This document shows, one piece after another, positions 1 through 64,000 of a stretch of DNA of 64,000 bases; the stretch's first letter is position 1, and each line of letters begins with the position of its first letter. The position numbers were made by a program, and so were the translations under genes. Source of the DNA: a virus. Below the pieces are notes generated by a model. It had not been told where the DNA came from. It saw only the letters and a program-made list of their open reading frames with translations, and made no database searches. The stretch spans positions 1 to 64,000 of IMG/VR virus record IMGVR_UViG_3300029448_000010; one strand, written 5' to 3'.

Positions 1-1
1 T

Positions 2-1540
2 GACTACTATCCTAAAGACATTTGCTATGTAATATCTCATGAAATTGATACTACTAATACTAGTAAAAGACATATTATTAGAACAGATAAGGCATTAGCG
101 GTGGGGTGGTATAGAATAATGCAACCGAATCACACATGTTTTTATGATTTTAGCCCACAGGAAATAAGAATAAACGAACTTTCTTCTTCTTATACTAAAG
201 TATCGGGAGAAAATAAATGCTATACAGACATAACAGACTACTTAATTAGTGGTAAAGCAGGGCCAAGAGGAAAAGTAGGAAATTATAATAATACAGGAGG
301 CCAAGAAGCGGCATTGTCTATGTATGTTGTTATTGATGTTGACGGGCAATCTGGAGAAAATTATGTAGTGCTAAGAGAACCGGATTCAATGGCTAATCTA
401 TTGGGTATTTCTCAAGAATATGACATATGTATTTCTGATGGAGATAATGTTCATAAATCTTCTTTGGTCTATAAAGACAGGGGAGATACAGAAATAGGCC
501 ATTCTTTACAATTTTCTGATATGCAAGAAAAATTAGGTGTTGTTTCTATATCAGAAACATTTAATTTAACAATAGCAGATAAAATCAATAACGATGCTAA
601 AAGATGTATGGTAGGCACTACTGCAATAATCGGTGAAGAGGCGGATAATGCAATAAATGATTTACTTTTAGAACATGGCATATCTAATACTATGGATTCT
701 TCGGAGTATTCTTATATGCTGGCTCCTAATTTTCAAGGAATTGATTTATTTGAGGCCATTTACTATCTATTAAATAGAAAGGATAAGATTGCCTATTTTG
801 AAGATGAAACATATAAGATACTAAAAGCGAAAGATGATTCATTTTTAACAGGTATTTTTATTCAAGACGCAGGTGATAGTGATATTGAATTATATGAATA
901 TGAGAAAGAAGAAAACTTATTTGATTTAAAAAATGACATTACGGTTTATGGCGGTTCTAAAAAAGCAAATAGAAAAGATTTCACAAGTATAAAAAATCAT
1001 GGCATGAAATCTTTAGAAGTCCATGAATATAACTTAACCGGCCAAGAAGAACTTGATAAAAGGGCTGCTGAATTATTAGAAGTTCATACTAAATTAAATC
1101 AAAAAATTACTATTACAGTAGGCCATAAAGGAGTTTCTCAATTAAAAGCAGGGGATATAATAGAATTAGAAATACGAAGAGAAGGCATTCCTAGAAATCA
1201 ATATATGATTTTACAGATTGAACACCTACTAACAGGTAATATGAAATTGCAATTAGGTAGGTATAGTAAGCAATTACAAGACCGTTTTTCAGAAATAGCC
1301 ATAGACATTAAGCAAATAAAAACTAATACAAGAAAAAACAGTTATTCAGAGGCTTTTACCGGACTAGTTAATATTGATACTTTTAAAATTAAACCAATTA
1401 GACTAGTAATTAGAGAAAGAAAAAGTAGTGGAGGCGCAGTGATTGGTTTTGGGACACCCCTAAATACTAGCACTAGACCATTAGGACATGAGGATGGAAG
1501 CGGCGTTACCCACACAACATTATTGGAGGAAGATTATTGA
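2..1540 (+). CDS. Tail hub/baseplate-like protein, 5' end outside the window
   Basis: The reading frame is open from base 2, so the GTG at 101 is not the true start and the gene begins before the window. The visible part is about 512 residues. It is a mixed alpha/beta, charged protein without signal peptide or membrane segment. Its place directly upstream of fibre genes and its general character (a late stretch on avoiding ill-defined offsets, 'LKAGDIIELEIRREG', typical of tail hub proteins where a beta-barrel binds the fibre) suggest a gpD/gp27-type tail hub or baseplate component. This is inferred from context and style, not from a firm motif. The stop TGA at 1538-1540 overlaps the next start. 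Confidence 0.7.
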   Translation, partial: DYYPKDICYVISHEIDTTNTSKRHIIRTDKALAVGWYRIMQPNHTCFYDFSPQEIRINELSSSYTKVSGENKCYTDITDYLISGKAGPRGKVGNYNNTGGQEAALSMYVVIDVDGQSGENYVVLREPDSMANLLGISQEYDICISDGDNVHKSSLVYKDRGDTEIGHSLQFSDMQEKLGVVSISETFNLTIADKINNDAKRCMVGTTAIIGEEADNAINDLLLEHGISNTMDSSEYSYMLAPNFQGIDLFEAIYYLLNRKDKIAYFEDETYKILKAKDDSFLTGIFIQDAGDSDIELYEYEKEENLFDLKNDITVYGGSKKANRKDFTSIKNHGMKSLEVHEYNLTGQEELDKRAAELLEVHTKLNQKITITVGHKGVSQLKAGDIIELEIRREGIPRNQYMILQIEHLLTGNMKLQLGRYSKQLQDRFSEIAIDIKQIKTNTRKNSYSEAFTGLVNIDTFKIKPIRLVIRERKSSGGAVIGFGTPLNTSTRPLGHEDGSGVTHTTLLEEDY

Positions 1541-1899
1541 TAACTGATAAATTAAAAACCCTTATTGCAGACCAATTAGTTACTCTAATTACAAGTAGCG
1601 GGTATGCTAAAGTAGGGCAGGGAGGCAATTCAACAAGCCCCGCTTCGACTGATTTAGATGTTGATATTGGGGCCGCTTCTGCCGCCTATAATGCTACTGC
1701 TATTAAGTCCGGTGAAAATACTGTTGAATACAGCCTTAAAATAGCAGGTTCTAATACTAACTTAAATGGTAAAATAATTAGAGAAGCAGGTTTCTTTGAT
1801 TCTTCAGGTAATATGTTATCTAGGTTTAATTTTACAGGAATAGGGCCGGTAGCAACAACAAGCGATTTAGAAATATTTTTTATATTAGAGGTGGAATAA
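1537..1899 (+). CDS. Small tail/fibre-associated protein
   Basis: A 120-residue protein. The start is TTG at 1537, overlapping the previous stop (TTGA), with a strong GGAGGA ribosome-binding site at 1525-1530. The C-terminal half contains 'IIREAGFFDSSGNML' followed by a hydrophobic strand. This resembles the EIGLFD/G.L pattern in N-terminal domains of tail-fibre or tail-collar proteins of tailed phages. It is likely an attachment or collar component connecting the hub to the long fibre that follows one base later. The assignment is an inference from pattern and position. Confidence 0.7.
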   Translation: MITDKLKTLIADQLVTLITSSGYAKVGQGGNSTSPASTDLDVDIGAASAAYNATAIKSGENTVEYSLKIAGSNTNLNGKIIREAGFFDSSGNMLSRFNFTGIGPVATTSDLEIFFILEVE

Positions 1900-1900
1900 C

Positions 1901-4192
1901 ATGGGAACAATAAACAATCCGCATTTTTACAGCACTACATCAGGAACAACGCCGACTACTTGGATAACAGACGATATAGATTATCCCCATTCAGGATTAA
2001 TCAAAGCATTATCACAAGGCATTAGAGGAAATTATGCTATTAAAGGAAGTGCTACTGATTTTGATATTACTTTAGCCTCTTCGACATATACTACTATTGC
2101 AGTATTAACAGGAAAAGCATATAGAGATGGTAAATTAGTTACTATTACTGCCTTGAGTGCTACTAATTTAACAGGGGTTCATGCAACAGAAGATGTTTAC
2201 CAATTGTTAGTTGCTCAAGCAGATAATACAATGGTATTAAGAGGTTCTAATTCAGTTACTAATAGACTACCGGATTTAACAGATGGTGATATTCCTATTG
2301 CAGTAATTAAATTAGTTGCTGGTTCGGCTCAAGGTTCAGCAAGTACTTCTGATAGATTAGTACAATTCTTAACTACAAGTAAAGTTAGTAATGATTTAAG
2401 TATTGGATATGATAATTCGGGATATACTGAAACTGCTAACATTGTTGGTGCAAGCGGAGTAACAACTATTACTGCGGCAAGCAGTACCGATGTTAAGGTT
2501 AAATTAGCCGGTACTGCCGCAGGTGACACATTTGAAGTTATTGATAGTGCGGCAGAAGTTCAATTTAAGGTTCAAGGAGATGGAGAAGTTTCAACACAAG
2601 GAAACATTACTGTTGGCGGTAATATAATTAAAGCGTCTGATGGCGGTTCAGCAATTACTTTAGATACTAGCGACAATGTAACTATTGGTAATAATCTAAA
2701 AGTTGGAGGGAATATAATACAGGCTTCCGATGGGGGAAATACAATTACTTTAGATACTAGCGATAATGTAACTATTGGCGGTGGTTTAACCACTACAACC
2801 ACTGCTGTTGTTGGAACAGATTTAACAGTCACAGGTGGAGATATTAGTTTAGCAAATGCTCAAGATGGAACATTAAGTGTGGCTACTACGGGTTCAGGAA
2901 CAGATGGAAGAGATTTAACTATTTCAGCAGGTTCAGCACCAACAGGCTCAGCAAATCAAAATGGTGGAGATTTAATTCTTAATGCAGGTGGTGGAGATGG
3001 AACAGGAACTTCAATAATGACTTTTAATACTAAAGTTAATGGCACTGATGCGGTTGCAGAAAGAATGAGAATACATACTGATGGAAAAGTTGGTATTGGA
3101 ACAAATGCTCCAACTGCTAATTTACATATTAAAAATGCTTCAGAAACAGATAATGCCCTTAGAATAGAAACTGCTACGGGTAGCAATAATGCCGCACCGG
3201 ATATTTCTTTCTTCCGTAATGATTCAGCCATGAATGACGACCAAAACTTAGGTACTGTTAAGTTTGATGGAATAGAAACACATTCCGGTGGTTCTGATGC
3301 AGAAGTCACTTATGTTTCTATTCTTGGTTCTGCTCTTGATGCCACTTCGACACATGCTTCTAATTCACAAGCGCAAGGTGCATTAAAGTTGTATATTAAA
3401 CAATTAAATGCTTCAGGAATAGGTGCTTCTCCTAATCCATCAATTACTTTTTATGGTGGAAGTGCCGTTGAATCTAGTTCTAGTAGCAATAAACCCTTTG
3501 CGGCGGCAATAGGCTTATTTGAAGGTCAGGCAATTGCAGGTAATACCAATAGTAATGCCGATACGGGGTATATTTGGGCTAAAGCCGATGCTCATTTACA
3601 CTATACTGCGGCAAATACATCACATTCTGGAACTCCGGCTCAAGGAGAAGATTACCCCGTTTTACTTGGTGGAAAACATTCTATTTGGATTCCAGCAGAA
3701 GCAATTAGTCCTAGAAGTAATGCTGGTTGTGCTGATTTAACAACTTTAGCCGCAGCAACAAACGGTAGGCCGGATATTAGACATTTAGCATTTGATAAAG
3801 ATTCAGACGAACATGGACAATTTACAATTGCTATGCCTAAAATGTGGAATGAAGGAACTATTACCGCACAATTCTATTGGACTAATGCTTCTGCAACAAG
3901 CGGTGGTGTTTCTTGGGGGCTTCAAGGTGTTTCATTATCTAATAGTGACGCTATTGATACTGCATTTGGAACTGCCGTTGTAACTGATGATGCACAAGTA
4001 GGAACGGCTAAAGATGTTCATATTAGTGCAGAAAGCAGTGCAATTACAATTGGCGGTTCACCAGCCGCAGATGATTTAACTTGCTTTCAAGTATATAGAG
4101 ATATTTCAGATTCTAACGATACTCTAAATGAAGATGCGCTTCTTTTAGGAATTAAATTGTTTTATACAATAAGCGGGCATAATGATGAGTGA
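1901..4192 (+). CDS. Long tail fibre protein with tandem repeats
   Basis: A 763-residue protein that is low in charge and rich in Gly, Ser, Thr and Asn. It has many short beta-strand blocks of the type D-x-x-x-T-I-G and G-N-I. Two adjacent 30-residue repeats lie at about residues 239-298. A segment near residue 400 ('MRIHTDGKVGIGTNAP') matches the style of beta-helical fibre shafts that precede receptor-binding tips in many tailed viruses. The ATG at 1901 follows GAGGTGG. The protein probably forms the trimeric fibre that contacts the host surface. Receptor specificity cannot be read from the sequence. Confidence 0.85.
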   Translation: MGTINNPHFYSTTSGTTPTTWITDDIDYPHSGLIKALSQGIRGNYAIKGSATDFDITLASSTYTTIAVLTGKAYRDGKLVTITALSATNLTGVHATEDVYQLLVAQADNTMVLRGSNSVTNRLPDLTDGDIPIAVIKLVAGSAQGSASTSDRLVQFLTTSKVSNDLSIGYDNSGYTETANIVGASGVTTITAASSTDVKVKLAGTAAGDTFEVIDSAAEVQFKVQGDGEVSTQGNITVGGNIIKASDGGSAITLDTSDNVTIGNNLKVGGNIIQASDGGNTITLDTSDNVTIGGGLTTTTTAVVGTDLTVTGGDISLANAQDGTLSVATTGSGTDGRDLTISAGSAPTGSANQNGGDLILNAGGGDGTGTSIMTFNTKVNGTDAVAERMRIHTDGKVGIGTNAPTANLHIKNASETDNALRIETATGSNNAAPDISFFRNDSAMNDDQNLGTVKFDGIETHSGGSDAEVTYVSILGSALDATSTHASNSQAQGALKLYIKQLNASGIGASPNPSITFYGGSAVESSSSSNKPFAAAIGLFEGQAIAGNTNSNADTGYIWAKADAHLHYTAANTSHSGTPAQGEDYPVLLGGKHSIWIPAEAISPRSNAGCADLTTLAAATNGRPDIRHLAFDKDSDEHGQFTIAMPKMWNEGTITAQFYWTNASATSGGVSWGLQGVSLSNSDAIDTAFGTAVVTDDAQVGTAKDVHISAESSAITIGGSPAADDLTCFQVYRDISDSNDTLNEDALLLGIKLFYTISGHNDE
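2615..2794 (+). repeat. Two 90-bp tandem repeats inside the fibre gene
   Basis: Repeat 1 (2615-2704) and repeat 2 (2705-2794) encode near-identical 30-residue units built around 'ASDGG..ITLDTSDNVTIG'. The DNA copies differ mostly at third positions, which points to protein-level selection on a shaft repeat rather than a very recent duplication. Confidence 0.85.
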
Positions 4193-4197
4193 TAACT

Positions 4198-4644
4198 ATG
4201 TTTGGAAGAACAGTTTCAGGTTTTGGTTCAAAAGCGAAAAGAGGAACACCTTTAGCAGTTTCAATTATTACAGACGGTTCTGCGCCTTTAACTGAATTAA
4301 TAGAACACCGTGCAACTGCCGGTAGTGGGTCTTTTGTTACGGGTACTGGGGTTCCAACATTTGATATTTCAGTAGTTGCTACGGGCGGCAGTGGAAGTTA
4401 TACTTTTGCTTGGACTAATAGTGAAGTAGGTGGTTCAGATACATTTAATGTTTATAGTGTTAATTCGACTGGAACAACAAATGCGGCACAATACAATACA
4501 TTGGCTCTTAACGGCACAATGCCAGCAAATAATACTGACCCGCCTCATGATGTGCTGTATGAATTAAGTTGTAGGGTTACTGACGGTGCAGGTGGAGATA
4601 TTACAGTATCAAGAAATTTGGCTTTTATTGCAATAGGACTATAA
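4198..4644 (+). CDS. Ig-like tail/fibre accessory protein
   Basis: About 148 residues. The ATG at 4198 lies just past the previous stop; an in-frame GTG at 4189 overlaps that gene. The body contains 'ISVVATGGSGSYTFAWT' and, near the end, 'YELSCRVTDGAGG'. These are the G-x-G-S-Y-x-F-x-W and C-x-V-T-D signatures of PKD/Ig-like domains found on virion surfaces. It is the last gene of the tail module and is followed by terminators. It is probably displayed on the fibre or baseplate. The fold assignment is fairly safe; the role is inferred. Confidence 0.75.
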   Translation: MFGRTVSGFGSKAKRGTPLAVSIITDGSAPLTELIEHRATAGSGSFVTGTGVPTFDISVVATGGSGSYTFAWTNSEVGGSDTFNVYSVNSTGTTNAAQYNTLALNGTMPANNTDPPHDVLYELSCRVTDGAGGDITVSRNLAFIAIGL

Positions 4645-4645
4645 A

Positions 4646-4672
4646 TACTCCAATTTAGAGTATATTTTTTAT
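4646..4672 (+). terminator. Terminator of the tail module
   Basis: The stem TACTC/GAGTA has a 7-base loop and is followed by TATTTTTTATT, immediately after the stop of the last plus-strand tail gene. Confidence 0.75.
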
Positions 4673-4687
4673 TAGAAAAAGTCAAAA

Positions 4688-4728
4688 AAAATGGGAGAAG
4701 TAGTCCGTTAAAGACTACTTCCCCCTTT
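4688..4728. terminator. Convergent bidirectional terminator
   Basis: A hairpin with stem GGGAGAAGTAGTC/GACTACTTCCCCC is flanked by A8 on the left (a T-run on the minus strand) and T-rich DNA on the right. It can stop the long minus-strand block as well as read-through from the tail genes. The hairpin overlaps the last codons of the minus-strand gene ending at 4708. Confidence 0.8.
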
Positions 4729-4866
4729 AGTTTTGTTTGACCAAATACCACCGCATTCACGGCATTCCCATAATTTGAGTCTTTCATTAGAACCTACATA
4801 GAATCCCAATAAACGCTTCGCTAGGGTAGCGTTATTACAATACTTGCAAGTCTGTTTTAAACTCAT
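4708..4866 (-). CDS. Small zinc-ribbon protein
   Basis: A 52-residue basic protein with two CxxC knuckles ('CKYC' near residue 7 and 'CREC' near residue 36), so a probable four-cysteine zinc ribbon. It is the last gene of the long minus-strand block and overlaps the gene upstream by ATGTTTC-type coupling at 4863-4866. Such ribbons usually bind nucleic acid or RNA polymerase. No specific function is recognised. Confidence 0.75.
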   Translation of the reverse strand: MSLKQTCKYCNNATLAKRLLGFYVGSNERLKLWECRECGGIWSNKTKGGSSL

Positions 4867-5018
4867 TGTTTCTTGTCACCTTCTGATTCCCCAATTAATC
4901 TCTTCATATAGTCCTCAACGCTTTGGTCAGTTATATTGTTACCGCCAAATGCCGCAAAGAACAGAAGAGTAATAATTACAAGGAAAATCAAAAGCCCAAA
5001 CCATTCTGCTGTTGTCAT
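4863..5018 (-). CDS. Single-pass membrane protein, 51 residues
   Basis: The start at 5018 (ATG in a TAATG overlap with the exonuclease gene) is preferred over a longer in-frame extension. After a short N-terminus ('MTTAEWFG') there is one strongly hydrophobic helix of about 18 residues, then an acidic/basic cytoplasmic tail. It might act at the membrane, for example in lysis or egress, but nothing specific is recognised. Confidence 0.7.
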   Translation of the reverse strand: MTTAEWFGLLIFLVIITLLFFAAFGGNNITDQSVEDYMKRLIGESEGDKKQ

Positions 5019-5611
5019 TACCAAATCACCTCTAATTCCACAAATTCTTCTTTTTCGATTGAAAACGCTTTTACTATACCATTGTCCTGTCCGTATTTCC
5101 AAAGGTCATAAACTAATTGAGTATCTTTCATACAGTATTCAACCACTTCATCATACTTTCCCATTTTCCATAGTTTAGGTGCGTCTGCACTATCCATTAG
5201 TTTAGAATCATCTAGTGAACATTTTACTAAATTCTTCAATTGCATTCTTTCACCATGTTCTTTAAGAATATATTTACTTGTGTCAATATACTTTTCTTCT
5301 CCTAAATACTTATGAATACAATAAATATCTAATGAATCTCTTAATATAGGTAAATCAAAAGCCGCTAAATTATGTCCTAGCAATACTCCGCCTTTCTGTA
5401 AGTGGTTGTCTAAATCATATTTTAATTCAGATAGTCCCTTTACTACATGCCCTGACTTTGCAAATGAATCTAATGGCTCATCCACATAAACAGTTCCGTT
5501 ATTGCCATCCCAAGTAGCAACGGTTGATACCTGAAACATGTGAGTATTACCAAAACCACCTATGTCATGAGACATATTCTTGGTTTCAATATCCAATGCC
5601 AATACGGACAT
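5018..5611 (-). CDS. DEDDy-type 3'-5' exonuclease
   Basis: A stand-alone RNase-H-fold exonuclease. All three catalytic motifs are visible: Exo I 'LALDIET' (D and E) near the N-terminus, Exo II 'HNLAAFD' near residue 80, and Exo III 'YCMKDTQLVYD' near residue 160, with Y-x3-D making it DEDDy. The ATG at 5611 gives 197 residues; an in-frame GTG at 5620 overlaps the preceding stop. It would trim single-stranded 3' ends in DNA replication or repair. The viral polymerase has its own exonuclease motifs, so this one probably serves recombination or repair. Confidence 0.88.
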   Translation of the reverse strand: MSVLALDIETKNMSHDIGGFGNTHMFQVSTVATWDGNNGTVYVDEPLDSFAKSGHVVKGLSELKYDLDNHLQKGGVLLGHNLAAFDLPILRDSLDIYCIHKYLGEEKYIDTSKYILKEHGERMQLKNLVKCSLDDSKLMDSADAPKLWKMGKYDEVVEYCMKDTQLVYDLWKYGQDNGIVKAFSIEKEEFVELEVIW

Positions 5612-5616
5612 TGTAA

Positions 5617-5844
5617 TCACTCAGTACCATTAGACCATAGTTTAGAGATTTTTTGTGCATTTTCGTCAACATCTTCTTCGTTGCTTCCAATCTTTCTTTT
5701 TAAGAAAGCGACAATGTTTGCTCCAGCAATACTTAGCATAGAACAGCATTCCCATCCTTCATCTCCATAAGTGTCTAAAGTTTCTATAATCACTTTTGGC
5801 CCTTTCGTTACATCAAAAACTACATATTGGTTTTCCCATTTCAT
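5617..5844 (-). CDS. Small DUF4177-like protein
   Basis: A 75-residue protein. The core 'YGDEGWECCSM' followed by a hydrophobic strand and K/R resembles small DUF4177-type proteins (G-x-x-GWE-x-V). It overlaps the gene upstream by ATGA and sits between the helicase-like and exonuclease genes. Function is unknown. Confidence 0.7.
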   Translation of the reverse strand: MKWENQYVVFDVTKGPKVIIETLDTYGDEGWECCSMLSIAGANIVAFLKRKIGSNEEDVDENAQKISKLWSNGTE

Positions 5845-7373
5845 TTCTTTTCCTCCTTTAATTTAATAAATACTGAACGACCCTGTTTATCTGCTTCAAA
5901 TAAATGAGCGTTTTCATTCCATAATTCATACATTCTTGATTTACCAAGACTAGTTACCTTCTTAACTTCATCTAAGAATTTCTTTTTATTAACAAAACCC
6001 TCTTCATCTTTTTTCATTTCTGTGAATACTTTGATAAATTGGGGTTGCTTACCTTTGTCAGCGAGTTGCCTTGCCTTCACCTTGAGGCTTCGTTCTAGCC
6101 AGTCCACCAATGTCATATAACACTGTCGGACAATAGTAGTGGCTTGTCGGACATTGTAGCCCGTAACTATGAACCGTTCTTCTTTATTGGTGATAGAGGG
6201 GCTTTGGGCCACACTACAAAGAACAGACATTTTAATAAGAATTTTAAGCAAACGGGTAGTAAAATTAGATGCAATCTTTCTAACTTCAGGCCTAGTCGAT
6301 TGAATGTAGTCTTCCATACCTTCGTACTCAAACTCTAATACTTCGTTAAAATCAGGAGAAAAGGTCATGACTCTAAGACCATCTTTATCGACTTCTTCCC
6401 ATCTTTCCTTTACTGTTGAATAAATCTTAAATAATCTTTTAGCATGTTTATCTATTGGTAGGTTGCTTTCCATTACTTTACCAGCATAATATATTTGTTT
6501 TCTTCTCATTTTATCTTGGATAAAAGGCGGAACATCCCATATGAACACTAGCATTCTTTGTAATACACCCTTTTCTGTTATTACAGATTCTAGTTTATTA
6601 GGCGGATAGGTCATCGCTAACACTGAACGCTCATTAAAACAGAACATAGTATCGCCGTCTTTTAACTTTTTAGATACAATCCAAGACTCACCGTGTAAAG
6701 TATTCATGAAAGTATTCAACATAACGATAGCATCTTGCTTATGTTGGGTTTGATGAAAAATACCTGAATATTCAAATTCATCCCAATGGGCTAAACCGCT
6801 ACCTTCTAATTCACCAGCAATTCTTTTCTGCCTAAATTGACCTTTATCTTCTCCTTCTGAAATCATTTCCTCTGTATAATGCCCTGTTAATGCGGCATCA
6901 GTGTAAAGAGTGGTTGAAAAAGTATTGAAGTGTTTGGGTTTCTTTGGCCCAAATTCACCGTCATAAACTGGGGGAATCAATTCTGCTAATGGATGGCTGT
7001 TAGTATCATTTATCATTTTAAATACTCTTTTAGATACAGGGCCGACAAAGTTATACAATGTCGATTTTCCAGTACCGGAAGTTTGAATCTGTAAAAAATG
7101 TATTCTTGAATCTTCAACACTGAATCCATTTGGTACTTTAATAAAGTCTTTACATATTTGACCTAGTATTACAAAGAATGATGCCGCCGCAGGTATGTCA
7201 TTGTAATGCGCTACATTACAAGCATCTTCTTGAAATGCTTTTACTGCCGCAGGTAATACTCCTGAAAATGATTTCATATTTTCTTCGTATTCTTGTAAAT
7301 ACGCTATTTCATCTTCATCAGCATACATAGCGTTTGTATGTATTCTCTCTTCTTCTAATTCATCTTCATTCAT
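5841..7373 (-). CDS. DUF3987-like P-loop ATPase, probable replicative helicase
   Basis: A 510-residue protein. A Walker A motif 'QTSGTGKST' lies near residue 100, followed by an acidic Walker B-like segment ('LAHWDEFE') near residue 195 and a sensor-like 'LAMTYPP' near residue 255. The C-terminal third looks like a winged-helix domain. This arrangement matches DUF3987/SF3-like ATPases encoded by many viruses and plasmids as replication helicases. No MCM or DnaB gene is visible elsewhere in the window, so this is the best candidate for fork unwinding. The family is likely; the role is inferred. Confidence 0.75.
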   Translation of the reverse strand: MNEDELEEERIHTNAMYADEDEIAYLQEYEENMKSFSGVLPAAVKAFQEDACNVAHYNDIPAAASFFVILGQICKDFIKVPNGFSVEDSRIHFLQIQTSGTGKSTLYNFVGPVSKRVFKMINDTNSHPLAELIPPVYDGEFGPKKPKHFNTFSTTLYTDAALTGHYTEEMISEGEDKGQFRQKRIAGELEGSGLAHWDEFEYSGIFHQTQHKQDAIVMLNTFMNTLHGESWIVSKKLKDGDTMFCFNERSVLAMTYPPNKLESVITEKGVLQRMLVFIWDVPPFIQDKMRRKQIYYAGKVMESNLPIDKHAKRLFKIYSTVKERWEEVDKDGLRVMTFSPDFNEVLEFEYEGMEDYIQSTRPEVRKIASNFTTRLLKILIKMSVLCSVAQSPSITNKEERFIVTGYNVRQATTIVRQCYMTLVDWLERSLKVKARQLADKGKQPQFIKVFTEMKKDEEGFVNKKKFLDEVKKVTSLGKSRMYELWNENAHLFEADKQGRSVFIKLKEEKK

Positions 7374-8065
7374 ATTTTCACCTTCTTTTCACTGTTTAAT
7401 GTGTCTAATATTCTTTGTGCGGTTTTTTCACCGATACCATCCATGTGACACAATTCATGGACTGTTTGTTCGCCTATTTCCATAATACTTCCGTATTCTT
7501 TAATAAAGGCTTTAGCCTTCTTTAAGGAGACACCTTTGATACTAGTCAATACATCTAACCTTAAATCATCAGTTGTTATTCTTTTAAATATCTCTGGCCT
7601 AATTACATCTCTTTCAATAGGCTTCATTTTACATATGGCACTTATAATTAAGGCCGCTTCTTCTTCTGTTGGAACCCAAAAAGCCTTAACATCAGTATCT
7701 AAAGTAATTCTCCCAATACCGCCTAGAAACTTATTGTTTAACATTATACTTCTTGCAGGTTCTTGAATGTTAGATTTACCATGTCTTTTAACATTATAAA
7801 TCGCTTCTTCTAAAGTACCATAGATAATTACTATGTTAGTTTTATAGTGTCTATCCATGTTATCTATTTGAGTCCATATTCTTTTGCTCATAACTGAACC
7901 TAGAAAATCAGTTGTTGACTTTGCTTCAAAGCATACATCATCAAAAACATAATCTCCAATCTCAAGCCATTTCTTTTCAGTCTTAATACCTAAGCCTTTA
8001 CATTTAGCCTGTACTAATTTAACTAATTTAGAACCATCTTTTTCTCTGCTATCTATTACTAACAT
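7370..8065 (-). CDS. XPF/Hef-type structure-specific endonuclease
   Basis: About 231 residues. The N-terminal ERCC4 nuclease domain has 'IDSREKDGS', 'IGDYVFDD' and 'FEAKSTTDFL'; the last is an ERKxxxD-like motif with Ala in place of Arg. Two helix-hairpin-helix motifs follow at the C-terminus ('LTSIKGVSLKKA', 'LCHMDGIGEKTA'). Archaeal Hef/XPF proteins have this nuclease plus HhH order and cut forks, flaps and stalled replication structures. The ATG at 8065 has AGGTGA upstream. There is no helicase domain, as in crenarchaeal XPF. A PIP box is not obvious. Confidence 0.9.
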   Translation of the reverse strand: MLVIDSREKDGSKLVKLVQAKCKGLGIKTEKKWLEIGDYVFDDVCFEAKSTTDFLGSVMSKRIWTQIDNMDRHYKTNIVIIYGTLEEAIYNVKRHGKSNIQEPARSIMLNNKFLGGIGRITLDTDVKAFWVPTEEEAALIISAICKMKPIERDVIRPEIFKRITTDDLRLDVLTSIKGVSLKKAKAFIKEYGSIMEIGEQTVHELCHMDGIGEKTAQRILDTLNSEKKVKI

Positions 8066-8066
8066 A

Positions 8067-9107
8067 TTACTCACCTAAATAATCTGGATAACGCCAGCAC
8101 TTACCAACACAGTAACCTTCACTAATTAACTTATTACAGAATGGAGTTTTATAATTACCAAATACTGTAAACTTAGCATGTTTTCTAGTTGTTTGTTCAT
8201 CCCAATCTAACCATACTTCATCATTAGATTCAACCAATTGTTTTATTTCTTTTACAATTAAGTCTAATACTTCTTGTTTTTCCTTCAATGAATTTAATGG
8301 TCGCCTACCTGTTAACAAATCTCTATACCAAGAAACTAAGTATGCTCTAGCAATATGCGATGGATTCTCCGTCATTATAGCATTGTGTAAACAAGGCAAT
8401 ATTGGGAGTTTTCCTGTATATTCTGGGACAGAAATTTCACCTTCAACGGCTTCGATAGGGGGTACATCAGGAAAAGTTACCTCCATTTCTCCACTGATTT
8501 TGAAGGGTATATGGCGTGGTTTGGTTGCTAATTCTAATATCGTTTCGATGCTCATATGTAAATCGGTATGCTTCAATGGTATGCAGTATAGCGGATTACC
8601 AAAATAATTAGATGACATGTTTACTGTATTGGGTACTCTTCTCAATCTAGTGGACTGACCTACTCTATCATCAAGAGTTGTTTTACCAGACACTTTTGCT
8701 TTGAGATGGGATTTTATTTCTCTAAAGAAGGTTTGAATACTTCTGATATTATCAGCAGGTTTACCAAATAAAAATAAATGGAAACCCCTGCCTGAAAAGA
8801 AACAAGTATATTTCCAATTCTTTTCTAATACCATATTCATTACCACTTTCAAATCCCTCCATGCGTATTCTAAATCATTATCATGCCCGTCAAAATCTAA
8901 AAATATCCTATCTAGAATTACTGATGAATCCACCTTCGCAGTTTCAGAAAAATGTTCAAAGTCATAAACCGTCGTATAAACATTTGTCCTATTATTTTGA
9001 GCGTTAACAAACTCAGCATATTCATTCCTCGATAAGACGACTTTTCGTTTCATTTGCGGTGCGTTCTTTATGTGGCTCCCCGCCCATACTTCCCTCGGAT
9101 ATTTCAT
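8067..9107 (-). CDS. Archaeo-eukaryotic primase with PriL-like Fe-S end
   Basis: About 346 residues. The N-terminal half carries AEP primase motifs: 'IFLDFDGHD' (catalytic acids) and 'FFSGRGFHLF' (SGRGxH nucleotide-binding motif). The C-terminal part has spaced cysteines ('LPCLHNAI', 'FCNKL', 'YCVGKCW') like the Fe-S domain of PriL. It therefore looks like a single-chain PriS-PriL fusion, known from archaeal plasmids and viruses. The ATG at 9107 has a perfect GGAGG 8 bases upstream, which decides the start. It makes primers for the viral polymerase. Confidence 0.85.
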   Translation of the reverse strand: MKYPREVWAGSHIKNAPQMKRKVVLSRNEYAEFVNAQNNRTNVYTTVYDFEHFSETAKVDSSVILDRIFLDFDGHDNDLEYAWRDLKVVMNMVLEKNWKYTCFFSGRGFHLFLFGKPADNIRSIQTFFREIKSHLKAKVSGKTTLDDRVGQSTRLRRVPNTVNMSSNYFGNPLYCIPLKHTDLHMSIETILELATKPRHIPFKISGEMEVTFPDVPPIEAVEGEISVPEYTGKLPILPCLHNAIMTENPSHIARAYLVSWYRDLLTGRRPLNSLKEKQEVLDLIVKEIKQLVESNDEVWLDWDEQTTRKHAKFTVFGNYKTPFCNKLISEGYCVGKCWRYPDYLGE

Positions 9108-9396
9108 TATTATTACCTCCAAAATTTACTGTTGCTGTATTTAGCATATTGCTTATTACACCGGCAATTTCGCCGGATAGTTTTGTATTTATTGCTTCTC
9201 TCATTATATCTTCAAAGGTATGTCCAACATAACTTTCATTAATCCTTACATCTCTAACTAATTCAAATCTTTCGCTTAGTTTAGATTCAGAATAAATCTC
9301 ATTACAGAGTAATTTAATAGTTTGTTTTAGATTAGATATTTCTGTAAAAGTCCAATCTCTAGCCAATACCTTTTGTTTAATCATATCGTCATTCAT
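9022..9396 (-). CDS. Hypothetical protein overlapping the primase start
   Basis: A 124-residue protein, mostly helical in its first 80 residues, with a Gly/Asn-rich then charged C-terminus. The start ATG at 9396 has GGGGGAA upstream and overlaps the stop of the zinc-finger gene. Its last 86 bases overlap the primase gene in another frame, an unusually long overlap for this genome. The family is not recognised. Confidence 0.65.
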   Translation of the reverse strand: MNDDMIKQKVLARDWTFTEISNLKQTIKLLCNEIYSESKLSERFELVRDVRINESYVGHTFEDIMREAINTKLSGEIAGVISNMLNTATVNFGGNNNEISEGSMGGEPHKERTANETKSRLIEE

Positions 9397-9521
9397 AGAT
9401 GATTCCCCCTCATTCTTTCCGGTATAACTTTTAACCAATTACAAGCATCACAAGCATATCCGCCTTGACTTAGATAATGACCGTAGCCTTCTATTTCTTC
9501 TTTACATAATTTACATTTCAT
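9393..9521 (-). CDS. Small zinc-finger protein, 42 residues
   Basis: Two CxxC pairs ('CKLC' at residue 3 and 'CDAC' near residue 24) make a four-cysteine zinc knuckle. The stop overlaps the next ATG (ATGA). It belongs to a set of tiny CxxC proteins scattered through the early block. Function is unknown. Confidence 0.7.
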   Translation of the reverse strand: MKCKLCKEEIEGYGHYLSQGGYACDACNWLKVIPERMRGNHL

Positions 9522-9525
9522 TTAA

Positions 9526-10431
9526 TCACACCCATGTATCTTCTTGTGCCGCATCGCATATTCCAAAGAAGGAACAGAATGAGCAAGTTTTGTAAAAGAA
9601 TTTTGCAGGAAATTGACTATTCTCATAAGACCAAATTAAATGGGCTATATGATTCATTACAGAAGTCATCGTTCTTTTTGCAACTTTTTGAGAAAAGGCA
9701 TAATTAGAAACAGGATAGTACCAACCCCAATGAGTTACTTTCTTTTCGGGGTCTAATCCATTCTTAATTAATACTTCATCAGGAGAGTTTTCAATCAACA
9801 GTTGATAAAACGCCATTTCTTTACGCATCATAGTTTTCTTGTAGTCTTTCCACGGCCCTGTTTTATATTCAAAAGGAAGATAGCCGCCATCCACTTCAAA
9901 GATACGGTCAATAATTCCTTGTATGTGTATTACATAATCTCTTCTTAGAGGATATTTAGGGTTAGTATCTTTATCAATAGTTATATTAGCATCAAATTTA
10001 CCTTCATTACAAACAGGTAAGTATTCATCTAACTTACCTTCTGCTCTTGCTTCAATAAAACGCTCGGCTTCAAATGCAGATTGTGTAATTGATATGTCTA
10101 GGTAGTCATCAATAGGATGAAGGCTTTGACAGTATTCATACACTTCATCGGCATTCATAGATTCCGCTTTTTTAATATCAAAATCATTGAAAAAGTTCTC
10201 TCTAGAAGTATGGCAAATTGTTCCTTTCAACATAGCGTCTGTTTGGTCTTGAGGCAAACGCTGAATATAAGAAAAATCGTACTTTTTCTGACACCACTGA
10301 AAAGAACCTAACGAAGATTTCGTTATTTTCAATATAGGCATACTTGGGTCTTCATAATTTTCAGGCTTCCAATCGTAAGTAAAATCTTGCATAGAAGAAA
10401 TTACTGCATTATACTTTTCATCATTATTCAT
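9526..10431 (-). CDS. Cas4/RecB-like PD-(D/E)XK nuclease with Fe-S cysteines
   Basis: About 301 residues. 'FQWCQKKYDF' near residue 45 gives the first cysteine, the nuclease core has 'GIIDRIF' and 'LPFEYKTG' (D and ExK), and the C-terminus 'CSFCSFFGIC' gives three more. This C...CxxCx5C set with PD-(D/E)XK is the hallmark of Cas4/AddB-type Fe-S exonucleases. Such enzymes resect DNA ends; here it probably serves recombination-dependent replication with the RecA-like ATPase. There is no CRISPR locus, so an adaptation role is not supported. Confidence 0.88.
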   Translation of the reverse strand: MNNDEKYNAVISSMQDFTYDWKPENYEDPSMPILKITKSSLGSFQWCQKKYDFSYIQRLPQDQTDAMLKGTICHTSRENFFNDFDIKKAESMNADEVYEYCQSLHPIDDYLDISITQSAFEAERFIEARAEGKLDEYLPVCNEGKFDANITIDKDTNPKYPLRRDYVIHIQGIIDRIFEVDGGYLPFEYKTGPWKDYKKTMMRKEMAFYQLLIENSPDEVLIKNGLDPEKKVTHWGWYYPVSNYAFSQKVAKRTMTSVMNHIAHLIWSYENSQFPAKFFYKTCSFCSFFGICDAAQEDTWV

Positions 10432-10432
10432 A

Positions 10433-11320
10433 TTACCACCAATCATCTAATTTTCTTTGTATTTTACCAGTTCTTATACTAGATAAGTCCCATTTCATAG
10501 CCTTGTAAATAGGCTCGGCCTTTTTTAAGACCTGTTCTGCGTAGTGTGACCAATCAACCGTATAACTTTCAAAGTCTGCATAGGTTGTGCCGGAAACATA
10601 TTCCACGCTTCTTATTTCCTTAGTCAAAGGATTTGTATAACTATCGTTAACACTCTTTACTTTAAGATAAAGATAAGAGTCGTCAAAGGTCATATCCTTC
10701 TTTTCCCAACCATATAATACACCGGCAATACCGGAACCAAATGTGGGTTTTTTCCCTTCTAAAGTAGTGAAGTTTTTAGTATCGTTACTGCACTTTTTAC
10801 ACCATCCCATTTTCAAACAATCGGTGATGTGATATTTAGTATTACATTTACCGCACTTAACCATAAAGCGATTAGATTTTAACCTACTTCTTTTGATGAA
10901 GTTTTTAATCTCTATCTCACCATTAAGAGTAGCAGTATATTTATCATGCAAGTATGCTAAGATTTCAGTTTCCGTTTTAGAGTTAACCCACATCTTTAGT
11001 ACATCAGTCTGAATAGTTTTTGAGAAGGGAGTTTCACTAACTCTCTTCGCAGTAAAACCCGTCATGGTAAACTTAGGTTTATCTAAATAATTACCATCCT
11101 CCCATACAATCATACCGGCATTTCTATTCTTAGTTACTCCTACTCCTAAAGCAGAATAGTATTTTTCAAACTCTAATACTACGGGGTGTTCATCTAATCC
11201 CATAACATTAGGAAAGGATTCTCTAACGCTAGTTTCGATTTCTTTAATACATTCTTCTGCTCTTTCAATAGAGTCAATCTGAACATAAATAGAATCAGTG
11301 TGTCCGTAAACTACTTTCAT
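10433..11320 (-). CDS. polB2: DNA polymerase B, C-terminal fragment (motif C onward)
   Basis: About 295 residues. It begins 'MKVVYGHTDSIYV', which is polymerase motif C (usually YGDTDS) with its metal-binding Asp. It continues through a thumb region containing a four-cysteine zinc ribbon ('CGKC' and 'CKKC', near residues 155-180). It ends 'QRKLDDWW', a good PCNA-interacting PIP box. Motifs A and B are missing here and lie in the gene ending at 12297. The two products must assemble to make a polymerase. The ATG at 11320 is the natural start; an in-frame GTG at 11329 overlaps the upstream stop. Confidence 0.92.
   Translation of the reverse strand: MKVVYGHTDSIYVQIDSIERAEECIKEIETSVRESFPNVMGLDEHPVVLEFEKYYSALGVGVTKNRNAGMIVWEDGNYLDKPKFTMTGFTAKRVSETPFSKTIQTDVLKMWVNSKTETEILAYLHDKYTATLNGEIEIKNFIKRSRLKSNRFMVKCGKCNTKYHITDCLKMGWCKKCSNDTKNFTTLEGKKPTFGSGIAGVLYGWEKKDMTFDDSYLYLKVKSVNDSYTNPLTKEIRSVEYVSGTTYADFESYTVDWSHYAEQVLKKAEPIYKAMKWDLSSIRTGKIQRKLDDWW
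11312..11320. repeat. 9-bp direct repeat at the polymerase split, left copy
   Basis: TACTTTCAT (minus strand ATGAAAGTA). It encodes Met-Lys-Val at the start of the C-terminal polymerase fragment. An identical copy at 12300-12308 encodes the last Met-Lys-Val of the N-terminal fragment. Joining the genes at the repeat restores a continuous polymerase reading frame. Confidence 0.8.
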
Positions 11321-11325
11321 AAATA

Positions 11326-11535
11326 TCACTCCAATGGGTGTTCTATATTTTTATCTCCAAGAGTCCACTTTAGGGCTTTGATTACTCCTTCTAATGCCTT
11401 GTAGTTTCTCATGTGATATATGCGGTCTTTCTTATTAGGACTCTGCATTTTAGTATAGTGCATGTTTTGTTTTCTTTCTGCTCTTTCAAGCATAGCATGT
11501 ATATCCGCCCAAGTCCTGTCATAAGTAAAAGGCAT
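11326..11535 (-). CDS. Hypothetical protein inside the polymerase split
   Basis: A 69-residue basic, helical protein starting 'MPFTYDRTW' (ATG at 11535; an in-frame GTG upstream is less likely). The stop overlaps the possible GTG start of the polymerase C-terminal fragment. It is not recognised. It belongs to the roughly 1-kb segment between the two polymerase halves. Confidence 0.7.
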   Translation of the reverse strand: MPFTYDRTWADIHAMLERAERKQNMHYTKMQSPNKKDRIYHMRNYKALEGVIKALKWTLGDKNIEHPLE

Positions 11536-11537
11536 AA

Positions 11538-11816
11538 TCACACCTTCAATTTAGCAAGTATTCTTTTCTCTATCTTTTGAGATATAGTTTCATGGTTAAT
11601 CATCCAAGCATCAATCTCGTTGATTCTAAGAGTATCTATTACATCCGATTCTAAAGCATACTCAGATTCTAATTTCCATATCTTACCTGTTAACGCTTCG
11701 ACATCATTTTCTAATGATGTAATGGTTTTCATGTAAGTTTCCATTCTATCTGCTAATCCTTCGTTTTCCATTGTTAGTCTTTCAACTGCTTTATTTAATA
11801 TATCTATTTCATTCAT
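11538..11816 (-). CDS. Coiled-coil protein inside the polymerase split
   Basis: A 92-residue acidic protein with heptad spacing over residues 5-55, so a likely coiled coil. The start overlaps the upstream stop (ATGA at 11813-11816). Function is unknown. Confidence 0.75.
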   Translation of the reverse strand: MNEIDILNKAVERLTMENEGLADRMETYMKTITSLENDVEALTGKIWKLESEYALESDVIDTLRINEIDAWMINHETISQKIEKRILAKLKV

Positions 11817-11941
11817 ACTATCACCGTTACTATTGTTAAGATGGTTGCTATGTTTACGATATTTACCATCATTAATATCTTGTTACTTTTTGCTATCATA
11901 GCCAGCAATTCTTCTAATAACTCATTCGTCTTGTCCATCAT
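11813..11941 (-). CDS. Tiny membrane protein inside the polymerase split
   Basis: 42 residues: a charged N-terminus ('MMDKTNELLEELL') then a hydrophobic helix of about 20 residues at the C-terminus. It overlaps its neighbours at both ends. It is not recognised. Confidence 0.55.
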   Translation of the reverse strand: MMDKTNELLEELLAMIAKSNKILMMVNIVNIATILTIVTVIV

Positions 11942-12092
11942 CATGATTAACACCTTGTTCTATATCTATAATGATAGCATTACGCTTCAAGTTATTCATC
12001 ATTTTAAATATCTCTTTTACTTCTTGTAAAGTTATATCCCATGTTTCTTCAGTATCATAAGATACCTTTACTGTTACATATTTAGTCATCAT
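11922..12092 (-). CDS. Small hypothetical protein inside the polymerase split
   Basis: 56 residues starting 'MMTKYVTVKVSYD', with an amphipathic strand followed by a helix. It ends within the start of the tiny membrane-protein gene. Function is unknown. Confidence 0.6.
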   Translation of the reverse strand: MMTKYVTVKVSYDTEETWDITLQEVKEIFKMMNNLKRNAIIIDIEQGVNHDDGQDE

Positions 12093-12093
12093 A

Positions 12094-12300
12094 TTAATCA
12101 CACTTCCTATACAAATGTCTAGAATGAGTTACTCCTATTAACACACAATTCCTTGCAAGGTACTGTCCTATTGAGGTGTTGCTTTCAATGTAATTTGACT
12201 TATGGCGTTCCACTAGTTTCTCTCTTATTGTAAGAGCAGTAAAAGGTTCTGTCATTTCTGATATAATTTTATCAGTCCATACTTGGCATCTTTTATTCAT
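12094..12300 (-). CDS. Small winged-helix-like protein inside the polymerase split
   Basis: A 68-residue basic protein. 'FTALTIREKLVERH' and a following helix plus a basic C-terminal strand suggest a small winged helix-turn-helix. It is comparable in layout to the small gene at 18013-18264. The start overlaps the stop of the polymerase N-terminal fragment (GTATGA). Confidence 0.65.
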   Translation of the reverse strand: MNKRCQVWTDKIISEMTEPFTALTIREKLVERHKSNYIESNTSIGQYLARNCVLIGVTHSRHLYRKCD

Positions 12301-13964
12301 ACTTTCATCTCCTTTGCCTTAAATGCCGCTAATCTAATTGCTTCTCTTGCACTTGCAGTTATACTTGCGGCTAAATCAACATCAGCCCAAGCAAAACCAG
12401 TATATCCGATTATGCCATAAAAAGATGCAGAAAGCCTTTTTACTGCCATTTGATTGTTATACCACTTAATATAGGCTTTATCATTATTCGATTCCCTAGC
12501 CTCTCGCATAAGACGCTTATATTCATTTCGCAGTTCCTTTAACTCTAGAACAGATTTAGGTAACAAACCTAACTTATCCGTCTTGTAATAAAGCATCTCA
12601 ACTTCTGTAACTTCGCTGAAATCTCTAGGTGTTAGGATATTAACTCCAAACTCCGTAGGTTCAGATGATTTAGTTTCAAAAGAAATGTTTCGTGCTATCA
12701 TCATACTTGGGTACAATCCGCTATAATCAAACGCCGCCACATTAAGATGTAGTCCGTTAGTGTCTTCGCTTAACGGGTCATAAATCATGGCTCCTTTATA
12801 CGATTCTTTCTCAGCCTTTTTGTTTCCTGTTGGTGCTATCCACCAAGCATTTCTCATAAAGTAAATTGAACCCATATGACTTGCATAAAAACAAGCATCA
12901 AAGGGTGCTTTCAATAATCTTTGCAGTGCTATAATCGCCTCACTACAATAATTAGTTTCATCTATTTCAACAATCAATTCAACATCTTTCAAAGCATATT
13001 GCAAATAAGTTTCAGTATCTTCTAACCAAGCCCTACGGTAAAACTCGTTAGGGTCTGGGAATTTTTCACTTACTAGTTTCTTTTTACCTAATAGGATTTC
13101 TGAAACATAATCTAAACTTAAAGAAGGTAATGTTCCTCTTTGTGAATCATTCCATTGTCTTTCAAAAGCAAGGTCTAGATTGAGGGTTATGCGACCCCCT
13201 ATGGGCTGTTCGATAGGTGAAAACCCCTTTTCACCCTTAATGTATTTGAAGCCACCCTTGCTCTTTTTAAGGCCATCTATGCGGTTAATTGGAGACATTC
13301 TATTAGGGTTGATTCCTAATGCACAGCATCTTTCAAGAAGTTTAGGTATATCTGCAAAGTTACCAAACCATGCAATTAACATATCAGGGTCTTTGTCTAT
13401 CATAGTATTAATGAAGTGTTCAAGCATATGCTTTTCATCACTACAATAATTCATATTGCTTATCTCTAAAGAATTATCGAATATATTCAATTCGTTTTCT
13501 TTAGGAAACCAAACCCATTGATGGTATTCTTTATCATAATTATCATACATTACAATAGTAGTAATCTTATCGTGGTGTTCCCCGCCTTGTTGCCATTCCA
13601 TATCCCAATACCATTTACGCATTTTATACTCCGGCATTTCTGAAATAGTGTCAACTGCATATCTAAATGTATAAGGTACATCTGCTTCGTATGTTTTACT
13701 AAACATCTTTCTAGCAGAATAGATGTCAAAGGAGTTTTCCACATATACTCTCTTTAGACTTTCTTTATCTAGATTAACCCAATCACCTCTTTCGTACTCA
13801 AAGTTTCTTCTGATATACTTACTAGGTGAATAATTAGCATGTTCTTTTTCGTCTTCCTTGACATAAAAATAAGGTCTAAATGCTTCCATTAGAAACTTCT
13901 TTTCTCCATTTTCTCTCCAAGACTTAAATACATGCTTTCCATCCATACACCTACTAATTATCAT
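12297..13964 (-). CDS. polB1: DNA polymerase B, N-terminal fragment (exonuclease, motifs A and B)
   Basis: A 555-residue protein. The 3'-5' exonuclease motifs are present: 'YWDMEW' near residue 121 (Exo I), 'AWFGNFADIPKL' (Exo II) and 'YALKDVELI' (Exo III). Polymerase motif A is 'FDYSGLYPSMM' near residue 415. Motif B is 'VKRLSASFYGIIGY' near residue 510. The protein stops shortly after motif B at 'KEMKV', exactly where motif C should follow. Motif C starts the gene at 10433-11320. No intein residues are seen at the break, so the halves most likely associate non-covalently. Both the exonuclease and the catalytic palm residues look intact. Confidence 0.95.
   Translation of the reverse strand: MIISRCMDGKHVFKSWRENGEKKFLMEAFRPYFYVKEDEKEHANYSPSKYIRRNFEYERGDWVNLDKESLKRVYVENSFDIYSARKMFSKTYEADVPYTFRYAVDTISEMPEYKMRKWYWDMEWQQGGEHHDKITTIVMYDNYDKEYHQWVWFPKENELNIFDNSLEISNMNYCSDEKHMLEHFINTMIDKDPDMLIAWFGNFADIPKLLERCCALGINPNRMSPINRIDGLKKSKGGFKYIKGEKGFSPIEQPIGGRITLNLDLAFERQWNDSQRGTLPSLSLDYVSEILLGKKKLVSEKFPDPNEFYRRAWLEDTETYLQYALKDVELIVEIDETNYCSEAIIALQRLLKAPFDACFYASHMGSIYFMRNAWWIAPTGNKKAEKESYKGAMIYDPLSEDTNGLHLNVAAFDYSGLYPSMMIARNISFETKSSEPTEFGVNILTPRDFSEVTEVEMLYYKTDKLGLLPKSVLELKELRNEYKRLMREARESNNDKAYIKWYNNQMAVKRLSASFYGIIGYTGFAWADVDLAASITASAREAIRLAAFKAKEMKV
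12300..12308. repeat. 9-bp direct repeat at the polymerase split, right copy
   Basis: TACTTTCAT, identical to 11312-11320. It lies at the very end of the N-terminal polymerase fragment. The pair brackets about 980 bp that interrupt the polymerase. Confidence 0.8.
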
Positions 13965-14732
13965 TCAATCCCCTCTAGTAAACGGTGCTTTAACCACCAT
14001 CTTATTTGGCCCTACAATCAATAACGGGAAGTCATCTCGTACATAGAAATTAAGTAAAGGCTGGTCTTTTACAAACTTATGAAGTGGCCCACTATATTGT
14101 AATGTAGCAGGTTCTCCAACACTATGTATTGCCGTCATTGACTCACCAAAAGTGTTAGCCGTTCCATTCTCACTACTAAAAGATACATTACCTTCTGCAC
14201 TATTGATTAGATATACCCCACTCTTAACTAATTCACAGCCACTAATTGCATCATTGAAAGATTCAGAAGTTAGTTGGAATGCACCCTCAAACTTCTTAGG
14301 GCCGAAAGAAAATAGTTTTTCAGGTATTGCGTCAAAGGTAACATCAGTTACCATCTGCTTAATCCTAGTTATTGCATCTATGTTAGGATGATTAACTGCC
14401 GCAGGTATTGATGCTGTTTTAGTACCAGCACTAATAGCCAAAAAGTCATTATAAGATACTGTTATTTCACCATCAAACTTCTTTAGATAAGGCACTACGG
14501 TATCTGCACTACCTACAAAAGAACCATTAGTATTTCCTGTAACTTCAATAGTCAAAGTAATGCCGCAGGTTGAATCACCGTTCCATAACTGCAATACATT
14601 TCCTTCTAATTCCATAAGAACATACGGGCTTAGTTTAGAATTAGAAAACCCTTTGTCTCCTAAGTACATTCCTTTACCCTGTATATCTTCTAAAGCCTTT
14701 GTTAATAATTTTGATTCCACATTAAATATCAA
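13965..14732 (-). CDS. pcn: PCNA-like sliding clamp
   Basis: About 255 residues. The start is TTG at 14732 with GGGAGGG upstream, giving 'MIFNVESKLLTKALEDI', which fits the usual first strand and helix of PCNA. A longer in-frame ATG at 14768 would overlap the upstream gene. The length and two-domain beta-rich pattern match archaeal PCNA. It lies directly upstream of polymerase B in the operon. Two proteins in this window end in PIP-like motifs (polymerase C-terminal half and the clamp-loader-like protein), consistent with a viral clamp. Confidence 0.8.
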   Translation of the reverse strand: MIFNVESKLLTKALEDIQGKGMYLGDKGFSNSKLSPYVLMELEGNVLQLWNGDSTCGITLTIEVTGNTNGSFVGSADTVVPYLKKFDGEITVSYNDFLAISAGTKTASIPAAVNHPNIDAITRIKQMVTDVTFDAIPEKLFSFGPKKFEGAFQLTSESFNDAISGCELVKSGVYLINSAEGNVSFSSENGTANTFGESMTAIHSVGEPATLQYSGPLHKFVKDQPLLNFYVRDDFPLLIVGPNKMVVKAPFTRGD

Positions 14733-15535
14733 ACTTTTCCCTCCCTTAATTCGGGAATACCATTCCAAACGATATTAGGGGGAGTACCTTGTCTAACAGT
14801 CCAAGTCTTACCGACTAAGTTACCATTAGTGCGACTACCGACTAATTCAGCCAAGTAGTGTATCTCTCCCTTAATCTTCTTTCTTGAACAATGAATCTCT
14901 TGTTCTAACTTACCGCCCCAATCTTTCCAATTAGCAATCATACCAATTGGCGTACCATCGTGATACTTTTCAGTTTCATGAGTTATGTAAACTATGTCAC
15001 AATCTAAGAGATAGATTGAATCCAATAAGTGATAGAAAGTCTTGTTTCTAGCACCATATTGAAATGGCATAACCTTTGTAACTAAAGTCGGGTTAGGGTT
15101 AATCTTCAAGATACAAGAATCGAGCCAAGTATCAACGCCGTCAAGAACAAATACTGGTCTTTCTCCTTCTTCAATCTTAGACCTGACATACTTGATAAAC
15201 ATGTGAGAGTTTTCTTCACTTGTTTGTATATCAATAATGTTATCCTTATTCATTTCAATAGGACAATATACCTGTATTCTTTCTGTTGAGTCGTGATGCT
15301 CACGCCATGTTGATTCAACCCCCTTATCCCAATCTAAAACATAAATTGGTCTATCGGGGAAATCCAAAGCGATTCCTGTCTTTCCTGTTTTGGGATGGCC
15401 CCAAACACCTAACACTAATCTAGAATTAACTTGCTTTCTTTTATTAGCCATTAATTCTTGAAACCTACTGTTAAACTGTTCCTGTTTCTTTCCAAAATCC
15501 ATACTTGCTGTTCCTTGTTTACTAGTCAAACTCAT
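14729..15535 (-). CDS. RecA-fold ATPase (RadB/Sak4-like)
   Basis: About 268 residues. Walker A is 'GHPKTGKTG' near residue 48 and a Walker B-like 'PVFVLDGVD' lies near residue 130. The single-domain RecA core without an N-terminal HhH domain resembles Sak4/RadB-type viral annealing or recombination ATPases. The start 'MSLTSKQG' at 15535 overlaps the upstream gene by 14 bases. It probably loads on single strands with the SSB-like protein to drive recombination-dependent replication. Confidence 0.8.
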   Translation of the reverse strand: MSLTSKQGTASMDFGKKQEQFNSRFQELMANKRKQVNSRLVLGVWGHPKTGKTGIALDFPDRPIYVLDWDKGVESTWREHHDSTERIQVYCPIEMNKDNIIDIQTSEENSHMFIKYVRSKIEEGERPVFVLDGVDTWLDSCILKINPNPTLVTKVMPFQYGARNKTFYHLLDSIYLLDCDIVYITHETEKYHDGTPIGMIANWKDWGGKLEQEIHCSRKKIKGEIHYLAELVGSRTNGNLVGKTWTVRQGTPPNIVWNGIPELREGKV

Positions 15536-15785
15536 TTTCTTCACCTAATTCTTCTATTTCTATTTCTATTTTATTACCATGAACCCTAGTCCACTCTTCT
15601 ATAATTACTTTTAATTCAGGCTTAGAGCATACATACCTAGCCTCTTTAGAACCTATGTGCATTTTAAGCCAATAAGTACCGTACTCGGTTGCATTTTCTT
15701 TCCAAGTCAAGAAGTCAACATTGATTAAATCAACAATGTAACTCCCACTCTTAAACATAAATCTATTTTCTATAATTCCATTCAT
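15522..15785 (-). CDS. Hypothetical protein
   Basis: An 87-residue beta-rich protein with an acidic tail ('EIEIEELGEENEFD'). It is translationally coupled between a tiny open frame and the RecA-like ATPase. It is not recognised; position suggests a recombination accessory. Confidence 0.7.
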   Translation of the reverse strand: MNGIIENRFMFKSGSYIVDLINVDFLTWKENATEYGTYWLKMHIGSKEARYVCSKPELKVIIEEWTRVHGNKIEIEIEELGEENEFD

Positions 15786-15853
15786 ATATTTCCCTCATTT
15801 GGGATAGGCTTCGCACCTATTTGAGCATCATTTTCGCCACACTTACACGACAT
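15782..15853 (-). CDS. Possible 23-residue peptide
   Basis: A very short frame starting 'MSCKCGENDAQIG' fills the gap between the SSB-like gene and the next gene, with an ATGA-type overlap at its end. It may be real because overlaps of this kind are the rule here, but it is too short to support alone. Confidence 0.3.
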   Translation of the reverse strand: MSCKCGENDAQIGAKPIPNEGNI

Positions 15854-15872
15854 TTTAGGTATTAATTAAATA

Positions 15873-17093
15873 TCAAAACCAATCGAAATCGGTTTCAACG
15901 GGCTGATTTACTTCAACAGGTGAACCTCTCTTTTGTGTAACATATAGTCCTGAAACATTAATTGTTACAGGTTCCGGCCCTTCATCAGTAATACGCTGTG
16001 AAGTCCTACCGACTACAATTACTTGAGAACCTATTCCAAAGTCCAATTCAACATTAGATGGAACCCAACATGTAGTCATGTTAGAATCATTATCATAGTC
16101 AAACTCGGCATTTAAATCAGTAAGGTTTAGAATACGGTTGCCATTCTTAGTAGGCATCATGTTCATATTACAAACTGTTCCATCTGTAATGATAAAGCGG
16201 TCACTTGCTGGCAAAGTTTGCCTAGTAATGTGCGCTCTATCAATTTCAACAAGTGGGGTTAAATGGGTGCTAAAGTTATTAGCAAGACATTCTTCAAAGT
16301 CATAATTTTCCATATTTCTGTAATCAGAATTATCTGGATTCAATTCAGCATTTCTAACTAAACTCAACTTTGTTGTTTCAGTCATACCATATAGGTTATT
16401 ACCATCTTCGCTTGGTATTGCTACAAAGTGAACATAATCATAGGTATTAGGAGTAAAGTCAACTCCACCTTGATTCTTGTATGAGAAGTTATACTTCTTC
16501 ATTTCTCCACCATCAACGCTACCAAAGAATACTCCACTGCGTCTGAATTGTTCAAGAGGAAGTGGTTTTCCAAAGTTACGGTTTTCACCGCCATTTTGGT
16601 ATCTTTCTGTACTATCCAAAGGAATAACCCATACTCCATCATCCATTTCTTCAGCAGTAACAGGTCTTTCTGTTACTTCTTTTTGTTGTAGGTCGCCCTT
16701 ATAGTAACGAGTAATAGTCCAACCGCCTAAAGCGTTTTCTTCAGCATTAGCAATAATACCTTCTGTTAGAGCATTGTCAGCATCTCTTCGGTATTCGTCT
16801 TTAGCCTTATTTCTATTCCAAGACATCATATCCCTCGGTTCTTCAAGACCAACAAAGAATCCAAATACTTTCTTTACAAGTGAATTGCTTCCACTTGAAG
16901 TATTGTTGTTATTTGGTTTGTTAGCCCTGCGAGTCTGTGCTACATAATTGCGCCACAATCCCTTCGCCAATGGGTCAGTTGTTTCTATTCCGTTTTCTAA
17001 ACAAATATCATTAAACTTAACCAGCGCATCTTCGCCACTCATATTGATATATTGTGCAGATTTCTCTATTTCACTTTTCATTTCTTCGTTCAT
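15873..17093 (-). CDS. Single-stranded DNA-binding protein (RPA/SSB-like)
   Basis: 406 residues. It has an N-terminal helical domain, a Ser/Asn-rich linker near residues 60-70, then beta-rich segments compatible with OB folds. The last of these ('GIGSQVIVVGRTSQ' to 'INVSGLYV') looks like an OB barrel. The extreme C-terminus is acidic-aromatic ('ETDFDWF'), the classic protein-docking tip of SSB proteins. It lies between clamp-loader and RecA-like genes. Function is inferred from tail, composition and context. Confidence 0.65.
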   Translation of the reverse strand: MNEEMKSEIEKSAQYINMSGEDALVKFNDICLENGIETTDPLAKGLWRNYVAQTRRANKPNNNNTSSGSNSLVKKVFGFFVGLEEPRDMMSWNRNKAKDEYRRDADNALTEGIIANAEENALGGWTITRYYKGDLQQKEVTERPVTAEEMDDGVWVIPLDSTERYQNGGENRNFGKPLPLEQFRRSGVFFGSVDGGEMKKYNFSYKNQGGVDFTPNTYDYVHFVAIPSEDGNNLYGMTETTKLSLVRNAELNPDNSDYRNMENYDFEECLANNFSTHLTPLVEIDRAHITRQTLPASDRFIITDGTVCNMNMMPTKNGNRILNLTDLNAEFDYDNDSNMTTCWVPSNVELDFGIGSQVIVVGRTSQRITDEGPEPVTINVSGLYVTQKRGSPVEVNQPVETDFDWF

Positions 17094-17111
17094 ATTTTTC
17101 CCTCATTTATT

Positions 17112-18026
17112 TTATATTAATTGTCCTACCATCCAAGATATTAGTACCTTTGGTGTCATGGTAGTGGAACGCCATTCGCTTTCTCCTATTGTTCTTAGTA
17201 ATTTGAATTTAATTAGATTGTCTAATTCCTTAGAGTTTATTACAGCATTGTGTAGTCCTAAGCATAATTCTTTGACACTACGCCCTTCATAAATAAGATT
17301 ATGAAGTTGCTTTAATGACTCATTTGGATTTTTATTCAGTATTAGCATAAGTATTTTATTGTATTCTTCTAGTGAAGATTCTATTTGTTTCGTTAGAGAA
17401 TTACCGGAGGCTTTCGCCGCCTGTATCTCCGTGATTGCCCTACGCAAGTCACCGTCTAAAGCATATATAAGGCGACTCAAATCATCATCCTCAAATGCAC
17501 TTACTTGTTCTTTTTGAAGTATTTCTTTGATTACTTCTAAAATGACTTCATTAGACAGTGGCTTGAAATGATAGTTTGCACACCTACTTTGCAAAGGATA
17601 TATAATCTTACTCTTGTCATTACAAGTAATAATGAATCTTATATTACCAGAATATCTTTCCATAATACGCTTTAGTGCATTCTGAGCATCGGTAGTCATA
17701 CCATCCATTTCATCTAATAAACAGATTCTAAACGGTACATCACCGATAGTACCGCTTTGCGCTACATTCTTAATGGTGGTTCTTACCACTTCAAGTCGTC
17801 TATCATCAGAAGCATTCACTTCAACAAAGTTATCTTTAGCATATTCACCTAACAAGGTTTTTGCCAATGCTAAACCTGCCGCAGTTTTACCACAACCAGC
17901 ATTACCATAAAGCAATACATTAGGCATATTCTTTTCTTCTATCCATAACTCCGCATCTAATACAAAGTGTTCTTGTCCTTTAACATCTCTCAAAGTCTTC
18001 GGTCTATACTTTTCAGTCCATAACAT
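17112..18026 (-). CDS. rfcS: Clamp loader small subunit (RFC-S)
   Basis: 304 residues. All hallmarks are present: 'WTEKYRPKTL' at the N-terminus, Walker A 'GNAGCGKTA' near residue 42, 'EVNASDDR' near residue 70, Walker B 'LLDEMDGM' near residue 105, sensor 1 'IITCND' near residue 135 and 'LQSRC' (SRC arginine finger). This is a complete AAA+ RFC small subunit that loads the PCNA-like clamp. The start overlaps the upstream gene by 14 bases. Confidence 0.97.
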   Translation of the reverse strand: MLWTEKYRPKTLRDVKGQEHFVLDAELWIEEKNMPNVLLYGNAGCGKTAAGLALAKTLLGEYAKDNFVEVNASDDRRLEVVRTTIKNVAQSGTIGDVPFRICLLDEMDGMTTDAQNALKRIMERYSGNIRFIITCNDKSKIIYPLQSRCANYHFKPLSNEVILEVIKEILQKEQVSAFEDDDLSRLIYALDGDLRRAITEIQAAKASGNSLTKQIESSLEEYNKILMLILNKNPNESLKQLHNLIYEGRSVKELCLGLHNAVINSKELDNLIKFKLLRTIGESEWRSTTMTPKVLISWMVGQLI

Positions 18027-18264
18027 TTTTATTCCTCCAAATTCTTAATTTCCTACCTCTCGGTTGATTCTCTTCAGTAACCATAATAAAATTAGGATTA
18101 CTTTTCAATAAAGACACAACCTGATGATAAGTAGGTACTCTTCTTCTAGTCCTACCATTCACCTTTAAGTGTAATATCTTGTGATGTACTTCACGGCTAG
18201 TTAATTCTTCTTCTCCTAATACTCTTCTTATATTATCAATAAATAAATCTGTTCTAGTTCCCAT
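18013..18264 (-). CDS. Small winged-helix-like DNA-binding protein
   Basis: An 83-residue basic protein. 'LTSREVHHKILHL' followed by a recognition-helix-like 'TYHQVVSLLKSNP' and a basic wing suggests a winged helix. It lies between the two clamp-loader genes and overlaps both. It could be a detached DNA-binding domain of the loader or a regulator. Confidence 0.65.
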   Translation of the reverse strand: MGTRTDLFIDNIRRVLGEEELTSREVHHKILHLKVNGRTRRRVPTYHQVVSLLKSNPNFIMVTEENQPRGRKLRIWRNKNVMD

Positions 18265-19114
18265 TATAATAATCCTCCAGTGAGTTTTGCTGAACCATAA
18301 CTGGCTCAGTCTTTTTTCTTCTTTTCTTTTCTCCTAAAGATAAAATCCTACAATCACCGTTATTGAATTTAGATTTCGCATATTTTACAAAATCTTCATC
18401 TTGCTTCATCTGATTAAAGATTCTTGTATCGGCGTTCCTAATACCGATTCTCTTTAGAAGTCTAGGTACTTTAGAATATGTACCTCTATATGGCATATTT
18501 ATTCTTCCTCGCACATTACCTTCATGACAATATGATAACATTTCATAAAAGTAACTTTGCGACCATCTTCTTTTTACTACACCATCAATAAAAAGAATCT
18601 TGTTAGGGTGAATGTTCTCGACAATCCAAGATAGTATTTGAGTATCAGAGGGCTTATTGAACTTCAATACTTCTGATACTAAATCTCTATCTGTTTCTTT
18701 GAGAAAATAACTCACTAATGAGTAAGTATCTTTCTCTAATGAAAATGGTTCTTCGCTGTTAGGGGCTAATTCTTTAATAGAATCTAACATGTGATTCTTT
18801 GAACCTGCCCTTTTGATTTGACACATATTTTTTATGGTCTTCGGAACATCTTTTTCATTGATTGAAGTTAATACAACCTCTCCCCTGTACCTTCTAATAA
18901 CATTAAGAATGGAATCAGTCTTAGGTTTATAATTAACATCTTCAATTATAATACCATTAACTCTAGGAATAGAACCTAAGTCCTGTATATTCATTTCATT
19001 AGCATAAACTACAACCGCATTGGGTAGTAGTTGTTTTGCCTTTGTCGTTTTTCCTGTTCCTGTTTTTCCTGTTATTAGTATTGGTCTATTTTCATTTAAA
19101 TTGGTCAAACCCAT
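18254..19114 (-). CDS. AAA+ ATPase, diverged clamp-loader large subunit candidate, with C-terminal PIP box
   Basis: 286 residues. Walker A 'ITGKTGTGKTT' lies near residue 15, with Walker B-like 'GIIIEDVN' near residue 55 and sensor-like 'VVLTSINE' near residue 80. The extreme C-terminus reads 'QNSLEDYY', a good PIP box (QxxLxxYY), as in archaeal RFC large subunits. It lies immediately upstream of RFC-S. The combination suggests a reduced RFC-L partner. The sequence is too diverged for certainty. Confidence 0.7.
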   Translation of the reverse strand: MGLTNLNENRPILITGKTGTGKTTKAKQLLPNAVVVYANEMNIQDLGSIPRVNGIIIEDVNYKPKTDSILNVIRRYRGEVVLTSINEKDVPKTIKNMCQIKRAGSKNHMLDSIKELAPNSEEPFSLEKDTYSLVSYFLKETDRDLVSEVLKFNKPSDTQILSWIVENIHPNKILFIDGVVKRRWSQSYFYEMLSYCHEGNVRGRINMPYRGTYSKVPRLLKRIGIRNADTRIFNQMKQDEDFVKYAKSKFNNGDCRILSLGEKKRRKKTEPVMVQQNSLEDYYNGN

Positions 19115-19115
19115 T

Positions 19116-19520
19116 CTATATCAATCCCTTTAGTTTGAAGAGGGCTTCTAACCCCTCTAAAGTTAAGTGTTCATTATTGGCTACTATATTTACTGCTTCT
19201 GCAAATGTAGTCCAATCGTTATTACGGTCAGGTATTCCTGATGGAATCAAATCACATAATTTGTATATGTTTTTAATTCCGCCTACTCTTAGAATAGGGC
19301 GAGGTCTTGCGTCTGATTCTCTTGTGGATAAAGATGCCATTACATCATACTGAAGTAATGTTCTTCTTATTGCCATTAAGTACTCGGCTCTCCCTCTAAG
19401 AATTATCTTGAGTCTAACTCTATATCCTATTTGGGAGTTAGAATCTTTTATGATTTGTATTTCAGGTTTAGAAGAAGACAATAAAATACCTATTATCATA
19501 TCTTTACTATACATATCCAT
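19116..19520 (-). CDS. Degenerate LAGLIDADG-type protein, probably not a nuclease
   Basis: 134 residues. The C-terminal pattern ('FAEAVNIVANNEHLTLEGL') and the strand-rich middle closely follow the LAGLIDADG homing-endonuclease fold. The position of the catalytic motif reads 'GILLSSSKPEI', lacking the metal-binding acid. It is therefore probably a domesticated, catalytically dead DNA-binding version. It lies directly upstream of the clamp-loader genes. The alternative is an unrelated alpha/beta protein. Confidence 0.55.
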   Translation of the reverse strand: MDMYSKDMIIGILLSSSKPEIQIIKDSNSQIGYRVRLKIILRGRAEYLMAIRRTLLQYDVMASLSTRESDARPRPILRVGGIKNIYKLCDLIPSGIPDRNNDWTTFAEAVNIVANNEHLTLEGLEALFKLKGLI

Positions 19521-19863
19521 TAGCCCCCATTATACCAATAAAGTCATGTTTTAGTCTTAAATAATCTAAACCTTCGGAAATAGTACTAGTGATTAATTCT
19601 TCAGCATTACTATTATCGCCGGGAAAAACCACATTAATCTGTGTTCCTCTATATTGATTTAATGCACTTGCTAACTCTTCATCAATTATTTCTTCTATAA
19701 ATATCATATCATGCTCAAAGCCTTTATGAACTAATCTTAACATTAAACCCTGTTGAAGCATCCTTAAATCTCTTTGTTCAATAGTACCATAAACAATGTA
19801 AGTGTAAGAAGTCACTCCGCCATATTCATTTATCCATTGTTGAATATGAGTATCTTGAAGCAT
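19507..19863 (-). CDS. Hypothetical protein
   Basis: A 118-residue acidic protein with alternating helices and strands ('TQINVVFPGDNSN'). It overlaps the gene downstream by 14 bases. No family is recognised. Confidence 0.75.
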   Translation of the reverse strand: MLQDTHIQQWINEYGGVTSYTYIVYGTIEQRDLRMLQQGLMLRLVHKGFEHDMIFIEEIIDEELASALNQYRGTQINVVFPGDNSNAEELITSTISEGLDYLRLKHDFIGIMGANGYV

Positions 19864-19867
19864 AGTC

Positions 19868-20314
19868 TCACTGTTCCTTTACATACTCTTCTTGTGTAGG
19901 CCAATGCCCTTTAGTGTCTTGATTAGCACTCAATTCCCACCAATACACATGCTGTGCTGAAATACGGTGGTGTCCTTTGGTTATAGCGTTTTCTTCTGAC
20001 CACGCTACCATGTCGGTTATTGCACCTTCTAGCCACTCATGCAGTAATGCAGTAAAACTATGACTAATAGGCATATCAGTAGCATTTCGTATCAATTGAT
20101 TAAGACTAACTCTAGAATTGTATTTTCTCTTCTTGGGCTGTTTAGGCTCAATAAATTCTCCTTGCTCATTAAAGTAAGGAACGAGATGTTGTAGCAATTT
20201 TTTAGGTCTGCCTTGTTCATGTAATACATTCTTTAGATGAGCATATCCATCCACTACATCAATACAAGTATAAGTCTCAAAATCTATTACAGTTAACTGT
20301 CCTTTTTGTATCAT
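19868..20314 (-). CDS. Histone-fold candidate protein
   Basis: 148 residues. Residues about 69-127 can be laid over archaeal histones nearly without gaps: a short first helix 'LNQLIRNA' (compare IGRIIKDAG), a long central helix, then 'GHHRISAQHV' in the place of 'GRKTIKAEDI' before the third helix. The N-terminal 65 residues carry a basic linker ('KQPKKRKYNSR') that could contact DNA. It may compact viral DNA or act in transcription. The fold is proposed from this alignment by eye and is not certain. Confidence 0.5.
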   Translation of the reverse strand: MIQKGQLTVIDFETYTCIDVVDGYAHLKNVLHEQGRPKKLLQHLVPYFNEQGEFIEPKQPKKRKYNSRVSLNQLIRNATDMPISHSFTALLHEWLEGAITDMVAWSEENAITKGHHRISAQHVYWWELSANQDTKGHWPTQEEYVKEQ

Positions 20315-20793
20315 TCTTCTGCCTCCATTTGCGATTGTTTTAGTATCTTTAGAATAAGGTCTGTATCTGCACCGTTTTCTAATTGTAGTATGGTAAGGTT
20401 AATCACTTGCTTCTGCCTTTCAGCAAAATCTCTATCTTCTTTTAGAGAAACTAAAGACTCAAAAGCAGACCTAAAATCAGGAGTAAGAGTAAAACCAGCA
20501 TCTTTAGCAAGTTTTTTTTCTAGACCAAGTTTGTTTATCATAGCGACCTTTGGTGCGATTTCTGCATCCCAGTCATAATAGCGAGCATACAAGTTACGCA
20601 ATTTGGCTAAAGAAATCCTTACCCTTTTCTTGTAAAACTCTAGATGTCCTTCTATTTGTTTTTTAGACAAACTACTTATTTTGAAAACATTCCCTTTCGG
20701 GTCAGAAACATATCTAGTACTAGGTTTAGCATAAGTAGTTGAGGTTGGGTGAATTACATATCTATCATTTACTGCACTATATTCATCATTCAT
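20311..20793 (-). CDS. Hypothetical helical protein
   Basis: 160 residues with a basic, helical middle and an acidic end ('QSQMEAEE'). It is coupled to the ligase gene upstream and the histone-fold candidate downstream. No family is recognised. Confidence 0.75.
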   Translation of the reverse strand: MNDEYSAVNDRYVIHPTSTTYAKPSTRYVSDPKGNVFKISSLSKKQIEGHLEFYKKRVRISLAKLRNLYARYYDWDAEIAPKVAMINKLGLEKKLAKDAGFTLTPDFRSAFESLVSLKEDRDFAERQKQVINLTILQLENGADTDLILKILKQSQMEAEE

Positions 20794-22328
20794 ATTATCA
20801 TCTCTATCATATCATCTAAGGTATTAATATCCGCAACAAACTTATCATCACGAATACGGACACATCTAGGAAATCTTAATCCATAGTTACCTTCTGCATC
20901 TTGTGTTATTAAATCAGCAGTTACTTCTAAAACCACTCTAGGCAAGAAGTGATAAGTGCCTTTATCGTAATTATCAACTTGCCTTCTTAATTCATTAGTT
21001 AATCTAACTAATTGACTATCACTAAAACCCGTACCGACAGAACCTAAATTAACATAACCGTCATTTTCAGTCCTTAGACCTATTCCAAAAGTACCGAATA
21101 CATTTGCTCTTTTACCTTCACCATACTTAGCAGTTAGAATAACTACATCTAAGTTAATGCGTGGAGGTTTGTATTTAGCCCAACCTATACTTCTTTTACC
21201 TGCTTCATACGACATAGAAGCATCCTTTACGATTATTCCTTCAAAGCCGTCATTAATTGCTCGACTGTAAAAGGCAAGAGTATCAACGCATTCATCCGGC
21301 ATTCTATGTGCTTGATTAGGCAATCCTTTGAATTTGTTAAGTCTATCTCTATAAGATAATTCCATAATAGTTTCACCATTAAACTTTAGACAGTCAAAAA
21401 TTACCCATTCAACGGGAACCTTTTCAATTGCTTCTGCATGGTCTTTAGAGTGAACCCTTGTACCCATCTTCTTGTGTTCTGCTGGCGTACCATCTTCATT
21501 AATAGGATATATTTCACCATCTAGTATAGCATTAGGAATATCATATTCTCTAACAATATCCGCTACATCAGAAAACTGAGGAGTAACTACATTACCCTTA
21601 CGATTAAAGATAATTACATTGTCTCCTTCTTTATGGATTTGATAACGATTACCGTCATACTTGTAGTCCACTATTTTATCAAGAGGCCATTTATTCATAG
21701 GTAGGTCTTTTGCTAACATAGGTGCTACAAAAGAACCATGCTCAAGATTCATTGGTGGCTCGGTATTAGATTCATAATACCGTGCAACATTGGAAATAGA
21801 ATTAAAGTTACAATGCTTTTTGACATCAGATAACTTCTTGTCATAATGTTTAGCCAATATCTTCTTTACTACTCCACTGTTAATCCCGTTGCGTGGTGTT
21901 CTTAACCAATACCTAATAAACCATTTACATTCTAAAGCACTCATATTAATTATAGCATGTCTAATAGTATCATATGAATTACTGCTGATTGAGCCGCAAT
22001 CCATAGAAAGAAGATTTAAAACAACTGGCATAGGTGTTGCTTCTAATGTTTCTGCTGATACATCTAAGTAATATATTGCTTCTCCTAAATCATCGTGAGC
22101 CTTATATTCATCTTCTATTTCATCGTCATGAACATTGTATATCTTTGCCAACCATTTCTTAGCCTTTGAAAGACCTATATTGTTACTAGGATATTCTTTT
22201 GCTAGGATAGCAAATAAGGCTGGTTTATTATGGAAGGTTTGAAGTTCCCTCGTAATCATAGATACCTGTTGTGTTGGTGTTCTTTGGTCTGTGCTTTCTA
22301 ATAGTCTCGATAGTCTCATCATTGTCAT
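20790..22328 (-). CDS. lig: ATP-dependent DNA ligase
   Basis: 512 residues. The adenylation motif I 'YKYDGNR' (KxDGxR) lies near residue 223, motif III 'VEWVIFDCL', motif IIIa/IV 'FEGIIVKD' and motif V 'WAKYKP' follow in order. The C-terminal OB domain includes the RFPR-like 'LRFPRCVRIR'. The helical N-terminal DNA-binding domain is present, so this is a full archaeal-type ligase that seals Okazaki fragments. The start region overlaps the gene upstream by about 100 bases. Confidence 0.95.
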   Translation of the reverse strand: MTMMRLSRLLESTDQRTPTQQVSMITRELQTFHNKPALFAILAKEYPSNNIGLSKAKKWLAKIYNVHDDEIEDEYKAHDDLGEAIYYLDVSAETLEATPMPVVLNLLSMDCGSISSNSYDTIRHAIINMSALECKWFIRYWLRTPRNGINSGVVKKILAKHYDKKLSDVKKHCNFNSISNVARYYESNTEPPMNLEHGSFVAPMLAKDLPMNKWPLDKIVDYKYDGNRYQIHKEGDNVIIFNRKGNVVTPQFSDVADIVREYDIPNAILDGEIYPINEDGTPAEHKKMGTRVHSKDHAEAIEKVPVEWVIFDCLKFNGETIMELSYRDRLNKFKGLPNQAHRMPDECVDTLAFYSRAINDGFEGIIVKDASMSYEAGKRSIGWAKYKPPRINLDVVILTAKYGEGKRANVFGTFGIGLRTENDGYVNLGSVGTGFSDSQLVRLTNELRRQVDNYDKGTYHFLPRVVLEVTADLITQDAEGNYGLRFPRCVRIRDDKFVADINTLDDMIEMII

Positions 22329-22461
22329 TTATAATCATCTCCATATTGTTATTACATTTTATTACTAATTCCTTTAGTAAAAGGCCCATTTTACCGCCTT
22401 CTAGTTTGATAGAATGCGCCCATAAGTGATGGGCTAATCTTTCCCATTCACTCTTCTTCAT
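22228..22461 (-). CDS. Hypothetical protein overlapping the ligase start
   Basis: 77 residues from ATG at 22461 ('MKKSEWERLAHHLW'), with a helical N-terminal half and a polar tail. Its last 101 bases overlap the ligase in another frame, like the overlap at the primase gene. It is not recognised. Confidence 0.6.
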   Translation of the reverse strand: MKKSEWERLAHHLWAHSIKLEGGKMGLLLKELVIKCNNNMEMIINDNDETIETIRKHRPKNTNTTGIYDYEGTSNLP

Positions 22462-22816
22462 CTGAAACAACTCCCTGTTCTATACTATTCATTAACCTTA
22501 CAAAGTTAATCATCATAGTTTGAACAAGTGCTGATTCTTCTTCTTTGCCTTGTTCCATTAAGCGATGTAACATATGAATCATAGATGCTTGAGTTACAGC
22601 CGGTGCTAGGCGTGCCAAATTATCAGAATGAAACATTTCCCAATACATCATAAATGACGCTCTCGGTAAAAACATTCCATTCCTAACTACCGCATAGTTA
22701 TCTTCAAAGTGGGCTAATGCGGCAGGGTTCTTCTTAATCTTCTTTTTCATGGCTTTCGCCCATTCCACAAATCTTTTATCATTCGTTATATCTAAAAACA
22801 TTTTATTCATATTCAT
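22448..22816 (-). CDS. Hypothetical helical protein
   Basis: A 122-residue Met-rich helical protein with acidic end 'SDEEE'. The start overlaps the upstream stop, with GGAGATG inside the upstream gene's last codons as ribosome-binding site. No family is recognised. Confidence 0.75.
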   Translation of the reverse strand: MNMNKMFLDITNDKRFVEWAKAMKKKIKKNPAALAHFEDNYAVVRNGMFLPRASFMMYWEMFHSDNLARLAPAVTQASMIHMLHRLMEQGKEEESALVQTMMINFVRLMNSIEQGVVSDEEE

Positions 22817-23079
22817 TCTTCTTCATCTCCTAATAACATTAGTTGCATTAATGCAGTTTGGAATCTTCCCCAACATGCGTCTATATGGTTTGGTTGTACC
22901 CTACAACCCCTACCAGAATTAGGCGGTAGTGGCATTTGCATTTCAATATAAGCAGACCATAAATCAATCAATTCATTTGAACATTTTCTATGTCTCCCCA
23001 ATGCACCCATACCATATTGTCTATCAGGATTAGCCTTTCTAACGCTGGCCTTTGTTTGTACTTCACTTATTCTAGTCAT
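22813..23079 (-). CDS. Hypothetical protein
   Basis: 88 residues with a basic, Gly-rich N-terminal half and a helical C-terminal half ending 'GDEEE'. That tail also encodes the ribosome-binding site of the next gene. It is not recognised. Confidence 0.7.
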   Translation of the reverse strand: MTRISEVQTKASVRKANPDRQYGMGALGRHRKCSNELIDLWSAYIEMQMPLPPNSGRGCRVQPNHIDACWGRFQTALMQLMLLGDEEE

Positions 23080-23269
23080 CTAATTCCCTCTTTAATATAT
23101 TTAATAATGTCTTTGCTTCATCTATATTTAGACGAATGCCTTTTGTTGGCTTATCATTCTTATGCCAACGAATATCTAAGACTTCGATATTCCAATAAGT
23201 ACCACGCTTAACTAATACTTCATCATTAGCGTTCCTTACTATTCTTCCTTTAATTTCAAAATCACTCAC
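23072..23269 (-). CDS. PC4-like single-stranded DNA-binding transcription coactivator
   Basis: 65 residues. 'LDIRWHKNDKPTKGIRLN' followed by an amphipathic helix ('EAKTLLNILKREL') matches the PC4/Sub1 core, in which V-D-I-R, K-P-x-x-K-G-I-x-L and a final helix alternate. PC4 proteins bind single-stranded or melted DNA as dimers and aid transcription or replication. It may work with the viral TFIIB. The match is by motif and the length fits a minimal PC4 unit. Confidence 0.7.
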   Translation of the reverse strand: MSDFEIKGRIVRNANDEVLVKRGTYWNIEVLDIRWHKNDKPTKGIRLNIDEAKTLLNILKRELDD

Positions 23270-23666
23270 TAAACCACCCCTGTTTGAATTTATCTAATTC
23301 CTTTCTTGAAGTAAAATATCTAGGAGTATCTAACTCATCTATTCTATTAACTAACCAACAAGCCCCGCCTAATGACGATATTTGTACTATTTCATATTGG
23401 CCTCCATTGATTTCTATTACTTCAATAGTGTTAACCTCCGGCACTAATCCATATGTCTTAGTAATCTCATTAGCAACATCATGTATATTTTCAACTACAT
23501 ACTTGATGATATGCGCTCTTTGAATAGGTATCTTGGGCGCAACTTGAATAGATAACTTACCTGTCATATTACAAACTTTACATTTGTTTCCTTCACATAT
23601 AGGACACTTTACTTCTGCTGCATGTGGCGCAGGTAAAGTAACTGTCACTGCCCTTTTCTTAGACAT
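23262..23666 (-). CDS. Protein with DnaJ-type zinc finger motif
   Basis: 134 residues. 'CPICEGNKCKVCNMTG' near residue 21 is a CxxCxGxxCxxCxxxG block as in the DnaJ zinc-binding domain. No J domain is present. The remainder is an alpha/beta domain. It lies two genes from GroEL/GroES, so a link to protein folding is plausible but inferred. Confidence 0.7.
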   Translation of the reverse strand: MSKKRAVTVTLPAPHAAEVKCPICEGNKCKVCNMTGKLSIQVAPKIPIQRAHIIKYVVENIHDVANEITKTYGLVPEVNTIEVIEINGGQYEIVQISSLGGACWLVNRIDELDTPRYFTSRKELDKFKQGWFSE

Positions 23667-23667
23667 A

Positions 23668-23820
23668 TTAATCCTCCTTAAAAAGAAGAATGCCGTGTTC
23701 CATACAATATCCTCCTTCTATCATTTTTTTAACCCAAGTAGGCTGTTCTCCGATTACAGATGCGCTGTTTTTCAGTATTTTTTTCTGACAGCCTTTAAAT
23801 TGACATTTAAACCATACCAT
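23668..23820 (-). CDS. Small zinc-finger-like protein, 50 residues
   Basis: It starts 'MVWFKCQFKGCQKKI' with a clear GGAGGAATAAAT ribosome-binding site. Cysteines at about 6, 11 and 39 and a His at 42 form a possible C-x4-C...C-x2-H zinc site. Function is unknown. Confidence 0.7.
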   Translation of the reverse strand: MVWFKCQFKGCQKKILKNSASVIGEQPTWVKKMIEGGYCMEHGILLFKED

Positions 23821-23822
23821 AT

Positions 23823-25358
23823 TTATTCCTCCAATAACACCGCTACTTCAGTTGATAAGAATAGATTAGCAATAGACATAGCCGCAAGGAAACTATTCTT
23901 AGTTACCTTTACGGGGTCAATAATCCCTGAATCGTGCATATTCTCAATCTTACCTGTTAAGGCATTCAGCGCATAATCCTTACCCACTGTGTAGTTTACC
24001 TCTATATCATGAACATAGTCAGCATACTTCAATCCGCTATTATCGAAGATAGCGCATATTGGCGCACTTAGAGAATCATATACTAAAGCATGGCCGGTCT
24101 GTGCTACATCTAATTCTTGTCTAGCAATAATAAATGCTTTACCTCCACCAATAACAATACCTTCATCCAAAGCCGCTTTAGTTGCGTTAAGTGCATCATC
24201 AAGCCTTTCCTTCTTTTCTCTCATTTCAATAGAAGAAGAAGCACCTATTCTAATAGTAGCGACGCCACCGTTAAGTCTAGCAATTCTTCCCTTTAGTCTC
24301 ATCTTATCGTATTTATCTTCAGCAGATTCATATAATTGTTTAAGACTTAGTACCTTATGTTTTAACTCATCGGCATCTCCTTCTCCACCAATAATAACAG
24401 TATTTTCTTTACTTACTACTATTCTATCAGCAGTACCTAATTCATCCATAGTAGCCATAGCAGGGTCGTCTTTACTTTCTTCGTTGAATAGTTTACCACC
24501 ACAAATAGCAGTAATATCTGTTAACTCATCTAATTGAGCATCACCAAAGTTAGGAGCCTTTACTACAACTACTTCAATAGTTTTCTGCAATACATTCATA
24601 ATTACATTACTTAGTGCAGTGCCTTCCATACCCCTACAAATAATAACTAGCGGTCTTTTGTTTCTAGCACACAATTCCAACAAAGGGAGTATGTCTTGGA
24701 AATGTCGTATGTTAAGATTAGATGTAAATATTACAGGGTTGTCGAAGGTTGTTTTACCATCTTCGCCATTAGTCATCATATGACTCAAGTACCCTTCATC
24801 AAACTCTATACCATCTCTAACTATTAGATTAGTCATGTGGGATTTAGATTCCTCAACTGTAATTACGCCATCTCTCCCTACTTTATTAATAGCCCCTTGA
24901 ATCAGCAAACCTAACTTAGAATCATTATTCGCCGCTATTGTGGCTACATTCAGAATATCATCATCAAGAATAGGTTTAGCCTGTTCAGCAAGAGAGGCTA
25001 AAATTATCTCTTCTGCTTCTTTGAACTCCTTTTGCAAGTTACGCATATTGTAAAACTGTTGTTCTTTAATACCTTTAACTAATGCTTGAGCAATAATACA
25101 AGCAGTAGTAGTACCATCACCTGAATTATCCTGTGCTTTACTTGCTAAGTTTTGAACCATCTGAACACCCATTTGAACATAAGGGTCTTTACTTGAAATA
25201 TACTTAGTAATGGTTACGCCGTCATTAATCACAACAGGTGGATTGCCTTGCAAAATTACTGTTTTTGCTTGTGGCCCCAATGTCGGTTTTACTGTATTCG
25301 CTACTAAATCAATTCCTTCTTGTAACTTCTGCTTAACTTCTTTTCCATTAATTATCAT
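23823..25358 (-). CDS. groEL: Group I chaperonin (GroEL/Hsp60-like)
   Basis: 511 residues. Diagnostic GroEL blocks are 'TVKPTLGPQAKTVI' near residue 22, the ATPase loop 'GDGTTTA' near residue 85, 'GRDGVITVEE' near 178, 'VKAPNFGD' near 270, 'LNGGVATIRIGA' near 360 and 'GIVIGGGKA' near 400. 'DPVKVTKNS' lies near the end. It is closer in pattern to bacterial Hsp60 than to the thermosome expected in Archaea. It lacks the Gly-Gly-Met tail and is shorter than the usual 540 residues. With the GroES-like protein it probably folds virion proteins. Confidence 0.95.
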   Translation of the reverse strand: MIINGKEVKQKLQEGIDLVANTVKPTLGPQAKTVILQGNPPVVINDGVTITKYISSKDPYVQMGVQMVQNLASKAQDNSGDGTTTACIIAQALVKGIKEQQFYNMRNLQKEFKEAEEIILASLAEQAKPILDDDILNVATIAANNDSKLGLLIQGAINKVGRDGVITVEESKSHMTNLIVRDGIEFDEGYLSHMMTNGEDGKTTFDNPVIFTSNLNIRHFQDILPLLELCARNKRPLVIICRGMEGTALSNVIMNVLQKTIEVVVVKAPNFGDAQLDELTDITAICGGKLFNEESKDDPAMATMDELGTADRIVVSKENTVIIGGEGDADELKHKVLSLKQLYESAEDKYDKMRLKGRIARLNGGVATIRIGASSSIEMREKKERLDDALNATKAALDEGIVIGGGKAFIIARQELDVAQTGHALVYDSLSAPICAIFDNSGLKYADYVHDIEVNYTVGKDYALNALTGKIENMHDSGIIDPVKVTKNSFLAAMSIANLFLSTEVAVLLEE

Positions 25359-25528
25359 TCAATCATCTCCACATCATTAATATTGTATTTATTCAAACCA
25401 TAGTACTCTTCACCGTGATAAGGCACTCCGGCATATAGGCAATAACACTCTTCACTACAAAAGGCTCTTTGCCCTACTGCTGTCATAACTAGATACTTCA
25501 CTGTTTCTTCTCCACAATTAGCACACAT
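25355..25528 (-). CDS. Small zinc-finger protein between GroES and GroEL
   Basis: 57 residues. 'CANC' at residue 2 and 'CSEEC' near residue 24 suggest a four-cysteine zinc site. The start overlaps the GroES stop (TAATG) and the end overlaps the GroEL start. Its place between chaperonin genes hints at a folding-related role, which is only inferred. Confidence 0.7.
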   Translation of the reverse strand: MCANCGEETVKYLVMTAVGQRAFCSEECYCLYAGVPYHGEEYYGLNKYNINDVEMIE

Positions 25529-25746
25529 TATCCAATCACCGCCATTATCTGTTCATAAGGAATAAACATCACATTGTTCTCTGTTGTATATTCTAGTTTA
25601 TCATTGAAGACTACAATCTTATCTCTAAGAGTTGTGTCACATTGACAGTCAAACACCCTGCCTCTGTTAGAGGCTTTTGTTAAGATACCGCTATCAGTTT
25701 TCTTTTCTTCTATTACTACTACAACCCAATTTCCTACTGCTTTCAT
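25528..25746 (-). CDS. groES: GroES-like co-chaperonin (mini)
   Basis: 72 residues. 'VGNWVVVVIEEKKTDSGIL' matches the first GroES strands and the start of the mobile loop, 'RGRVFDC' matches RGEVLAVG, 'DKIVVFND' matches GDIVIFND and the end 'MFIPYEQIMAVI' matches the final strand. It is shorter than GroES (about 95 residues), mainly through a trimmed mobile loop and roof. It lies just upstream of GroEL, separated only by a tiny gene, as expected for a co-expressed pair. Confidence 0.8.
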   Translation of the reverse strand: MKAVGNWVVVVIEEKKTDSGILTKASNRGRVFDCQCDTTLRDKIVVFNDKLEYTTENNVMFIPYEQIMAVIG

Positions 25747-25934
25747 TCTAAATCACCTTCAAGTGGAGTAATGTTTATTCCCGATTGAAATACAGTTTTA
25801 TTAGGATTGTTTAGCATCCACTGTATTGTGTCAAACTCGTCTTTGTGATGTTGACTACTATGTGACATCATTGATAAATAATCAACTATACTATCCAACA
25901 CCTTTGCTTTTGTTTTTACGCTTGCTTTTTTCAT
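25743..25934 (-). CDS. Hypothetical protein
   Basis: 63 residues with a basic N-terminus and a His/Ser-rich middle. It is ATGA-coupled to both neighbours and lies upstream of groES. It is not recognised. Confidence 0.65.
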   Translation of the reverse strand: MKKASVKTKAKVLDSIVDYLSMMSHSSQHHKDEFDTIQWMLNNPNKTVFQSGINITPLEGDLE

Positions 25935-26203
25935 TCTTCTTCACCTAAACTAAATTTATTCATTCTTGCTACTTGGCAACAAAGTCTAATCTTTTGAGTT
26001 GATTCAAGATTCCAAAACTCATCATCTTTCCAGCCAAGTTTAACTTCAATATACCTACATAATTCTCTTCTAGTCATATTCTGAAAATCATCATCAATAG
26101 GTACTCCTAGTATCTCTCTAGTATCGTGGGTTAGAAACTTATCTAAGAATACATACACTCTTCCCATTAAACCAATTAATCTTCTAATAATCCATTGTAT
26201 CAT
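25931..26203 (-). CDS. Hypothetical protein, possible membrane association
   Basis: 90 residues. An N-terminal amphipathic basic segment ('MIQWIIRRLIGLMGR') could bind membranes. It ends 'LGEEE', which overlaps the ribosome-binding site of the next gene. Function is unknown. Confidence 0.65.
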   Translation of the reverse strand: MIQWIIRRLIGLMGRVYVFLDKFLTHDTREILGVPIDDDFQNMTRRELCRYIEVKLGWKDDEFWNLESTQKIRLCCQVARMNKFSLGEEE

Positions 26204-26484
26204 TCTTCTTCACCGCCAATTTTAATCCATCCCATATTTAGGTCTGCATCAATAAAAGTATGAACATGAGTTTCATAAAACTCATCTAGAATATCATCCT
26301 TATATCCTCTCTTTCCCCAATAGATACCTTTAGTTTTCTTTTGGTTCTTATCATTAGGATGCCTTCTCTTATGGTTAGCCTGTCTTTCTTTAAGAGTTAT
26401 TTTACCAGTAGGTGTTCTAACTTCTATTAACATACTTTCCCCGTACTTATCCTTAACCTGCTTAAATGTAGTAGTGTAACTCAT
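26200..26484 (-). CDS. Hypothetical basic protein
   Basis: A 94-residue protein with a Lys/His/Arg-rich middle ('KERQANHKRRHPNDKNQKK'), so possibly nucleic-acid binding. It ends 'IGGEEE'. A ubiquitin-like role was considered because of the Gly-Gly, but the fold does not fit. It is not recognised. Confidence 0.65.
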   Translation of the reverse strand: MSYTTTFKQVKDKYGESMLIEVRTPTGKITLKERQANHKRRHPNDKNQKKTKGIYWGKRGYKDDILDEFYETHVHTFIDADLNMGWIKIGGEEE

Positions 26485-26606
26485 TCTTCATCACCCATCT
26501 TAATTAATTCTTGTTGTATTGGTATGTGTTCATCTGGTAATAAAGATTGACCAAATAAATATAACAATACTATTCCTATAAATCCTATAATTACTTCGCC
26601 TATCAT
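26481..26606 (-). CDS. Tiny single-pass membrane protein
   Basis: 41 residues with one hydrophobic helix ('MIGEVIIGFIGIVLLYLFG') and an acidic C-terminus 'GDEE'. It is coupled to the JAMM gene upstream and the basic protein downstream. Function is unknown. Confidence 0.6.
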   Translation of the reverse strand: MIGEVIIGFIGIVLLYLFGQSLLPDEHIPIQQELIKMGDEE

Positions 26607-27088
26607 TCTTCTTCATCTCCTTTTGAAGACCAAACCTGTGTCCTATCATATTCATAGTTACGGTAAATCTTTAATTGATTAGATTCTTCTTGGAACCAAG
26701 AACCATAATGACCGTCGCCGCCTAATACATGAGCAGTTTTCATTAACGGTTCCCAAACTCTAACAGTCCTAATATCAGTCCCACTAAAATAAGCAGAACC
26801 AAATGGGTGTGTATGAATCCATGTCTTAATAGGTAATTTCATTCCAACAGGGTCTATTTGAAAATCAACATAGCCCGATGAACCCGATGAAATATGGATA
26901 GCATCGTTAGAATCAATAACTACTTGCACTTCAAGGTTAGGTAGTATTTCAGTTGAAGCATACCATATATGCTCAAATAGGTCTTTTATCTCCATACCTT
27001 GCTCATAATACGCATCAATGTATAATTCAGCCTTCATCCTTGCTATCTTTAAATCAATTCTTTTCATAATAGTTTCAAAATTTTCCAT
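26603..27088 (-). CDS. JAMM/MPN-type metalloprotease
   Basis: 161 residues. 'WIHTHPFGSAYFSGTD' near residue 95 is a textbook JAMM motif (HxH-x7-S-x2-D), with upstream Glu/Asp candidates for the fourth catalytic position. JAMM enzymes cut isopeptide or linear bonds after a ubiquitin-like Gly-Gly tail (Rpn11, AMSH, archaeal HvJAMM). It has no fused domain. The same block encodes an E1-like enzyme (28417-28974) and a Gly-Gly-ending beta-grasp protein (34733-34933), so it is probably the matching deconjugase. Confidence 0.9.
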   Translation of the reverse strand: MENFETIMKRIDLKIARMKAELYIDAYYEQGMEIKDLFEHIWYASTEILPNLEVQVVIDSNDAIHISSGSSGYVDFQIDPVGMKLPIKTWIHTHPFGSAYFSGTDIRTVRVWEPLMKTAHVLGGDGHYGSWFQEESNQLKIYRNYEYDRTQVWSSKGDEEE

Positions 27089-28205
27089 CTATGTTCACCT
27101 TCTTTTGTAGTTTACTTAGTTTAGTAACGGCTTTATCCAATTTACGATTGAGCCTCTTTTCTCTTTTAGCGATTCTTCGCAGTTTCCAACGCTTTAGAAG
27201 CGAAGGTTTCTTCTCCGGCTTCATATTACGCTTCATTTGATTGCGTATTTCAGTGGCCTTCATAACCAACTCTTCACTAACAGCATATGTTAAATCATAA
27301 TGCTTCTCATAGTGTTTTGCTATTACCCAATACGGCCTTTCATAAGTTTCTCTCGCTTCTTCTATTGAAATCTCAGGGAAAGATACCAGTAAACTTAGTG
27401 ATTCATCCATAGACCAAGTATCAGATACTTTAGAGTATTCTTTACTTGGGCTTTCATTAAGCCTTACAGGTTTATTTTCTCTAGTATGAATCTCAACATA
27501 ATCGTCTTTAGTCGAAGCAGTATTAGTTACTCTTTCTTCAGTGACAATTTTATCTAAATCAACTTTGTTGATAATTTCAAAAGCACGATGTTTCAATGAC
27601 CTTTGCCATCTCTGTTGTATTGCCTTATGTGTGCGATTAGTGAATAAAGTAGTAGGAGGGTATTTATTCTTATTTACCTTCCATTCAGTAACAATAGCGT
27701 CTTCTTCTAAAGTCCATCTAGAACTAGATGCGTGTTTATTATCCTTAACACCCTTTCCTTTAGTAGCCCTTGGATTAGTACCCAATGCTCTTGGATTAGT
27801 ACCCTGTGTTCTTAGATTACTACCTACCGGAGTTAACAAGTCAATCTGTTCACTAGCAACTGCTTTAGTGAAGTTTCCTTCTTTGGCGGATTCTGCTAAT
27901 TTATCCTCTAATACTTTCTTTTCTTTAGTAGTACCGTTAGGTAAAGTTAAAGAGGCAATAAACTTGCATTGTCTCCTTGTTGCAGGGTCGTCTTTCCAAT
28001 GAGTAGGAATACTTACCGACAGTTCTTGACGGTCTTGTAACTTTATATCATATTTCTTTTTAAACTTAGCAATAGTGGATGAATAGTTAGAAGCACTTCT
28101 ATTAGGAAATCCTTCACTATACATTTCAAATGCTATTTCAGGCCATGTTTTGCCTTCTTCTCTTTTCTTTATTGCTGTTGCAATTTCAATAGGTTTCCAT
28201 TTCAT
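27075..28205 (-). CDS. Basic protein with SANT/Myb-like domains
   Basis: 376 residues. Three segments resemble Myb/SANT helical units: the N-terminal 50 residues ('TWPEIAFEMYSEGFPNRS'), residues about 170-215 ('SRWTLEEDAIVTEW', 'RTHKAIQQRWQRS') and a third near residue 270 ('DTWSMDESLSLLV'). Between the first two lie tandem 7-residue repeats (GTNPRA). The C-terminal 50 residues are very basic and helical. It is probably a DNA-binding architectural or regulatory protein. Confidence 0.75.
   Translation of the reverse strand: MKWKPIEIATAIKKREEGKTWPEIAFEMYSEGFPNRSASNYSSTIAKFKKKYDIKLQDRQELSVSIPTHWKDDPATRRQCKFIASLTLPNGTTKEKKVLEDKLAESAKEGNFTKAVASEQIDLLTPVGSNLRTQGTNPRALGTNPRATKGKGVKDNKHASSSRWTLEEDAIVTEWKVNKNKYPPTTLFTNRTHKAIQQRWQRSLKHRAFEIINKVDLDKIVTEERVTNTASTKDDYVEIHTRENKPVRLNESPSKEYSKVSDTWSMDESLSLLVSFPEISIEEARETYERPYWVIAKHYEKHYDLTYAVSEELVMKATEIRNQMKRNMKPEKKPSLLKRWKLRRIAKREKRLNRKLDKAVTKLSKLQKKVNIDGKF
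27770..27832. repeat. Three 21-bp tandem repeats in the SANT-like gene
   Basis: Units begin TTGGATTAGTACC (two copies) and TTAGATTACTACC (third, diverged). They encode the heptad [L/R]-G-[T/S]-N-[P/L]-R-[A/T] in a linker. Copy number may vary between relatives. Confidence 0.8.
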
Positions 28206-28207
28206 AT

Positions 28208-28420
28208 TTATACCTCCAATTCTTCATTCATTTCCATTTTAAATTCCCATGTGTGGAATACTTCGTGACCTCCTAAAAAGCCACCTGCTTCTCTAATAGG
28301 GCCAATATATCTAGCCCCGCAAACTTGACAATAAGCCATAACGATTCTTTCTTCATAATAAGAACCTTTATCACCGTCTATATCTATTACTCTCCCAATG
28401 TCTGATTCTGTATATTTCAT
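28208..28420 (-). CDS. Small protein with C2H2-like zinc site
   Basis: 70 residues. 'YCQVCGARYIG' near residue 31 and 'GGHEVFHTW' near residue 49 provide CxxC...HxxxH for a possible zinc site. The first residues 'YTESDIGRVIDIDGD' look like a small beta barrel. It is ATGA-coupled to the E1-like gene and may assist it. Function is unknown. Confidence 0.7.
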   Translation of the reverse strand: MKYTESDIGRVIDIDGDKGSYYEERIVMAYCQVCGARYIGPIREAGGFLGGHEVFHTWEFKMEMNEELEV

Positions 28421-28974
28421 ACATTCACGACCATAAAGGACTTTACTTCTTCTTCATTGAACCATCGTTGAATCCAATGTGCGCCCATTCCAGCAATAGC
28501 GGCTTGCATGAAATGAACCGCTTTATTGGTTCCATCCCATGAATCACCTTGACAACTAAAAGAACCATTTGGCCCTGCTAAAAGGGAATCATACATCTTA
28601 GGGTCTGCTTCATAACTCACAAATACCGCATTCCTACCTTGCGCTCGTAAGTCGAGCCATTTAAGGGTTGTGTTGTATAAGGTGCGTCTTACGCTTAGGT
28701 TATCCACACAGCATACTACCAAATCATAACCCTCCATCTGTTTTGCAGTTAAGATAGGGAAAGGAATTACCTTTTTTATGTTGTATCTTTTATTCATAGC
28801 CTTTGCTTTATTTTCACCTACTTCTTCTTCAGTAAAGTTCTGATAAGGTAAATTCTTTTTCTCAACTTTATCAGGGTCGGCTACTGTAATATCATACATT
28901 CCTACTTGATTCAATAAAGGTATTAGATAACTACCAATACCGCCTGTTCCTATAACTAATATTTTTCTTTTCAT
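28417..28974 (-). CDS. E1/ThiF/MoeB-like adenylating enzyme
   Basis: 185 residues from ATG at 28974. The nucleotide-binding loop 'VIGTGGIGSYL' (GxGGxG) opens the protein, followed by 'VADPDKVEKKNLPYQNF', the D-x-D-x-V-x-x-x-N-L-x-x-Q core of E1-like enzymes. 'CCVDNLSVRRTL' is the D-N-x-x-x-R element. It is shorter than MoeB, with the C-terminal zinc and crossover regions reduced. A cysteine ('SFSCQGD') near residue 145 could form a thioester. It would activate the C-terminal glycine of a ubiquitin-like protein; the Gly-Gly protein at 34733-34933 is the obvious substrate. Confidence 0.9.
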   Translation of the reverse strand: MKRKILVIGTGGIGSYLIPLLNQVGMYDITVADPDKVEKKNLPYQNFTEEEVGENKAKAMNKRYNIKKVIPFPILTAKQMEGYDLVVCCVDNLSVRRTLYNTTLKWLDLRAQGRNAVFVSYEADPKMYDSLLAGPNGSFSCQGDSWDGTNKAVHFMQAAIAGMGAHWIQRWFNEEEVKSFMVVNV

Positions 28975-29606
28975 TCTAACATCTCCAAATTGGCATTCCA
29001 TCTTTCATTATACTCTTGTATTTCTGCGTTGTATTTTGTTTTGAAATGGTCTTTAGGCCACCATTCAGGCATTCTGTTTTGTCTCCATTCAGCAAACTTC
29101 CATTTACCTTCAAGATAATAATGTCTGTAAGACTTGATTACAAAGTCCCAATCGGGAATCCTGTTATCTTTAACTAATCTATACTTATCATCCATAGCAA
29201 TAGTTACAGGAGTAGCCCACCAAGGGTCAGCCTGAAAATCAATTGTATATGCTATATCTAGTATTCTAGATTGTGAGCCATGCTTCTTATTGTAGCGATG
29301 AGTATATTCATCACAAAGAGCGCATCCGTGCGAGTATAACCATCGAGTATTGTTAGGGGTTTGTCTAGCCCAAATAGTACTAGGATGATTAAGCATAGCA
29401 GGTTTCATTAGGTTTGAACCAATATCTCTATGAAATGCTTTTAATTGAGCAAGAGTAGGTTCTTCATTATAATGCTCAATATAGTCAAAATACAAAGCAT
29501 TAGTATGTAACATCTGACAAGTTTCAGTCGGCATTTTTACTACATGCTTATTTAGCATTTGTTGTGCCGCTTCTTGTGGATTTCTTGATAGTGCAAATAT
29601 ATTCAT
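28971..29606 (-). CDS. Conserved phage-type protein (DKHVVKM family-like)
   Basis: 211 residues. The N-terminal 'NPQEAAQQMLNKHVVKM' followed by 'ETCQML' matches a family common in marine phages (D-x-x-x-A-A...DKHVVKM...E-x-x-Q-x-L). It is sometimes compared with pyrimidine-dimer glycosylase DenV. The rest is rich in Trp, His and Arg. A nucleic-acid or DNA-repair role is possible. It overlaps the E1-like gene by ATGA. Confidence 0.75.
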   Translation of the reverse strand: MNIFALSRNPQEAAQQMLNKHVVKMPTETCQMLHTNALYFDYIEHYNEEPTLAQLKAFHRDIGSNLMKPAMLNHPSTIWARQTPNNTRWLYSHGCALCDEYTHRYNKKHGSQSRILDIAYTIDFQADPWWATPVTIAMDDKYRLVKDNRIPDWDFVIKSYRHYYLEGKWKFAEWRQNRMPEWWPKDHFKTKYNAEIQEYNERWNANLEMLE

Positions 29607-29782
29607 TTGAATTTCCTCCTTGCTTCTTCGTATATCTTATAGGTGTCTGTACGACCCAAAAGAGTTTGTTGTTTACAATACTCTTTTCTTTTAGTGTTTG
29701 TACTGACATAGGTATTTAGAAAATCTTTTTTCCAATATCTATGTTCGCTTGTCGGTATTACTTCTCTCATTCTTATTGTCAT
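29603..29782 (-). CDS. Small basic hypothetical protein
   Basis: 59 residues, strongly basic and probably helical ('MTIRMREVIPTSEHRYW...'). The start abuts the TFIIB stop and the end overlaps the next ATG. It is not recognised. Confidence 0.65.
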   Translation of the reverse strand: MTIRMREVIPTSEHRYWKKDFLNTYVSTNTKRKEYCKQQTLLGRTDTYKIYEEARRKFK

Positions 29783-30622
29783 TTAAATTACCATTCCTTT
29801 TATTTCGGACATTTTATTATATCCTAACATTTGTATTATCTTTTTACTTGTCTTTCCTATTGCTGAAAGTGAGATACCTGTTGATTCGGTTATATCGGAT
29901 TTTCTAACACCTTCGTATCTGAATATATTAGACGCTACCCAACAAACACTAGCGTAGTATGCTCTAGGTTTATTAAAACAATGAGTCTCCACTAACGGTT
30001 CTAGTTTTTCTAATAGAGTAACTGCGTTAGAATAGAACATTATATCATCAGTTACTTTACTGCAAACCTGCTTTAACATAAAGGTAGGGTCTGCACCATA
30101 CAATAGATTTTTGTTTTTGAAGTGATTAATCATCTTCTGTACTAACCTATTTACTATTTTAATAGAACAGGAGTATTCCGAACATAACTCTTTCATTGAA
30201 GCAGGTGTCCTATTCTCTTTTAGAACATAGAAAACCGTAGCAGTACATCTTGCTTCTAATTTTATTTTACCGAATAGACCTTTCTGTTGAGAATCTAAAT
30301 AACATTCTTCCACTCGCTCTTTTAGAGGGTGGTTTATCTGAATGCTAGATAGAATCATATTACAAGTCTGTAATCCTGAAAGGATATGTCTAGGTGTTGT
30401 TGAGTTGTTGCCTCTTCTATTAAACTTGTAAGAACCCTTACCTGAAATAATAGACCCTAGTTTACCTTTATCGGCTGAATGAGTAACTACTCCGTCATCA
30501 ACCATTCTTACAGTCTCTTCAAACAATTCAGTAACTACGACTAAGCCGCAATCACTACATTCTGTCTCTCCCATTCTTTCATTATAATTAAATATTAAAC
30601 TACCACATTCACTGCATTTCAT
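29783..30622 (-). CDS. tfb: Transcription initiation factor TFIIB homologue
   Basis: About 279 residues from ATG at 30622, giving 'MKCSECGSLIF'. The N-terminal zinc ribbon is 'CSEC' plus 'CSDCGLVV'. A B-reader/linker region ('GKGSYKFNRR', 'TTPRHILSGL') follows, then two cyclin repeats over residues about 90-275. No TBP was found, so it should work with host TBP to recruit host RNA polymerase to viral promoters. Spacing and sequence diverge from cellular TFB, which suits a specialised viral factor. Confidence 0.9.
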   Translation of the reverse strand: MKCSECGSLIFNYNERMGETECSDCGLVVVTELFEETVRMVDDGVVTHSADKGKLGSIISGKGSYKFNRRGNNSTTPRHILSGLQTCNMILSSIQINHPLKERVEECYLDSQQKGLFGKIKLEARCTATVFYVLKENRTPASMKELCSEYSCSIKIVNRLVQKMINHFKNKNLLYGADPTFMLKQVCSKVTDDIMFYSNAVTLLEKLEPLVETHCFNKPRAYYASVCWVASNIFRYEGVRKSDITESTGISLSAIGKTSKKIIQMLGYNKMSEIKGMVI

Positions 30623-31892
30623 CCATCTCAACCCTATATTCATTTTCATTACATTGTATGTATCTTTGTATTGTATTTACTATTTTAACCGTCATTGTGT
30701 CATTCAATAACGCTAAGGCTCTTGCTACAAATTGGTCGCCTAGTGAAGAACCGCCTGTCATATTATCAATACAAATTGGCCCTCTCCAAGTACCTTCTCT
30801 AACAGGCATTTCAGGATAAGATTGTAATGTTAATTCTTCTTCTGTGCAAGTATCTGCATACATTTCTTTATATTCAGCATTTTGCTGGTCTATTTCCGCA
30901 CAAGAAGCATCCCATTTTTGAATCGCTTCATTAAAGGCGTGTTCGGTAATAGAAGGAGAATAAACAAAGGTCGAAACCATTTGAATATCAGACTTGAACT
31001 TATTGTTAGTCAGTTTCCAATCCCAACCTTTACCACGAACATACATAGTAATAGGCTCATTATCTTCATAGATTACCTTTAGTCGATTAGGGTATTTTTC
31101 TGCCATATCTTTAACTAACTGCTTGGCCCTACTTTCAACAATATCCTGTTGCCTGTTCTGTTTCATAAATTCTATCATTACCTTTCTATTAGCAATTGTA
31201 GGAGCGTTACCTACGGTTCTCTCATAGAGTAATTCTGGAGAAATAAACATCCATTTTTTACTTCGTTTCTTATTATGAAGATAGAAACTACAAAAGTATT
31301 CTAATTCTTTAAGAGTCATTGTACCCCAAACACCATCACTAACTTCGATGGCAATTTCATCATCACTTATTTGCTGACAATCTAACCTAACCTCGGTCTT
31401 GACAAAATCAGAATAGAAGTGAAAGGGTACTTTATTTTCTAAACAATACTTTACATCTTCGGGAATACTCAATGCTGAATATAGTGCCTTTAGTAATTTA
31501 CCTGCATCATGCTCAAATGCGGCTTTCAGTGCCACTCTTGCTAATGCACATGCAATTGTACTAAGATTCTCTTTTTGACCGTTTACTGTTAAACGATTAC
31601 CTATTCTCCCAATTGCTATCGGACAAGAACCTATGTTAATTACACTGTTAAAATCAGAACTGGGGAAATCAAACACAGACGAAGCACTTCGTCTATAACG
31701 GCTATATCTTCGGGTCTTCTTTAAAGCCAGTTTAAAGAAATCAGTCAATGCTTTGTGTATTGGGTCTTTTGCGCTTCTGTCGTTATTAAGAGTTATATTT
31801 CTTCTCAAAGGAATATGGGAAGAAGATATTTGAGTACTCCAATATCCGCCTGAATCGTCTGGTTTTCTAATTTGTATTGTTACTGTATTCAT
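30609..31892 (-). CDS. Large hypothetical early protein
   Basis: 427 residues with a polar N-terminus, a basic stretch ('KKTRRYSRYRRS') near residue 60, and several beta-rich and helical blocks. It is coupled to TFIIB by a 14-base overlap. No motif is recognised. Co-expression suggests a role in transcription or takeover. Confidence 0.75.
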   Translation of the reverse strand: MNTVTIQIRKPDDSGGYWSTQISSSHIPLRRNITLNNDRSAKDPIHKALTDFFKLALKKTRRYSRYRRSASSVFDFPSSDFNSVINIGSCPIAIGRIGNRLTVNGQKENLSTIACALARVALKAAFEHDAGKLLKALYSALSIPEDVKYCLENKVPFHFYSDFVKTEVRLDCQQISDDEIAIEVSDGVWGTMTLKELEYFCSFYLHNKKRSKKWMFISPELLYERTVGNAPTIANRKVMIEFMKQNRQQDIVESRAKQLVKDMAEKYPNRLKVIYEDNEPITMYVRGKGWDWKLTNNKFKSDIQMVSTFVYSPSITEHAFNEAIQKWDASCAEIDQQNAEYKEMYADTCTEEELTLQSYPEMPVREGTWRGPICIDNMTGGSSLGDQFVARALALLNDTMTVKIVNTIQRYIQCNENEYRVEMDEMQ

Positions 31893-31896
31893 ATTC

Positions 31897-32064
31897 TCAC
31901 ATCATATATTTATTGTCATTAATTTTATCGGCACACTCACGGTGCATTTCTTTTTTCATGTCTTCTGGCAATAATAATTGCCCTCCGCATATCCTACATT
32001 TAGTGGCTATTTTCTTTTTGTAAGACCAGCCACTCGTAACATATTCAGGGTCTTTATCTTTCAT
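31897..32064 (-). CDS. Small zinc-finger-like protein, 55 residues
   Basis: 'CRICGG' near residue 23 and 'MHRECADK' near residue 41 give C-x2-C...H-x2-C, a plausible zinc site. It is ATGA-coupled to the gene upstream. Function is unknown. Confidence 0.65.
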   Translation of the reverse strand: MKDKDPEYVTSGWSYKKKIATKCRICGGQLLLPEDMKKEMHRECADKINDNKYMM

Positions 32065-32402
32065 TCTTCCCACCTATCCATTATGTTACATACATTACAA
32101 TCTTTTCCTTTACAGTTTTTATCATGATACTGTAAAGCATCGTATCGTTGAATAAAGTTTTTCTTAGCATAGTGATTAAAACCAATATCCACTGCTTCGG
32201 GAAACTCCCATAGTATTACTTGTATGGTCTGCCAAAGCCTATATTTTTTATCTGATTCATCTTCTAAACCAGAACATGCGTTAAGGGCTAATTTAATTCT
32301 ATCCTTGGCAGAATTAGACCATTCGTTATCATAAGATACAATGACTCTTGCGAAGTCATCATATTTCAAATCACGAATATGTCTAATTCTGCGAGATTTC
32401 AT
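32061..32402 (-). CDS. Hypothetical protein with C-terminal cysteine/histidine cluster
   Basis: 113 residues, helical and basic, ending with 'YHDKNCKGKDCNVCNI', a possible zinc site. It lies just downstream of the ribonucleotide reductase gene. It is not recognised. Confidence 0.7.
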   Translation of the reverse strand: MKSRRIRHIRDLKYDDFARVIVSYDNEWSNSAKDRIKLALNACSGLEDESDKKYRLWQTIQVILWEFPEAVDIGFNHYAKKNFIQRYDALQYHDKNCKGKDCNVCNIMDRWEE

Positions 32403-32411
32403 CTAATCACC

Positions 32412-34271
32412 TTAGATTTCACATGCTCCGCCAGCACAAGCCAATTCGCCTGTTAAGTTAGTATCATCCTGTTCTTCAGTAACCTTAGTTAAATCAATCT
32501 TCTTCAGATTAACCATCATTTTATCATAGGTTTCTTTATCAATAGTTTCAAACGGTGCTTGTTTGTAAGTACCGCCATCATAAGGAAGAACAGAAAGACC
32601 ATTGTAATAATGTCTATTCATCCATAGCCATTCGCCCACATCATCCCATTCATCCTCTTTAACAGATAGAGTAGCGGAGACATTGTGAGTATTCAATCCA
32701 TCAACATGCCCTGTTCTAACCCATCTAATGCTGAAATTCTTGACTCTCTCCATCAAATCAAATACTGATTCATGGCGAGTTATTGCATCTTGGGGTGCTT
32801 TTTGTGGTATAGAAATAACAGCCTGTTCTTCAGGATTAAAGTACTCATCCTCAACTAATTCAGGATGATTATTTAATAGATAAGAATAGATTGCTTCATT
32901 CTTTCCAACTCTAAGTCTTCTAACATAATACTCATCATGCCATGCGTGAATACCGCTACTAGTACCTAATACTAAAGAAGTGGTTCCGGCAGGTTTTACA
33001 CAAGTAATTCTTGCCGCAGGTTTAATCCCTATCAACTTAGCAATTTTCTTATTCTCTTGCTTTGCCGCAAAGGAAGCCATTTCTAAATCTAAACCTTCCA
33101 CGATATTAGAAGCAATACCTGTCATTGATACTCCAAGTAAAGCATCCTTTTCAGTATTCTTACGCCATACTTCTCTTAGATAATGAAAGTCAGTATATCC
33201 GGCTTGAAGCGTTCCTAAGAATGCCGCCGCTTTTACTCTTGCTTCTAAGTCTGCTTGGTCTATTACATCAGAAGCATTTACTTCTGTTAGATTACAAAAC
33301 TGATATGGTCGCAAGGCTATTTCACAACAAGGGTTAGTTCCCCAATCCTTGTCATTATTGAAATAGACCGCAGGTTCACCACTGCCACTATGTTGTATTC
33401 TTTCCCATAGACCCATAAAGAAGTCTTTAGTAACTCTATGTCTAAGGATTACTGCTGAATTGTTTGCTCTGCCTCTTTGTGGGTTGTTCTCCCACCAATT
33501 ACCGGCTTTACAACTAATCATCTTTGAATCATCAGCACTGAATAAACTAATCATAGCGGCTCTGCGAATACCACCGGCTAATACTGCATCTGCTAAATAA
33601 CACATAATATCATGTGCTTCTATTGATTCTAATTTAGAGCCATTAGTTTTATTTTGAAGCATTCCTTCTATTTTAACTAAACATTCCCTTAATGGCTGAA
33701 AACCCGGTGCTTTTCCACCACTAGTCTTTAATAGACTTCCTTTTGGTCTAATATCAGAATAATCAAAAATAGGACTACTACTCCTAATGCCGGTATAACA
33801 CTCCAAAAGGATTCTAATTGAATCGGCCCAACCTTCAATAGAGTCACTAATAAGATACCTGCGTTTTCTTTCGGGATTAGGTTGAATGATTTCTGGTAAT
33901 TGCTCAACATGATGTCGTTGTACCGAATATCCAACTCCCGTTCCACCGAGAAGTAAGAACATAGCCTCGCTAAAAGATAAAAGGGAATCAATAGGCATAT
34001 AAGCACAATTATAAACCCTATTTGGGCTAATTTCAATAGGCTTACCCCCAAATTGCATAGACCGCATAGAAGGGAGGACTTTCTTTGTTTTAACGAACTT
34101 TTCATATATTTCACCTATTTCTTTAGTTAATTCAGGATATGATTTAATGTGCATATCTCGGTTTCTCTTGGTTATTTCTTCCCAAGTCTCTCTTCTTTTC
34201 TTTGCCGGTAAATACCTTGCATACTTCATATGCACAGTAATATCCGATAATGTATCTATTGCTGTATTCAT
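32412..34271 (-). CDS. nrdJ: Class II (B12-dependent) ribonucleotide triphosphate reductase
   Basis: About 619 residues. 'VYNCAYMPIDS' near residue 90 holds the first active-site cysteine, 'NPCCEIALRPYQFCNLTEVN' near residue 335 carries the radical cysteine and the NxCxE catalytic block, and the C-terminus 'ELACAGGACEI' holds the redox pair. The length and arrangement resemble monomeric adenosylcobalamin-dependent reductases (RTPR), with no partner subunit nearby. It would raise dNTP pools for viral replication. The ATG at 34271 gives 'MNTAIDTLSD'. Confidence 0.93.
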   Translation of the reverse strand: MNTAIDTLSDITVHMKYARYLPAKKRRETWEEITKRNRDMHIKSYPELTKEIGEIYEKFVKTKKVLPSMRSMQFGGKPIEISPNRVYNCAYMPIDSLLSFSEAMFLLLGGTGVGYSVQRHHVEQLPEIIQPNPERKRRYLISDSIEGWADSIRILLECYTGIRSSSPIFDYSDIRPKGSLLKTSGGKAPGFQPLRECLVKIEGMLQNKTNGSKLESIEAHDIMCYLADAVLAGGIRRAAMISLFSADDSKMISCKAGNWWENNPQRGRANNSAVILRHRVTKDFFMGLWERIQHSGSGEPAVYFNNDKDWGTNPCCEIALRPYQFCNLTEVNASDVIDQADLEARVKAAAFLGTLQAGYTDFHYLREVWRKNTEKDALLGVSMTGIASNIVEGLDLEMASFAAKQENKKIAKLIGIKPAARITCVKPAGTTSLVLGTSSGIHAWHDEYYVRRLRVGKNEAIYSYLLNNHPELVEDEYFNPEEQAVISIPQKAPQDAITRHESVFDLMERVKNFSIRWVRTGHVDGLNTHNVSATLSVKEDEWDDVGEWLWMNRHYYNGLSVLPYDGGTYKQAPFETIDKETYDKMMVNLKKIDLTKVTEEQDDTNLTGELACAGGACEI

Positions 34272-34273
34272 GT

Positions 34274-34645
34274 CTAACACCTAAATTTGCTGGCTTTTGG
34301 TAATTCAAATAGAGTTGAAAAGGATGAAAGCCATTCACCTTTTTTACTAATTACCCACTCTTTTTCTTCTAAAAACTGCCAATCCTCAAAATTATGGATA
34401 GCAGAAGAATTATCCTCAAGTAATGTATTCACACTAGAGTATTCTTTTTCATTGAATATGATTTTAGTATCACCCGAAGCAAACATTATGCCGTATTTAC
34501 CACGGCCTAAGACATAGCCTTCGGGATAGAAGTCAGGCTTGAATACCGCAACTTCGTTTTGTATTATGGGGTCTGTAAGGTTCCACCCATTTAACTCAAA
34601 TAGTATTTTTAGTGCATCAGGAGATAAAAAATGCCTAAGATTCAT
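34274..34645 (-). CDS. Hypothetical protein next to the reductase
   Basis: 123 residues from ATG at 34645, alpha/beta with several aromatic residues ('GYVLGRGKYGIMFASGD'). It lies between the reductase gene and the terminator after the ubiquitin-like gene, so it may be the first gene of the reductase unit. No family is recognised. Confidence 0.7.
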   Translation of the reverse strand: MNLRHFLSPDALKILFELNGWNLTDPIIQNEVAVFKPDFYPEGYVLGRGKYGIMFASGDTKIIFNEKEYSSVNTLLEDNSSAIHNFEDWQFLEEKEWVISKKGEWLSSFSTLFELPKASKFRC

Positions 34646-34663
34646 TTTAACCACACTGCAAAA

Positions 34664-34708
34664 AGGGGAGAAAACAGGCCGGTTATGACCTATTTTCCCC
34701 CCAACAAT
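34664..34708 (-). terminator. Terminator after the ubiquitin-like gene
   Basis: On the minus strand a long hairpin (GGGGGGAAAATAGG pairing with CCTGTTTTCTCCCC) is followed by TTTTT. It lies 25 bases beyond the stop of the beta-grasp gene and separates it from the reductase unit. Confidence 0.85.
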
Positions 34709-34732
34709 GCGAGGCTAAACTTACTTATTAGT

Positions 34733-34933
34733 TTAACCGCCAACGATAGCAGGTGTCAATTCAACCGAGTCTATTGTAGTCCAGTCAATCTCACTAATTG
34801 TTTCCCTTGCGGTCATTTCACCGTTAAGGAATACCCAATGTGTAGGGTGTGTGTCAATCTGTTCAATAATCTCATCAGAAGCCAACACTAATTCAGTGTG
34901 GCCTGTCTCGTTCAAAATTGTTAACTTAATCAT
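34733..34933 (-). CDS. Ubiquitin-like beta-grasp protein ending in Gly-Gly
   Basis: 66 residues. The order of elements fits a beta-grasp: strand 'MIKLTILN', strand 'TELVLAS', helix 'DEIIEQID', strand 'HWVFLNGE'. The last strand 'DSVELTPAIVGG' is followed directly by the stop codon. The ending closely parallels MoaD/ThiS/SAMP proteins (DEVALxPPVxGG), whose terminal Gly-Gly is adenylated by E1-like enzymes. The same block encodes an E1-like protein and a JAMM protease. It could be a protein modifier or a sulfur carrier. The gene has its own terminator and is coupled to a tiny frame upstream. Confidence 0.8.
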   Translation of the reverse strand: MIKLTILNETGHTELVLASDEIIEQIDTHPTHWVFLNGEMTARETISEIDWTTIDSVELTPAIVGG

Positions 34934-34992
34934 TCTATCATCTCCATTCTATTCTCTCTATGTTCTTGTACCATATAAGGCGAGTCATTCAT
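34930..34992 (-). CDS. Possible 20-residue coupled peptide
   Basis: A short frame starting 'MNDSPYMVQEHRE' with stop-start overlaps on both sides (tiny membrane-protein gene and ubiquitin-like gene). It may be real or may only serve translational coupling. Confidence 0.3.
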   Translation of the reverse strand: MNDSPYMVQEHRENRMEMIE

Positions 34993-35104
34993 TGTCACCA
35001 TCTCCGGCGTTTGCTAGTAAGGCTAGCGGCCCCGTTATTGTTGATACTACCACTATTGCAGGTACTATCATTATTGCATCTTTTATTAGTTTTAACATTC
35101 CCAT
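34985..35104 (-). CDS. Tiny membrane protein, 39 residues
   Basis: 'MGMLKLIKDAIMIVPAIVVV' begins a single hydrophobic helix of about 25 residues, with an acidic C-terminus ('AGDGDNE'). It could be a membrane anchor or signal-like peptide. It lies between the coiled-coil protein and the ubiquitin-like gene. Confidence 0.55.
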   Translation of the reverse strand: MGMLKLIKDAIMIVPAIVVVSTITGPLALLANAGDGDNE

Positions 35105-35106
35105 AT

Positions 35107-36438
35107 TTATTCACCTTTTATTTTTTCTATTTCTTCACTTGCTTGTTTTCTAGTTAAGTTCTTTCTCCATTCTTTGTTATCTTCAGGAGCATAAAATAAG
35201 TCCTGTAAATAATTCAGTTGGGCTGGAGTAGCCATTTTGTTTAATATCTCTTTTAGTTTGTTTATTTGAGTGTCGCTTAGTGGTTTTTTAACAACCATTT
35301 GCTGTTTAACACTCTTTAGGAAAGACATCTCCCAAGCATTACTACCTAGTTTAGAATCAAATACTCTAATACCGTAGTAATTACACATCTGCTCAAATTC
35401 CTCTCCTAAACCATATGCACCATCCAAATAATCAGTTGCATTTGCTAACTTAATTTCTTTGGCTTTAGCCTCTCTAACCATTCTTTCTGCGATTTTTGCG
35501 GCTCTTTCTTTTTCTATTCTTTCTGCTTCAAGTCTTCTTGCTTCAACATTTTCAGGAAGATTGTAAATCCTTTCTTTTTCCAACCTTTCTTCTTCTCTTA
35601 TTCTTTGGTCTTCAAGAATACGCCGTCGCCTTTCTTCATCTCTGACTCTTCTTGCTTCTCTTCGTGCCAATTCTTCTGTTGTCTGCTTTAGAGCATAATT
35701 CATTTTATTATTGTATTCGCTTCTATGCTTTGCATTACACATAGCATCAAAGATAATCATGTCTTGCCACAACTTATCTGTTGGATAACCTCTTGTTTGA
35801 GATTGCGCCCTTGAATTATCAGGGTGTTCCCATCTCCAAACAATAGAAGCCATGCGATAGTAATTGCTAGTAGGTGCGCCTTCTGCTTTCTTTCTTAGTT
35901 TAGAAGAGTATTTGTATTCCTGAGAAACACCATGCCAATACAAATTAGTACCCTTAGCATTAATCAATATATCAATATCCTTGACTCTCTCATAAATAGC
36001 ATCAAACTGTTCACCGTTTTGGTGCATCCATGCTTTAGCCATCATAGTCTTTGTTCTTTCTTGAATCCACTTATCAATATCTCCTTGAGTAATGTCGGCA
36101 ATATCAATTCCTGTTCTTTGTGATATTTCTTTCATAATCAAGTATGTATTAATGTGGTCTGAACCAACACATTCAACTATACCGTTTTCTGTATTAACTA
36201 TCTCAAAGTGATATACTACACTATGACCACAAAGACATTTACCTCGCCCCATTTGCGAGTTTCTAACCCAATCCGGCATATTGTCTTCTCCGCCCCACCA
36301 AACATTACCTGTGGCTATCCATTCTTCTTTAGCCTCTTCGTAATTATCTGCTACGGATAATTCAACCATCTTCTTCATTAAAGCCCTGTCCCATCGACCT
36401 GAACCTAATTGTCTTTTTGCTACTATTGTTTCAGCCAT
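35107..36438 (-). CDS. Coiled-coil protein with N-terminal zinc-like module
   Basis: 443 residues. Near residue 68 'CLCGHSVVYHFEIVNTENG' and 'ECVGSDHI' form a module seen in many phage proteins (C-x-C-G...N-x-x-N...VGS-x-C/H). Residues about 250-330 are a highly charged Arg/Glu-rich helix, probably a long coiled coil. A compact C-terminal domain follows. Function is unknown; it may be a scaffold or nucleic-acid-binding protein. Confidence 0.75.
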   Translation of the reverse strand: MAETIVAKRQLGSGRWDRALMKKMVELSVADNYEEAKEEWIATGNVWWGGEDNMPDWVRNSQMGRGKCLCGHSVVYHFEIVNTENGIVECVGSDHINTYLIMKEISQRTGIDIADITQGDIDKWIQERTKTMMAKAWMHQNGEQFDAIYERVKDIDILINAKGTNLYWHGVSQEYKYSSKLRKKAEGAPTSNYYRMASIVWRWEHPDNSRAQSQTRGYPTDKLWQDMIIFDAMCNAKHRSEYNNKMNYALKQTTEELARREARRVRDEERRRRILEDQRIREEERLEKERIYNLPENVEARRLEAERIEKERAAKIAERMVREAKAKEIKLANATDYLDGAYGLGEEFEQMCNYYGIRVFDSKLGSNAWEMSFLKSVKQQMVVKKPLSDTQINKLKEILNKMATPAQLNYLQDLFYAPEDNKEWRKNLTRKQASEEIEKIKGE

Positions 36439-36440
36439 TT

Positions 36441-36605
36441 TTATTCACCATTATAATTTAATTTGTACTGTTTTGCTAGTGTGAGTGCATCATTGTAAGT
36501 GATATGGGAATTTCTTTCCATGTTCACTTTAACAATCCATGTTGCTATCTCCGCCACCGAATCTCCATCCGATAACATCATAGATAAATGTTTCATATAT
36601 CCCAT
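36441..36605 (-). CDS. Small hypothetical protein
   Basis: 54 residues from ATG at 36605 ('MGYMKHLSMMLSDGD'), which overlaps the upstream stop (TGATG). A longer non-ATG start is possible. It is helical and not recognised. Confidence 0.65.
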   Translation of the reverse strand: MGYMKHLSMMLSDGDSVAEIATWIVKVNMERNSHITYNDALTLAKQYKLNYNGE

Positions 36606-36865
36606 CAGGACATCATCTCTTCGTGCCAATCTTTTTCAAATTGCCTTTGTTCCATAAGATAACTTGTCAAGATTGTGTCAATCTTTTCAGGTAAATTATC
36701 TATAATGCCAGCAATTAGTTTTCTATTCAGACTTAGCCATATCCTATGATAAGTGTTCAGAACCACCTTTGGTTCATCATTCTCATTCTGTGATATACAG
36801 ATAGGCGGTAGGTCTTCGCTATTTACTATTCTAAATTCAACATTTGTTCTTGGTTCTCTATTCAT
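36605..36865 (-). CDS. Hypothetical protein
   Basis: 86 residues with a polar N-terminus then helical, ending 'WHEEMMS'. It is tightly coupled to both neighbours and not recognised. Confidence 0.7.
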   Translation of the reverse strand: MNREPRTNVEFRIVNSEDLPPICISQNENDEPKVVLNTYHRIWLSLNRKLIAGIIDNLPEKIDTILTSYLMEQRQFEKDWHEEMMS

Positions 36866-37168
36866 TCAAATCCCTCCTGCTAACGCAAAAATGTTAGATA
36901 CATTCTTGTGTGCAATAAATCCCTCAACAGTCGCTAAAAAGTCTTGAGAGTCATTAATATATTTACTGTGATTAACCAAGAGACTAGACACTGTTTGTGC
37001 TAGTTTCTGATTACTTAAACCTGATAGTAATTTAGACAACTCAAATGCTAGATGTTCTCTATAATTATCATCCATCATACATGAGATACATTCCTTCTTA
37101 ATCATACAATCGTGTTGATGGTCAGGTTCAATTACATATCCTTTACCTTTACATTCTAGACATTCCAT
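36866..37168 (-). CDS. Zinc-binding hypothetical protein
   Basis: 100 residues. The first 33 contain 'CLEC', 'HQHDC' and 'CISC', enough for one or two zinc sites; the first block resembles a CxxCxGxG chaperone-type knuckle. The rest is helical. It ends Gly-Gly-Ile, so it is not a candidate modifier. Confidence 0.7.
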   Translation of the reverse strand: MECLECKGKGYVIEPDHQHDCMIKKECISCMMDDNYREHLAFELSKLLSGLSNQKLAQTVSSLLVNHSKYINDSQDFLATVEGFIAHKNVSNIFALAGGI

Positions 37169-37419
37169 CAGAAATCCGCCTCCGTATTAAATTCATCAAA
37201 GGTAGTCTTTTGAGTCCAATACTGATAGGCTAACATAGCAGTTAGCATCATATTGTAATTGACATGGTTAGGGTTATCCAAATAATTAGCATTGGCTTTA
37301 CCTAATGCGTTAGTTGACCCTATTCTCTTTTCATGCCTATATTCTCTATCCACAGGTACATGTACTGTACCGTATTCTTGTTCTAACAAGTCCGTTATTG
37401 TTTGTTCTATATCATTCAT
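37168..37419 (-). CDS. Hypothetical protein
   Basis: 83 residues with a helical N-terminus, an Asn/His-rich middle and an acidic C-terminus. It overlaps the next gene by one base. It is not recognised. Confidence 0.7.
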   Translation of the reverse strand: MNDIEQTITDLLEQEYGTVHVPVDREYRHEKRIGSTNALGKANANYLDNPNHVNYNMMLTAMLAYQYWTQKTTFDEFNTEADF

Positions 37420-37423
37420 ATTA

Positions 37424-37642
37424 TTATTCCTCCTTTTTTACTAGTGGTGGAATCCACCTTGAGTTGTAAAGAGCGTTATATTCCTCCAAACATGACCCAC
37501 ATAATCTAAACTCTATTACTTCTTCATTGAAGGTAGTAGTCATATCATATGTTGCTCTAAGGCCACATCTTGTGCATTTTGGAACCGGAATAACCGGAAT
37601 CCTTTTTATTTGTTTAAATTTATTTCTAATCCAATTAATCAT
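37424..37642 (-). CDS. Small zinc-ribbon protein
   Basis: 72 residues from ATG at 37642 ('MINWIRNKFKQIKR'), with an amphipathic basic N-terminus, then 'CTRC' near residue 23 and 'CGSC' near residue 48. This is a classic two-knuckle zinc ribbon. It probably binds nucleic acid or a protein partner. Confidence 0.7.
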   Translation of the reverse strand: MINWIRNKFKQIKRIPVIPVPKCTRCGLRATYDMTTTFNEEVIEFRLCGSCLEEYNALYNSRWIPPLVKKEE

Positions 37643-37818
37643 ATTATCACCTAAATGGGCGAGGATAAACACGCTTATGTTTTAATGCAGTTGGTATCAA
37701 TAGACATTGTACCAATGAATAAGTCGCACTTCAAACACTTTGCCCGCTAAGTAGCGTTTTTTTATTAGCAAACCTCTTTGTCTTGGTAGTGGATAGAACC
37801 ACCTATGTACTACCTTGA
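37643..37818. other. Short non-coding stretch with hairpins
   Basis: No convincing gene. A perfect small hairpin CGCTA-AG-TAGCG (37745-37756) followed by T7 is oriented as a plus-strand terminator, although no plus-strand gene is seen. A larger imperfect hairpin (about 37777-37816, ends GGTAGT/ACTACC) lies after the next minus-strand gene. A small RNA or antisense transcript is possible. Confidence 0.4.
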
Positions 37819-37962
37819 CTATAATTTCTGATAGGCAATAATACCTACCCTTTTACCACTAACATATAGATGAATTACATCACCTTTTATTTCTAAATCG
37901 GTGACATCATCAATATACTTAGATGCCCAACCGAGCAAATATTCCTTTTTTAAGTCATTCAT
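37819..37962 (-). CDS. Small hypothetical protein, 47 residues
   Basis: 'MNDLKKEYLLGW' helix then beta strands ('DVIHLYVSGKRVGIIAY'). It lies directly downstream of the MazG-like gene. It is not recognised. Confidence 0.6.
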   Translation of the reverse strand: MNDLKKEYLLGWASKYIDDVTDLEIKGDVIHLYVSGKRVGIIAYQKL

Positions 37963-37971
37963 AATATCACA

Positions 37972-38307
37972 TCAAAAAGATTTACCGTGCATAAATTCAC
38001 GGCTTTCGTTATATTCAATCTTAGCCTCTATTGCACCTGCAATATCTAAGTCTTTACCAAAGGCATAATCCATAATACGGATTACTGCATCTGCCAATTC
38101 TTCTTCAACAGATGAGTATTCCATAATCTTATTAGAAGTGGGGTTATCATCCCTTAGTGCTTCTAATGCTTCACTTATTTCAGCATGAATTAAAGCCATC
38201 CGTTCACCGTCATTTGGAACCTCTTTCCAAAAACCATGATTAACTGCATTCTTGTAAACCTTCTTGGCTATCTTATTCCATTGTTTTTCAAAACTCAAAT
38301 TTTTCAC
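37972..38307 (-). CDS. MazG-like nucleotide pyrophosphohydrolase
   Basis: 111 residues. The metal-binding helices are visible: 'HAEISEALEAL' (E-x-x-E/A-E) near residue 43 and 'EEELADAVIRIMDYA' (E-x-x-D) near residue 72, the all-alpha NTP-PPase signature. Such enzymes remove non-canonical or signalling nucleotides; viral copies may lower (p)ppGpp or clean the dNTP pool for the viral reductase and polymerase. The start overlaps the upstream gene by 20 bases. Confidence 0.88.
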   Translation of the reverse strand: MKNLSFEKQWNKIAKKVYKNAVNHGFWKEVPNDGERMALIHAEISEALEALRDDNPTSNKIMEYSSVEEELADAVIRIMDYAFGKDLDIAGAIEAKIEYNESREFMHGKSF

Positions 38308-38536
38308 CTCTATTAATTGCCGCTTCTTGTAACTTCGCTATATGCCTTCTTGGTGCATGTTGCTTTGCCATTACCTGTATTAATGATTCACTAACACTAG
38401 CAGGTACAGGCACTATCGTTGCACATTTGCTACATAAAGGCTTATTCGTTTTATCACATATTGTTACTGATGACTTGCTACCTTTACAAAAGGCACAAGC
38501 CGGTTTCTTACTCATCATATTCTTCAATCCTACCAT
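38288..38536 (-). CDS. Zinc-finger protein
   Basis: 82 residues. 'CAFCKG' near residue 14 and 'CSKC' near residue 35 form a zinc ribbon. The helical C-terminal half is basic. A GGAGGAATAAAT site upstream supports the ATG at 38536. Function is unknown. Confidence 0.7.
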   Translation of the reverse strand: MVGLKNMMSKKPACAFCKGSKSSVTICDKTNKPLCSKCATIVPVPASVSESLIQVMAKQHAPRRHIAKLQEAAINRGEKFEF

Positions 38537-38538
38537 AT

Positions 38539-38796
38539 TTATTCCTCCATATTATTTACCGGACAATCAACATTTAATGTTTGATGGTCTAAGTTATTGC
38601 ATTCGCAAATATCTTCAGGATTATCTCCATCGACCCATGTTCCTTTTACAAGATAATAACCACAATCATTGAGTAAGTCTGAAGCATCTCTTAATAACTT
38701 TGAGAGGAATATGATATATTCTGCACATTCAGTACATGCTTTTTCTTCCATAATCTCATCAAATAGTCTCACTGTATCTTCTATTCTCATATTCAT
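38539..38796 (-). CDS. Cysteine-containing hypothetical protein
   Basis: 85 acidic residues with 'CTEC' near 21, 'CEC' near 64 and one more Cys near 78, compatible with a zinc site. It is not recognised. Confidence 0.65.
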   Translation of the reverse strand: MNMRIEDTVRLFDEIMEEKACTECAEYIIFLSKLLRDASDLLNDCGYYLVKGTWVDGDNPEDICECNNLDHQTLNVDCPVNNMEE

Positions 38797-38930
38797 TCCT
38801 CACATACACATCTAACTTGAAATGTTCTCCACGCATCAGTAAAAGATACATTATCAAGAGCGTTATATTTAGCCGTAGCGTCACAAGTCCTACATGTCAT
38901 TGTTTCCATTTGTACTAATTTTCCATTCAT
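38793..38930 (-). CDS. Small zinc-knuckle protein, 45 residues
   Basis: 'CRTC' near residue 13 and 'CVC' near residue 41 suggest a zinc site. It is ATGA-coupled to the next gene and ends 'CEE', within the shared ribosome-binding region. Function is unknown. Confidence 0.6.
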   Translation of the reverse strand: MNGKLVQMETMTCRTCDATAKYNALDNVSFTDAWRTFQVRCVCEE

Positions 38931-39125
38931 TCAAATACACCCCATAAACATTCTAGCCCATTCGCTAAACTTACTGTAATAAACTACATCATCTGCATTT
39001 ACTTCAGACAAGTCGAAAGAAGCATCAGTTAAGAATACTACGCTTTTAGTACCTTTATCCCATGCTACTTCTTTGGTTATCTCCCATTCATCTAGTGCTT
39101 TTATCATTATACTATATTTATTCAT
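38931..39125 (-). CDS. Small hypothetical protein
   Basis: 64 residues, beta-rich then aromatic helix ('FSEWARMFMGC'). It lies just downstream of the SF1 helicase gene. It is not recognised. Confidence 0.65.
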   Translation of the reverse strand: MNKYSIMIKALDEWEITKEVAWDKGTKSVVFLTDASFDLSEVNADDVVYYSKFSEWARMFMGCI

Positions 39126-39129
39126 ATTA

Positions 39130-40563
39130 TCATCTCTTTGGTTTTGGCCCGCAATAGAACAGATTCTTCTTTGCTCTAGTAATTGCTACATAGCAAATGT
39201 TTCTCTCTTCTTTAGGATTAGTAGCCTTTGGGTGAGGCATTCTTTCAGTAGCAAGGATATATACATTGTCTGCTTCAAGACCCTTGGCCTTGTGAACAGT
39301 GGATAGCATAATCTCACCTTTGTCATTGTTATCGAATACTCTCTTAATTTCAGCAATAATTCCACCAACAGTGTCAGCCTTACTTGAAAGAATAAGCAAA
39401 CATTCATGCTTGTCTTCAAGGTTATTTGCTTGGTTAAACTTCTCAGCCTTAACCAATTTATTATACTGGAAAGTATAGTCTTGTTGTAGTAAATCAATAA
39501 ACTCTTTTGAACCCATACTCTCGTTAGAAGTAATCTTCTTAACTGCATTAATCAATCCCTTAGTCATGTCACGGCCTAGAATATAGGCAGACTTACCTTG
39601 AAGGATTAGGTCATAGAAAGCAGAAACTAGCGGTGCATTATATCTGCACAATACCATATCTCCCTCTAAAGGAGTAAAGGCCGCATTTACAATTACATTA
39701 CCATCTTCTGCATCAGAACGGCAACTAAAATCTGTTACATATCTGTTTGCTTCAGCAACGACGCTTTTAGGACATCTCCAAGTTAGACTCAAGGAGAAAC
39801 GCTTTGTTTCTCTATCATCATGACTTAATCTTTCAGCAAACATATTCATTGAATTTGAATCTGCTCCACGGAAGCCATAAATTGCCTGATTAGGGTCGCC
39901 TACAATAATACATCTGCCGCTTCCCACACATCTTGAAATTAACTCTCTTTGCATTTCATTGAAGTCTTGCGCTTCATCAACGAATAGAGTATCAAAGGTA
40001 GGTAATGGCATGTTTAGCACCAAAGGCAACCAAATCATATCATCAAAATCAATCATTGAAGTATTCTCCATACATCTGTTAAGAATGGCTGGAATGTTCG
40101 CTAATGCGATTGCTTCTTCACGGTCTGATTTAAATTCAACATTGTATTCATCAATTAGTCTATGAATTTCTAGAACATCATTACCATCAATCAATGAACC
40201 TTTAATTAGACTAATTAGTTTAACTAGTGGCTGTGCGTAAAAGTCACGACCTAGAATATCATCAATAATATTCTTTACTTTGAAGTTGTTTACTTTGGTT
40301 TTGATACCTGCGGCTCTTAATGCTGCAAATCCTAAAGCATGGAAAGTTTTTGCTTCAACATCATTAGGAAGTCTTTCTCCTAATTCAGTCGCTATTGACT
40401 TATTAAATGCCAAAAACGCTTTCTTATTTCCATTATCTCTATTCGCTCCTTCAACAATTGTAAAGGTTTTACCAACACCGGCTCCCGCATCAACTATGAT
40501 GTGTGAGTTACCGTGTGCTATTTCCTCCCATATTGCTCTTTGTTCTATTGTTCCATTTATCAT
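39130..40563 (-). CDS. SF1 (UvrD/Dda-like) DNA helicase
   Basis: 477 residues. Motif I 'GAGVGKTFT' near residue 28, motif Ia 'FLAFNKS', motif II 'LFVDEAQDFN' near residue 195, motif III 'GDPNQAIYGFRG', motif V 'LSTVHKAKGLE' and motif VI 'YVAITRAKKNLFY' are all present in order. The compact size without large UvrD insertions resembles phage Dda. It is the first gene of the long early block and has a GGAGG site. It probably serves origin opening, strand displacement or recombination. Confidence 0.93.
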   Translation of the reverse strand: MINGTIEQRAIWEEIAHGNSHIIVDAGAGVGKTFTIVEGANRDNGNKKAFLAFNKSIATELGERLPNDVEAKTFHALGFAALRAAGIKTKVNNFKVKNIIDDILGRDFYAQPLVKLISLIKGSLIDGNDVLEIHRLIDEYNVEFKSDREEAIALANIPAILNRCMENTSMIDFDDMIWLPLVLNMPLPTFDTLFVDEAQDFNEMQRELISRCVGSGRCIIVGDPNQAIYGFRGADSNSMNMFAERLSHDDRETKRFSLSLTWRCPKSVVAEANRYVTDFSCRSDAEDGNVIVNAAFTPLEGDMVLCRYNAPLVSAFYDLILQGKSAYILGRDMTKGLINAVKKITSNESMGSKEFIDLLQQDYTFQYNKLVKAEKFNQANNLEDKHECLLILSSKADTVGGIIAEIKRVFDNNDKGEIMLSTVHKAKGLEADNVYILATERMPHPKATNPKEERNICYVAITRAKKNLFYCGPKPKR

Positions 40564-40799
40564 TGTTATTCCTCCATTTTTATTTGTGAGTAGGTGGGAG
40601 AAGGAGTGCGATGTATAAATACATCATATCTTCTTGTTGTAGCCCCTTGCTCTCGACTTCTCCCGTTGAAGCGGTAATACTTGGTATTACTTTTTGCTCC
40701 AATACTAAGGGGGGCCACACTATATGAAGGGTGCCGCAGGTCGCCCGACCCCCCTTGATTAACAATTAAATGCCAATCTAGGGTCACTTAACAGTCAAT
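40564..40799 (-). promoter_or_regulatory. Leader and promoter region of the long early block
   Basis: About 230 bases without a convincing gene. AT-rich TATA-like stretches (near 40763-40775 and 40717-40725 on the minus strand) and a GC-rich segment able to fold lie upstream of the helicase. An open frame of 73 codons from a GTG exists here, but its sequence looks random. This is the most likely promoter of the early transcript. Confidence 0.45.
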
Positions 40800-40843
40800 A
40801 AAAAAAGCCCCCACCGAGAGCGAACTCCCGATGAGGGCAATAG
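40799..40843 (-). terminator. Terminator of the gene ending at 40888
   Basis: Minus-strand hairpin GCCCTCATCGGGAG/CTCTCGGTGGGGGC (with G-U pairs) followed by T7. Confidence 0.8.
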
Positions 40844-40887
40844 CCTGTTAAGGCGAAACCATACCGACTTAATCAAAGCGAATTACT

Positions 40888-41364
40888 TCACTCTGAAGAA
40901 TCATCTGACAAAAGCGAGTTAACGCTTCCATCCCATGTCTTTAGACGATACTGCTTAGAAAGCATGTTTCGTACTTTCTTAGTCTGTGCCGAAGCATAGT
41001 CTTCAGCAGAGTCAAATACTCCGCCACCGGACTTTGCGTGTTTTAGAGACACTGCCGCTATAATACCATCATGGTTATAGTACGCTAATGCCGCTTCTTC
41101 AACAACTCCACAAATGCGGTCAATTGCTACTCTAACTGCTGCTGGAACACTACTTCTTTGTCCACGACGGCCCAAAGGTGAACCATCACGGCCCTTCAAT
41201 AGTGCCTTTAGTGCGTTTGTAGCCGCATCTCTTTCATTCGGGTTTTCCTGACCAACTTGAAGGTGCAACTCAACAACTTGCTTGAGTGCGCCATCTAACT
41301 GTTCATCTGCTTCTAGGTAATCGTTAATCTCGATAACGAGACTGTCCCATTTTACATCTTCCAT
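40888..41364 (-). CDS. Acidic protein, family with two paralogues in this window
   Basis: About 158 residues from ATG at 41364 with GGGGAGGAA upstream. It shares with the proteins at 44710-45237 and 45513-45998 the order: acidic helical N-terminus, a basic block 'GRRGQRSSVPAAVRVAID', 'LKHAKSGGGVFDSAEDYA', then a 'TWDGS' motif and an acidic tail. It is the most diverged of the three. Such a repeated abundant-looking small protein might bind DNA or a host target. Function is unknown. Confidence 0.75.
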   Translation of the reverse strand: MEDVKWDSLVIEINDYLEADEQLDGALKQVVELHLQVGQENPNERDAATNALKALLKGRDGSPLGRRGQRSSVPAAVRVAIDRICGVVEEAALAYYNHDGIIAAVSLKHAKSGGGVFDSAEDYASAQTKKVRNMLSKQYRLKTWDGSVNSLLSDDSSE

Positions 41365-41419
41365 ATTTCTCAATTCCTCCCCGCTAACTACGGGGCAAAC
41401 TCTCCACTGGCTAACCATA

Positions 41420-42080
41420 TATAAGGAGAGTCAATGACCTATTTCCGATGTAATTCAGACACCTTTACTTATTACACCTACAACATAATGATTATCAATA
41501 ATAATTAACTAATTACGATATATCGAATTATAATTAAAAAAGAAATGGCTCATTTTAATTAGGCAAACATTATTCCACCGGAAAAATAAGAGGAATAATA
41601 ATAGGTAGTAAAACGACAGGGTTGTGATACATAACTATTCTAATTCTAGGAGGTTTGACATTATTCCATTATTCCACTTTTTTTAGGGGGTCACTATCTC
41701 ATAGGGTCTATACATAACCCTAGAGAATCTAAGGGGTTCATATCCCATAAGAAACAAAGGGGATATACTTGTCAGATTGCCTTAGAGTATATGGAATAAT
41801 GGAATAATGGAATAAAAAAATATCTTTATACTTATGTTACATAACCCTCTAGTTTCTTTAATTATATTTCCATTTTGGGGTGGAAACATCGGTGGAAACA
41901 TCTTTTCCATTGTATATTATATGATATATTATATTCATATTGAATACCTATACCATAGTTATACGCTCAATTGAAAGATAGATTAACTAATAGTCCACTA
42001 TTCCGGTAGTGAAATATTACCTCCAAATAATCGCTCGTTAATACTATGTATCTTGGTTGTAGTGGCACTTTGCAGAACGG
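41420..42080. other. AT-rich iteron region, candidate replication origin
   Basis: No gene is seen in about 700 bases. Repeated elements include TTATTCCATTATTCCA (41661-41676), its inverted counterpart with three units of TGGAATAA (41792-41814), single copies near 41570 and 41592, and a perfect 12-bp tandem repeat GGTGGAAACATC at 41879-41902. A very AT-rich stretch follows (41908-41945). Iterons, an inverted-repeat pair and an AT-rich unwinding segment next to the early helicase promoter are typical of origins. Confidence 0.55.
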
Positions 42081-42084
42081 AAAC

Positions 42085-42137
42085 CCTAAAAAAATAGGAG
42101 GGGAGGCTCCATAGGGGGCGAACCCCCTATGAAGCCA
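42085..42137 (-). terminator. Terminator of the gene ending at 42186
   Basis: Long perfect hairpin: CATAGGGGG-CGAA-CCCCCTATG extended by GGCT/AGCC, followed on the minus strand by a T-rich TATTTTTTTA. Confidence 0.9.
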
Positions 42138-42185
42138 ACTTTGGGTGCAATACCCAGTTAACTGAGTGAAAAATCAGATAATTCT

Positions 42186-42446
42186 TCATTCGTCGTTGCG
42201 CTTATTGTTCAACCTGCGAATCATGTTGACAATTTTGTTCTGGTCGTATTTGGTAAAACTACCTGACATGACTATTCTCAAATCTTCATTGAGATGAAAC
42301 CTGTCAAGTCTGATGCTGGGATTAACATCCATCAATCGCCCGACAAAAGCCAGTATTTTCTTTCTATATCTAAAAGCATCAGAGCAGTATTGAATATCAA
42401 TACTCCCTGCGCCAGTCATCAAGTCTATGTTCATTTGTGCGCCCAT
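42186..42446 (-). CDS. Small hypothetical protein, operator-controlled
   Basis: 86 residues, alpha/beta with a basic C-terminus ('MIRRLNNKRNDE'). The start ATG at 42446 has GGTGAT upstream. The gene forms its own transcription unit between the palindrome at 42506-42515 and the terminator at 42085-42137. It is not recognised. Confidence 0.75.
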   Translation of the reverse strand: MGAQMNIDLMTGAGSIDIQYCSDAFRYRKKILAFVGRLMDVNPSIRLDRFHLNEDLRIVMSGSFTKYDQNKIVNMIRRLNNKRNDE

Positions 42447-42475
42447 ATTATCACCTTGTAATGATAATGGCTCCT

Positions 42476-42530
42476 GTATATGATATAGGCTCCCTCAAAG
42501 TTACGACCATATGGTTGTAAATCGGCTTTG
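42476..42530 (-). promoter_or_regulatory. Palindromic operator and promoter, copy 1
   Basis: Core ACCATATGGT at 42506-42515 with CAAAG (left) and CTTTG (right) arms. On the minus strand a TATA-like CCTATATCATATA lies about 20 bases downstream, before the gene at 42446. Confidence 0.75.
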
Positions 42531-42547
42531 GTAATTTGCGTTCTTAA

Positions 42548-42603
42548 AAAAATAGAAAAAAATGATGCAGGGCCGATTTAAGTCACCCTGCATCATTTTT
42601 TAC
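42548..42603 (-). terminator. Terminator of the gene ending at 42612
   Basis: Hairpin AATGATGCAGGG/CCCTGCATCATT with a 13-base loop and a minus-strand T-run. It sits directly before the next operator copy. Confidence 0.9.
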
Positions 42604-42611
42604 ATCAAACC

Positions 42612-42977
42612 TCATACATGCCATCGAATAGCCGTTTTTGGCATTGTCATCAGCAGTGAAAACGCTGCTTTGATATACGATTCTTCATTTTCTTTATCGA
42701 AGAAATCACAAGTTATCGACAATATTTCTTGAAGGTTTTCGGGAACATCACTGAAATTGATTGAGGGTTTCAATCCATTTTCAAGTACCAAGTTTTTGAA
42801 ATCTGCATACATTTTAATTCCATTATCGGACATCAAAGTTATTCCATCTCGTTCTCGGACACATTGACCACATAGAACAGTTATGTTGATTTCTGACAAT
42901 TCATCTTCATGTTCTGAACCATAAAACCCATAACTGACCGTTTCTCCACATTCGCACATACTCTCACACCATGACAT
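42612..42977 (-). CDS. Small zinc-binding protein, operator-controlled
   Basis: 121 residues. Cysteines in 'CESMCECGE' near residue 4 and 'CGQC' near residue 36 form a likely zinc site; a helical C-terminal part follows. It begins 'MSWCE', but without the rest of the late N-terminal signature. It is a stand-alone unit with its own operator (copy 2) and terminator. Function is unknown. Confidence 0.75.
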   Translation of the reverse strand: MSWCESMCECGETVSYGFYGSEHEDELSEINITVLCGQCVRERDGITLMSDNGIKMYADFKNLVLENGLKPSINFSDVPENLQEILSITCDFFDKENEESYIKAAFSLLMTMPKTAIRWHV

Positions 42978-43002
42978 ATTATCACCTATTAATATCTATT
43001 AT

Positions 43003-43060
43003 TGAAGATGATATAGGGCCGCTACAAAGTCACAACCATATGGTATTAGACTTTGAGCAT
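43003..43060 (-). promoter_or_regulatory. Palindromic operator and promoter, copy 2
   Basis: Core ACCATATGGT at 43035-43044, arms CAAAGT/ACTTTG. TATA-like CCCTATATCATC lies downstream on the minus strand, before the gene at 42977. Confidence 0.75.
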
Positions 43061-43540
43061 CCTTCGGAGAACAAAAAAAATAATGAAGAAAATCCGGTTA
43101 ATAGGTCAATCAACTACAATACTGCATTGTTTTTACCCATTTCTCTAGAACTATGGGACTATTTTTTAGCAGAATCACATGTAGTTATGTGATTGACTTT
43201 TCACCTTCATTTCTCCATATGGGAATTGAAAGGTGTTGGACAGGCTATCTTTTAGATTCCTGCATTGTGAGTGAATTATCTTGCATCACTAAGTTTGAAA
43301 GTCCGTTATGGATTTCATATATGAGGTCACAAACTACACAATCTATTCATTGACAGTCAATCAACGCCCTTTTGAGGAACATAGGCCAAGAGCCACTATT
43401 CTAACTCATTTGAGCATCGAATACTGGTTAGACTCGCCACCACAGCGATTAGTGCATACCTTACGCCCCTTCAAGCGCATTCGGTCACCAACTATCCCAA
43501 GAACCCGCTAAAGTACCTTGAGACAATAATATGGCACATT
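43061..43540. other. About 480 bases without a clear gene, possible non-coding RNA
   Basis: Preceded on the minus strand by operator copy 3 and a TATA-like box, yet only tiny frames follow (for example a 24-codon minus-strand frame at 43406-43480 encoding 'MRLKGRKVC...'). Three overlapping plus-strand frames look random. A hairpin TCACAT/ATGTGA lies at 43175-43192. The region may express a small RNA or short peptide. Confidence 0.4.
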
Positions 43541-43544
43541 ACCG

Positions 43545-43603
43545 TATATATCGGCTACTACAAAGTTACTACCATATGGTAGTGTACTTTGGTGATAGCC
43601 TAT
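43545..43603 (-). promoter_or_regulatory. Palindromic operator and promoter, copy 3
   Basis: Best palindrome of the set: core ACCATATGGT at 43571-43580 inside a near-perfect longer dyad (ACTACCATATGGTAGT with outer CAAAGT/ACTTTG). TATA-like CGATATATACGG lies downstream on the minus strand. Confidence 0.75.
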
Positions 43604-43610
43604 TTCAAAA

Positions 43611-43660
43611 AAAAAATAATAGAAAGCCGATGTAAGTCACTTTCTATTATTTTTTTATTT
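43611..43660 (-). terminator. Terminator of the unit ending at 43815
   Basis: Hairpin AATAATAGAAAG/CTTTCTATTATT with a loop nearly identical to that of the terminator at 42548 (CCGATGTAAGTCA), and a T-run on the minus strand. Confidence 0.85.
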
Positions 43661-43814
43661 TGGACACCCACTATGGCACTTTAGACGACCATGTTTCATC
43701 AGTTAATGTCAGACTACTGGCCAGTAGTCCAAATACACCGGATGAGTTTTTGTTTCCCCGTCATTTTTCTGTACCAAACTATTCGGTCAGATTGTGCCAC
43801 AGTGAGTGTGGAAT

Positions 43815-43991
43815 CTATTCATCCCATAAAGCCGCTCTGAAATGCTTTTCGTTGAATGTGTCGCTATCTTCACTTAGCATAGCACATAATTCATTCACTA
43901 GGTCTTCATGGCTTATTAGGCCATCAGACATAGTAACATGATTGAGTACTTTTACTAATGCGAGATAATGTCTTTTTGAAAACTTGCTCAT
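43815..43991 (-). CDS. Small hypothetical protein, 58 residues
   Basis: Helical protein starting 'MSKFSKRHYLALVKVLNH'. The start overlaps the stop of the gene upstream (ATGA), with GGAGATGAAGAAG as ribosome-binding site and spacer. It is the second gene of the unit driven by operator copy 4. It is not recognised. Confidence 0.65.
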   Translation of the reverse strand: MSKFSKRHYLALVKVLNHVTMSDGLISHEDLVNELCAMLSEDSDTFNEKHFRAALWDE

Positions 43992-44452
43992 TCTTCTTCA
44001 TCTCCTGATAGGTCTAAGTCCCGAATACACAATATAGCCGCAGTACGGTTTCTATCGAATGTGTCGTCATTATCGAATAGAGTTTCAGTCATTTTATGTA
44101 ATTGAAATGACACTACAAGTTTCATATCTTCATCCTTAATCAAGGGAAGTTGTTTCTGTAACTTCAATAATTTATTGATTCTGCCTCTAATCCATGCACG
44201 GTCAATCATTTTGTTACCTGTGCTACTAACTTCATCTATTTGCACAACTCCGACATCAGTACCAAACACAACATAATCAACGCATGTAATTGTTAATTTG
44301 TTAAGGCTCATAGTCCATTCAATATCCGTGCTTGTATCTCTTTCACTCCACATACTAACCATTGTGTTAGTATCTGTGAATTGATATACCATTTGTTTCT
44401 TGATTGTTCCATCATTATACACTGTATCGCCATAGGTAGTTATTATCTCCAT
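43988..44452 (-). CDS. Hypothetical protein, operator-controlled
   Basis: 154 residues, beta-rich N-terminal two thirds and a helical C-terminus ending 'GDEEE'. It starts right after a TATA-like box and operator copy 4, so the message may be nearly leaderless. Function is unknown. Confidence 0.75.
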   Translation of the reverse strand: MEIITTYGDTVYNDGTIKKQMVYQFTDTNTMVSMWSERDTSTDIEWTMSLNKLTITCVDYVVFGTDVGVVQIDEVSSTGNKMIDRAWIRGRINKLLKLQKQLPLIKDEDMKLVVSFQLHKMTETLFDNDDTFDRNRTAAILCIRDLDLSGDEEE

Positions 44453-44454
44453 GT

Positions 44455-44525
44455 TAATATGGCATATTGGGGGCTATTTAGGCTAGCACAAAGCCGCTAC
44501 CATATGGTTGTAAAATGTGCTTTGG
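44455..44525 (-). promoter_or_regulatory. Palindromic operator and promoter, copy 4
   Basis: Core ACCATATGGT at 44499-44508 with CAAAG/CTTTG arms further out. The minus strand has TATA-like CCTAAATAG and AATATGCCATATTAAC close to the ATG at 44452. Confidence 0.7.
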
Positions 44526-44540
44526 CGTTTGGCGTTCTTA

Positions 44541-44606
44541 AAAAAAAAGGGCTGGGAAAGGGGAATAGCGAGTAGGTTTCATTCTTCTCTCGCTATCCCC
44601 CTTTCT
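44541..44606 (-). terminator. Terminator of the gene ending at 44710
   Basis: Hairpin AAAGGGGAATAGCGAG/CTCGCTATCCCCCTT with a minus-strand T-run (A9 on plus) beyond it. Confidence 0.85.
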
Positions 44607-44709
44607 CTCATCTTATCGCATTGACTCTGTTCAGATTATTATAATTTTAACTGGTATTCCGATTGCCCGATGAGTATTAATTGGGGCCACAAAGGGTTTG
44701 AAGTGAGTA

Positions 44710-45237
44710 TCAGTGTGATTCCTCCGTTGAGTCCTCGTCACTTTCTTCATTGTCTGATGTTTCCTTAACTAGCGGAGTTATGTTAGTTAGTCCATCATCA
44801 GTCATTGTACCATCCCAACGGTCATCTTTCAATGCCGCCTTTAGTACTCTTACTGCTTTTGTTGCCATATCTTTTGCGTATGCGTCAATATCAGCGTAAA
44901 CACCGCCGGTTTTGCCATGAGGAAGCATAACTTCCAAAACAAGGTTAGCGTCAGTAATGGTTGCAAAGGCAGTTTGAATGCGGTTCTGAACAGAATCCAC
45001 AACAGCCTGTATTGCTGGCTCTAGTGTTGAGCCACGGCCCTTCTTGATAGGTGAGTTTGGCAGTGTTTTGCACAATGCCCTTACTGCCTCCCAAAAACGG
45101 TTCCTATCTTCATCAGATGCGGCATCGTCGCCAGCATCTAAGTTTACTGTAATTACATTAGTCATGGCTCCAGCGTCATTGTGCTGTAACCATGCTCTGA
45201 TTTCGTTAGACTTCATTATCCATTTATCGTTTTCCAT
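44710..45237 (-). CDS. Acidic protein, paralogue 2
   Basis: 175 residues from ATG at 45237 with GGAGATGAAAAG upstream; an extended frame to 45345 would run through the operator and is rejected. It is closely related to the protein at 45513-45998: both contain 'NDAGAMTNVI' and an identical stretch around 'WEAVRALCKTLPNSPIKKG', then 'HGKTGGVYADIDAYAK' and 'RWDGT'. The C-terminal 20 residues are strongly acidic. The duplicated, individually regulated genes suggest an abundant product. Function is unknown. Confidence 0.8.
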   Translation of the reverse strand: MENDKWIMKSNEIRAWLQHNDAGAMTNVITVNLDAGDDAASDEDRNRFWEAVRALCKTLPNSPIKKGRGSTLEPAIQAVVDSVQNRIQTAFATITDANLVLEVMLPHGKTGGVYADIDAYAKDMATKAVRVLKAALKDDRWDGTMTDDGLTNITPLVKETSDNEESDEDSTEESH

Positions 45238-45289
45238 TCTTTTCATCTCCTGTATTAAAATAACTCCTAATACCAACCTCAAACCCTTT

Positions 45290-45368
45290 GAGACAATAAT
45301 ATAGCACCCTGCGGTATATGTAGGGTTGAGCAAAGATACAACCATATGGTGTTAAGTGATTATGTAAT
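45290..45368 (-). promoter_or_regulatory. Palindromic operator and promoter, copy 5
   Basis: Core ACCATATGGT at 45341-45350. TATA-like CTACATATACCGC and a conserved downstream TATATTATTGTC lie toward the gene at 45237. Confidence 0.75.
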
Positions 45369-45409
45369 AATCATCGCTTTGCGACTTAACAGCCTATTAA
45401 AAAAATAAA

Positions 45410-45478
45410 AGGCTACAACCGGCATAGACTGAATTAACAGATTAGAACTAGTTTTTAATTAGTCTATGCCGGTCATAA
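45410..45478 (-). terminator. Terminator of the gene ending at 45513
   Basis: Hairpin ACCGGCATAGACT/AGTCTATGCCGGT extended by GAATTAA/TTAATT, with a minus-strand T-rich run at 45398-45410. Confidence 0.85.
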
Positions 45479-45512
45479 TGTAAGTGGGGCTACGGGGGAT
45501 ATTCCGCATCAA

Positions 45513-45998
45513 TCATTCTTCTTCTTCAACCTCCAGATTGAAGGTTTGAGCATTTAGTCCATCACGACTACCATCCCAAATACCATTCTTTAGACGCTTT
45601 TTGAGCGAACCTACAATAGTACTCGACATGTATGCTGAATACTCATCAGCAGTGAATAAACCACCGCCAGACTTACCGTGCTTCAATAATAGCATATTCA
45701 TGCTACCAGTAGCAAAAAAATCAGAGGCCGCCTGTGCGACTTCATCTGATATTGAGTCAAGAACCGCTTGAATTTCGGGAGCAAGTGTTGAACCCCTTCC
45801 TTTCTTAATTGGGCTATTTGGCAGTGTTTTACATAATGCTCTAACTGCTTCCCAAAATCTATCTCGGTCTTCATCTGTTGTTGCGCTATTACCTGCTTCA
45901 AGGTTAACTTGAATTACATTTGTCATAGCACCTGCGTCATTTTCATTTAGCCATGCACTTATCATGCTGGCTCTTTCTGTCCATTTCTCTATATCCAT
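45513..45998 (-). CDS. Acidic protein, paralogue 3
   Basis: 161 residues. Shares with the 44710-45237 product the N-terminal 'NDAGAMTNVI', the 'DRFWEAVRALCKTLPNS' block, 'LKHGKSGGGLF' and 'IWDGS', ending in acidic 'EVEEEE'. The two DNA copies differ at many synonymous sites, so the duplication is old and the protein conserved by selection. Controlled by operator copy 6. Function is unknown. Confidence 0.8.
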   Translation of the reverse strand: MDIEKWTERASMISAWLNENDAGAMTNVIQVNLEAGNSATTDEDRDRFWEAVRALCKTLPNSPIKKGRGSTLAPEIQAVLDSISDEVAQAASDFFATGSMNMLLLKHGKSGGGLFTADEYSAYMSSTIVGSLKKRLKNGIWDGSRDGLNAQTFNLEVEEEE

Positions 45999-46039
45999 TA
46001 ATAATCAACTCCTAATTGTGTTTGATTAATGCTTCAATC

Positions 46040-46135
46040 CCCCGAAGCAATAATATAGCCACTTAGGGTATAATTAGGCTAGTCGTTCATTCTTCACTGG
46101 CAAAGCACCTACCATATGGTTGTGAGTCGTAATTC
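46040..46135 (-). promoter_or_regulatory. Palindromic operator and promoter, copy 6
   Basis: Core ACCATATGGT at 46111-46120 with CAAAG on the left. TATA-like CCTAATTATACCC and the shared TATATTATTG follow on the minus strand before the gene at 45998. Confidence 0.7.
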
Positions 46136-46478
46136 GTCTATATAGATGGCCTTTATGACGATTAAAAACATTCGTTTTGGAGAATAAGGTATTTTTTAAT
46201 AATGAAAGATAACACTTTAATTGAGTTGATGCGATTATTTAGGTGATTTTGGCTTGTATGCGAAGTCACCTATATATTTTTAAAAAATCTATATAGGCCA
46301 ACATAGCAGTTTATACAACCATATGGCTTTGTACAAATTTTTTATTTGCCTATATTAACATTAAAATGCCCATATTTAGGTGTTAATTAGCCAATATTAA
46401 CATTTAAAGGTTAATTATTTCGCCATTATACCGGCATACTTATACCATAAACAGGACTCGCTTAATACGGGATTGATA
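46136..46478. other. Divergent intergenic region between early and late genes
   Basis: About 340 bases with no supported gene. It holds operator copy 7 (ACCATATGGC, one base off the consensus, 46318-46327), TATA-like CCTATATAG, and repeats of CCTATATTAACATT and CCAATATTAACATT near 46349-46405. It is the strand switch between minus-strand and plus-strand gene blocks and probably contains promoters in both directions. Confidence 0.5.
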
Positions 46479-46709
46479 GTGTCAGACGATAATGATGCAA
46501 TTAAACACCTTAATAATATAGTTAACATTATTACACCAATACTTTCGGATATTAAAACTAATACTGAATCAAAGACTAATATACAAGTTACACCGGATAA
46601 TAAGGTTAAATTAAAAGAAATAGCAAAGATGCTTAAAACATTAAAAGCAAAGATTATAGCATTATACCATCCAAAGCCCACTAAACAAACTTCATTAAAT
46701 ATAAAATAA
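46479..46709 (+). CDS. Small Lys-rich protein
   Basis: 76 residues from GTG at 46479 (a TTG at 46473 is also possible). 'IKHLNNIVNIITPILSDIK' is an amphipathic helix; the rest is basic. It lacks the late N-terminal signature. It is the first gene of the plus-strand block. Function is unknown. Confidence 0.6.
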   Translation: MSDDNDAIKHLNNIVNIITPILSDIKTNTESKTNIQVTPDNKVKLKEIAKMLKTLKAKIIALYHPKPTKQTSLNIK

Positions 46710-46842
46710 CATTAAATCATTAAGATTTTATTCTGGGAATACATTAATTAATAAAAAAATGCTGACGCTAGTGCCACAAAAATTCCGCCACAATTTTTCA
46801 AAAACGATTCTATTTTAAACAATTAACAGGAAAAGGATTAAT
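46710..46842 (+). promoter_or_regulatory. Probable late promoter
   Basis: AT-rich leader before the first signature-bearing late gene. CTATTTTAAAC at 46810-46820 is a TATA-like box about 25 bases ahead of the ATG at 46843, with AGGAAAAGG between. No accepted late consensus is available, so this is a guess from spacing. Confidence 0.4.
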
Positions 46843-47133
46843 ATGACATGGAAAAATAGTATTAAAAAAGCCAAAAAGGTTTATGTTGTCGTAAAGTTCG
46901 GAGCATATCATAATCCTAAAGACCTTAAATTGTCTGTCTTTGATGATAGGAAAAAGGCAGAAGAGGCTTTACAAAAAGTAACTTCATACAACGAAGATGG
47001 CAGTATAGATGACGGTAGTGGAAAAAGAACGAAAGGCGAGGCATATATTTACCAAACTTACATGAATGAAGATTTCCCAAATACACCTAGATTACTAACG
47101 CCACTCAAAGATAGACAACAGAAAAAGAAGTGA
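46843..47133 (+). CDS. Late protein with N-terminal W-signature (MTWKNSIKK)
   Basis: 96 basic residues. After the tag, 'VYVVVKFGAYHNPKDL' begins an alpha/beta body that resembles a small RNA-recognition-like or dodecin-like fold, uncertain. First of 20 late genes with the signature. Confidence 0.75.
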   Translation: MTWKNSIKKAKKVYVVVKFGAYHNPKDLKLSVFDDRKKAEEALQKVTSYNEDGSIDDGSGKRTKGEAYIYQTYMNEDFPNTPRLLTPLKDRQQKKK

Positions 47134-47138
47134 TTAAT

Positions 47139-47306
47139 ATGACACGCTGTAATTATTTAGAAGGCTGGTTCGATAAGGAATCTGCTAAATTAGACAAAGT
47201 TGAGAATGATTATGGTACTTGTTTAGTTACAGGTCAAAAGAAAAAGGCTACTACTTTAACTAAGGCTCAAGCATGGGCCAAAGTATTCAGGAGGAATAAG
47301 GTATGA
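47139..47306 (+). CDS. Small late protein without the signature
   Basis: 55 residues ('MTRCNYLEGWFDKES...'), basic at the end. The stop overlaps the next ATG, and GGAGG within its 3' end (47290-47294) is the ribosome-binding site of the next gene. It is not recognised. Confidence 0.65.
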   Translation: MTRCNYLEGWFDKESAKLDKVENDYGTCLVTGQKKKATTLTKAQAWAKVFRRNKV

Positions 47307-47815
47307 GTTGGCAAGATATAGTGAAAGTATCAATTACAGAGGGTCTATTCAATCAGACAAAAGAAAAGATGAGAGACATAAAAGCACAGTTAAGTGGTTT
47401 AGAGAATAGTTATACGAAAACGGCTTTAGACGAGATAGTTCATATCTATGAACAAGCAAAGAAGGCTCATAGGGAAAATAATAAAAAACTACTTGGATTT
47501 CATCTTAGAACAATGACAATAATAGGAAAAGACATATCAAACTACTTTGATGCACAAGATATAGTAAAAGGTTCAGATAATGAACGAAATATAAGTGCAG
47601 ATTCTTTTAGAGAATACGGAAAGGCTTCAAAGGAAAACCCTACATCTGCAAAAGACGATATTTCAACCCGTTCTCCTGAATTACAAAAAGGCGCACGGAC
47701 ATATCCACAAGGTATTGAAAAGGTAGGCAAGTTATTTTCTAAAGGAAAAATCGACATGAAGAGATATACAGAACTTCGTAAAGAATTACAGGAAATATTC
47801 GGAGTGGGGGAATAG
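47303..47815 (+). CDS. Late helical protein with W-signature (MSWQDIVKV)
   Basis: 170 residues, predicted helical throughout the first 100, then a polar linker and a helical end ('RYTELRKELQEIFG'). The last segment is a SHOCT-like motif (G-K-I-x-x-x-E-Y-x-x-L-K-x-x-L), seen here as 'SKGKIDMKRYTELRKEL'. It is a structural or internal virion candidate. Confidence 0.75.
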   Translation: MSWQDIVKVSITEGLFNQTKEKMRDIKAQLSGLENSYTKTALDEIVHIYEQAKKAHRENNKKLLGFHLRTMTIIGKDISNYFDAQDIVKGSDNERNISADSFREYGKASKENPTSAKDDISTRSPELQKGARTYPQGIEKVGKLFSKGKIDMKRYTELRKELQEIFGVGE

Positions 47816-47816
47816 T

Positions 47817-48467
47817 ATGAGTTGGAAAAATATACTAAAGAGAGAGAAAACACCCCTTGTCCCTGATGAAGCGATGTTTGATATTCCTACTGGGAATTTA
47901 AAAAGTCCTCCTGAAAGCAGGTATTTTGAAAATGCAAAGGTGACTTATATGGAATCTGGCCAATTTGTGTTTGATGAAATAGATAAAAGATATATAATGA
48001 CTGATAAATACAAAAGAGGTGAAGTAGCGGCAGATAGAGCAACTATGGGAGAAATGGATGGAAGACAAGTTGTTTCTTTTGCCCCCCGCAGAGTGGCGAA
48101 AGATGCCTTTATTAAAGTCTTTGACCCCTACATGGACTTTATGCAATCTTGGCATAATCTAGAAACTTTACAAGAAGCAAATAAAGAATGGGAATATCTA
48201 ACCCATAGAGTTATGCTCACTGTTCACACCGCATTAAACAATTTATTCCCAACAGTGGAAGACGCATACAAGTCTAGAAAGTTAAATGGTTTCTTACATT
48301 GGAAAGGTGAATACTATCAGAATCTAATGAATGAGAAACTACCTGATACTATGGAACAAATTAAACCAGCGAAGAAACAACCATCGAAGAAAGAGCCTCC
48401 AAAGAAAAGAGACTATATGGCTGAAAGAAGAGAAAAAATAAAGCGTCTTAGGAGGGATAGGAAATGA
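47817..48467 (+). CDS. Late protein with W-signature (MSWKNILKR)
   Basis: 216 residues. A beta-rich early part is followed by helices and a very basic tail ('KKQPSKKEPPKKRDY', 'RREKIKRLRRDRK'), which could contact packaged DNA. It overlaps the next gene by ATGA. Function is unknown. Confidence 0.75.
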   Translation: MSWKNILKREKTPLVPDEAMFDIPTGNLKSPPESRYFENAKVTYMESGQFVFDEIDKRYIMTDKYKRGEVAADRATMGEMDGRQVVSFAPRRVAKDAFIKVFDPYMDFMQSWHNLETLQEANKEWEYLTHRVMLTVHTALNNLFPTVEDAYKSRKLNGFLHWKGEYYQNLMNEKLPDTMEQIKPAKKQPSKKEPPKKRDYMAERREKIKRLRRDRK

Positions 48468-48784
48468 GTTGGAAAAATATACTCAAAGACTCAAAAGCCG
48501 CTAATGAAGCACTAGAGATGGATTTCTTTATGAATAATTTAGAAAAGGCTCTAAAGTATGAAACTCAAGATATTCGTTTTGCTGACTTTGGCACTAAACA
48601 AAAGGTGCTAGATATTGCTAAAAAAGATAATTATAACCTACGGAATGCGGATGGAGATTATCACTTTATGACTCTTTCCGTTTCTGATTCTGAAGTAACC
48701 TTTGATGTTAAAAGAGGATTCATAGGGATGATGGTAAGGTTTAGTTTTGAAGGCGATAAAGTCAAATTTAAAATAATTGGGTGA
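48464..48784 (+). CDS. Late protein with W-signature (MSWKNILKD)
   Basis: 106 residues. The first 18 bases of the gene are nearly identical to the start of the previous gene, but the rest is unrelated: a small alpha/beta domain ending 'FSFEGDKVKFKIIG'. It is not recognised. Confidence 0.75.
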   Translation: MSWKNILKDSKAANEALEMDFFMNNLEKALKYETQDIRFADFGTKQKVLDIAKKDNYNLRNADGDYHFMTLSVSDSEVTFDVKRGFIGMMVRFSFEGDKVKFKIIG

Positions 48785-48789
48785 TTAAG

Positions 48790-49038
48790 ATGACATGGGA
48801 AGATATAATTAAAGTTGGGAGCCAAACATTCGACTATCGAGAAAGAGCCGGACAACAAATGGTTGCGGATAGAAAAAAACAAGAGTTGGAAAAACTACGA
48901 CTTAAAACACAAAAAGAAATTAGCCAAATCTTGCGAGAAGTGCAGGAAAAACAAAAGTTGCTTGCTCAAAAGAAGAAGATACTAGAGGCAAAAGAAGTAG
49001 CAGATTTAGATGCTTTAGGTATCTCTTTAGGCAATTAG
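48790..49038 (+). CDS. Late coiled-coil protein with W-signature (MTWEDIIKV)
   Basis: 82 residues from ATG at 48790. Most of the protein is one charged coiled coil ('KKQELEKLRLKTQKEISQIL'). It could be a scaffold-type or bridging component. Confidence 0.75.
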   Translation: MTWEDIIKVGSQTFDYRERAGQQMVADRKKQELEKLRLKTQKEISQILREVQEKQKLLAQKKKILEAKEVADLDALGISLGN

Positions 49039-49046
49039 GTGATGCT

Positions 49047-49343
49047 ATGTCTTGGAAAGATTCTCTAAAGAAGTATAGAACCAATGTAAGTGGTTCAGGT
49101 ATGATTCCTTTAGACCATGTACTAAAAGACCATAGTGAATTAGGTTTGAAAATTAGAGGCCTTATGGGTGCAGTAGGTAGTCTTAGGAATAATATGCCAC
49201 GAAGCGTTAGTAAAGTGATGGTTAAGTTAGATAAAATAAAAGAAGAAATGTATAGAGTCGAACAACTTATTACTGCTATGAATGAGTCTTATTCTGCTAT
49301 GGATAAAGAAGATTGGCAAAAGACAATGGAGGACTTAGAATGA
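49047..49343 (+). CDS. Late helical protein with W-signature (MSWKDSLKK)
   Basis: 98 residues, helical ('RSVSKVMVKLDKIKEEMYRVEQLI'), acidic at the end. The stop overlaps the next ATG (ATGA). It is not recognised. Confidence 0.75.
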   Translation: MSWKDSLKKYRTNVSGSGMIPLDHVLKDHSELGLKIRGLMGAVGSLRNNMPRSVSKVMVKLDKIKEEMYRVEQLITAMNESYSAMDKEDWQKTMEDLE

Positions 49344-49711
49344 GTTGGTTTGATATTATTAAAATGATGACTCCTAGAGAGTTTTTACAGGCACTAAATC
49401 TAGATGGTGACATTAAAGGAAGTGTGGGTAAAGCAGGTACTAATATGTCATTACATCACGATGCTGGTTTTGTTAAAGTCAATCAATCTAAAAAAGGCCC
49501 GTACATCGTAAATGTTGATGGTGAAAGATTTACCGATTATAGTCTAAGTAAGATACTGCCTCAAGTTAAAGACCAAGTTAAAAAGTCCCAAACTTCTTAT
49601 ACAGATGTCTTGCTAAGAGAAGCAGGGGCGGTTAGTACGGCCACCCCTAGTATTATTAATGTAAGATATTCTAAGAAAAAGGAGGATGAGAAGGATGCCG
49701 TCACAGAGTAA
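49340..49711 (+). CDS. Late protein with W-signature (MSWFDIIKM)
   Basis: 123 residues from ATG at 49340; a longer TTG start is rejected because the signature begins here. The middle has a beta hairpin ('PYIVNVDGERFTDY'). It ends within the next gene by a 17-base overlap. Function is unknown. Confidence 0.75.
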   Translation: MSWFDIIKMMTPREFLQALNLDGDIKGSVGKAGTNMSLHHDAGFVKVNQSKKGPYIVNVDGERFTDYSLSKILPQVKDQVKKSQTSYTDVLLREAGAVSTATPSIINVRYSKKKEDEKDAVTE

Positions 49712-50822
49712 GAAGAAGAATATTCAAAGAGATGAGTACGGCAATACTATTGATTCTCCTACCTTAGATTTTATTATCGAATTTAAGAAATGGGAAAAGC
49801 AACTTAGAGGTATTAGTGCTAAACGGATTCAATCAGAAGGCCGAGAGAATAAAGACGGCTCTAGAAAAGCCGTTCCTAAAACCTTGTATGGTCAATTAAG
49901 ACAACATGTTACTGCGGCATTCAGAAGACCTAATTCTGTAAATGCTGGAGATAAAGGCGCATATAAGTTATTAGATAAAATTACTAAAGCAATTAAGACT
50001 AGGACTGTTTTTACTGAAGAAGACCTAGATGACCTTAAAGAGTTTCAAGATGACTTGACTGTATTTGAACAGGCAGAAGGAAAGTTAAATCCTAGAAATA
50101 CTCTATTTACTACTCCTAAAAGTTTCGATGAAGTGGATGGAGAAGTAGTTCCTAGTGAAGCCACTAAGCCACTATACGGTCATTATGTGGATAAATTTTT
50201 TGTGAGAAAATATCCTAAAAAGGGATATAAAGTAAAAACTAAATGGTCTAATTCTAGTATGAATACTGCTAATCCACCATTGGCTCAAGCCTTATTTGCA
50301 GGGCCAAAAAGCCCAAGTGACTTAGGTATTGAAAAAGGATTAATTCAAATCGTCGATGATGCAATAGAGGAATTAGAAAGTGAAAAGATTAATCTATACA
50401 CTATTGGAATTAAGAGAGCAGGGGCATTAGCAAGACTACCTTCTGTTAAGAAGTGGGTTAATTCTGCTATTAGAAATAAAAGATTCTATCCTGAAAACAG
50501 TGGTAAGATTAATTTGAGGGCTATTGGTAATGCTCTATTGGCCCAGACTTTTCCTATTAAAAGTGAAGCCGAGCAAAAGGTGTTAATGATAGCCGCTACT
50601 AATAAGCAGGTAAATTATGCTCAAGATATATTAAGATTCAAAGTAGGTCAAATTACACCTGCGGTCATGACTACTTTAATTAGAGAAGTTATTTCAAGAG
50701 GTTCGCAAGAACACATTAAAGTTAGAAATGGATATTATTTACAGTTAAGAGGATTGTCCGACCCTCCTTCTGAAACACATAAAGACATTAAAAAGAGTTG
50801 GATAGAAATGCTATGGGCGTGA
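49695..50822 (+). CDS. Large late protein without the signature
   Basis: 375 residues from ATG at 49695 with GGAGG upstream. Mostly helical and basic, with no membrane segment. It is one of the few late genes lacking the signature, so it may be non-virion, or a main structural part that does not need a tag. No family is recognised. Confidence 0.75.
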   Translation: MPSQSKKKNIQRDEYGNTIDSPTLDFIIEFKKWEKQLRGISAKRIQSEGRENKDGSRKAVPKTLYGQLRQHVTAAFRRPNSVNAGDKGAYKLLDKITKAIKTRTVFTEEDLDDLKEFQDDLTVFEQAEGKLNPRNTLFTTPKSFDEVDGEVVPSEATKPLYGHYVDKFFVRKYPKKGYKVKTKWSNSSMNTANPPLAQALFAGPKSPSDLGIEKGLIQIVDDAIEELESEKINLYTIGIKRAGALARLPSVKKWVNSAIRNKRFYPENSGKINLRAIGNALLAQTFPIKSEAEQKVLMIAATNKQVNYAQDILRFKVGQITPAVMTTLIREVISRGSQEHIKVRNGYYLQLRGLSDPPSETHKDIKKSWIEMLWA

Positions 50823-50826
50823 TTAA

Positions 50827-51171
50827 ATGAATTGGGAAAATATATTGAAGAAAGATATTAATTGGTTAGATGCGTTTCATAAATTCGGATTTAATGATGG
50901 AGAAAACTATACCGGACAAACAGAAGCAATTGCTGGCTTTTTAGGAACGAAAGGATATTTGTCACATGTAACTAAATCAGGAGGTCATAATACTTTCATT
51001 AGAGCAATATATAAAACAACAATTGCCGAAGGATATGATAAAGAAAAGGTATATCCTCTTGATAGTGAAGAGTCCCGTAGTGGGGCAAGGGAAGATTTTG
51101 CACCTGAATTATTGAAATTATTAGATGACAGATATGGCAAATCAACAAAATCCGAAGGCATTACGAGTTGA
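50827..51171 (+). CDS. Late protein with W-signature (MNWENILKK)
   Basis: 114 residues, with a compact alpha/beta body ('TGQTEAIAGFLGTKGYLSHVT'). It is not recognised. It overlaps the next frame slightly. Confidence 0.75.
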   Translation: MNWENILKKDINWLDAFHKFGFNDGENYTGQTEAIAGFLGTKGYLSHVTKSGGHNTFIRAIYKTTIAEGYDKEKVYPLDSEESRSGAREDFAPELLKLLDDRYGKSTKSEGITS

Positions 51172-51176
51172 TTAAA

Positions 51177-51437
51177 ATGAGTTGGGAAAATATTGTAAAA
51201 CGCAGTAATTCTGATGAACTCGATAAGGTATTAGACATGTATTCAGGACTAAAATTTATTGTAAATGATACTTATGCTGATATGATACCTTTTGTTTCTT
51301 TATTACAAAATGGTTCTTTAGAAGAGGCAAATGATGAATGGAAAAAGATGCAGGGTAACATTAAGGATTTAGAAGGTTCACTGAGAGGCATGCAAGAAGT
51401 TAATGATTTTATTACTAAATTGTTAGGTGATGCTTAA
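51177..51437 (+). CDS. Late helical protein with W-signature (MSWENIVKR)
   Basis: 86 residues from ATG at 51177, acidic and helical. It overlaps the next gene by TAATG. Function is unknown. Confidence 0.75.
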   Translation: MSWENIVKRSNSDELDKVLDMYSGLKFIVNDTYADMIPFVSLLQNGSLEEANDEWKKMQGNIKDLEGSLRGMQEVNDFITKLLGDA

Positions 51438-52093
51438 TGATTACTCGCAAACGATGTGCCGTCTGTCAGCATGATGATAGAGAAGAATTAGAAGCCGCTT
51501 TAGAAGGCGCATTTATTTCCTGTGATGATTTAGATAATAGAGAAGGCTGGAGAAGCGGTACTTCTGCAAAGCATCTTAGAAATCACATGGGGGATTATAC
51601 TAACAGTAGTAATCCTAAATGTAAATTGTGTGTTGACCCAATGAGGAAACATTACGAGGAAGCATTATCCGATGGTAATATCACTGCTGAAGGCGTTTCT
51701 CTAGCACTTGATGTTACTAAGGAACAGGTACAGCGACACATGAAGCACCACTTAGCACCTTTGGTTCAACAATCTGCCGCCAACATTATAGCGAAAAAGG
51801 AAGTAAATGAAATCGAACTACTAAGTACTAACATACAAAGGTTAGATGATAAGTTAGATGAGTTATTCAGGAATACAGAATTAGAACCTAGAGAGATAGA
51901 TAGCCTAACTAAACTTGCTAAAGAAGTTAGAGAGAGTCTAAAGTATCTTATGGAGTTTAAGGGCAAACTTATTCACAAGAGACAAGACACAATTATTGTC
52001 GCACAAATGCAAGTTGTTCAAGAAGTCCTTGCACAAAACAATCCTGAGATATGGCTTGAGATTAAAAAGAAAATGCAGGAGAAATTACAATGA
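51437..52093 (+). CDS. terS: Probable small terminase subunit with two zinc/HTH repeats
   Basis: 218 residues. Two similar halves each carry CxxC followed by a helix ('CAVCQHDDREELEAAL', 'CKLCVDPMRKHYEEAL') and a later H-x3-H ('HLRNHMG', 'QRHMKHHL'), with 'SLALDVTKEQVQRHM' as a helix-turn-helix. The C-terminal half is helical and suited to oligomerisation. A DNA-recognition HTH plus oligomerising helix, encoded upstream of the large terminase, fits TerS. No W-signature, as expected for a packaging enzyme rather than a virion part. Confidence 0.65.
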   Translation: MITRKRCAVCQHDDREELEAALEGAFISCDDLDNREGWRSGTSAKHLRNHMGDYTNSSNPKCKLCVDPMRKHYEEALSDGNITAEGVSLALDVTKEQVQRHMKHHLAPLVQQSAANIIAKKEVNEIELLSTNIQRLDDKLDELFRNTELEPREIDSLTKLAKEVRESLKYLMEFKGKLIHKRQDTIIVAQMQVVQEVLAQNNPEIWLEIKKKMQEKLQ

Positions 52094-52326
52094 GTTGGTT
52101 TGATATATTGAAACAAGAATCGGTAAAAGCATTGGTTGAAGATGCTTTAGATTTGCATAGTAGGGGTCGTGATTTTTACAAAGAAACTTATACAAAAGAA
52201 GATATTAAGCAAATGATGGACTTTTTCAAAAAGGAAAATAAAAGAGATAGGCTAGACCAATTTGATACGGACTATAATAGTAAAGCAATAAGACTACTAG
52301 AAAAAGCATTGGAGGAATTACAATGA
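52090..52326 (+). CDS. Late protein with W-signature (MSWFDILKQ)
   Basis: 78 residues, charged and helical. It shares its first 15 bases with the gene starting at 49340 (ATGAGTTGGTTTGAT). It overlaps both neighbours by ATGA. Confidence 0.75.
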   Translation: MSWFDILKQESVKALVEDALDLHSRGRDFYKETYTKEDIKQMMDFFKKENKRDRLDQFDTDYNSKAIRLLEKALEELQ

Positions 52327-52709
52327 GTTGGAAAGATATAATTAAAGCACCATTTGATGCACCTAGAAGAAGTAGGGCATTCAGGGCTAGAAGTAAGGCT
52401 GAAGAAGAAATAAGTGCAACAAAACCTAAAGAGGATTTATCCACTGACATTTCTGCTTTTGCTTCTAAGATTATTGACCCTCAGATGGAAAGATACGGTA
52501 GGGCTTTTGTGGATATAACAAAAAATAAAGATTGGAAAGAATTTTCTGAATTATTGGATAAATACAAAGGTAAGGATAGACTAGCGAATGAACTCGGTAA
52601 ATTATACAATACCAAAGTGTTCATTACCCATAGGCCGTCTAAAGGCGACCCTAGAGATGAAGACTATGTTATTGATATTGGAGCAAACCACGAAGAAAGA
52701 GGTGCTTAA
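52323..52709 (+). CDS. Late protein with W-signature (MSWKDIIKA)
   Basis: 128 residues: tag, basic linker ('DAPRRSRAFRARSKA'), then a helical-beta body. It is not recognised. Confidence 0.75.
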   Translation: MSWKDIIKAPFDAPRRSRAFRARSKAEEEISATKPKEDLSTDISAFASKIIDPQMERYGRAFVDITKNKDWKEFSELLDKYKGKDRLANELGKLYNTKVFITHRPSKGDPRDEDYVIDIGANHEERGA

Positions 52710-52711
52710 TA

Positions 52712-53134
52712 ATGAGTTGGAAAGAAACACTAAAAGCCCACTGCGGCACAGAGGAAAAATTAGAAGACGATGACCCATTTGAAAAACTAGTCGGTAATCA
52801 AGATGAAATAGATGCTGACGGTGATGGTAAAATAACAGGAAATGATTTTAAGATTCTAGGAAGAAAGTCTAAACTAAAGAAAGCAAGAGACATGAAGCAA
52901 GTCCCTCTATCTAATGGCAAGACCTATCCACAGAATATTAGAATATTTGAAGCCACTTTGAAAAAAGAAGGTGGTGCGGCTGGTATTAAGAATTTAGTTG
53001 ATGCAAGTAAACTATCAAAAAAAGAAGTGAAGGCTGTTCTTGATATAATGAAGAACATAAGGATTCACAAGTATGGAGACATTATTCTAATGGATGGATT
53101 ACCTAAAGGAAAAGGGAGAGGGTTCACTGCATGA
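52712..53134 (+). CDS. Late protein with W-signature and an EF-hand-like loop
   Basis: 140 residues (MSWKETLKA). 'DADGDGKITGND' near residue 33 is a canonical 12-residue EF-hand calcium loop (D-x-D-x-D-G-x-I-x-x-x-D). A basic helical body follows and a Gly/Lys-rich end ('PKGKGRGFTA'). Calcium binding may stabilise the virion in seawater or act in uncoating. Confidence 0.8.
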   Translation: MSWKETLKAHCGTEEKLEDDDPFEKLVGNQDEIDADGDGKITGNDFKILGRKSKLKKARDMKQVPLSNGKTYPQNIRIFEATLKKEGGAAGIKNLVDASKLSKKEVKAVLDIMKNIRIHKYGDIILMDGLPKGKGRGFTA

Positions 53135-53394
53135 GTTGGGAAAATATAATTAAAAGAGGCCGAAGTTATGGTCGTAAAAAAAGAGCCGCCGAACATAACG
53201 CACCTACTCTTAAACAAATAGAAGAATTAGAGAAAGACCTTGAAAAGCATAAGGTTGAATTATCAACTTTAGGAACAAGTCAGCAAATTGAAAGATATGG
53301 TTTTGAAACACAGATGAACAAGGTTCGCAAAAAAGAAAAAGTCATTCGTTCATTAGAAAGCAAAATAAAAGAATTAAAGGATAAACTGAAGTGA
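53131..53394 (+). CDS. Late coiled-coil protein with W-signature (MSWENIIKR)
   Basis: 87 residues. Heptad-like charged helices from residue 28 to the end. It has a basic N-terminus after the tag and is a bridging or scaffold candidate. Confidence 0.75.
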   Translation: MSWENIIKRGRSYGRKKRAAEHNAPTLKQIEELEKDLEKHKVELSTLGTSQQIERYGFETQMNKVRKKEKVIRSLESKIKELKDKLK

Positions 53395-53398
53395 TAAC

Positions 53399-53800
53399 AT
53401 GGATTGGCATATTATTCTAAAGAAACTTGTGTGTCCTACGGCAACACAAGACCTGAAACTCAACACTAAAAATAGAGATAGGGCAATAAAAGAAAAACAT
53501 ATTCAATATGGCCCTCTCAATCTAAACGATGAAAAGTATTGGGAAGAATATGCTAAGAAGTGGAATACTACTGCTGATGTGGCTAAGGAATCTAATTGTA
53601 GTAATTGTGTTGCATTTGACATATCTCCAAGAATGGATGACTGTATGCCACTAAATACAGACGAAGATGGCCGACTAGGTTATTGTTGGATGCACGATTT
53701 CAAATGCCATTCTGTGAGAACTTGTTATACTTGGGCTAAAGGAGGCCCAATTGATGACGATAAGGCTTCTAAAGAAAATCAAATGAGAGGCCGCAGGTGA
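53399..53800 (+). CDS. Late protein with W-signature and cysteine cluster (MDWHIILKK)
   Basis: 133 residues. Cysteines in 'CSNCVAFDISPRMDDC' and later 'YCWMHDFKCHSVRTC' could form an Fe-S or zinc site; the C-x2-C...C pattern with Trp and His resembles high-potential-like or metal-binding viral proteins. Assignment is uncertain. Confidence 0.75.
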   Translation: MDWHIILKKLVCPTATQDLKLNTKNRDRAIKEKHIQYGPLNLNDEKYWEEYAKKWNTTADVAKESNCSNCVAFDISPRMDDCMPLNTDEDGRLGYCWMHDFKCHSVRTCYTWAKGGPIDDDKASKENQMRGRR

Positions 53801-53804
53801 TTGA

Positions 53805-55913
53805 ATGAAAAAATTTCCGGATAGTCTAATTGAATTATTTGCTATGTTGGCTGACGATAAGCGAGCCAAAGTATTGTTTAACATTAAATCTAGCAAGGTT
53901 GGTAAAAAAAGCATTACTAACCCTGTATTCGATGGTATGGTAAATCACTTCAGGGCAAATGAAATTAGTCAAGATTCAGTTAGACAATATCTTAGGGATA
54001 ATGATATTCTTGCAACTCTAATACCTAATTCTTTAGGTAAAGCCGAAAGACTACAATTACGAAGTAATATGGCTAACAATTTAGAAACTCTTATTCAGAA
54101 TTTAGGTAAAAGACAATCCCGTGACCAAACTCAACGCTTACTTGATGCTATCTTAGCAGATGATAATAAATCTAAAGCAGGTATTGTGGCTTTGAATGTG
54201 TTTATTAAGGATGCTAGCCCAAGAAAGATAAGGGAGATAAAAGATGATTACTTAACTCCCGAAATAAGACTAAACTTAATAGGAATTGTTGAAAAATACG
54301 CCTCCAAAAAGAAAAATTTTACTCCAAGTGACTTCGATAAAGACACAATGATTAACTTAAATAACAATTTGATAACAATTCGCTCCACAGCAACAGAAAT
54401 TGACGCAAAAGAACTCAATGACGAAGCCAAAAAGAACGGTTGGACTAGAGAATCGTCAGGTAATAGCGTTATTTTAAGAAAAATATTCAAAATGGGCGTT
54501 AAAACCACAGAAGAGTCACTAAGAAAGTTAATTCAAGATGATTTACCTTCAGTTGAATCTGCTAATGATGGACAAAACACTCAAATTACTCAAAAACCAT
54601 CAGATTTACGCAGATTATTGTATGGAAAAGAAGCAACTTTCAAAACAATAGGTGGTTTTTCTCAAATTGCGGCTAAAATGCAAGTTATACTAGAAGACTT
54701 CGGTACTGTTGATAAAGAAATCATAGAAAGTTGGTTTAAATTAGTGACAGAAGGTGTAGGTACGGGATTAAGTTCAGATGCGGAGTTTATGAAGGCAATT
54801 ACTAACTTTAAAGTCAATGGTTCTTCTATGTATGGTAAGTTTTTAAGCGGAAAAACGCAATCAAAGAACCATAAGGCATCTTTTTATGTTAGAGAGTTAT
54901 TGGAACAGCCTCTTAGTCAAAACTTATTCGATGAAGTTATGAAAAACATCAAAGGTAGTCTTAGAGTGTCTAGGCAGAATTGGATAGCATGGAAAAAGGC
55001 TTCTTTAGATACTAAAAAAGAAAAAGATGCTTTTGAGATTGATGCTAGAAAGCCATTAACTGATGAATCTAGACAGGCTTTTGAAGAAACTTATCTTACA
55101 GCGACTAGAAATTCAATACAAGCGATTATGCTAGAATATCTCAAAGATGAGGAAGGATTAGAAATAAGCGATAGTGACTATGTTATATTAAATGAAAATC
55201 AGAAAAAGGAATCTCAAATAGCGTTAATAGAAGATTCAGAAATTATGGAAAAGATTTCTGCACTCCGTACTGACATATTAGACGATAAAGATGCTTTAAT
55301 ATTTTACAAGGATTGGTTGAAAGAAAACGACTATGCTGAAGATTTAACCTTATTTAGAGAAAGAAGGATGGTATCTCAATTACCTACGAAAGAAACTGAG
55401 GAAATAGATTTTACTTATTTAGATACCGAGTCCGAATTGACTAGGGTTATATATTCTGTAATACATAATGCGCCAACCAAAGTCACAGAAGATAAAGACG
55501 GCGAGAAAGTCGAGAGGCCGATAGATGGTATTTTCAGAAAATATTTAGGCAACAGGTCAAAGTTAGCAAAGTATGTAAAATCTAATAAGAAGGACATAAA
55601 AGAAGGTCTAGTAGTATTCTATCATATCTGTAATACTATGGGGTCTTCTTTGGTGACAGAAGCACAAGCCATAGACAAGCATACATCAAAAGGCTTATCT
55701 GCGGAAAACGAGTCGCTGCTAGCAGCAGTAAAGAAATTTGCCGCTAAAATGGAAAGAAGTCTTAAATTATTCAAAAATAGGTTTAAAGAAGAATTAGGCA
55801 CAAGACTGAAAGATATAGCAGATAGCCCAAAAAAGTACCCTGCTGTTTATGATAAACAACCTTACATAACTAAACTAATTAAGTATTCACTGCTAAAGAG
55901 GCGACCACAATGA
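53805..55913 (+). CDS. Very large helical late protein
   Basis: 702 residues with no membrane segment and no W-signature. Mostly charged helices with basic and acidic patches. A pair with the next gene, together making over 20 percent of the late block. Possible internal core or tape-measure-like protein, although the position among head genes and absence of hydrophobic segments argue against a classic tape measure. No family recognised. Confidence 0.75.
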   Translation: MKKFPDSLIELFAMLADDKRAKVLFNIKSSKVGKKSITNPVFDGMVNHFRANEISQDSVRQYLRDNDILATLIPNSLGKAERLQLRSNMANNLETLIQNLGKRQSRDQTQRLLDAILADDNKSKAGIVALNVFIKDASPRKIREIKDDYLTPEIRLNLIGIVEKYASKKKNFTPSDFDKDTMINLNNNLITIRSTATEIDAKELNDEAKKNGWTRESSGNSVILRKIFKMGVKTTEESLRKLIQDDLPSVESANDGQNTQITQKPSDLRRLLYGKEATFKTIGGFSQIAAKMQVILEDFGTVDKEIIESWFKLVTEGVGTGLSSDAEFMKAITNFKVNGSSMYGKFLSGKTQSKNHKASFYVRELLEQPLSQNLFDEVMKNIKGSLRVSRQNWIAWKKASLDTKKEKDAFEIDARKPLTDESRQAFEETYLTATRNSIQAIMLEYLKDEEGLEISDSDYVILNENQKKESQIALIEDSEIMEKISALRTDILDDKDALIFYKDWLKENDYAEDLTLFRERRMVSQLPTKETEEIDFTYLDTESELTRVIYSVIHNAPTKVTEDKDGEKVERPIDGIFRKYLGNRSKLAKYVKSNKKDIKEGLVVFYHICNTMGSSLVTEAQAIDKHTSKGLSAENESLLAAVKKFAAKMERSLKLFKNRFKEELGTRLKDIADSPKKYPAVYDKQPYITKLIKYSLLKRRPQ

Positions 55914-58567
55914 CTAAACAATTAAATAAGTATTTGCCTAGTCAGGCTAAAGAGATTCTAAATGCTTCTGAAAAGGAATTTAGAAGAGTTGTTGGTGGAA
56001 GTAGCCAAAGTGATAAAAAGAAAGCAATTACTTCAATAGAAGATTCTATTAGAGAGAACATAATGAAGTATAGAAAGGTTCTTAGAACTAATATAGGAAC
56101 TAAAACTAGACAGGCTACTAGTAAGGAAGTTAGAGAAGTTATTTTACAAATCATACAAGAAGTAAATGAGCATTTAATGACTTTAAAAACTGAGAAAAAA
56201 ATGCCTTCTAGTAAAGATATAGCAGTACAAGAACATATAATAGATTCTATTAGAGATATATTAGAAGATACTAAGCATGTAAGATATAGCGGTGCTAAGT
56301 TAAAGGTTGAGGATATTATGTCTAATTCCTTTTCATCTGACCAAATAACTACTACTAAAAAGATTAATGTTTCTGAAATAGAATCAGACATTAAAATCCT
56401 TTTTAATACAAAAGAATACCCTATTCCTAATCATATTAAAAAGAATTTAAGGGCTTTTACTGAAAGGCTTGAAGAATTGTCTAAAGCAAAGACTACTAGA
56501 TTCAAAATACATAGACATGAATCCCATTTGAAAAAGATTTTTGGTAGCGATACTCAAAGGGCTAAAGATGCTAAAGATAGAAAGGCCACATATAAGTTTT
56601 GGAAAGGTATTGCTGGTCATGAAGATGATTTAGAAACTGAATTAGATAAGTTAGTTGTATTATTAAAAAAAGGTAATCCAAGTGATGCTAAAGCCGATAA
56701 AGATGTAGCGGCATTTCTAAAGTTTATGTCTGATGAACCTGATTTGAAGTATGTTTATCCATTCCCTAAAAAGACATTAGGCTTTGCTGATTTACATGCA
56801 AGGTCGTATCAATTCCTACTTAATTTCCTTAAACTGTTTAATTATGATGTTAACTTTAGAGGAAGTAAAAGTAGTTATGCGGGTAAAGGAGATTCCGACG
56901 CACCTAGCGATGATGACGATACTTCGGATTCAGAAGTAACAGGCGGTACAGGTCGAGAAGAAGTAGTATCAGACGAACCTCAAGACTGGGATGATAGCAA
57001 GGAATTAGATGTTCAAACAGAACAGAATATAGCCGCAGAAGCCCAAAGAGCAGATAGAGCGAATCAATTGACCGTAGGTGAAGATGTAGTAAGAGATGTA
57101 TTCAGTAATCCTGAAGTTTCAGAATTGATAAAAGATATGGAGAAAGAAGATTACGACCCATTAGGTATATTAGTAGTAAAAGATGACTTAAAGAGTTTAA
57201 TGCCTTTATATGGAGAAATAGACGAAATTAAAGACTATTTAGAAGAAAAGAGAGCCTTGCTAGATATAGATGAAGACGATGAAGAGGCTATTTTTAAGAC
57301 ATTTATGGATGATTTAGAGAGAATACACTCTTTAGCAGACAGTCTAAAAGAGTTCCATTTACCTATATTTGCGGCGGAAAACCCTGTAATTAGAGAAGAA
57401 TATCCAGAATTGAAGGCTAAAGCAGGGTCAACAGGTGCAGACATTGATAGATTTTTAGAATTGTTTGCTAATTTAATCCAAGATGAAAAAGCGACTATGG
57501 CTAATGTAACTGCTCTTGATTTAAGGGGCGCAAGCACCGGAGGGAAAAAGGAAGAAAAAGCCCCACCAAGATATTTCAAATATGTTAAGGGAGTTGCCTC
57601 AAGAAAAGGTTCTCCTAGACAGTCCTTTAAAGCAGCAAGTTCAGCAAACTCTAAGATTAATGCGGCTATTAATAGAGTAGTTAAAGAAATGGCACATGTA
57701 TTTATTACTCCACAAATGTCTCATTTAGATGCGGGAATATCTCTCCCCTTTAAGAATAACTTTGCTCTAAGATTAATTTCCTCAACTAAAAAATTAGATG
57801 AAAAGTTTAAGATTTATCAAGCCATAAATCAAAAGTTTATGAGTACAGGAGAAGCATTCATAGATGAAGAAGCCGTGGTTAAATTAAGGTCATTTACTAA
57901 TATGCTGGCTAAAGGTGATGCAGTTCAGAATTTTGAGAACATTAAATCGGCAGGTGCTAAGTTTGCAGAGGCATTGTATGACATCGCTGAATATACTGAA
58001 GATAAAACAAAGACTAAATTAAATAACAACATAAAGGAAAGCATACAAAAAGATGTGGCGGCAATACTAGGTTCTATTAGAAGCATTTCTAATGTTAGAA
58101 GAGATGAATATTTCATGAATAATACATGGGGTAACAAGATAGGAATACTAGACGAGTATAAGAAAAGTAAGAAGGATGGAATAGAAGATATTTCAGTCCT
58201 TAGAGTAATTCTAGATTTGTTGGAAACCAAGCACGGTGAAACTGCAATACCCGACAAGAACGAAAGACAGAAGTTGCTAGATGATTTGAGAGAGATTAAG
58301 AAAAGTGAAGTTAGTGAAAAAATACTAAGTGTTCACGATTCTATTCGGCTACTAAAACAGAAGCCGGTATTTTATGGTAAAAAGAAAATCAATAACTTTG
58401 ACCATATAGGTGACATGATAACTAAGATGGAAAGGGAATACAATTTAGATATTAGCGCAAGTGAGATAACAGGTGTTGTTAATGAATTGGATTCTTTTGA
58501 TAGTATTAGTAAATCTTACGGTATTAGTACAGAACATGTTTATGTGATTAAAGCCAACTTTAGGTGA
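55910..58567 (+). CDS. Very large helical late protein
   Basis: 885 residues, charged and helical. An acidic disordered region ('DAPSDDDDTSDSEVTGG' near residue 325) separates an N-terminal and a C-terminal helical half. It overlaps the previous gene by ATGA. No W-signature. May form an internal scaffold or DNA-associated core. It is not recognised. Confidence 0.75.
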   Translation: MTKQLNKYLPSQAKEILNASEKEFRRVVGGSSQSDKKKAITSIEDSIRENIMKYRKVLRTNIGTKTRQATSKEVREVILQIIQEVNEHLMTLKTEKKMPSSKDIAVQEHIIDSIRDILEDTKHVRYSGAKLKVEDIMSNSFSSDQITTTKKINVSEIESDIKILFNTKEYPIPNHIKKNLRAFTERLEELSKAKTTRFKIHRHESHLKKIFGSDTQRAKDAKDRKATYKFWKGIAGHEDDLETELDKLVVLLKKGNPSDAKADKDVAAFLKFMSDEPDLKYVYPFPKKTLGFADLHARSYQFLLNFLKLFNYDVNFRGSKSSYAGKGDSDAPSDDDDTSDSEVTGGTGREEVVSDEPQDWDDSKELDVQTEQNIAAEAQRADRANQLTVGEDVVRDVFSNPEVSELIKDMEKEDYDPLGILVVKDDLKSLMPLYGEIDEIKDYLEEKRALLDIDEDDEEAIFKTFMDDLERIHSLADSLKEFHLPIFAAENPVIREEYPELKAKAGSTGADIDRFLELFANLIQDEKATMANVTALDLRGASTGGKKEEKAPPRYFKYVKGVASRKGSPRQSFKAASSANSKINAAINRVVKEMAHVFITPQMSHLDAGISLPFKNNFALRLISSTKKLDEKFKIYQAINQKFMSTGEAFIDEEAVVKLRSFTNMLAKGDAVQNFENIKSAGAKFAEALYDIAEYTEDKTKTKLNNNIKESIQKDVAAILGSIRSISNVRRDEYFMNNTWGNKIGILDEYKKSKKDGIEDISVLRVILDLLETKHGETAIPDKNERQKLLDDLREIKKSEVSEKILSVHDSIRLLKQKPVFYGKKKINNFDHIGDMITKMEREYNLDISASEITGVVNELDSFDSISKSYGISTEHVYVIKANFR

Positions 58568-58571
58568 TAGC

Positions 58572-59051
58572 ATGGGTTGGTTTGAGATATTAAAAAGAAC
58601 AGAAATTGTTCCCGAAGAATCTCTTGAGCATTTAGAAGAGTTTGTTTTAGCAGAAGAGAAAGGCTATCCTTCTGTATTGCACCCTCTAAAAATAGTCGCT
58701 GAGTTTGATGATGATACAAACGATTTGAAGGCTTATACTTCTTTTAGAGATTTTGGTAAATTCTTTTTTGTAGGTAATAGTTATTCTTTTGTTAGGGGCG
58801 GCGGTTTTTACAAGAAAGTTCTAAACTTTAGAGACAAGTTTTTAGGTTCTTCTAAACCTAAGATTGCTTTACTTAATGTTAAAGAGTCCACTCAAATAGA
58901 CAGAATGACTTCTTTAGTTGAAGGTAGGGGAGGCATTAAGATAGAAGAATATTCACAAGTGGATGATGTTATGGATGAATCTATGTATAACGAATTTAAG
59001 AAATTACCTATGTTTAGATACCCGCCATTAAAAGAAGGTGAAGAAGAATGA
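58572..59051 (+). CDS. Late protein with W-signature (MGWFEILKR)
   Basis: 159 residues, alpha/beta ('FGKFFFVGNSYSFVRGGGF') ending 'KEGEEE', whose codons supply the GGTGAAGAAG ribosome-binding site for the next gene. Function is unknown. Confidence 0.75.
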   Translation: MGWFEILKRTEIVPEESLEHLEEFVLAEEKGYPSVLHPLKIVAEFDDDTNDLKAYTSFRDFGKFFFVGNSYSFVRGGGFYKKVLNFRDKFLGSSKPKIALLNVKESTQIDRMTSLVEGRGGIKIEEYSQVDDVMDESMYNEFKKLPMFRYPPLKEGEEE

Positions 59052-59464
59052 ATTGGTTTGATGTATTAAAATTAAAAGACGATGATGGAAACTTGTTAAT
59101 TGTTGAAGATGTTGACGAGTTTGTAAGATACCTTAGAGAATCTTTAAGGGCAGTGGCCGCACCTTTCTATGGTACTATTACACAACCAAAGAGCGAAGGA
59201 AATCCTAGAAAATCGAACATAGTTGTAAAGGAAACATGGGTCGATGATAATACCTTAAAGGTAGTAGCCAGCGTAAGAAATCCTAATACGACACAAAGAG
59301 AATACTTTGAAATTATTCTCCGAGAAAATGAAGAAGGAGACTTTTACTTTGATAAGGTTGAAGGGGCGGGAGTGTTCCTATTCCGTAACACTAATGTCAG
59401 TAATTCGGGTAAATTAATACAAGAAATACAGCAAGCGGTTAAGAGATATTTACAAAGTAGTTGA
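59048..59464 (+). CDS. Late protein with W-signature (MNWFDVLKL)
   Basis: 138 residues with a central beta sheet ('NIVVKETWVDDNTLKVVASV') and a helical end. It lies just before the large terminase. Possibly related in fold to the preceding protein. It is not recognised. Confidence 0.75.
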   Translation: MNWFDVLKLKDDDGNLLIVEDVDEFVRYLRESLRAVAAPFYGTITQPKSEGNPRKSNIVVKETWVDDNTLKVVASVRNPNTTQREYFEIILRENEEGDFYFDKVEGAGVFLFRNTNVSNSGKLIQEIQQAVKRYLQSS

Positions 59465-59468
59465 TTGC

Positions 59469-60899
59469 ATGGAAATAGAGCCTTTTAATTTTGAACATAA
59501 TATGGATATGGAGTTATCTAAAAACTCCTTTCCGTATTTTTTCCAGAATGTATTAGGTTTTGATTTTCCATCTTATATTCAAGAATGGCATGAGTTAATG
59601 AATGAAACTCAAAGGACTGTTATCATTTGTAGTCGTGACCACGGTAAGTCTGTATTTATGCACAGTTGGGTTGTATGGAAATTAATCTTTGAAGAACCCC
59701 CATACCAAATGCTATACATATCTTCTAACCAAAAGCAGACTCTTGTTCACATGAGAGACATTGATAAAATGTTTACTCATCCTATGCTTAAAAAATTCAA
59801 ACCTGCTAGGGGTTGGGCTATTGGTAACATTACATTAACTAATGGTAATCAAATCTTAGAGCGTTCCGTAGGTTCACAGATTCGTGGATTGCACCCTCAA
59901 GAAATAGTAATTGATGACCCTTTGAAAGAGTTTAGTATGACAGGTATTCAAAAGGTTACAGATTGGTTTTATGGTGACATGATACCTACACTGCATCACA
60001 CTGCATCATTGAGAGTTATTGGTACTCCATTTAGTTACACAGATATTTACCAACAGTTAGCAGAAAATGATGCTTATACGGTCAGAACATATCCATGTCT
60101 CAATTCTTTGAATGAACCCTTATGGCCGGATAGATGGAATTACGATGCGTTGATGGCTCGTAAAGCAGAAGTAGGTTCATTGATGTTTACAAGAGAATAC
60201 ATGTGTGTACCTATTTCAACGGGTACTTCTTTATTCAATCCCGATTATTTAGAGAGGGCCAAAGATAAGGATTATGTTTTGAAACCACAAAGGCGTGAAG
60301 GCTTCAAGTATTATGTAGGAGTTGACCCTGCTATCTCAACCGATGGAGATTACAATGTAATTACTGTATTAGAAGTTGATGAACATGACAATAAAACAGT
60401 AGTGTTTGTTGACCGTTCTAAGAATGTTGAGTTTAGAGAGAACATAGAAAAGGTTCGTCTAATAGGAAAGATGTTTCATCCCGAAGTAGTATTGTTTGAG
60501 ACAAATACATTCGCTAAATCATTTACACAAGAATTAAGGAATGTATCTGATTTGAATGTTCATGACTTTAACACTACTAGAAAAAGAAAGGAAGAGATTA
60601 TTCTAAGTTTGCAGATGAATTTTGAGAATGAAAAGATTAGATTACCTTATGGTAATGAAGAGAGTCGAAGAGTATCAATGATTCTTTTAGAAGAATTGTC
60701 AATGTTTGCTATTACAGACAAAGGAAAGTTTGAGGGAATTGGAGCGCATGACGATATGGTTATGAGTTTAGCCCTCGCTAATGCAGCCACCCATACTATG
60801 AGTGAAACATTCATACTGTTAGATGACTTGGGCTTATTTGAGCCGGTTAAGACTAACCGCTATCAACGCACTGGTGGCTTTATAGGAATGAATTTTTGA
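59469..60899 (+). CDS. terL: Large terminase subunit
   Basis: 476 residues. The ATPase has an adenine-binding/Walker A region 'VIICSRDHGKS' near residue 53 and Walker B 'EIVIDDPLKE' near residue 147. The RNase-H-like nuclease has 'YVGVDPAIS' near residue 284, 'VVLFETNTFA' near 345 and 'GAHDDMVMSLALA' near 425, giving the D, E, D set. It packages DNA into proheads through the portal encoded at the right edge. It begins 'MEIEPFNFEH', without the signature. Confidence 0.96.
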   Translation: MEIEPFNFEHNMDMELSKNSFPYFFQNVLGFDFPSYIQEWHELMNETQRTVIICSRDHGKSVFMHSWVVWKLIFEEPPYQMLYISSNQKQTLVHMRDIDKMFTHPMLKKFKPARGWAIGNITLTNGNQILERSVGSQIRGLHPQEIVIDDPLKEFSMTGIQKVTDWFYGDMIPTLHHTASLRVIGTPFSYTDIYQQLAENDAYTVRTYPCLNSLNEPLWPDRWNYDALMARKAEVGSLMFTREYMCVPISTGTSLFNPDYLERAKDKDYVLKPQRREGFKYYVGVDPAISTDGDYNVITVLEVDEHDNKTVVFVDRSKNVEFRENIEKVRLIGKMFHPEVVLFETNTFAKSFTQELRNVSDLNVHDFNTTRKRKEEIILSLQMNFENEKIRLPYGNEESRRVSMILLEELSMFAITDKGKFEGIGAHDDMVMSLALANAATHTMSETFILLDDLGLFEPVKTNRYQRTGGFIGMNF

Positions 60900-60908
60900 G
60901 GTGGTTAT

Positions 60909-62264
60909 GTGACAACGGCAGAAGAATACGACGAAGCCTCTGAAAGAATGAAGCGTTTAGCGGAGTTAGAGAGAGAAAAGCAAGAAGAATTATCAGAAGT
61001 TCAAAATGATTTAAGCACTAAATTAACAGGAGTTTCTGATTATGTCATGTCTGATTATGAAGCAGTAAATACTTTATCCAAGAATCTAAATATTAATGCT
61101 ACTGATGCTAGGAAACAACTATCCACATTTCCTTCTGAATATATTGTTGATGGTCAAAATATCCCAGACCTAGTAAGAAAAATGCGTAAAGCAAGAAGGA
61201 AACTAAAAGGAGATTCTAGAATAAGAATGTCTGAAACTATTGATACAGTTATTGATGGATATGCAGACCACATAAACAAATGTATTGATTCTATTTATTG
61301 GATTACTCCGTATAAGATTCCTCTATTGAAAATGAGATTCAACGAAAAAGATTTATCTAAATTAAATAAGATTTCAGAAGTTAAACAAAGAAGAAACATA
61401 GTTGATTCTCTTTGTAAATTATGGGAAATAGATTTAAACAAAACAGATATGGCTTTTGGTTCTAACTATGCTAAATTGGAAAAAGAATCTAGATTAGCAA
61501 AAAAGCAATTTAGAGAAGAGTTAAAGAAAATTAGCGACCAATCTTTAATTAAATCTAAAAAGGAAAAGTCTTTAAATTTTATTTTAAAATCAATATGCGA
61601 AAATCCGGGAATTGGTATTGGAACTATTCATGACCAAATGCCAAACAATTTACATAAAGCCAATTCAAGTAATACTATTTCTAAAATGATTAAGAAATTA
61701 GAAGTAGGTAGTATAAATGGTGCTTATTATAAATTACCTAATGAATTAAAAAAGAATGTTTGGGCTTATACTGCCGCATTTATTGATTCCGACGGCTATA
61801 TTACTATGGATAGAAACCATAATCCAAGAGTAGGGTTGGTTGCCACTGGAGAAAGAGGTAAGGTGTTTATGAATGAAATGCACAAATCTATTGGGTTTGG
61901 TAAGTTGCATTTAGACCAAAAATCCCCTCAAGATACACGGCCTGTTAATCGCTTAAACTTTTATTCACAAGGAGATGTAGTCAATCTATTAACTAAATGC
62001 TTACCACATTTCAGACTAAAGAAGGGTAATGCTGAATTATTATTAGAATTAATTCGCATGAAAAAGTCACACAAGAAGGCTGATTGGTATAAGTCTAGGT
62101 GTGATGAGATATTCAAGTTAATGAAATGGGAGAACCATAAAGACCATGTTGGTTTTGATTTTGCTAAAGAAGGAATATATGTTGATGATATTTCTAAGTT
62201 ACAAGGTAACTGTAAGATGTCTGCTATGGATGAGTTAGAAGGTATTGGAGGTATGATAGTATGA
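60909..62264 (+). CDS. LAGLIDADG homing-endonuclease-like protein with winged helix
   Basis: 451 residues from GTG at 60909. The N-terminal 200 residues are charged helices, followed by a winged-helix region around residues 225-280 ('ENPGIGIGTIHDQM'). The C-terminal 165 residues hold a LAGLIDADG domain with intact motif 'YTAAFIDSDGYITM' near residue 296 and later 'LKKGNAELLLELI'. It sits directly between terL and the portal gene without disrupting either, so it looks like a free-standing homing endonuclease. The long N-terminal part is unusual and suggests a second role, for instance in packaging. Confidence 0.85.
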   Translation: MTTAEEYDEASERMKRLAELEREKQEELSEVQNDLSTKLTGVSDYVMSDYEAVNTLSKNLNINATDARKQLSTFPSEYIVDGQNIPDLVRKMRKARRKLKGDSRIRMSETIDTVIDGYADHINKCIDSIYWITPYKIPLLKMRFNEKDLSKLNKISEVKQRRNIVDSLCKLWEIDLNKTDMAFGSNYAKLEKESRLAKKQFREELKKISDQSLIKSKKEKSLNFILKSICENPGIGIGTIHDQMPNNLHKANSSNTISKMIKKLEVGSINGAYYKLPNELKKNVWAYTAAFIDSDGYITMDRNHNPRVGLVATGERGKVFMNEMHKSIGFGKLHLDQKSPQDTRPVNRLNFYSQGDVVNLLTKCLPHFRLKKGNAELLLELIRMKKSHKKADWYKSRCDEIFKLMKWENHKDHVGFDFAKEGIYVDDISKLQGNCKMSAMDELEGIGGMIV

Positions 62265-62458
62265 GTTGGGAAGAAGTATTGAAAAAGAAATCCACTGTCA
62301 ATTCAGCAGGTAATTACACTAAACCTAAACTTCGTAAAAAAATCTTTAACCGAATTAAAGCAGGTAATAAGGGCGGTGCATCCGGTCAATGGTCTGCTAG
62401 AAAAGCACAGATGGTTGCCGCCGCCTACAAAAAAGCAGGTGGTGGTTATCGTGATTAA
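62261..62458 (+). CDS. Small late basic protein with W-signature (MSWEEVLKK)
   Basis: 65 very basic residues. The stretch 'NRIKAGNKGGASGQWSARKAQMVAAAYKKAGGGY' matches, in outline, short basic proteins that many marine phages encode near head genes. Probably DNA- or capsid-bound. Overlaps both neighbours. Confidence 0.75.
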   Translation: MSWEEVLKKKSTVNSAGNYTKPKLRKKIFNRIKAGNKGGASGQWSARKAQMVAAAYKKAGGGYRD

Positions 62459-62723
62459 TTGGCGTGATGTTCTCAAAGCCAAAGCAGAAACTCAACAGGC
62501 TTTAACCACTTGGACTGACGAAGAATGGGGAAGTCAAAAACAACACAAAGCGAAAGCAAAGGGTAAAACCCCCCCTTCTAAAGCAAAAGGAAGATATATG
62601 CCTAAAAGTAAATTTCAAGGAACAGGACAAGGAAGATTAGACTATCAAGACAAAAAGAAAGAAGAAGGAACTGAACAAGGAAAACAACATGTTCCAACAG
62701 GAAAGAAGTTCAAGCAGGTGTGA
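62451..62723 (+). CDS. Small late basic protein with W-signature (MINWRDVLKA)
   Basis: 90 residues from GTG at 62451, which overlaps the previous stop. The longer ATG start at 62376 would bury the signature inside the protein and is rejected. Lys/Gln-rich and probably unstructured after residue 30. Confidence 0.7.
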   Translation: MINWRDVLKAKAETQQALTTWTDEEWGSQKQHKAKAKGKTPPSKAKGRYMPKSKFQGTGQGRLDYQDKKKEEGTEQGKQHVPTGKKFKQV

Positions 62724-62725
62724 TT

Positions 62726-63076
62726 ATGTGGGAAGATATTCTGAAAAAGAAACCTAAAAGTGCTAGGTCAAGAGCCTTAGAGAGAGCCAAAAAGAAAGGG
62801 CTTAAAGGATTAAATAGACCACAGCGATTAAAAGACAGTTCAGGAAAATCACATCATGTAATGGCCTTTGAAGGTAAAAAAGCCAAGTACATTAAATTCG
62901 GTCAAGCAGGTGTAAAAACAAATCAAACTGCCGGACAACGAAAAGCATTCAAATCTAGACACGCAAAGAACATAAAGCGTGGTAAAATGTCTGCCGCTTA
63001 TTGGGCTGATAAGGTAAAGTGGAGTCCAAAGAAAACCAAAGAAAAGAAGAATAAGAAATGGCGGAAGGGTAGTTGA
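62726..63076 (+). CDS. Late basic protein with W-signature (MWEDILKKK)
   Basis: 116 residues from ATG at 62726. The body 'YIKFGQAGVKTNQTAGQRKAFKSRH' and 'MSAAYWADKVKW' matches a family of small phage proteins (x-x-F-G-x-x-G-x... R-x-x-F-x-x-R-H... S-A-x-x-W) commonly found with portal and terminase genes. Here this domain has the signature added to its N-terminus. Confidence 0.8.
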   Translation: MWEDILKKKPKSARSRALERAKKKGLKGLNRPQRLKDSSGKSHHVMAFEGKKAKYIKFGQAGVKTNQTAGQRKAFKSRHAKNIKRGKMSAAYWADKVKWSPKKTKEKKNKKWRKGS

Positions 63077-63544
63077 ATGTGGAAAGACATATTAAAGGCT
63101 GATTTTGTGGTAAAAACCAATTGGCCTGAAGCGGATTTTTGGCTACAAAAAAGAGGTTCTGAACAGAATGTCGGAAAGCCTATGAGAAAGTTTAGCAAGG
63201 TTCAAGGTCAATATAACATAGGAATTAAAGTACCGAAAGGAATGAATAAAGAATATGTATATGCACAATTAGCGGCACTATTTAGAAAAGGATATTGGCA
63301 AACACATTCTTACGGTACTATTAATTTACAGCATATTAGAGTCGATGATGTAAAGAAGATACTACAATCTTTTGAAAATAAAGAAGACTACACAGATGCT
63401 ACATCAGATAAGATAGAAAAAATATATGATAAGTGGCTAAATGATTCTAAGTTGATAAGTCAATTACTTATGTCAAGTAACTCTCTAATTAGAGAAGGTC
63501 GGGAAATTAAAAGGTTCTTAGGGAAAATGGAGGACATGAGATGA
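63077..63544 (+). CDS. Late protein with W-signature (MWKDILKAD)
   Basis: 155 residues. The body has alpha/beta segments ('YVYAQLAALFRKGYWQTHSYG') and a helical end. The stop overlaps the next ATG. Last tagged gene in the window. It is not recognised. Confidence 0.75.
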   Translation: MWKDILKADFVVKTNWPEADFWLQKRGSEQNVGKPMRKFSKVQGQYNIGIKVPKGMNKEYVYAQLAALFRKGYWQTHSYGTINLQHIRVDDVKKILQSFENKEDYTDATSDKIEKIYDKWLNDSKLISQLLMSSNSLIREGREIKRFLGKMEDMR

Positions 63545-63684
63545 AGTATTGCGGTCAATGTTATACTGCTGATATTGGGACTTATCCCTTCGGTTTTTGT
63601 CACGAATGTTGGGTCAAGGCTGGTAGTCCTAAGACCATGAAGATGAAAGCATTGATAAGAGAGGCAAATCCTCCAAATATTTAG
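63541..63684 (+). CDS. Small zinc-ribbon protein, 47 residues
   Basis: 'CGQC' near residue 4 and 'CHEC' near residue 20 give a four-cysteine zinc site; a basic helix follows. It lies between the tagged genes and the portal gene. Function is unknown. Confidence 0.7.
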   Translation: MKYCGQCYTADIGTYPFGFCHECWVKAGSPKTMKMKALIREANPPNI

Positions 63685-63694
63685 GGGTGTAATT

Positions 63695-64000
63695 ATGGCT
63701 GAAAAGAAGAGGCGATTCTCGTTTACTAATTTGTTTAGGCGTTCAACTCCTAAACCTGCGGATAGGCAGATATTCAACATGGGTATTCAGGAAAGACAGA
63801 ATAACTACATGATGACGGCTCCTATTATTTATTCTATGGTTCAACAATCAGTTATTGTTAGGACTTGTATTACTCAATTAAAACAAGAGGTTTATAGAAG
63901 AGGTTATGTTTGGGAAAAAGCATTTGATTCTATTTGTAAACAATGCGGTAAAAAACACCAAAGACCTGTATCTGAATGTTCTAGATGCAAAAGCACTGAT
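63695..64000 (+). CDS. Portal protein, N-terminal part, cut by the window edge
   Basis: 102 residues visible, frame open to base 64000. 'NNYMMTAPIIYSMVQQSVIVRTCITQLKQEVYRRGY' includes the early portal motif (a string of hydrophobic and Thr/Arg residues around 'VRTCI'). A zinc ribbon 'CKQCGKKHQRPVSECSRC' follows near residue 78, an insertion typical of some archaeal-virus portals. Two genes downstream of terL is the usual position for a portal. Confidence 0.75.
   Translation, partial: MAEKKRRFSFTNLFRRSTPKPADRQIFNMGIQERQNNYMMTAPIIYSMVQQSVIVRTCITQLKQEVYRRGYVWEKAFDSICKQCGKKHQRPVSECSRCKSTD

Follow-up and report, generated by a model that had tools for sequence, protein, structure and literature searches.

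A short peptide at the N-termini of unrelated late proteins of a probable magrovirus resembles the C-terminal tail of the viral scaffold and may act as a head-targeting label

Late proteins of unrelated fold in the virus studied here start with a common peptide, M-[S/T/N]-W-x-[D/N/E]-[I/V]-[L/I]-K (hereafter the N-tag), and the viral scaffold fusion and a small coiled-coil protein end in a closely similar one (the C-tag). Judging from the sequences, the label probably directs cargo proteins to the inside of the virus head, and we lean towards the view that it does so by imitating the tail with which the viral scaffold would dock on the capsid. The broader proposal, that a whole order of marine archaeal viruses uses a scaffold-tail-derived N- or C-terminal address on hundreds of exchangeable proteins that are loaded into the head and reach the host at infection, could in our eyes equally well prove right or wrong.

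The window, i.e., the whole stretch of DNA analysed, comprises positions 1 to 64,000 of the IMG/VR record IMGVR_UViG_3300029448_000010, the full length of which is 83,930 bases (Table 1). The replication genes (thermosome, split PolB, PCNA, RFC-like protein and ligase) occur on one strand and the head and tail genes on the other, and the capsid protein and the prohead protease have relatives in haloarchaeal tailed viruses. Magrovirus-type viruses have their replication and morphogenesis modules on opposite strands of genomes of about 90-110 kb, and a capsid protein and a prohead protease akin to the haloarchaeal ones (PMC12999244, PMC10160649). With its opposite-strand modules, its halo-type capsid protein and protease and a record of 83.9 kb that is possibly incomplete, the present genome fits this group, and by analogy it and its relatives would probably infect abundant marine archaea. 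A host assignment through genome contigs was set aside; there were only three such contigs, in MAGs labelled Maricaulis and Altibacter, and they are probably mis-binned.

Table 1. Coordinates of the N-tags and of the other genes discussed (window positions, unless given as record positions).
Feature	Position	Strand	Remark
Thermosome gene, virus-encoded	23823-25358		on the strand of the replication genes
N-tag MTWKNSIK	46843..46866	+	variant, S at the I position; 96-aa protein
N-tag MSWQDIVK	47303..47326	+	170-aa protein
N-tag MSWKNILK	47817..47840	+	216-aa protein
N-tag MSWKNILK	48464..48487	+	106-aa protein
N-tag MTWEDIIK	48790..48813	+	82-aa coiled-coil-like protein
N-tag MSWKDSLK	49047..49070	+	variant; 98-aa protein
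N-tag MSWFDIIK	49340..49363	+	123-aa protein
N-tag MNWENILK	50827..50850	+	114-aa protein
N-tag MSWENIVK	51177..51200	+	86-aa protein
N-tag MSWFDILK	52090..52113	+	78-aa protein
N-tag MSWKDIIK	52323..52346	+	128-aa protein
N-tag MSWKETLK	52712..52735	+	variant; 140-aa protein, EF-hand-like DADGDGKIT loop
N-tag MSWENIIK	53131..53154	+	87-aa basic coiled-coil-like protein
N-tag MDWHIILK	53399..53422	+	133-aa Cys-cluster protein
N-tag MGWFEILK	58572..58595	+	159-aa protein
N-tag MNWFDVLK	59048..59071	+	138-aa protein, directly upstream of terminase large subunit
Terminase large subunit	59469..60899	+	untagged; marks the head module
N-tag MSWEEVLK	62261..62284	+	ahead of phrog_17747 domain
N-tag V-I-N-W-R-D-V-L-K	62451..62477	+	GTG start; 90-aa basic protein
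N-tag MWEDILK	62726..62746	+	ahead of DUF6321/phrog_7595-type domain
N-tag MWKDILK	63077..63097	+	155-aa protein
Portal gene	63695..64000	+	untagged; runs on to record position 65335
81-aa coiled-coil protein with C-tag	record 69655-69900		beyond window
Prohead protease-scaffold fusion with C-tag	record 72867-74099		beyond window
Major capsid protein	record 74101-75444		beyond window

The original prediction had listed 20 late genes with this signature, and direct reading of each start found it in 20/20. The exact pattern held less strictly: the gene at 62451 starts with GTG and reads V-I-N-W, those at 62726 and 63077 read M-W with no spacer residue, and S or T replaces I/V in those at 46843, 49047 and 52712. 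A 21st N-tag (MDWKSIIKKA) occurs at record position 65337, 1.3 kb beyond the window end. The proteins have no relation to one another after about residue 8 and, as had been claimed, the terminase, the LAGLIDADG protein, the portal and the giant proteins are untagged. In some relatives, the 885-aa giants start with a Trp-less variant, MSMS[DE][IV]IKA. A profile trained on the N-tags of other viruses only was run over the 25,350 protein positions of this genome, where chance would yield about 0.07 matches above 14 bits. Above 8 bits it matched nothing but the N-tags (14.0 and 12.6 bits for the two lowest-scoring ones listed) and two C-termini, those of the scaffold fusion and of the 81-aa protein. 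When all six frames were scanned with the core pattern, the N-terminal cases were on the late strand only, and the early minus-strand genes contain no tags; an equal frequency in early proteins, which would have spoken against a late label, is thus not what this genome has.

Scans of IMG/VR based on the portal, the tag pattern and the capsid protein yielded >200 related loci, 162 of which contain 630 distinct ATG-started N-tags with the consensus M-[S/N/T]-W-x-[D/N/E]-[I/V]-[L/I]-K. Numbering the tag so that its Met, Leu and Lys are at -2, +4 and +5, respectively, the information content is 6.6 bits for W, 3.1 for I/V, 2.9 for L/I and 2.9 for K, values that are partly set by the search pattern, and it falls to <=0.29 bits from residue 9 on (0.05-0.29 bits at +6 to +11). 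The 613 tagged proteins longer than 50 aa make up about 285 families, including 208 singletons, and an alignment of 129 representatives reads MxWxDILK with no consensus beyond. Contigs that gave a single hit in the tag-pattern scan and have no relatives were set aside as apparent chance matches.

The expectation that the tag would be restricted to the late block and to N-termini stood in its first part, with 178 matches to the strict DNA pattern on the late strand versus 4 on the other strand of 16 large records, and needed amending in its second, since two conserved C-termini also bear the motif. Relative to the capsid gene the tags occur at -5 to -19 kb, and between -4 kb and +10 kb their density is close to zero; nearly all precede the scaffold and capsid genes, and hardly any sit on the tail side. 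In one divergent contig, a tag was seen 5 kb downstream of the capsid gene. The W-motif matches at +1 kb come from WLSVMK within the capsid protein itself and were discarded. This distribution bears on the idea that the tag recruits late proteins to an intracellular partner (the virus thermosome, a membrane or an assembly site) and is no virion signal. The virus does encode its own thermosome, and many surfaces could serve as partners for an amphipathic W/I/L/K helix. We nevertheless hold this idea to be improbable, given that the tags keep to the head-side part of the late block, that the capsid protein, which is a typical client of chaperonins, has none, and that the scaffold C-terminus bears the motif.

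Could the signature be a DNA or RNA element at start codons, such as a translation enhancer or a recombination seam? Its distance from the start codon is fixed in 528/630 tags and A-rich codons are mildly enriched at +1. In 13 ortholog families, however, the Leu+4 codons differ by synonymous changes in 69.5% of the comparisons and by amino-acid changes in 7.6%; the corresponding figures are 41.5% and 2.7% for the Lys+5 codons, and 26% and 34.5% for the protein bodies. The low amino-acid figures at the tag were aided by the search pattern, whereas the high synonymous ones were not. The Leu of the tags is encoded by five or six different Leu codons. Because the codons vary freely where the residues stay, the tag is a peptide, and conservation at the protein level removes the objection, raised with the original prediction, that only a DNA-level element might be conserved. 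This codon variation, together with the occurrence of a closely similar peptide at C-termini, leaves the nucleic-acid explanation with hardly any credibility.

The tag appears to be modular, three of the tagged proteins having close bacteriophage relatives that lack it. First, the DUF6321/phrog_7595-type domain of the 62726 protein matches, from about residue 12-20 on, untagged proteins of Roseobacter and Celeribacter podophages. Second, the phrog_17747 domain of the 62261 protein matches that of pelagiphage HTVC033P (MAKSKSTVNKAGNYTKP versus MSWEEVLKKKSTVNSAGNYTKP, the pelagiphages being untagged) and that of HMO-2011, likewise untagged. Third, the Cys-cluster protein encoded at 53399 matches phage proteins annotated as high potential iron-sulfur protein, and the similarity begins after the tag. 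In addition, one core family has a simple tag (MTWEYILKE) in one clade and an insert-split tag (MTWDFYGEGKDFILKE) in another. Almost none of the 129 tagged representatives gets a name from Pfam or PHROGs. The notion of an interchangeable address label is strongly supported by these hundreds of unrelated families, by the grafting of the tag on domains that are untagged in marine bacteriophages and by its restriction to the head side.

What goes beyond the original prediction is that the scaffold ends in nearly the same peptide, which provides a concrete docking hypothesis. The fusion protein comprises a prohead protease (Pfam S78), an acidic linker, a long coiled coil and the final peptide SSMDWSDIHKMVNNR; the 81-aa coiled-coil protein, whose gene is 3 kb upstream, ends with VSNMEWSDIHKMVEKIGGQ. 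The consensus M-[S/D/E]-W-x-[D/E]-I-H-x-[M/L]-[V/A] forms the extreme C-terminus of both, and across lineages it is present in 142/142 closed copies of the scaffold and 138/138 closed copies of the 81-aa protein, though the preceding sequence varies. Trp is invariant (100%), as is His+4 of the scaffold (100%). Divergent lineages have MSWGDIHNLA, MTWDDVHSLV, MDWDDIHKIV or MSWDEIRKMT, and a lineage at 47% capsid-protein identity retains MSWDEIHDLF and MDWDELNELV. Met -2 is conserved in 92-97% of the C-tags, although it is no initiator there, and the Met of the N-tags is therefore probably structural too. Elsewhere, W-x-x-[I/V/L]-[L/I]-[K/R] was observed in the last 15 residues of other proteins in 26 cases. 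The FDILK with which the protease domain closes (about 9365 in locus L002) was taken for the normal final strand of the S78 fold and not for a tag.

Since the protease itself ends in the motif, and since in T4 the prohead protease gp21 cuts off the capsid-targeting sequences (PMC9026906), the tag might mainly be a recognition site that marks proteins for maturation cleavage. We consider this very unlikely: positions +6 to +11 of the 630 N-tags are nearly information-free, so that no conserved cleavage site is visible after the tag, and cleavage at the scaffold's very end would free only a few residues. A more serious alternative, though still an unlikely one, is that the tag targets the head but docks elsewhere, on the portal, the late ligase-domain protein, a giant helical protein or the scaffold itself, its likeness to the C-tag being a partial convergence on a capped amphipathic helix. 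T4 propeptides indeed act through core affinity (PMC9026906), and the two tags differ systematically: scaffold tails have H at +4 where N-tags have L/I, a nearly universal K+5 is confined to the N-tags, and the C-tags add a conserved hydrophobic residue at +6/+7. These differences mean that N-tags and scaffold tails may use different or merely overlapping sites. Convergence would leave unexplained that an independent profile picks exactly the two C-termini and that both tags have Met -2, which at a C-terminus does not serve initiation. The non-identity of the two tags counts against mimicry of the scaffold tail, as do the lack of a conserved cleavage site behind the N-tag and the haloviruses HVTV-1 and HCTV-1, which have homologous protease and capsid genes and no tag at either end; the tag is therefore not ancestral to the capsid lineage, and its inheritance from haloviruses was rejected.

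The position statistics fit a self-capped helix. Helix capping boxes involve the N-cap and N3 positions, and a hydrophobic staple may accompany them. Position -1 is S/T/N/D/G in about 89% of the N-tags and S/D/E/T in scaffold tails, while +2 is D/E/N in 72% of the N-tags and D/E in 97% of scaffold tails; -1 would thus be the N-cap, +2 the N3 residue, and Met -2 would form the staple with Ile +3. An AlphaFold2 model of the scaffold fusion, of low confidence overall and in the protease domain, has a coiled coil at 302-382, followed by a linker and by a distinct helix at 398-406 starting with the tag Trp (block pLDDT about 70-78). The scaffold C-terminal motif is thus predicted to be a short amphipathic helix behind a flexible linker, in keeping with the earlier suggestion that the tag forms such a helix. 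The AlphaFold2 model of the HiPIP-like tagged protein was too poor for use (mean pLDDT 39.5).

From these data we propose the following mechanism for scaffold-tail mimicry. The peptide would be an amphipathic helix capped by its own residues (the M staple, S/T/D/N as N-cap and D/E at N3), with W, I and L/V lining one face. By analogy with phage 80alpha, the scaffold C-terminal copy would bind the inner face of the major capsid protein and the N-terminal copies the same or an overlapping site, so that the tagged proteins would co-assemble into the procapsid. They would then stay in the mature head and probably be ejected into the host along with the DNA. One conserved label would let a fast-changing repertoire of internal proteins be packaged.

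If this is true, eight residues predict which unnamed proteins of magroviruses, which are among the most abundant marine viruses, sit inside the virion, and such proteins therefore become candidate effectors of host takeover or counter-defence. To our knowledge no label of this kind has been described in archaeal viruses before, and its cargo types would greatly outnumber those of T4. The link to the scaffold tail would in addition point to a docking site open to direct test and supply a tag that could be used as it is to load cargo into capsids. In the part of the literature covered we found no earlier description, and neither a magrovirus genome survey (PMC10160649) nor a family profile (PMC12999244) mentions the N-terminal motif.

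As judged from its sequences, the tag system would work like known ones and differ from them in virus group, scale, sequence and scaffold link. The internal proteins IPI, IPII and IPIII of T4 are directed into the head by a peptide of about 10 residues at their N-termini (PMC9026906). Similarly, a conserved short N-terminal peptide occurs here on several unrelated late proteins, with a cargo that varies among relatives and a head-assembly gene context that includes a prohead protease in both cases. Unlike T4, the present virus probably has an archaeal host, the tagged proteins number about 10-20 per genome and hundreds of families, the peptide has another sequence with no visible cleavage site and a match on the scaffold C-terminus, and packaging, proven in T4, is inferred. 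In phage 80alpha, the last 16 residues of the scaffold form a helix and hook in a cleft of the capsid protein near the N-arm, and CpmB of SaPI1 has nearly the same C-terminal tail, with a RIIK motif (PMC5644958). There as here, two different proteins of one capsid system end in a common short amphipathic motif. SaPI1, however, is a satellite that competes with the phage scaffold and its docking is known from structure, whereas here the peptide is mostly at the N-termini of a large cargo set and docking is proposed from sequence comparison. Encapsulins also load unrelated cargo through a terminal peptide of about 10 residues, mostly C-terminal and rarely N-terminal, that docks inside an HK97-fold shell; they are cellular nanocompartments without scaffold, portal or DNA and with one to few cargos (PMC8229669), whereas this virus has portal, terminase, protease and tail genes. 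Finally, cargo fused to a P22 scaffold fragment that binds the capsid protein enters the capsid (PMC9962691); that system is engineered and uses a large fragment, whereas the one proposed here would be natural and need eight residues.

The giant helical late proteins gave no Pfam match and no convincing PHROG match. The 885-aa family of these giants keeps a C-terminal IKANFR ending and, in three relatives (loci L037, L040 and L042), begins with MSMS[DE][IV]IKA, a variant of the N-terminal tag that lacks the tryptophan. In the relatives examined, the ligase-domain protein has the 81-aa coiled-coil protein on one side and the scaffold on the other; a ligase is an unusual member of a head gene block. 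The LAGLIDADG-type protein may be a small-terminase-like protein carrying an endonuclease insertion. In the early block, which also encodes a viral chaperonin, the three paralogs share FWEAVRALCKTLPNSPIKKGRGSTL-like segments.

Features of the late and early blocks (L002, record stretch past the window end)
Feature	Position	Remark
845-aa late protein	L002:6289-8826 (record 70289-72826)	ATP-dependent ligase domain (PF01068, 2.7e-27)
LAGLIDADG-type protein	window:60909-62264	after terminase; kept in relatives
Giant helical late proteins	window:53805-55913, 55910-58567; L002:2002-5304	
Three paralogous early proteins	window:40888-41418, 44710-45345, 45513-45998	minus strand, adjoining early/late boundary
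Thermosome-type chaperonin	window:23823-25358	early block

In the Actinomycetia phage DSL-LC01, an untagged HiPIP-like (high potential iron-sulfur protein) relative of the tagged Cys-cluster protein starting at 53399 is encoded (L290:56-790) immediately before the capsid maturation protease gene, and this adjacency suggests a head-associated role for the iron-sulfur-type domain. In the haloviruses HVTV-1 (L084) and HCTV-1 (L085), several head proteins have in common a repeated module like VYIDSPDEAPEGVQV, which differs from the tag and is possibly an analogous shared head-protein module.
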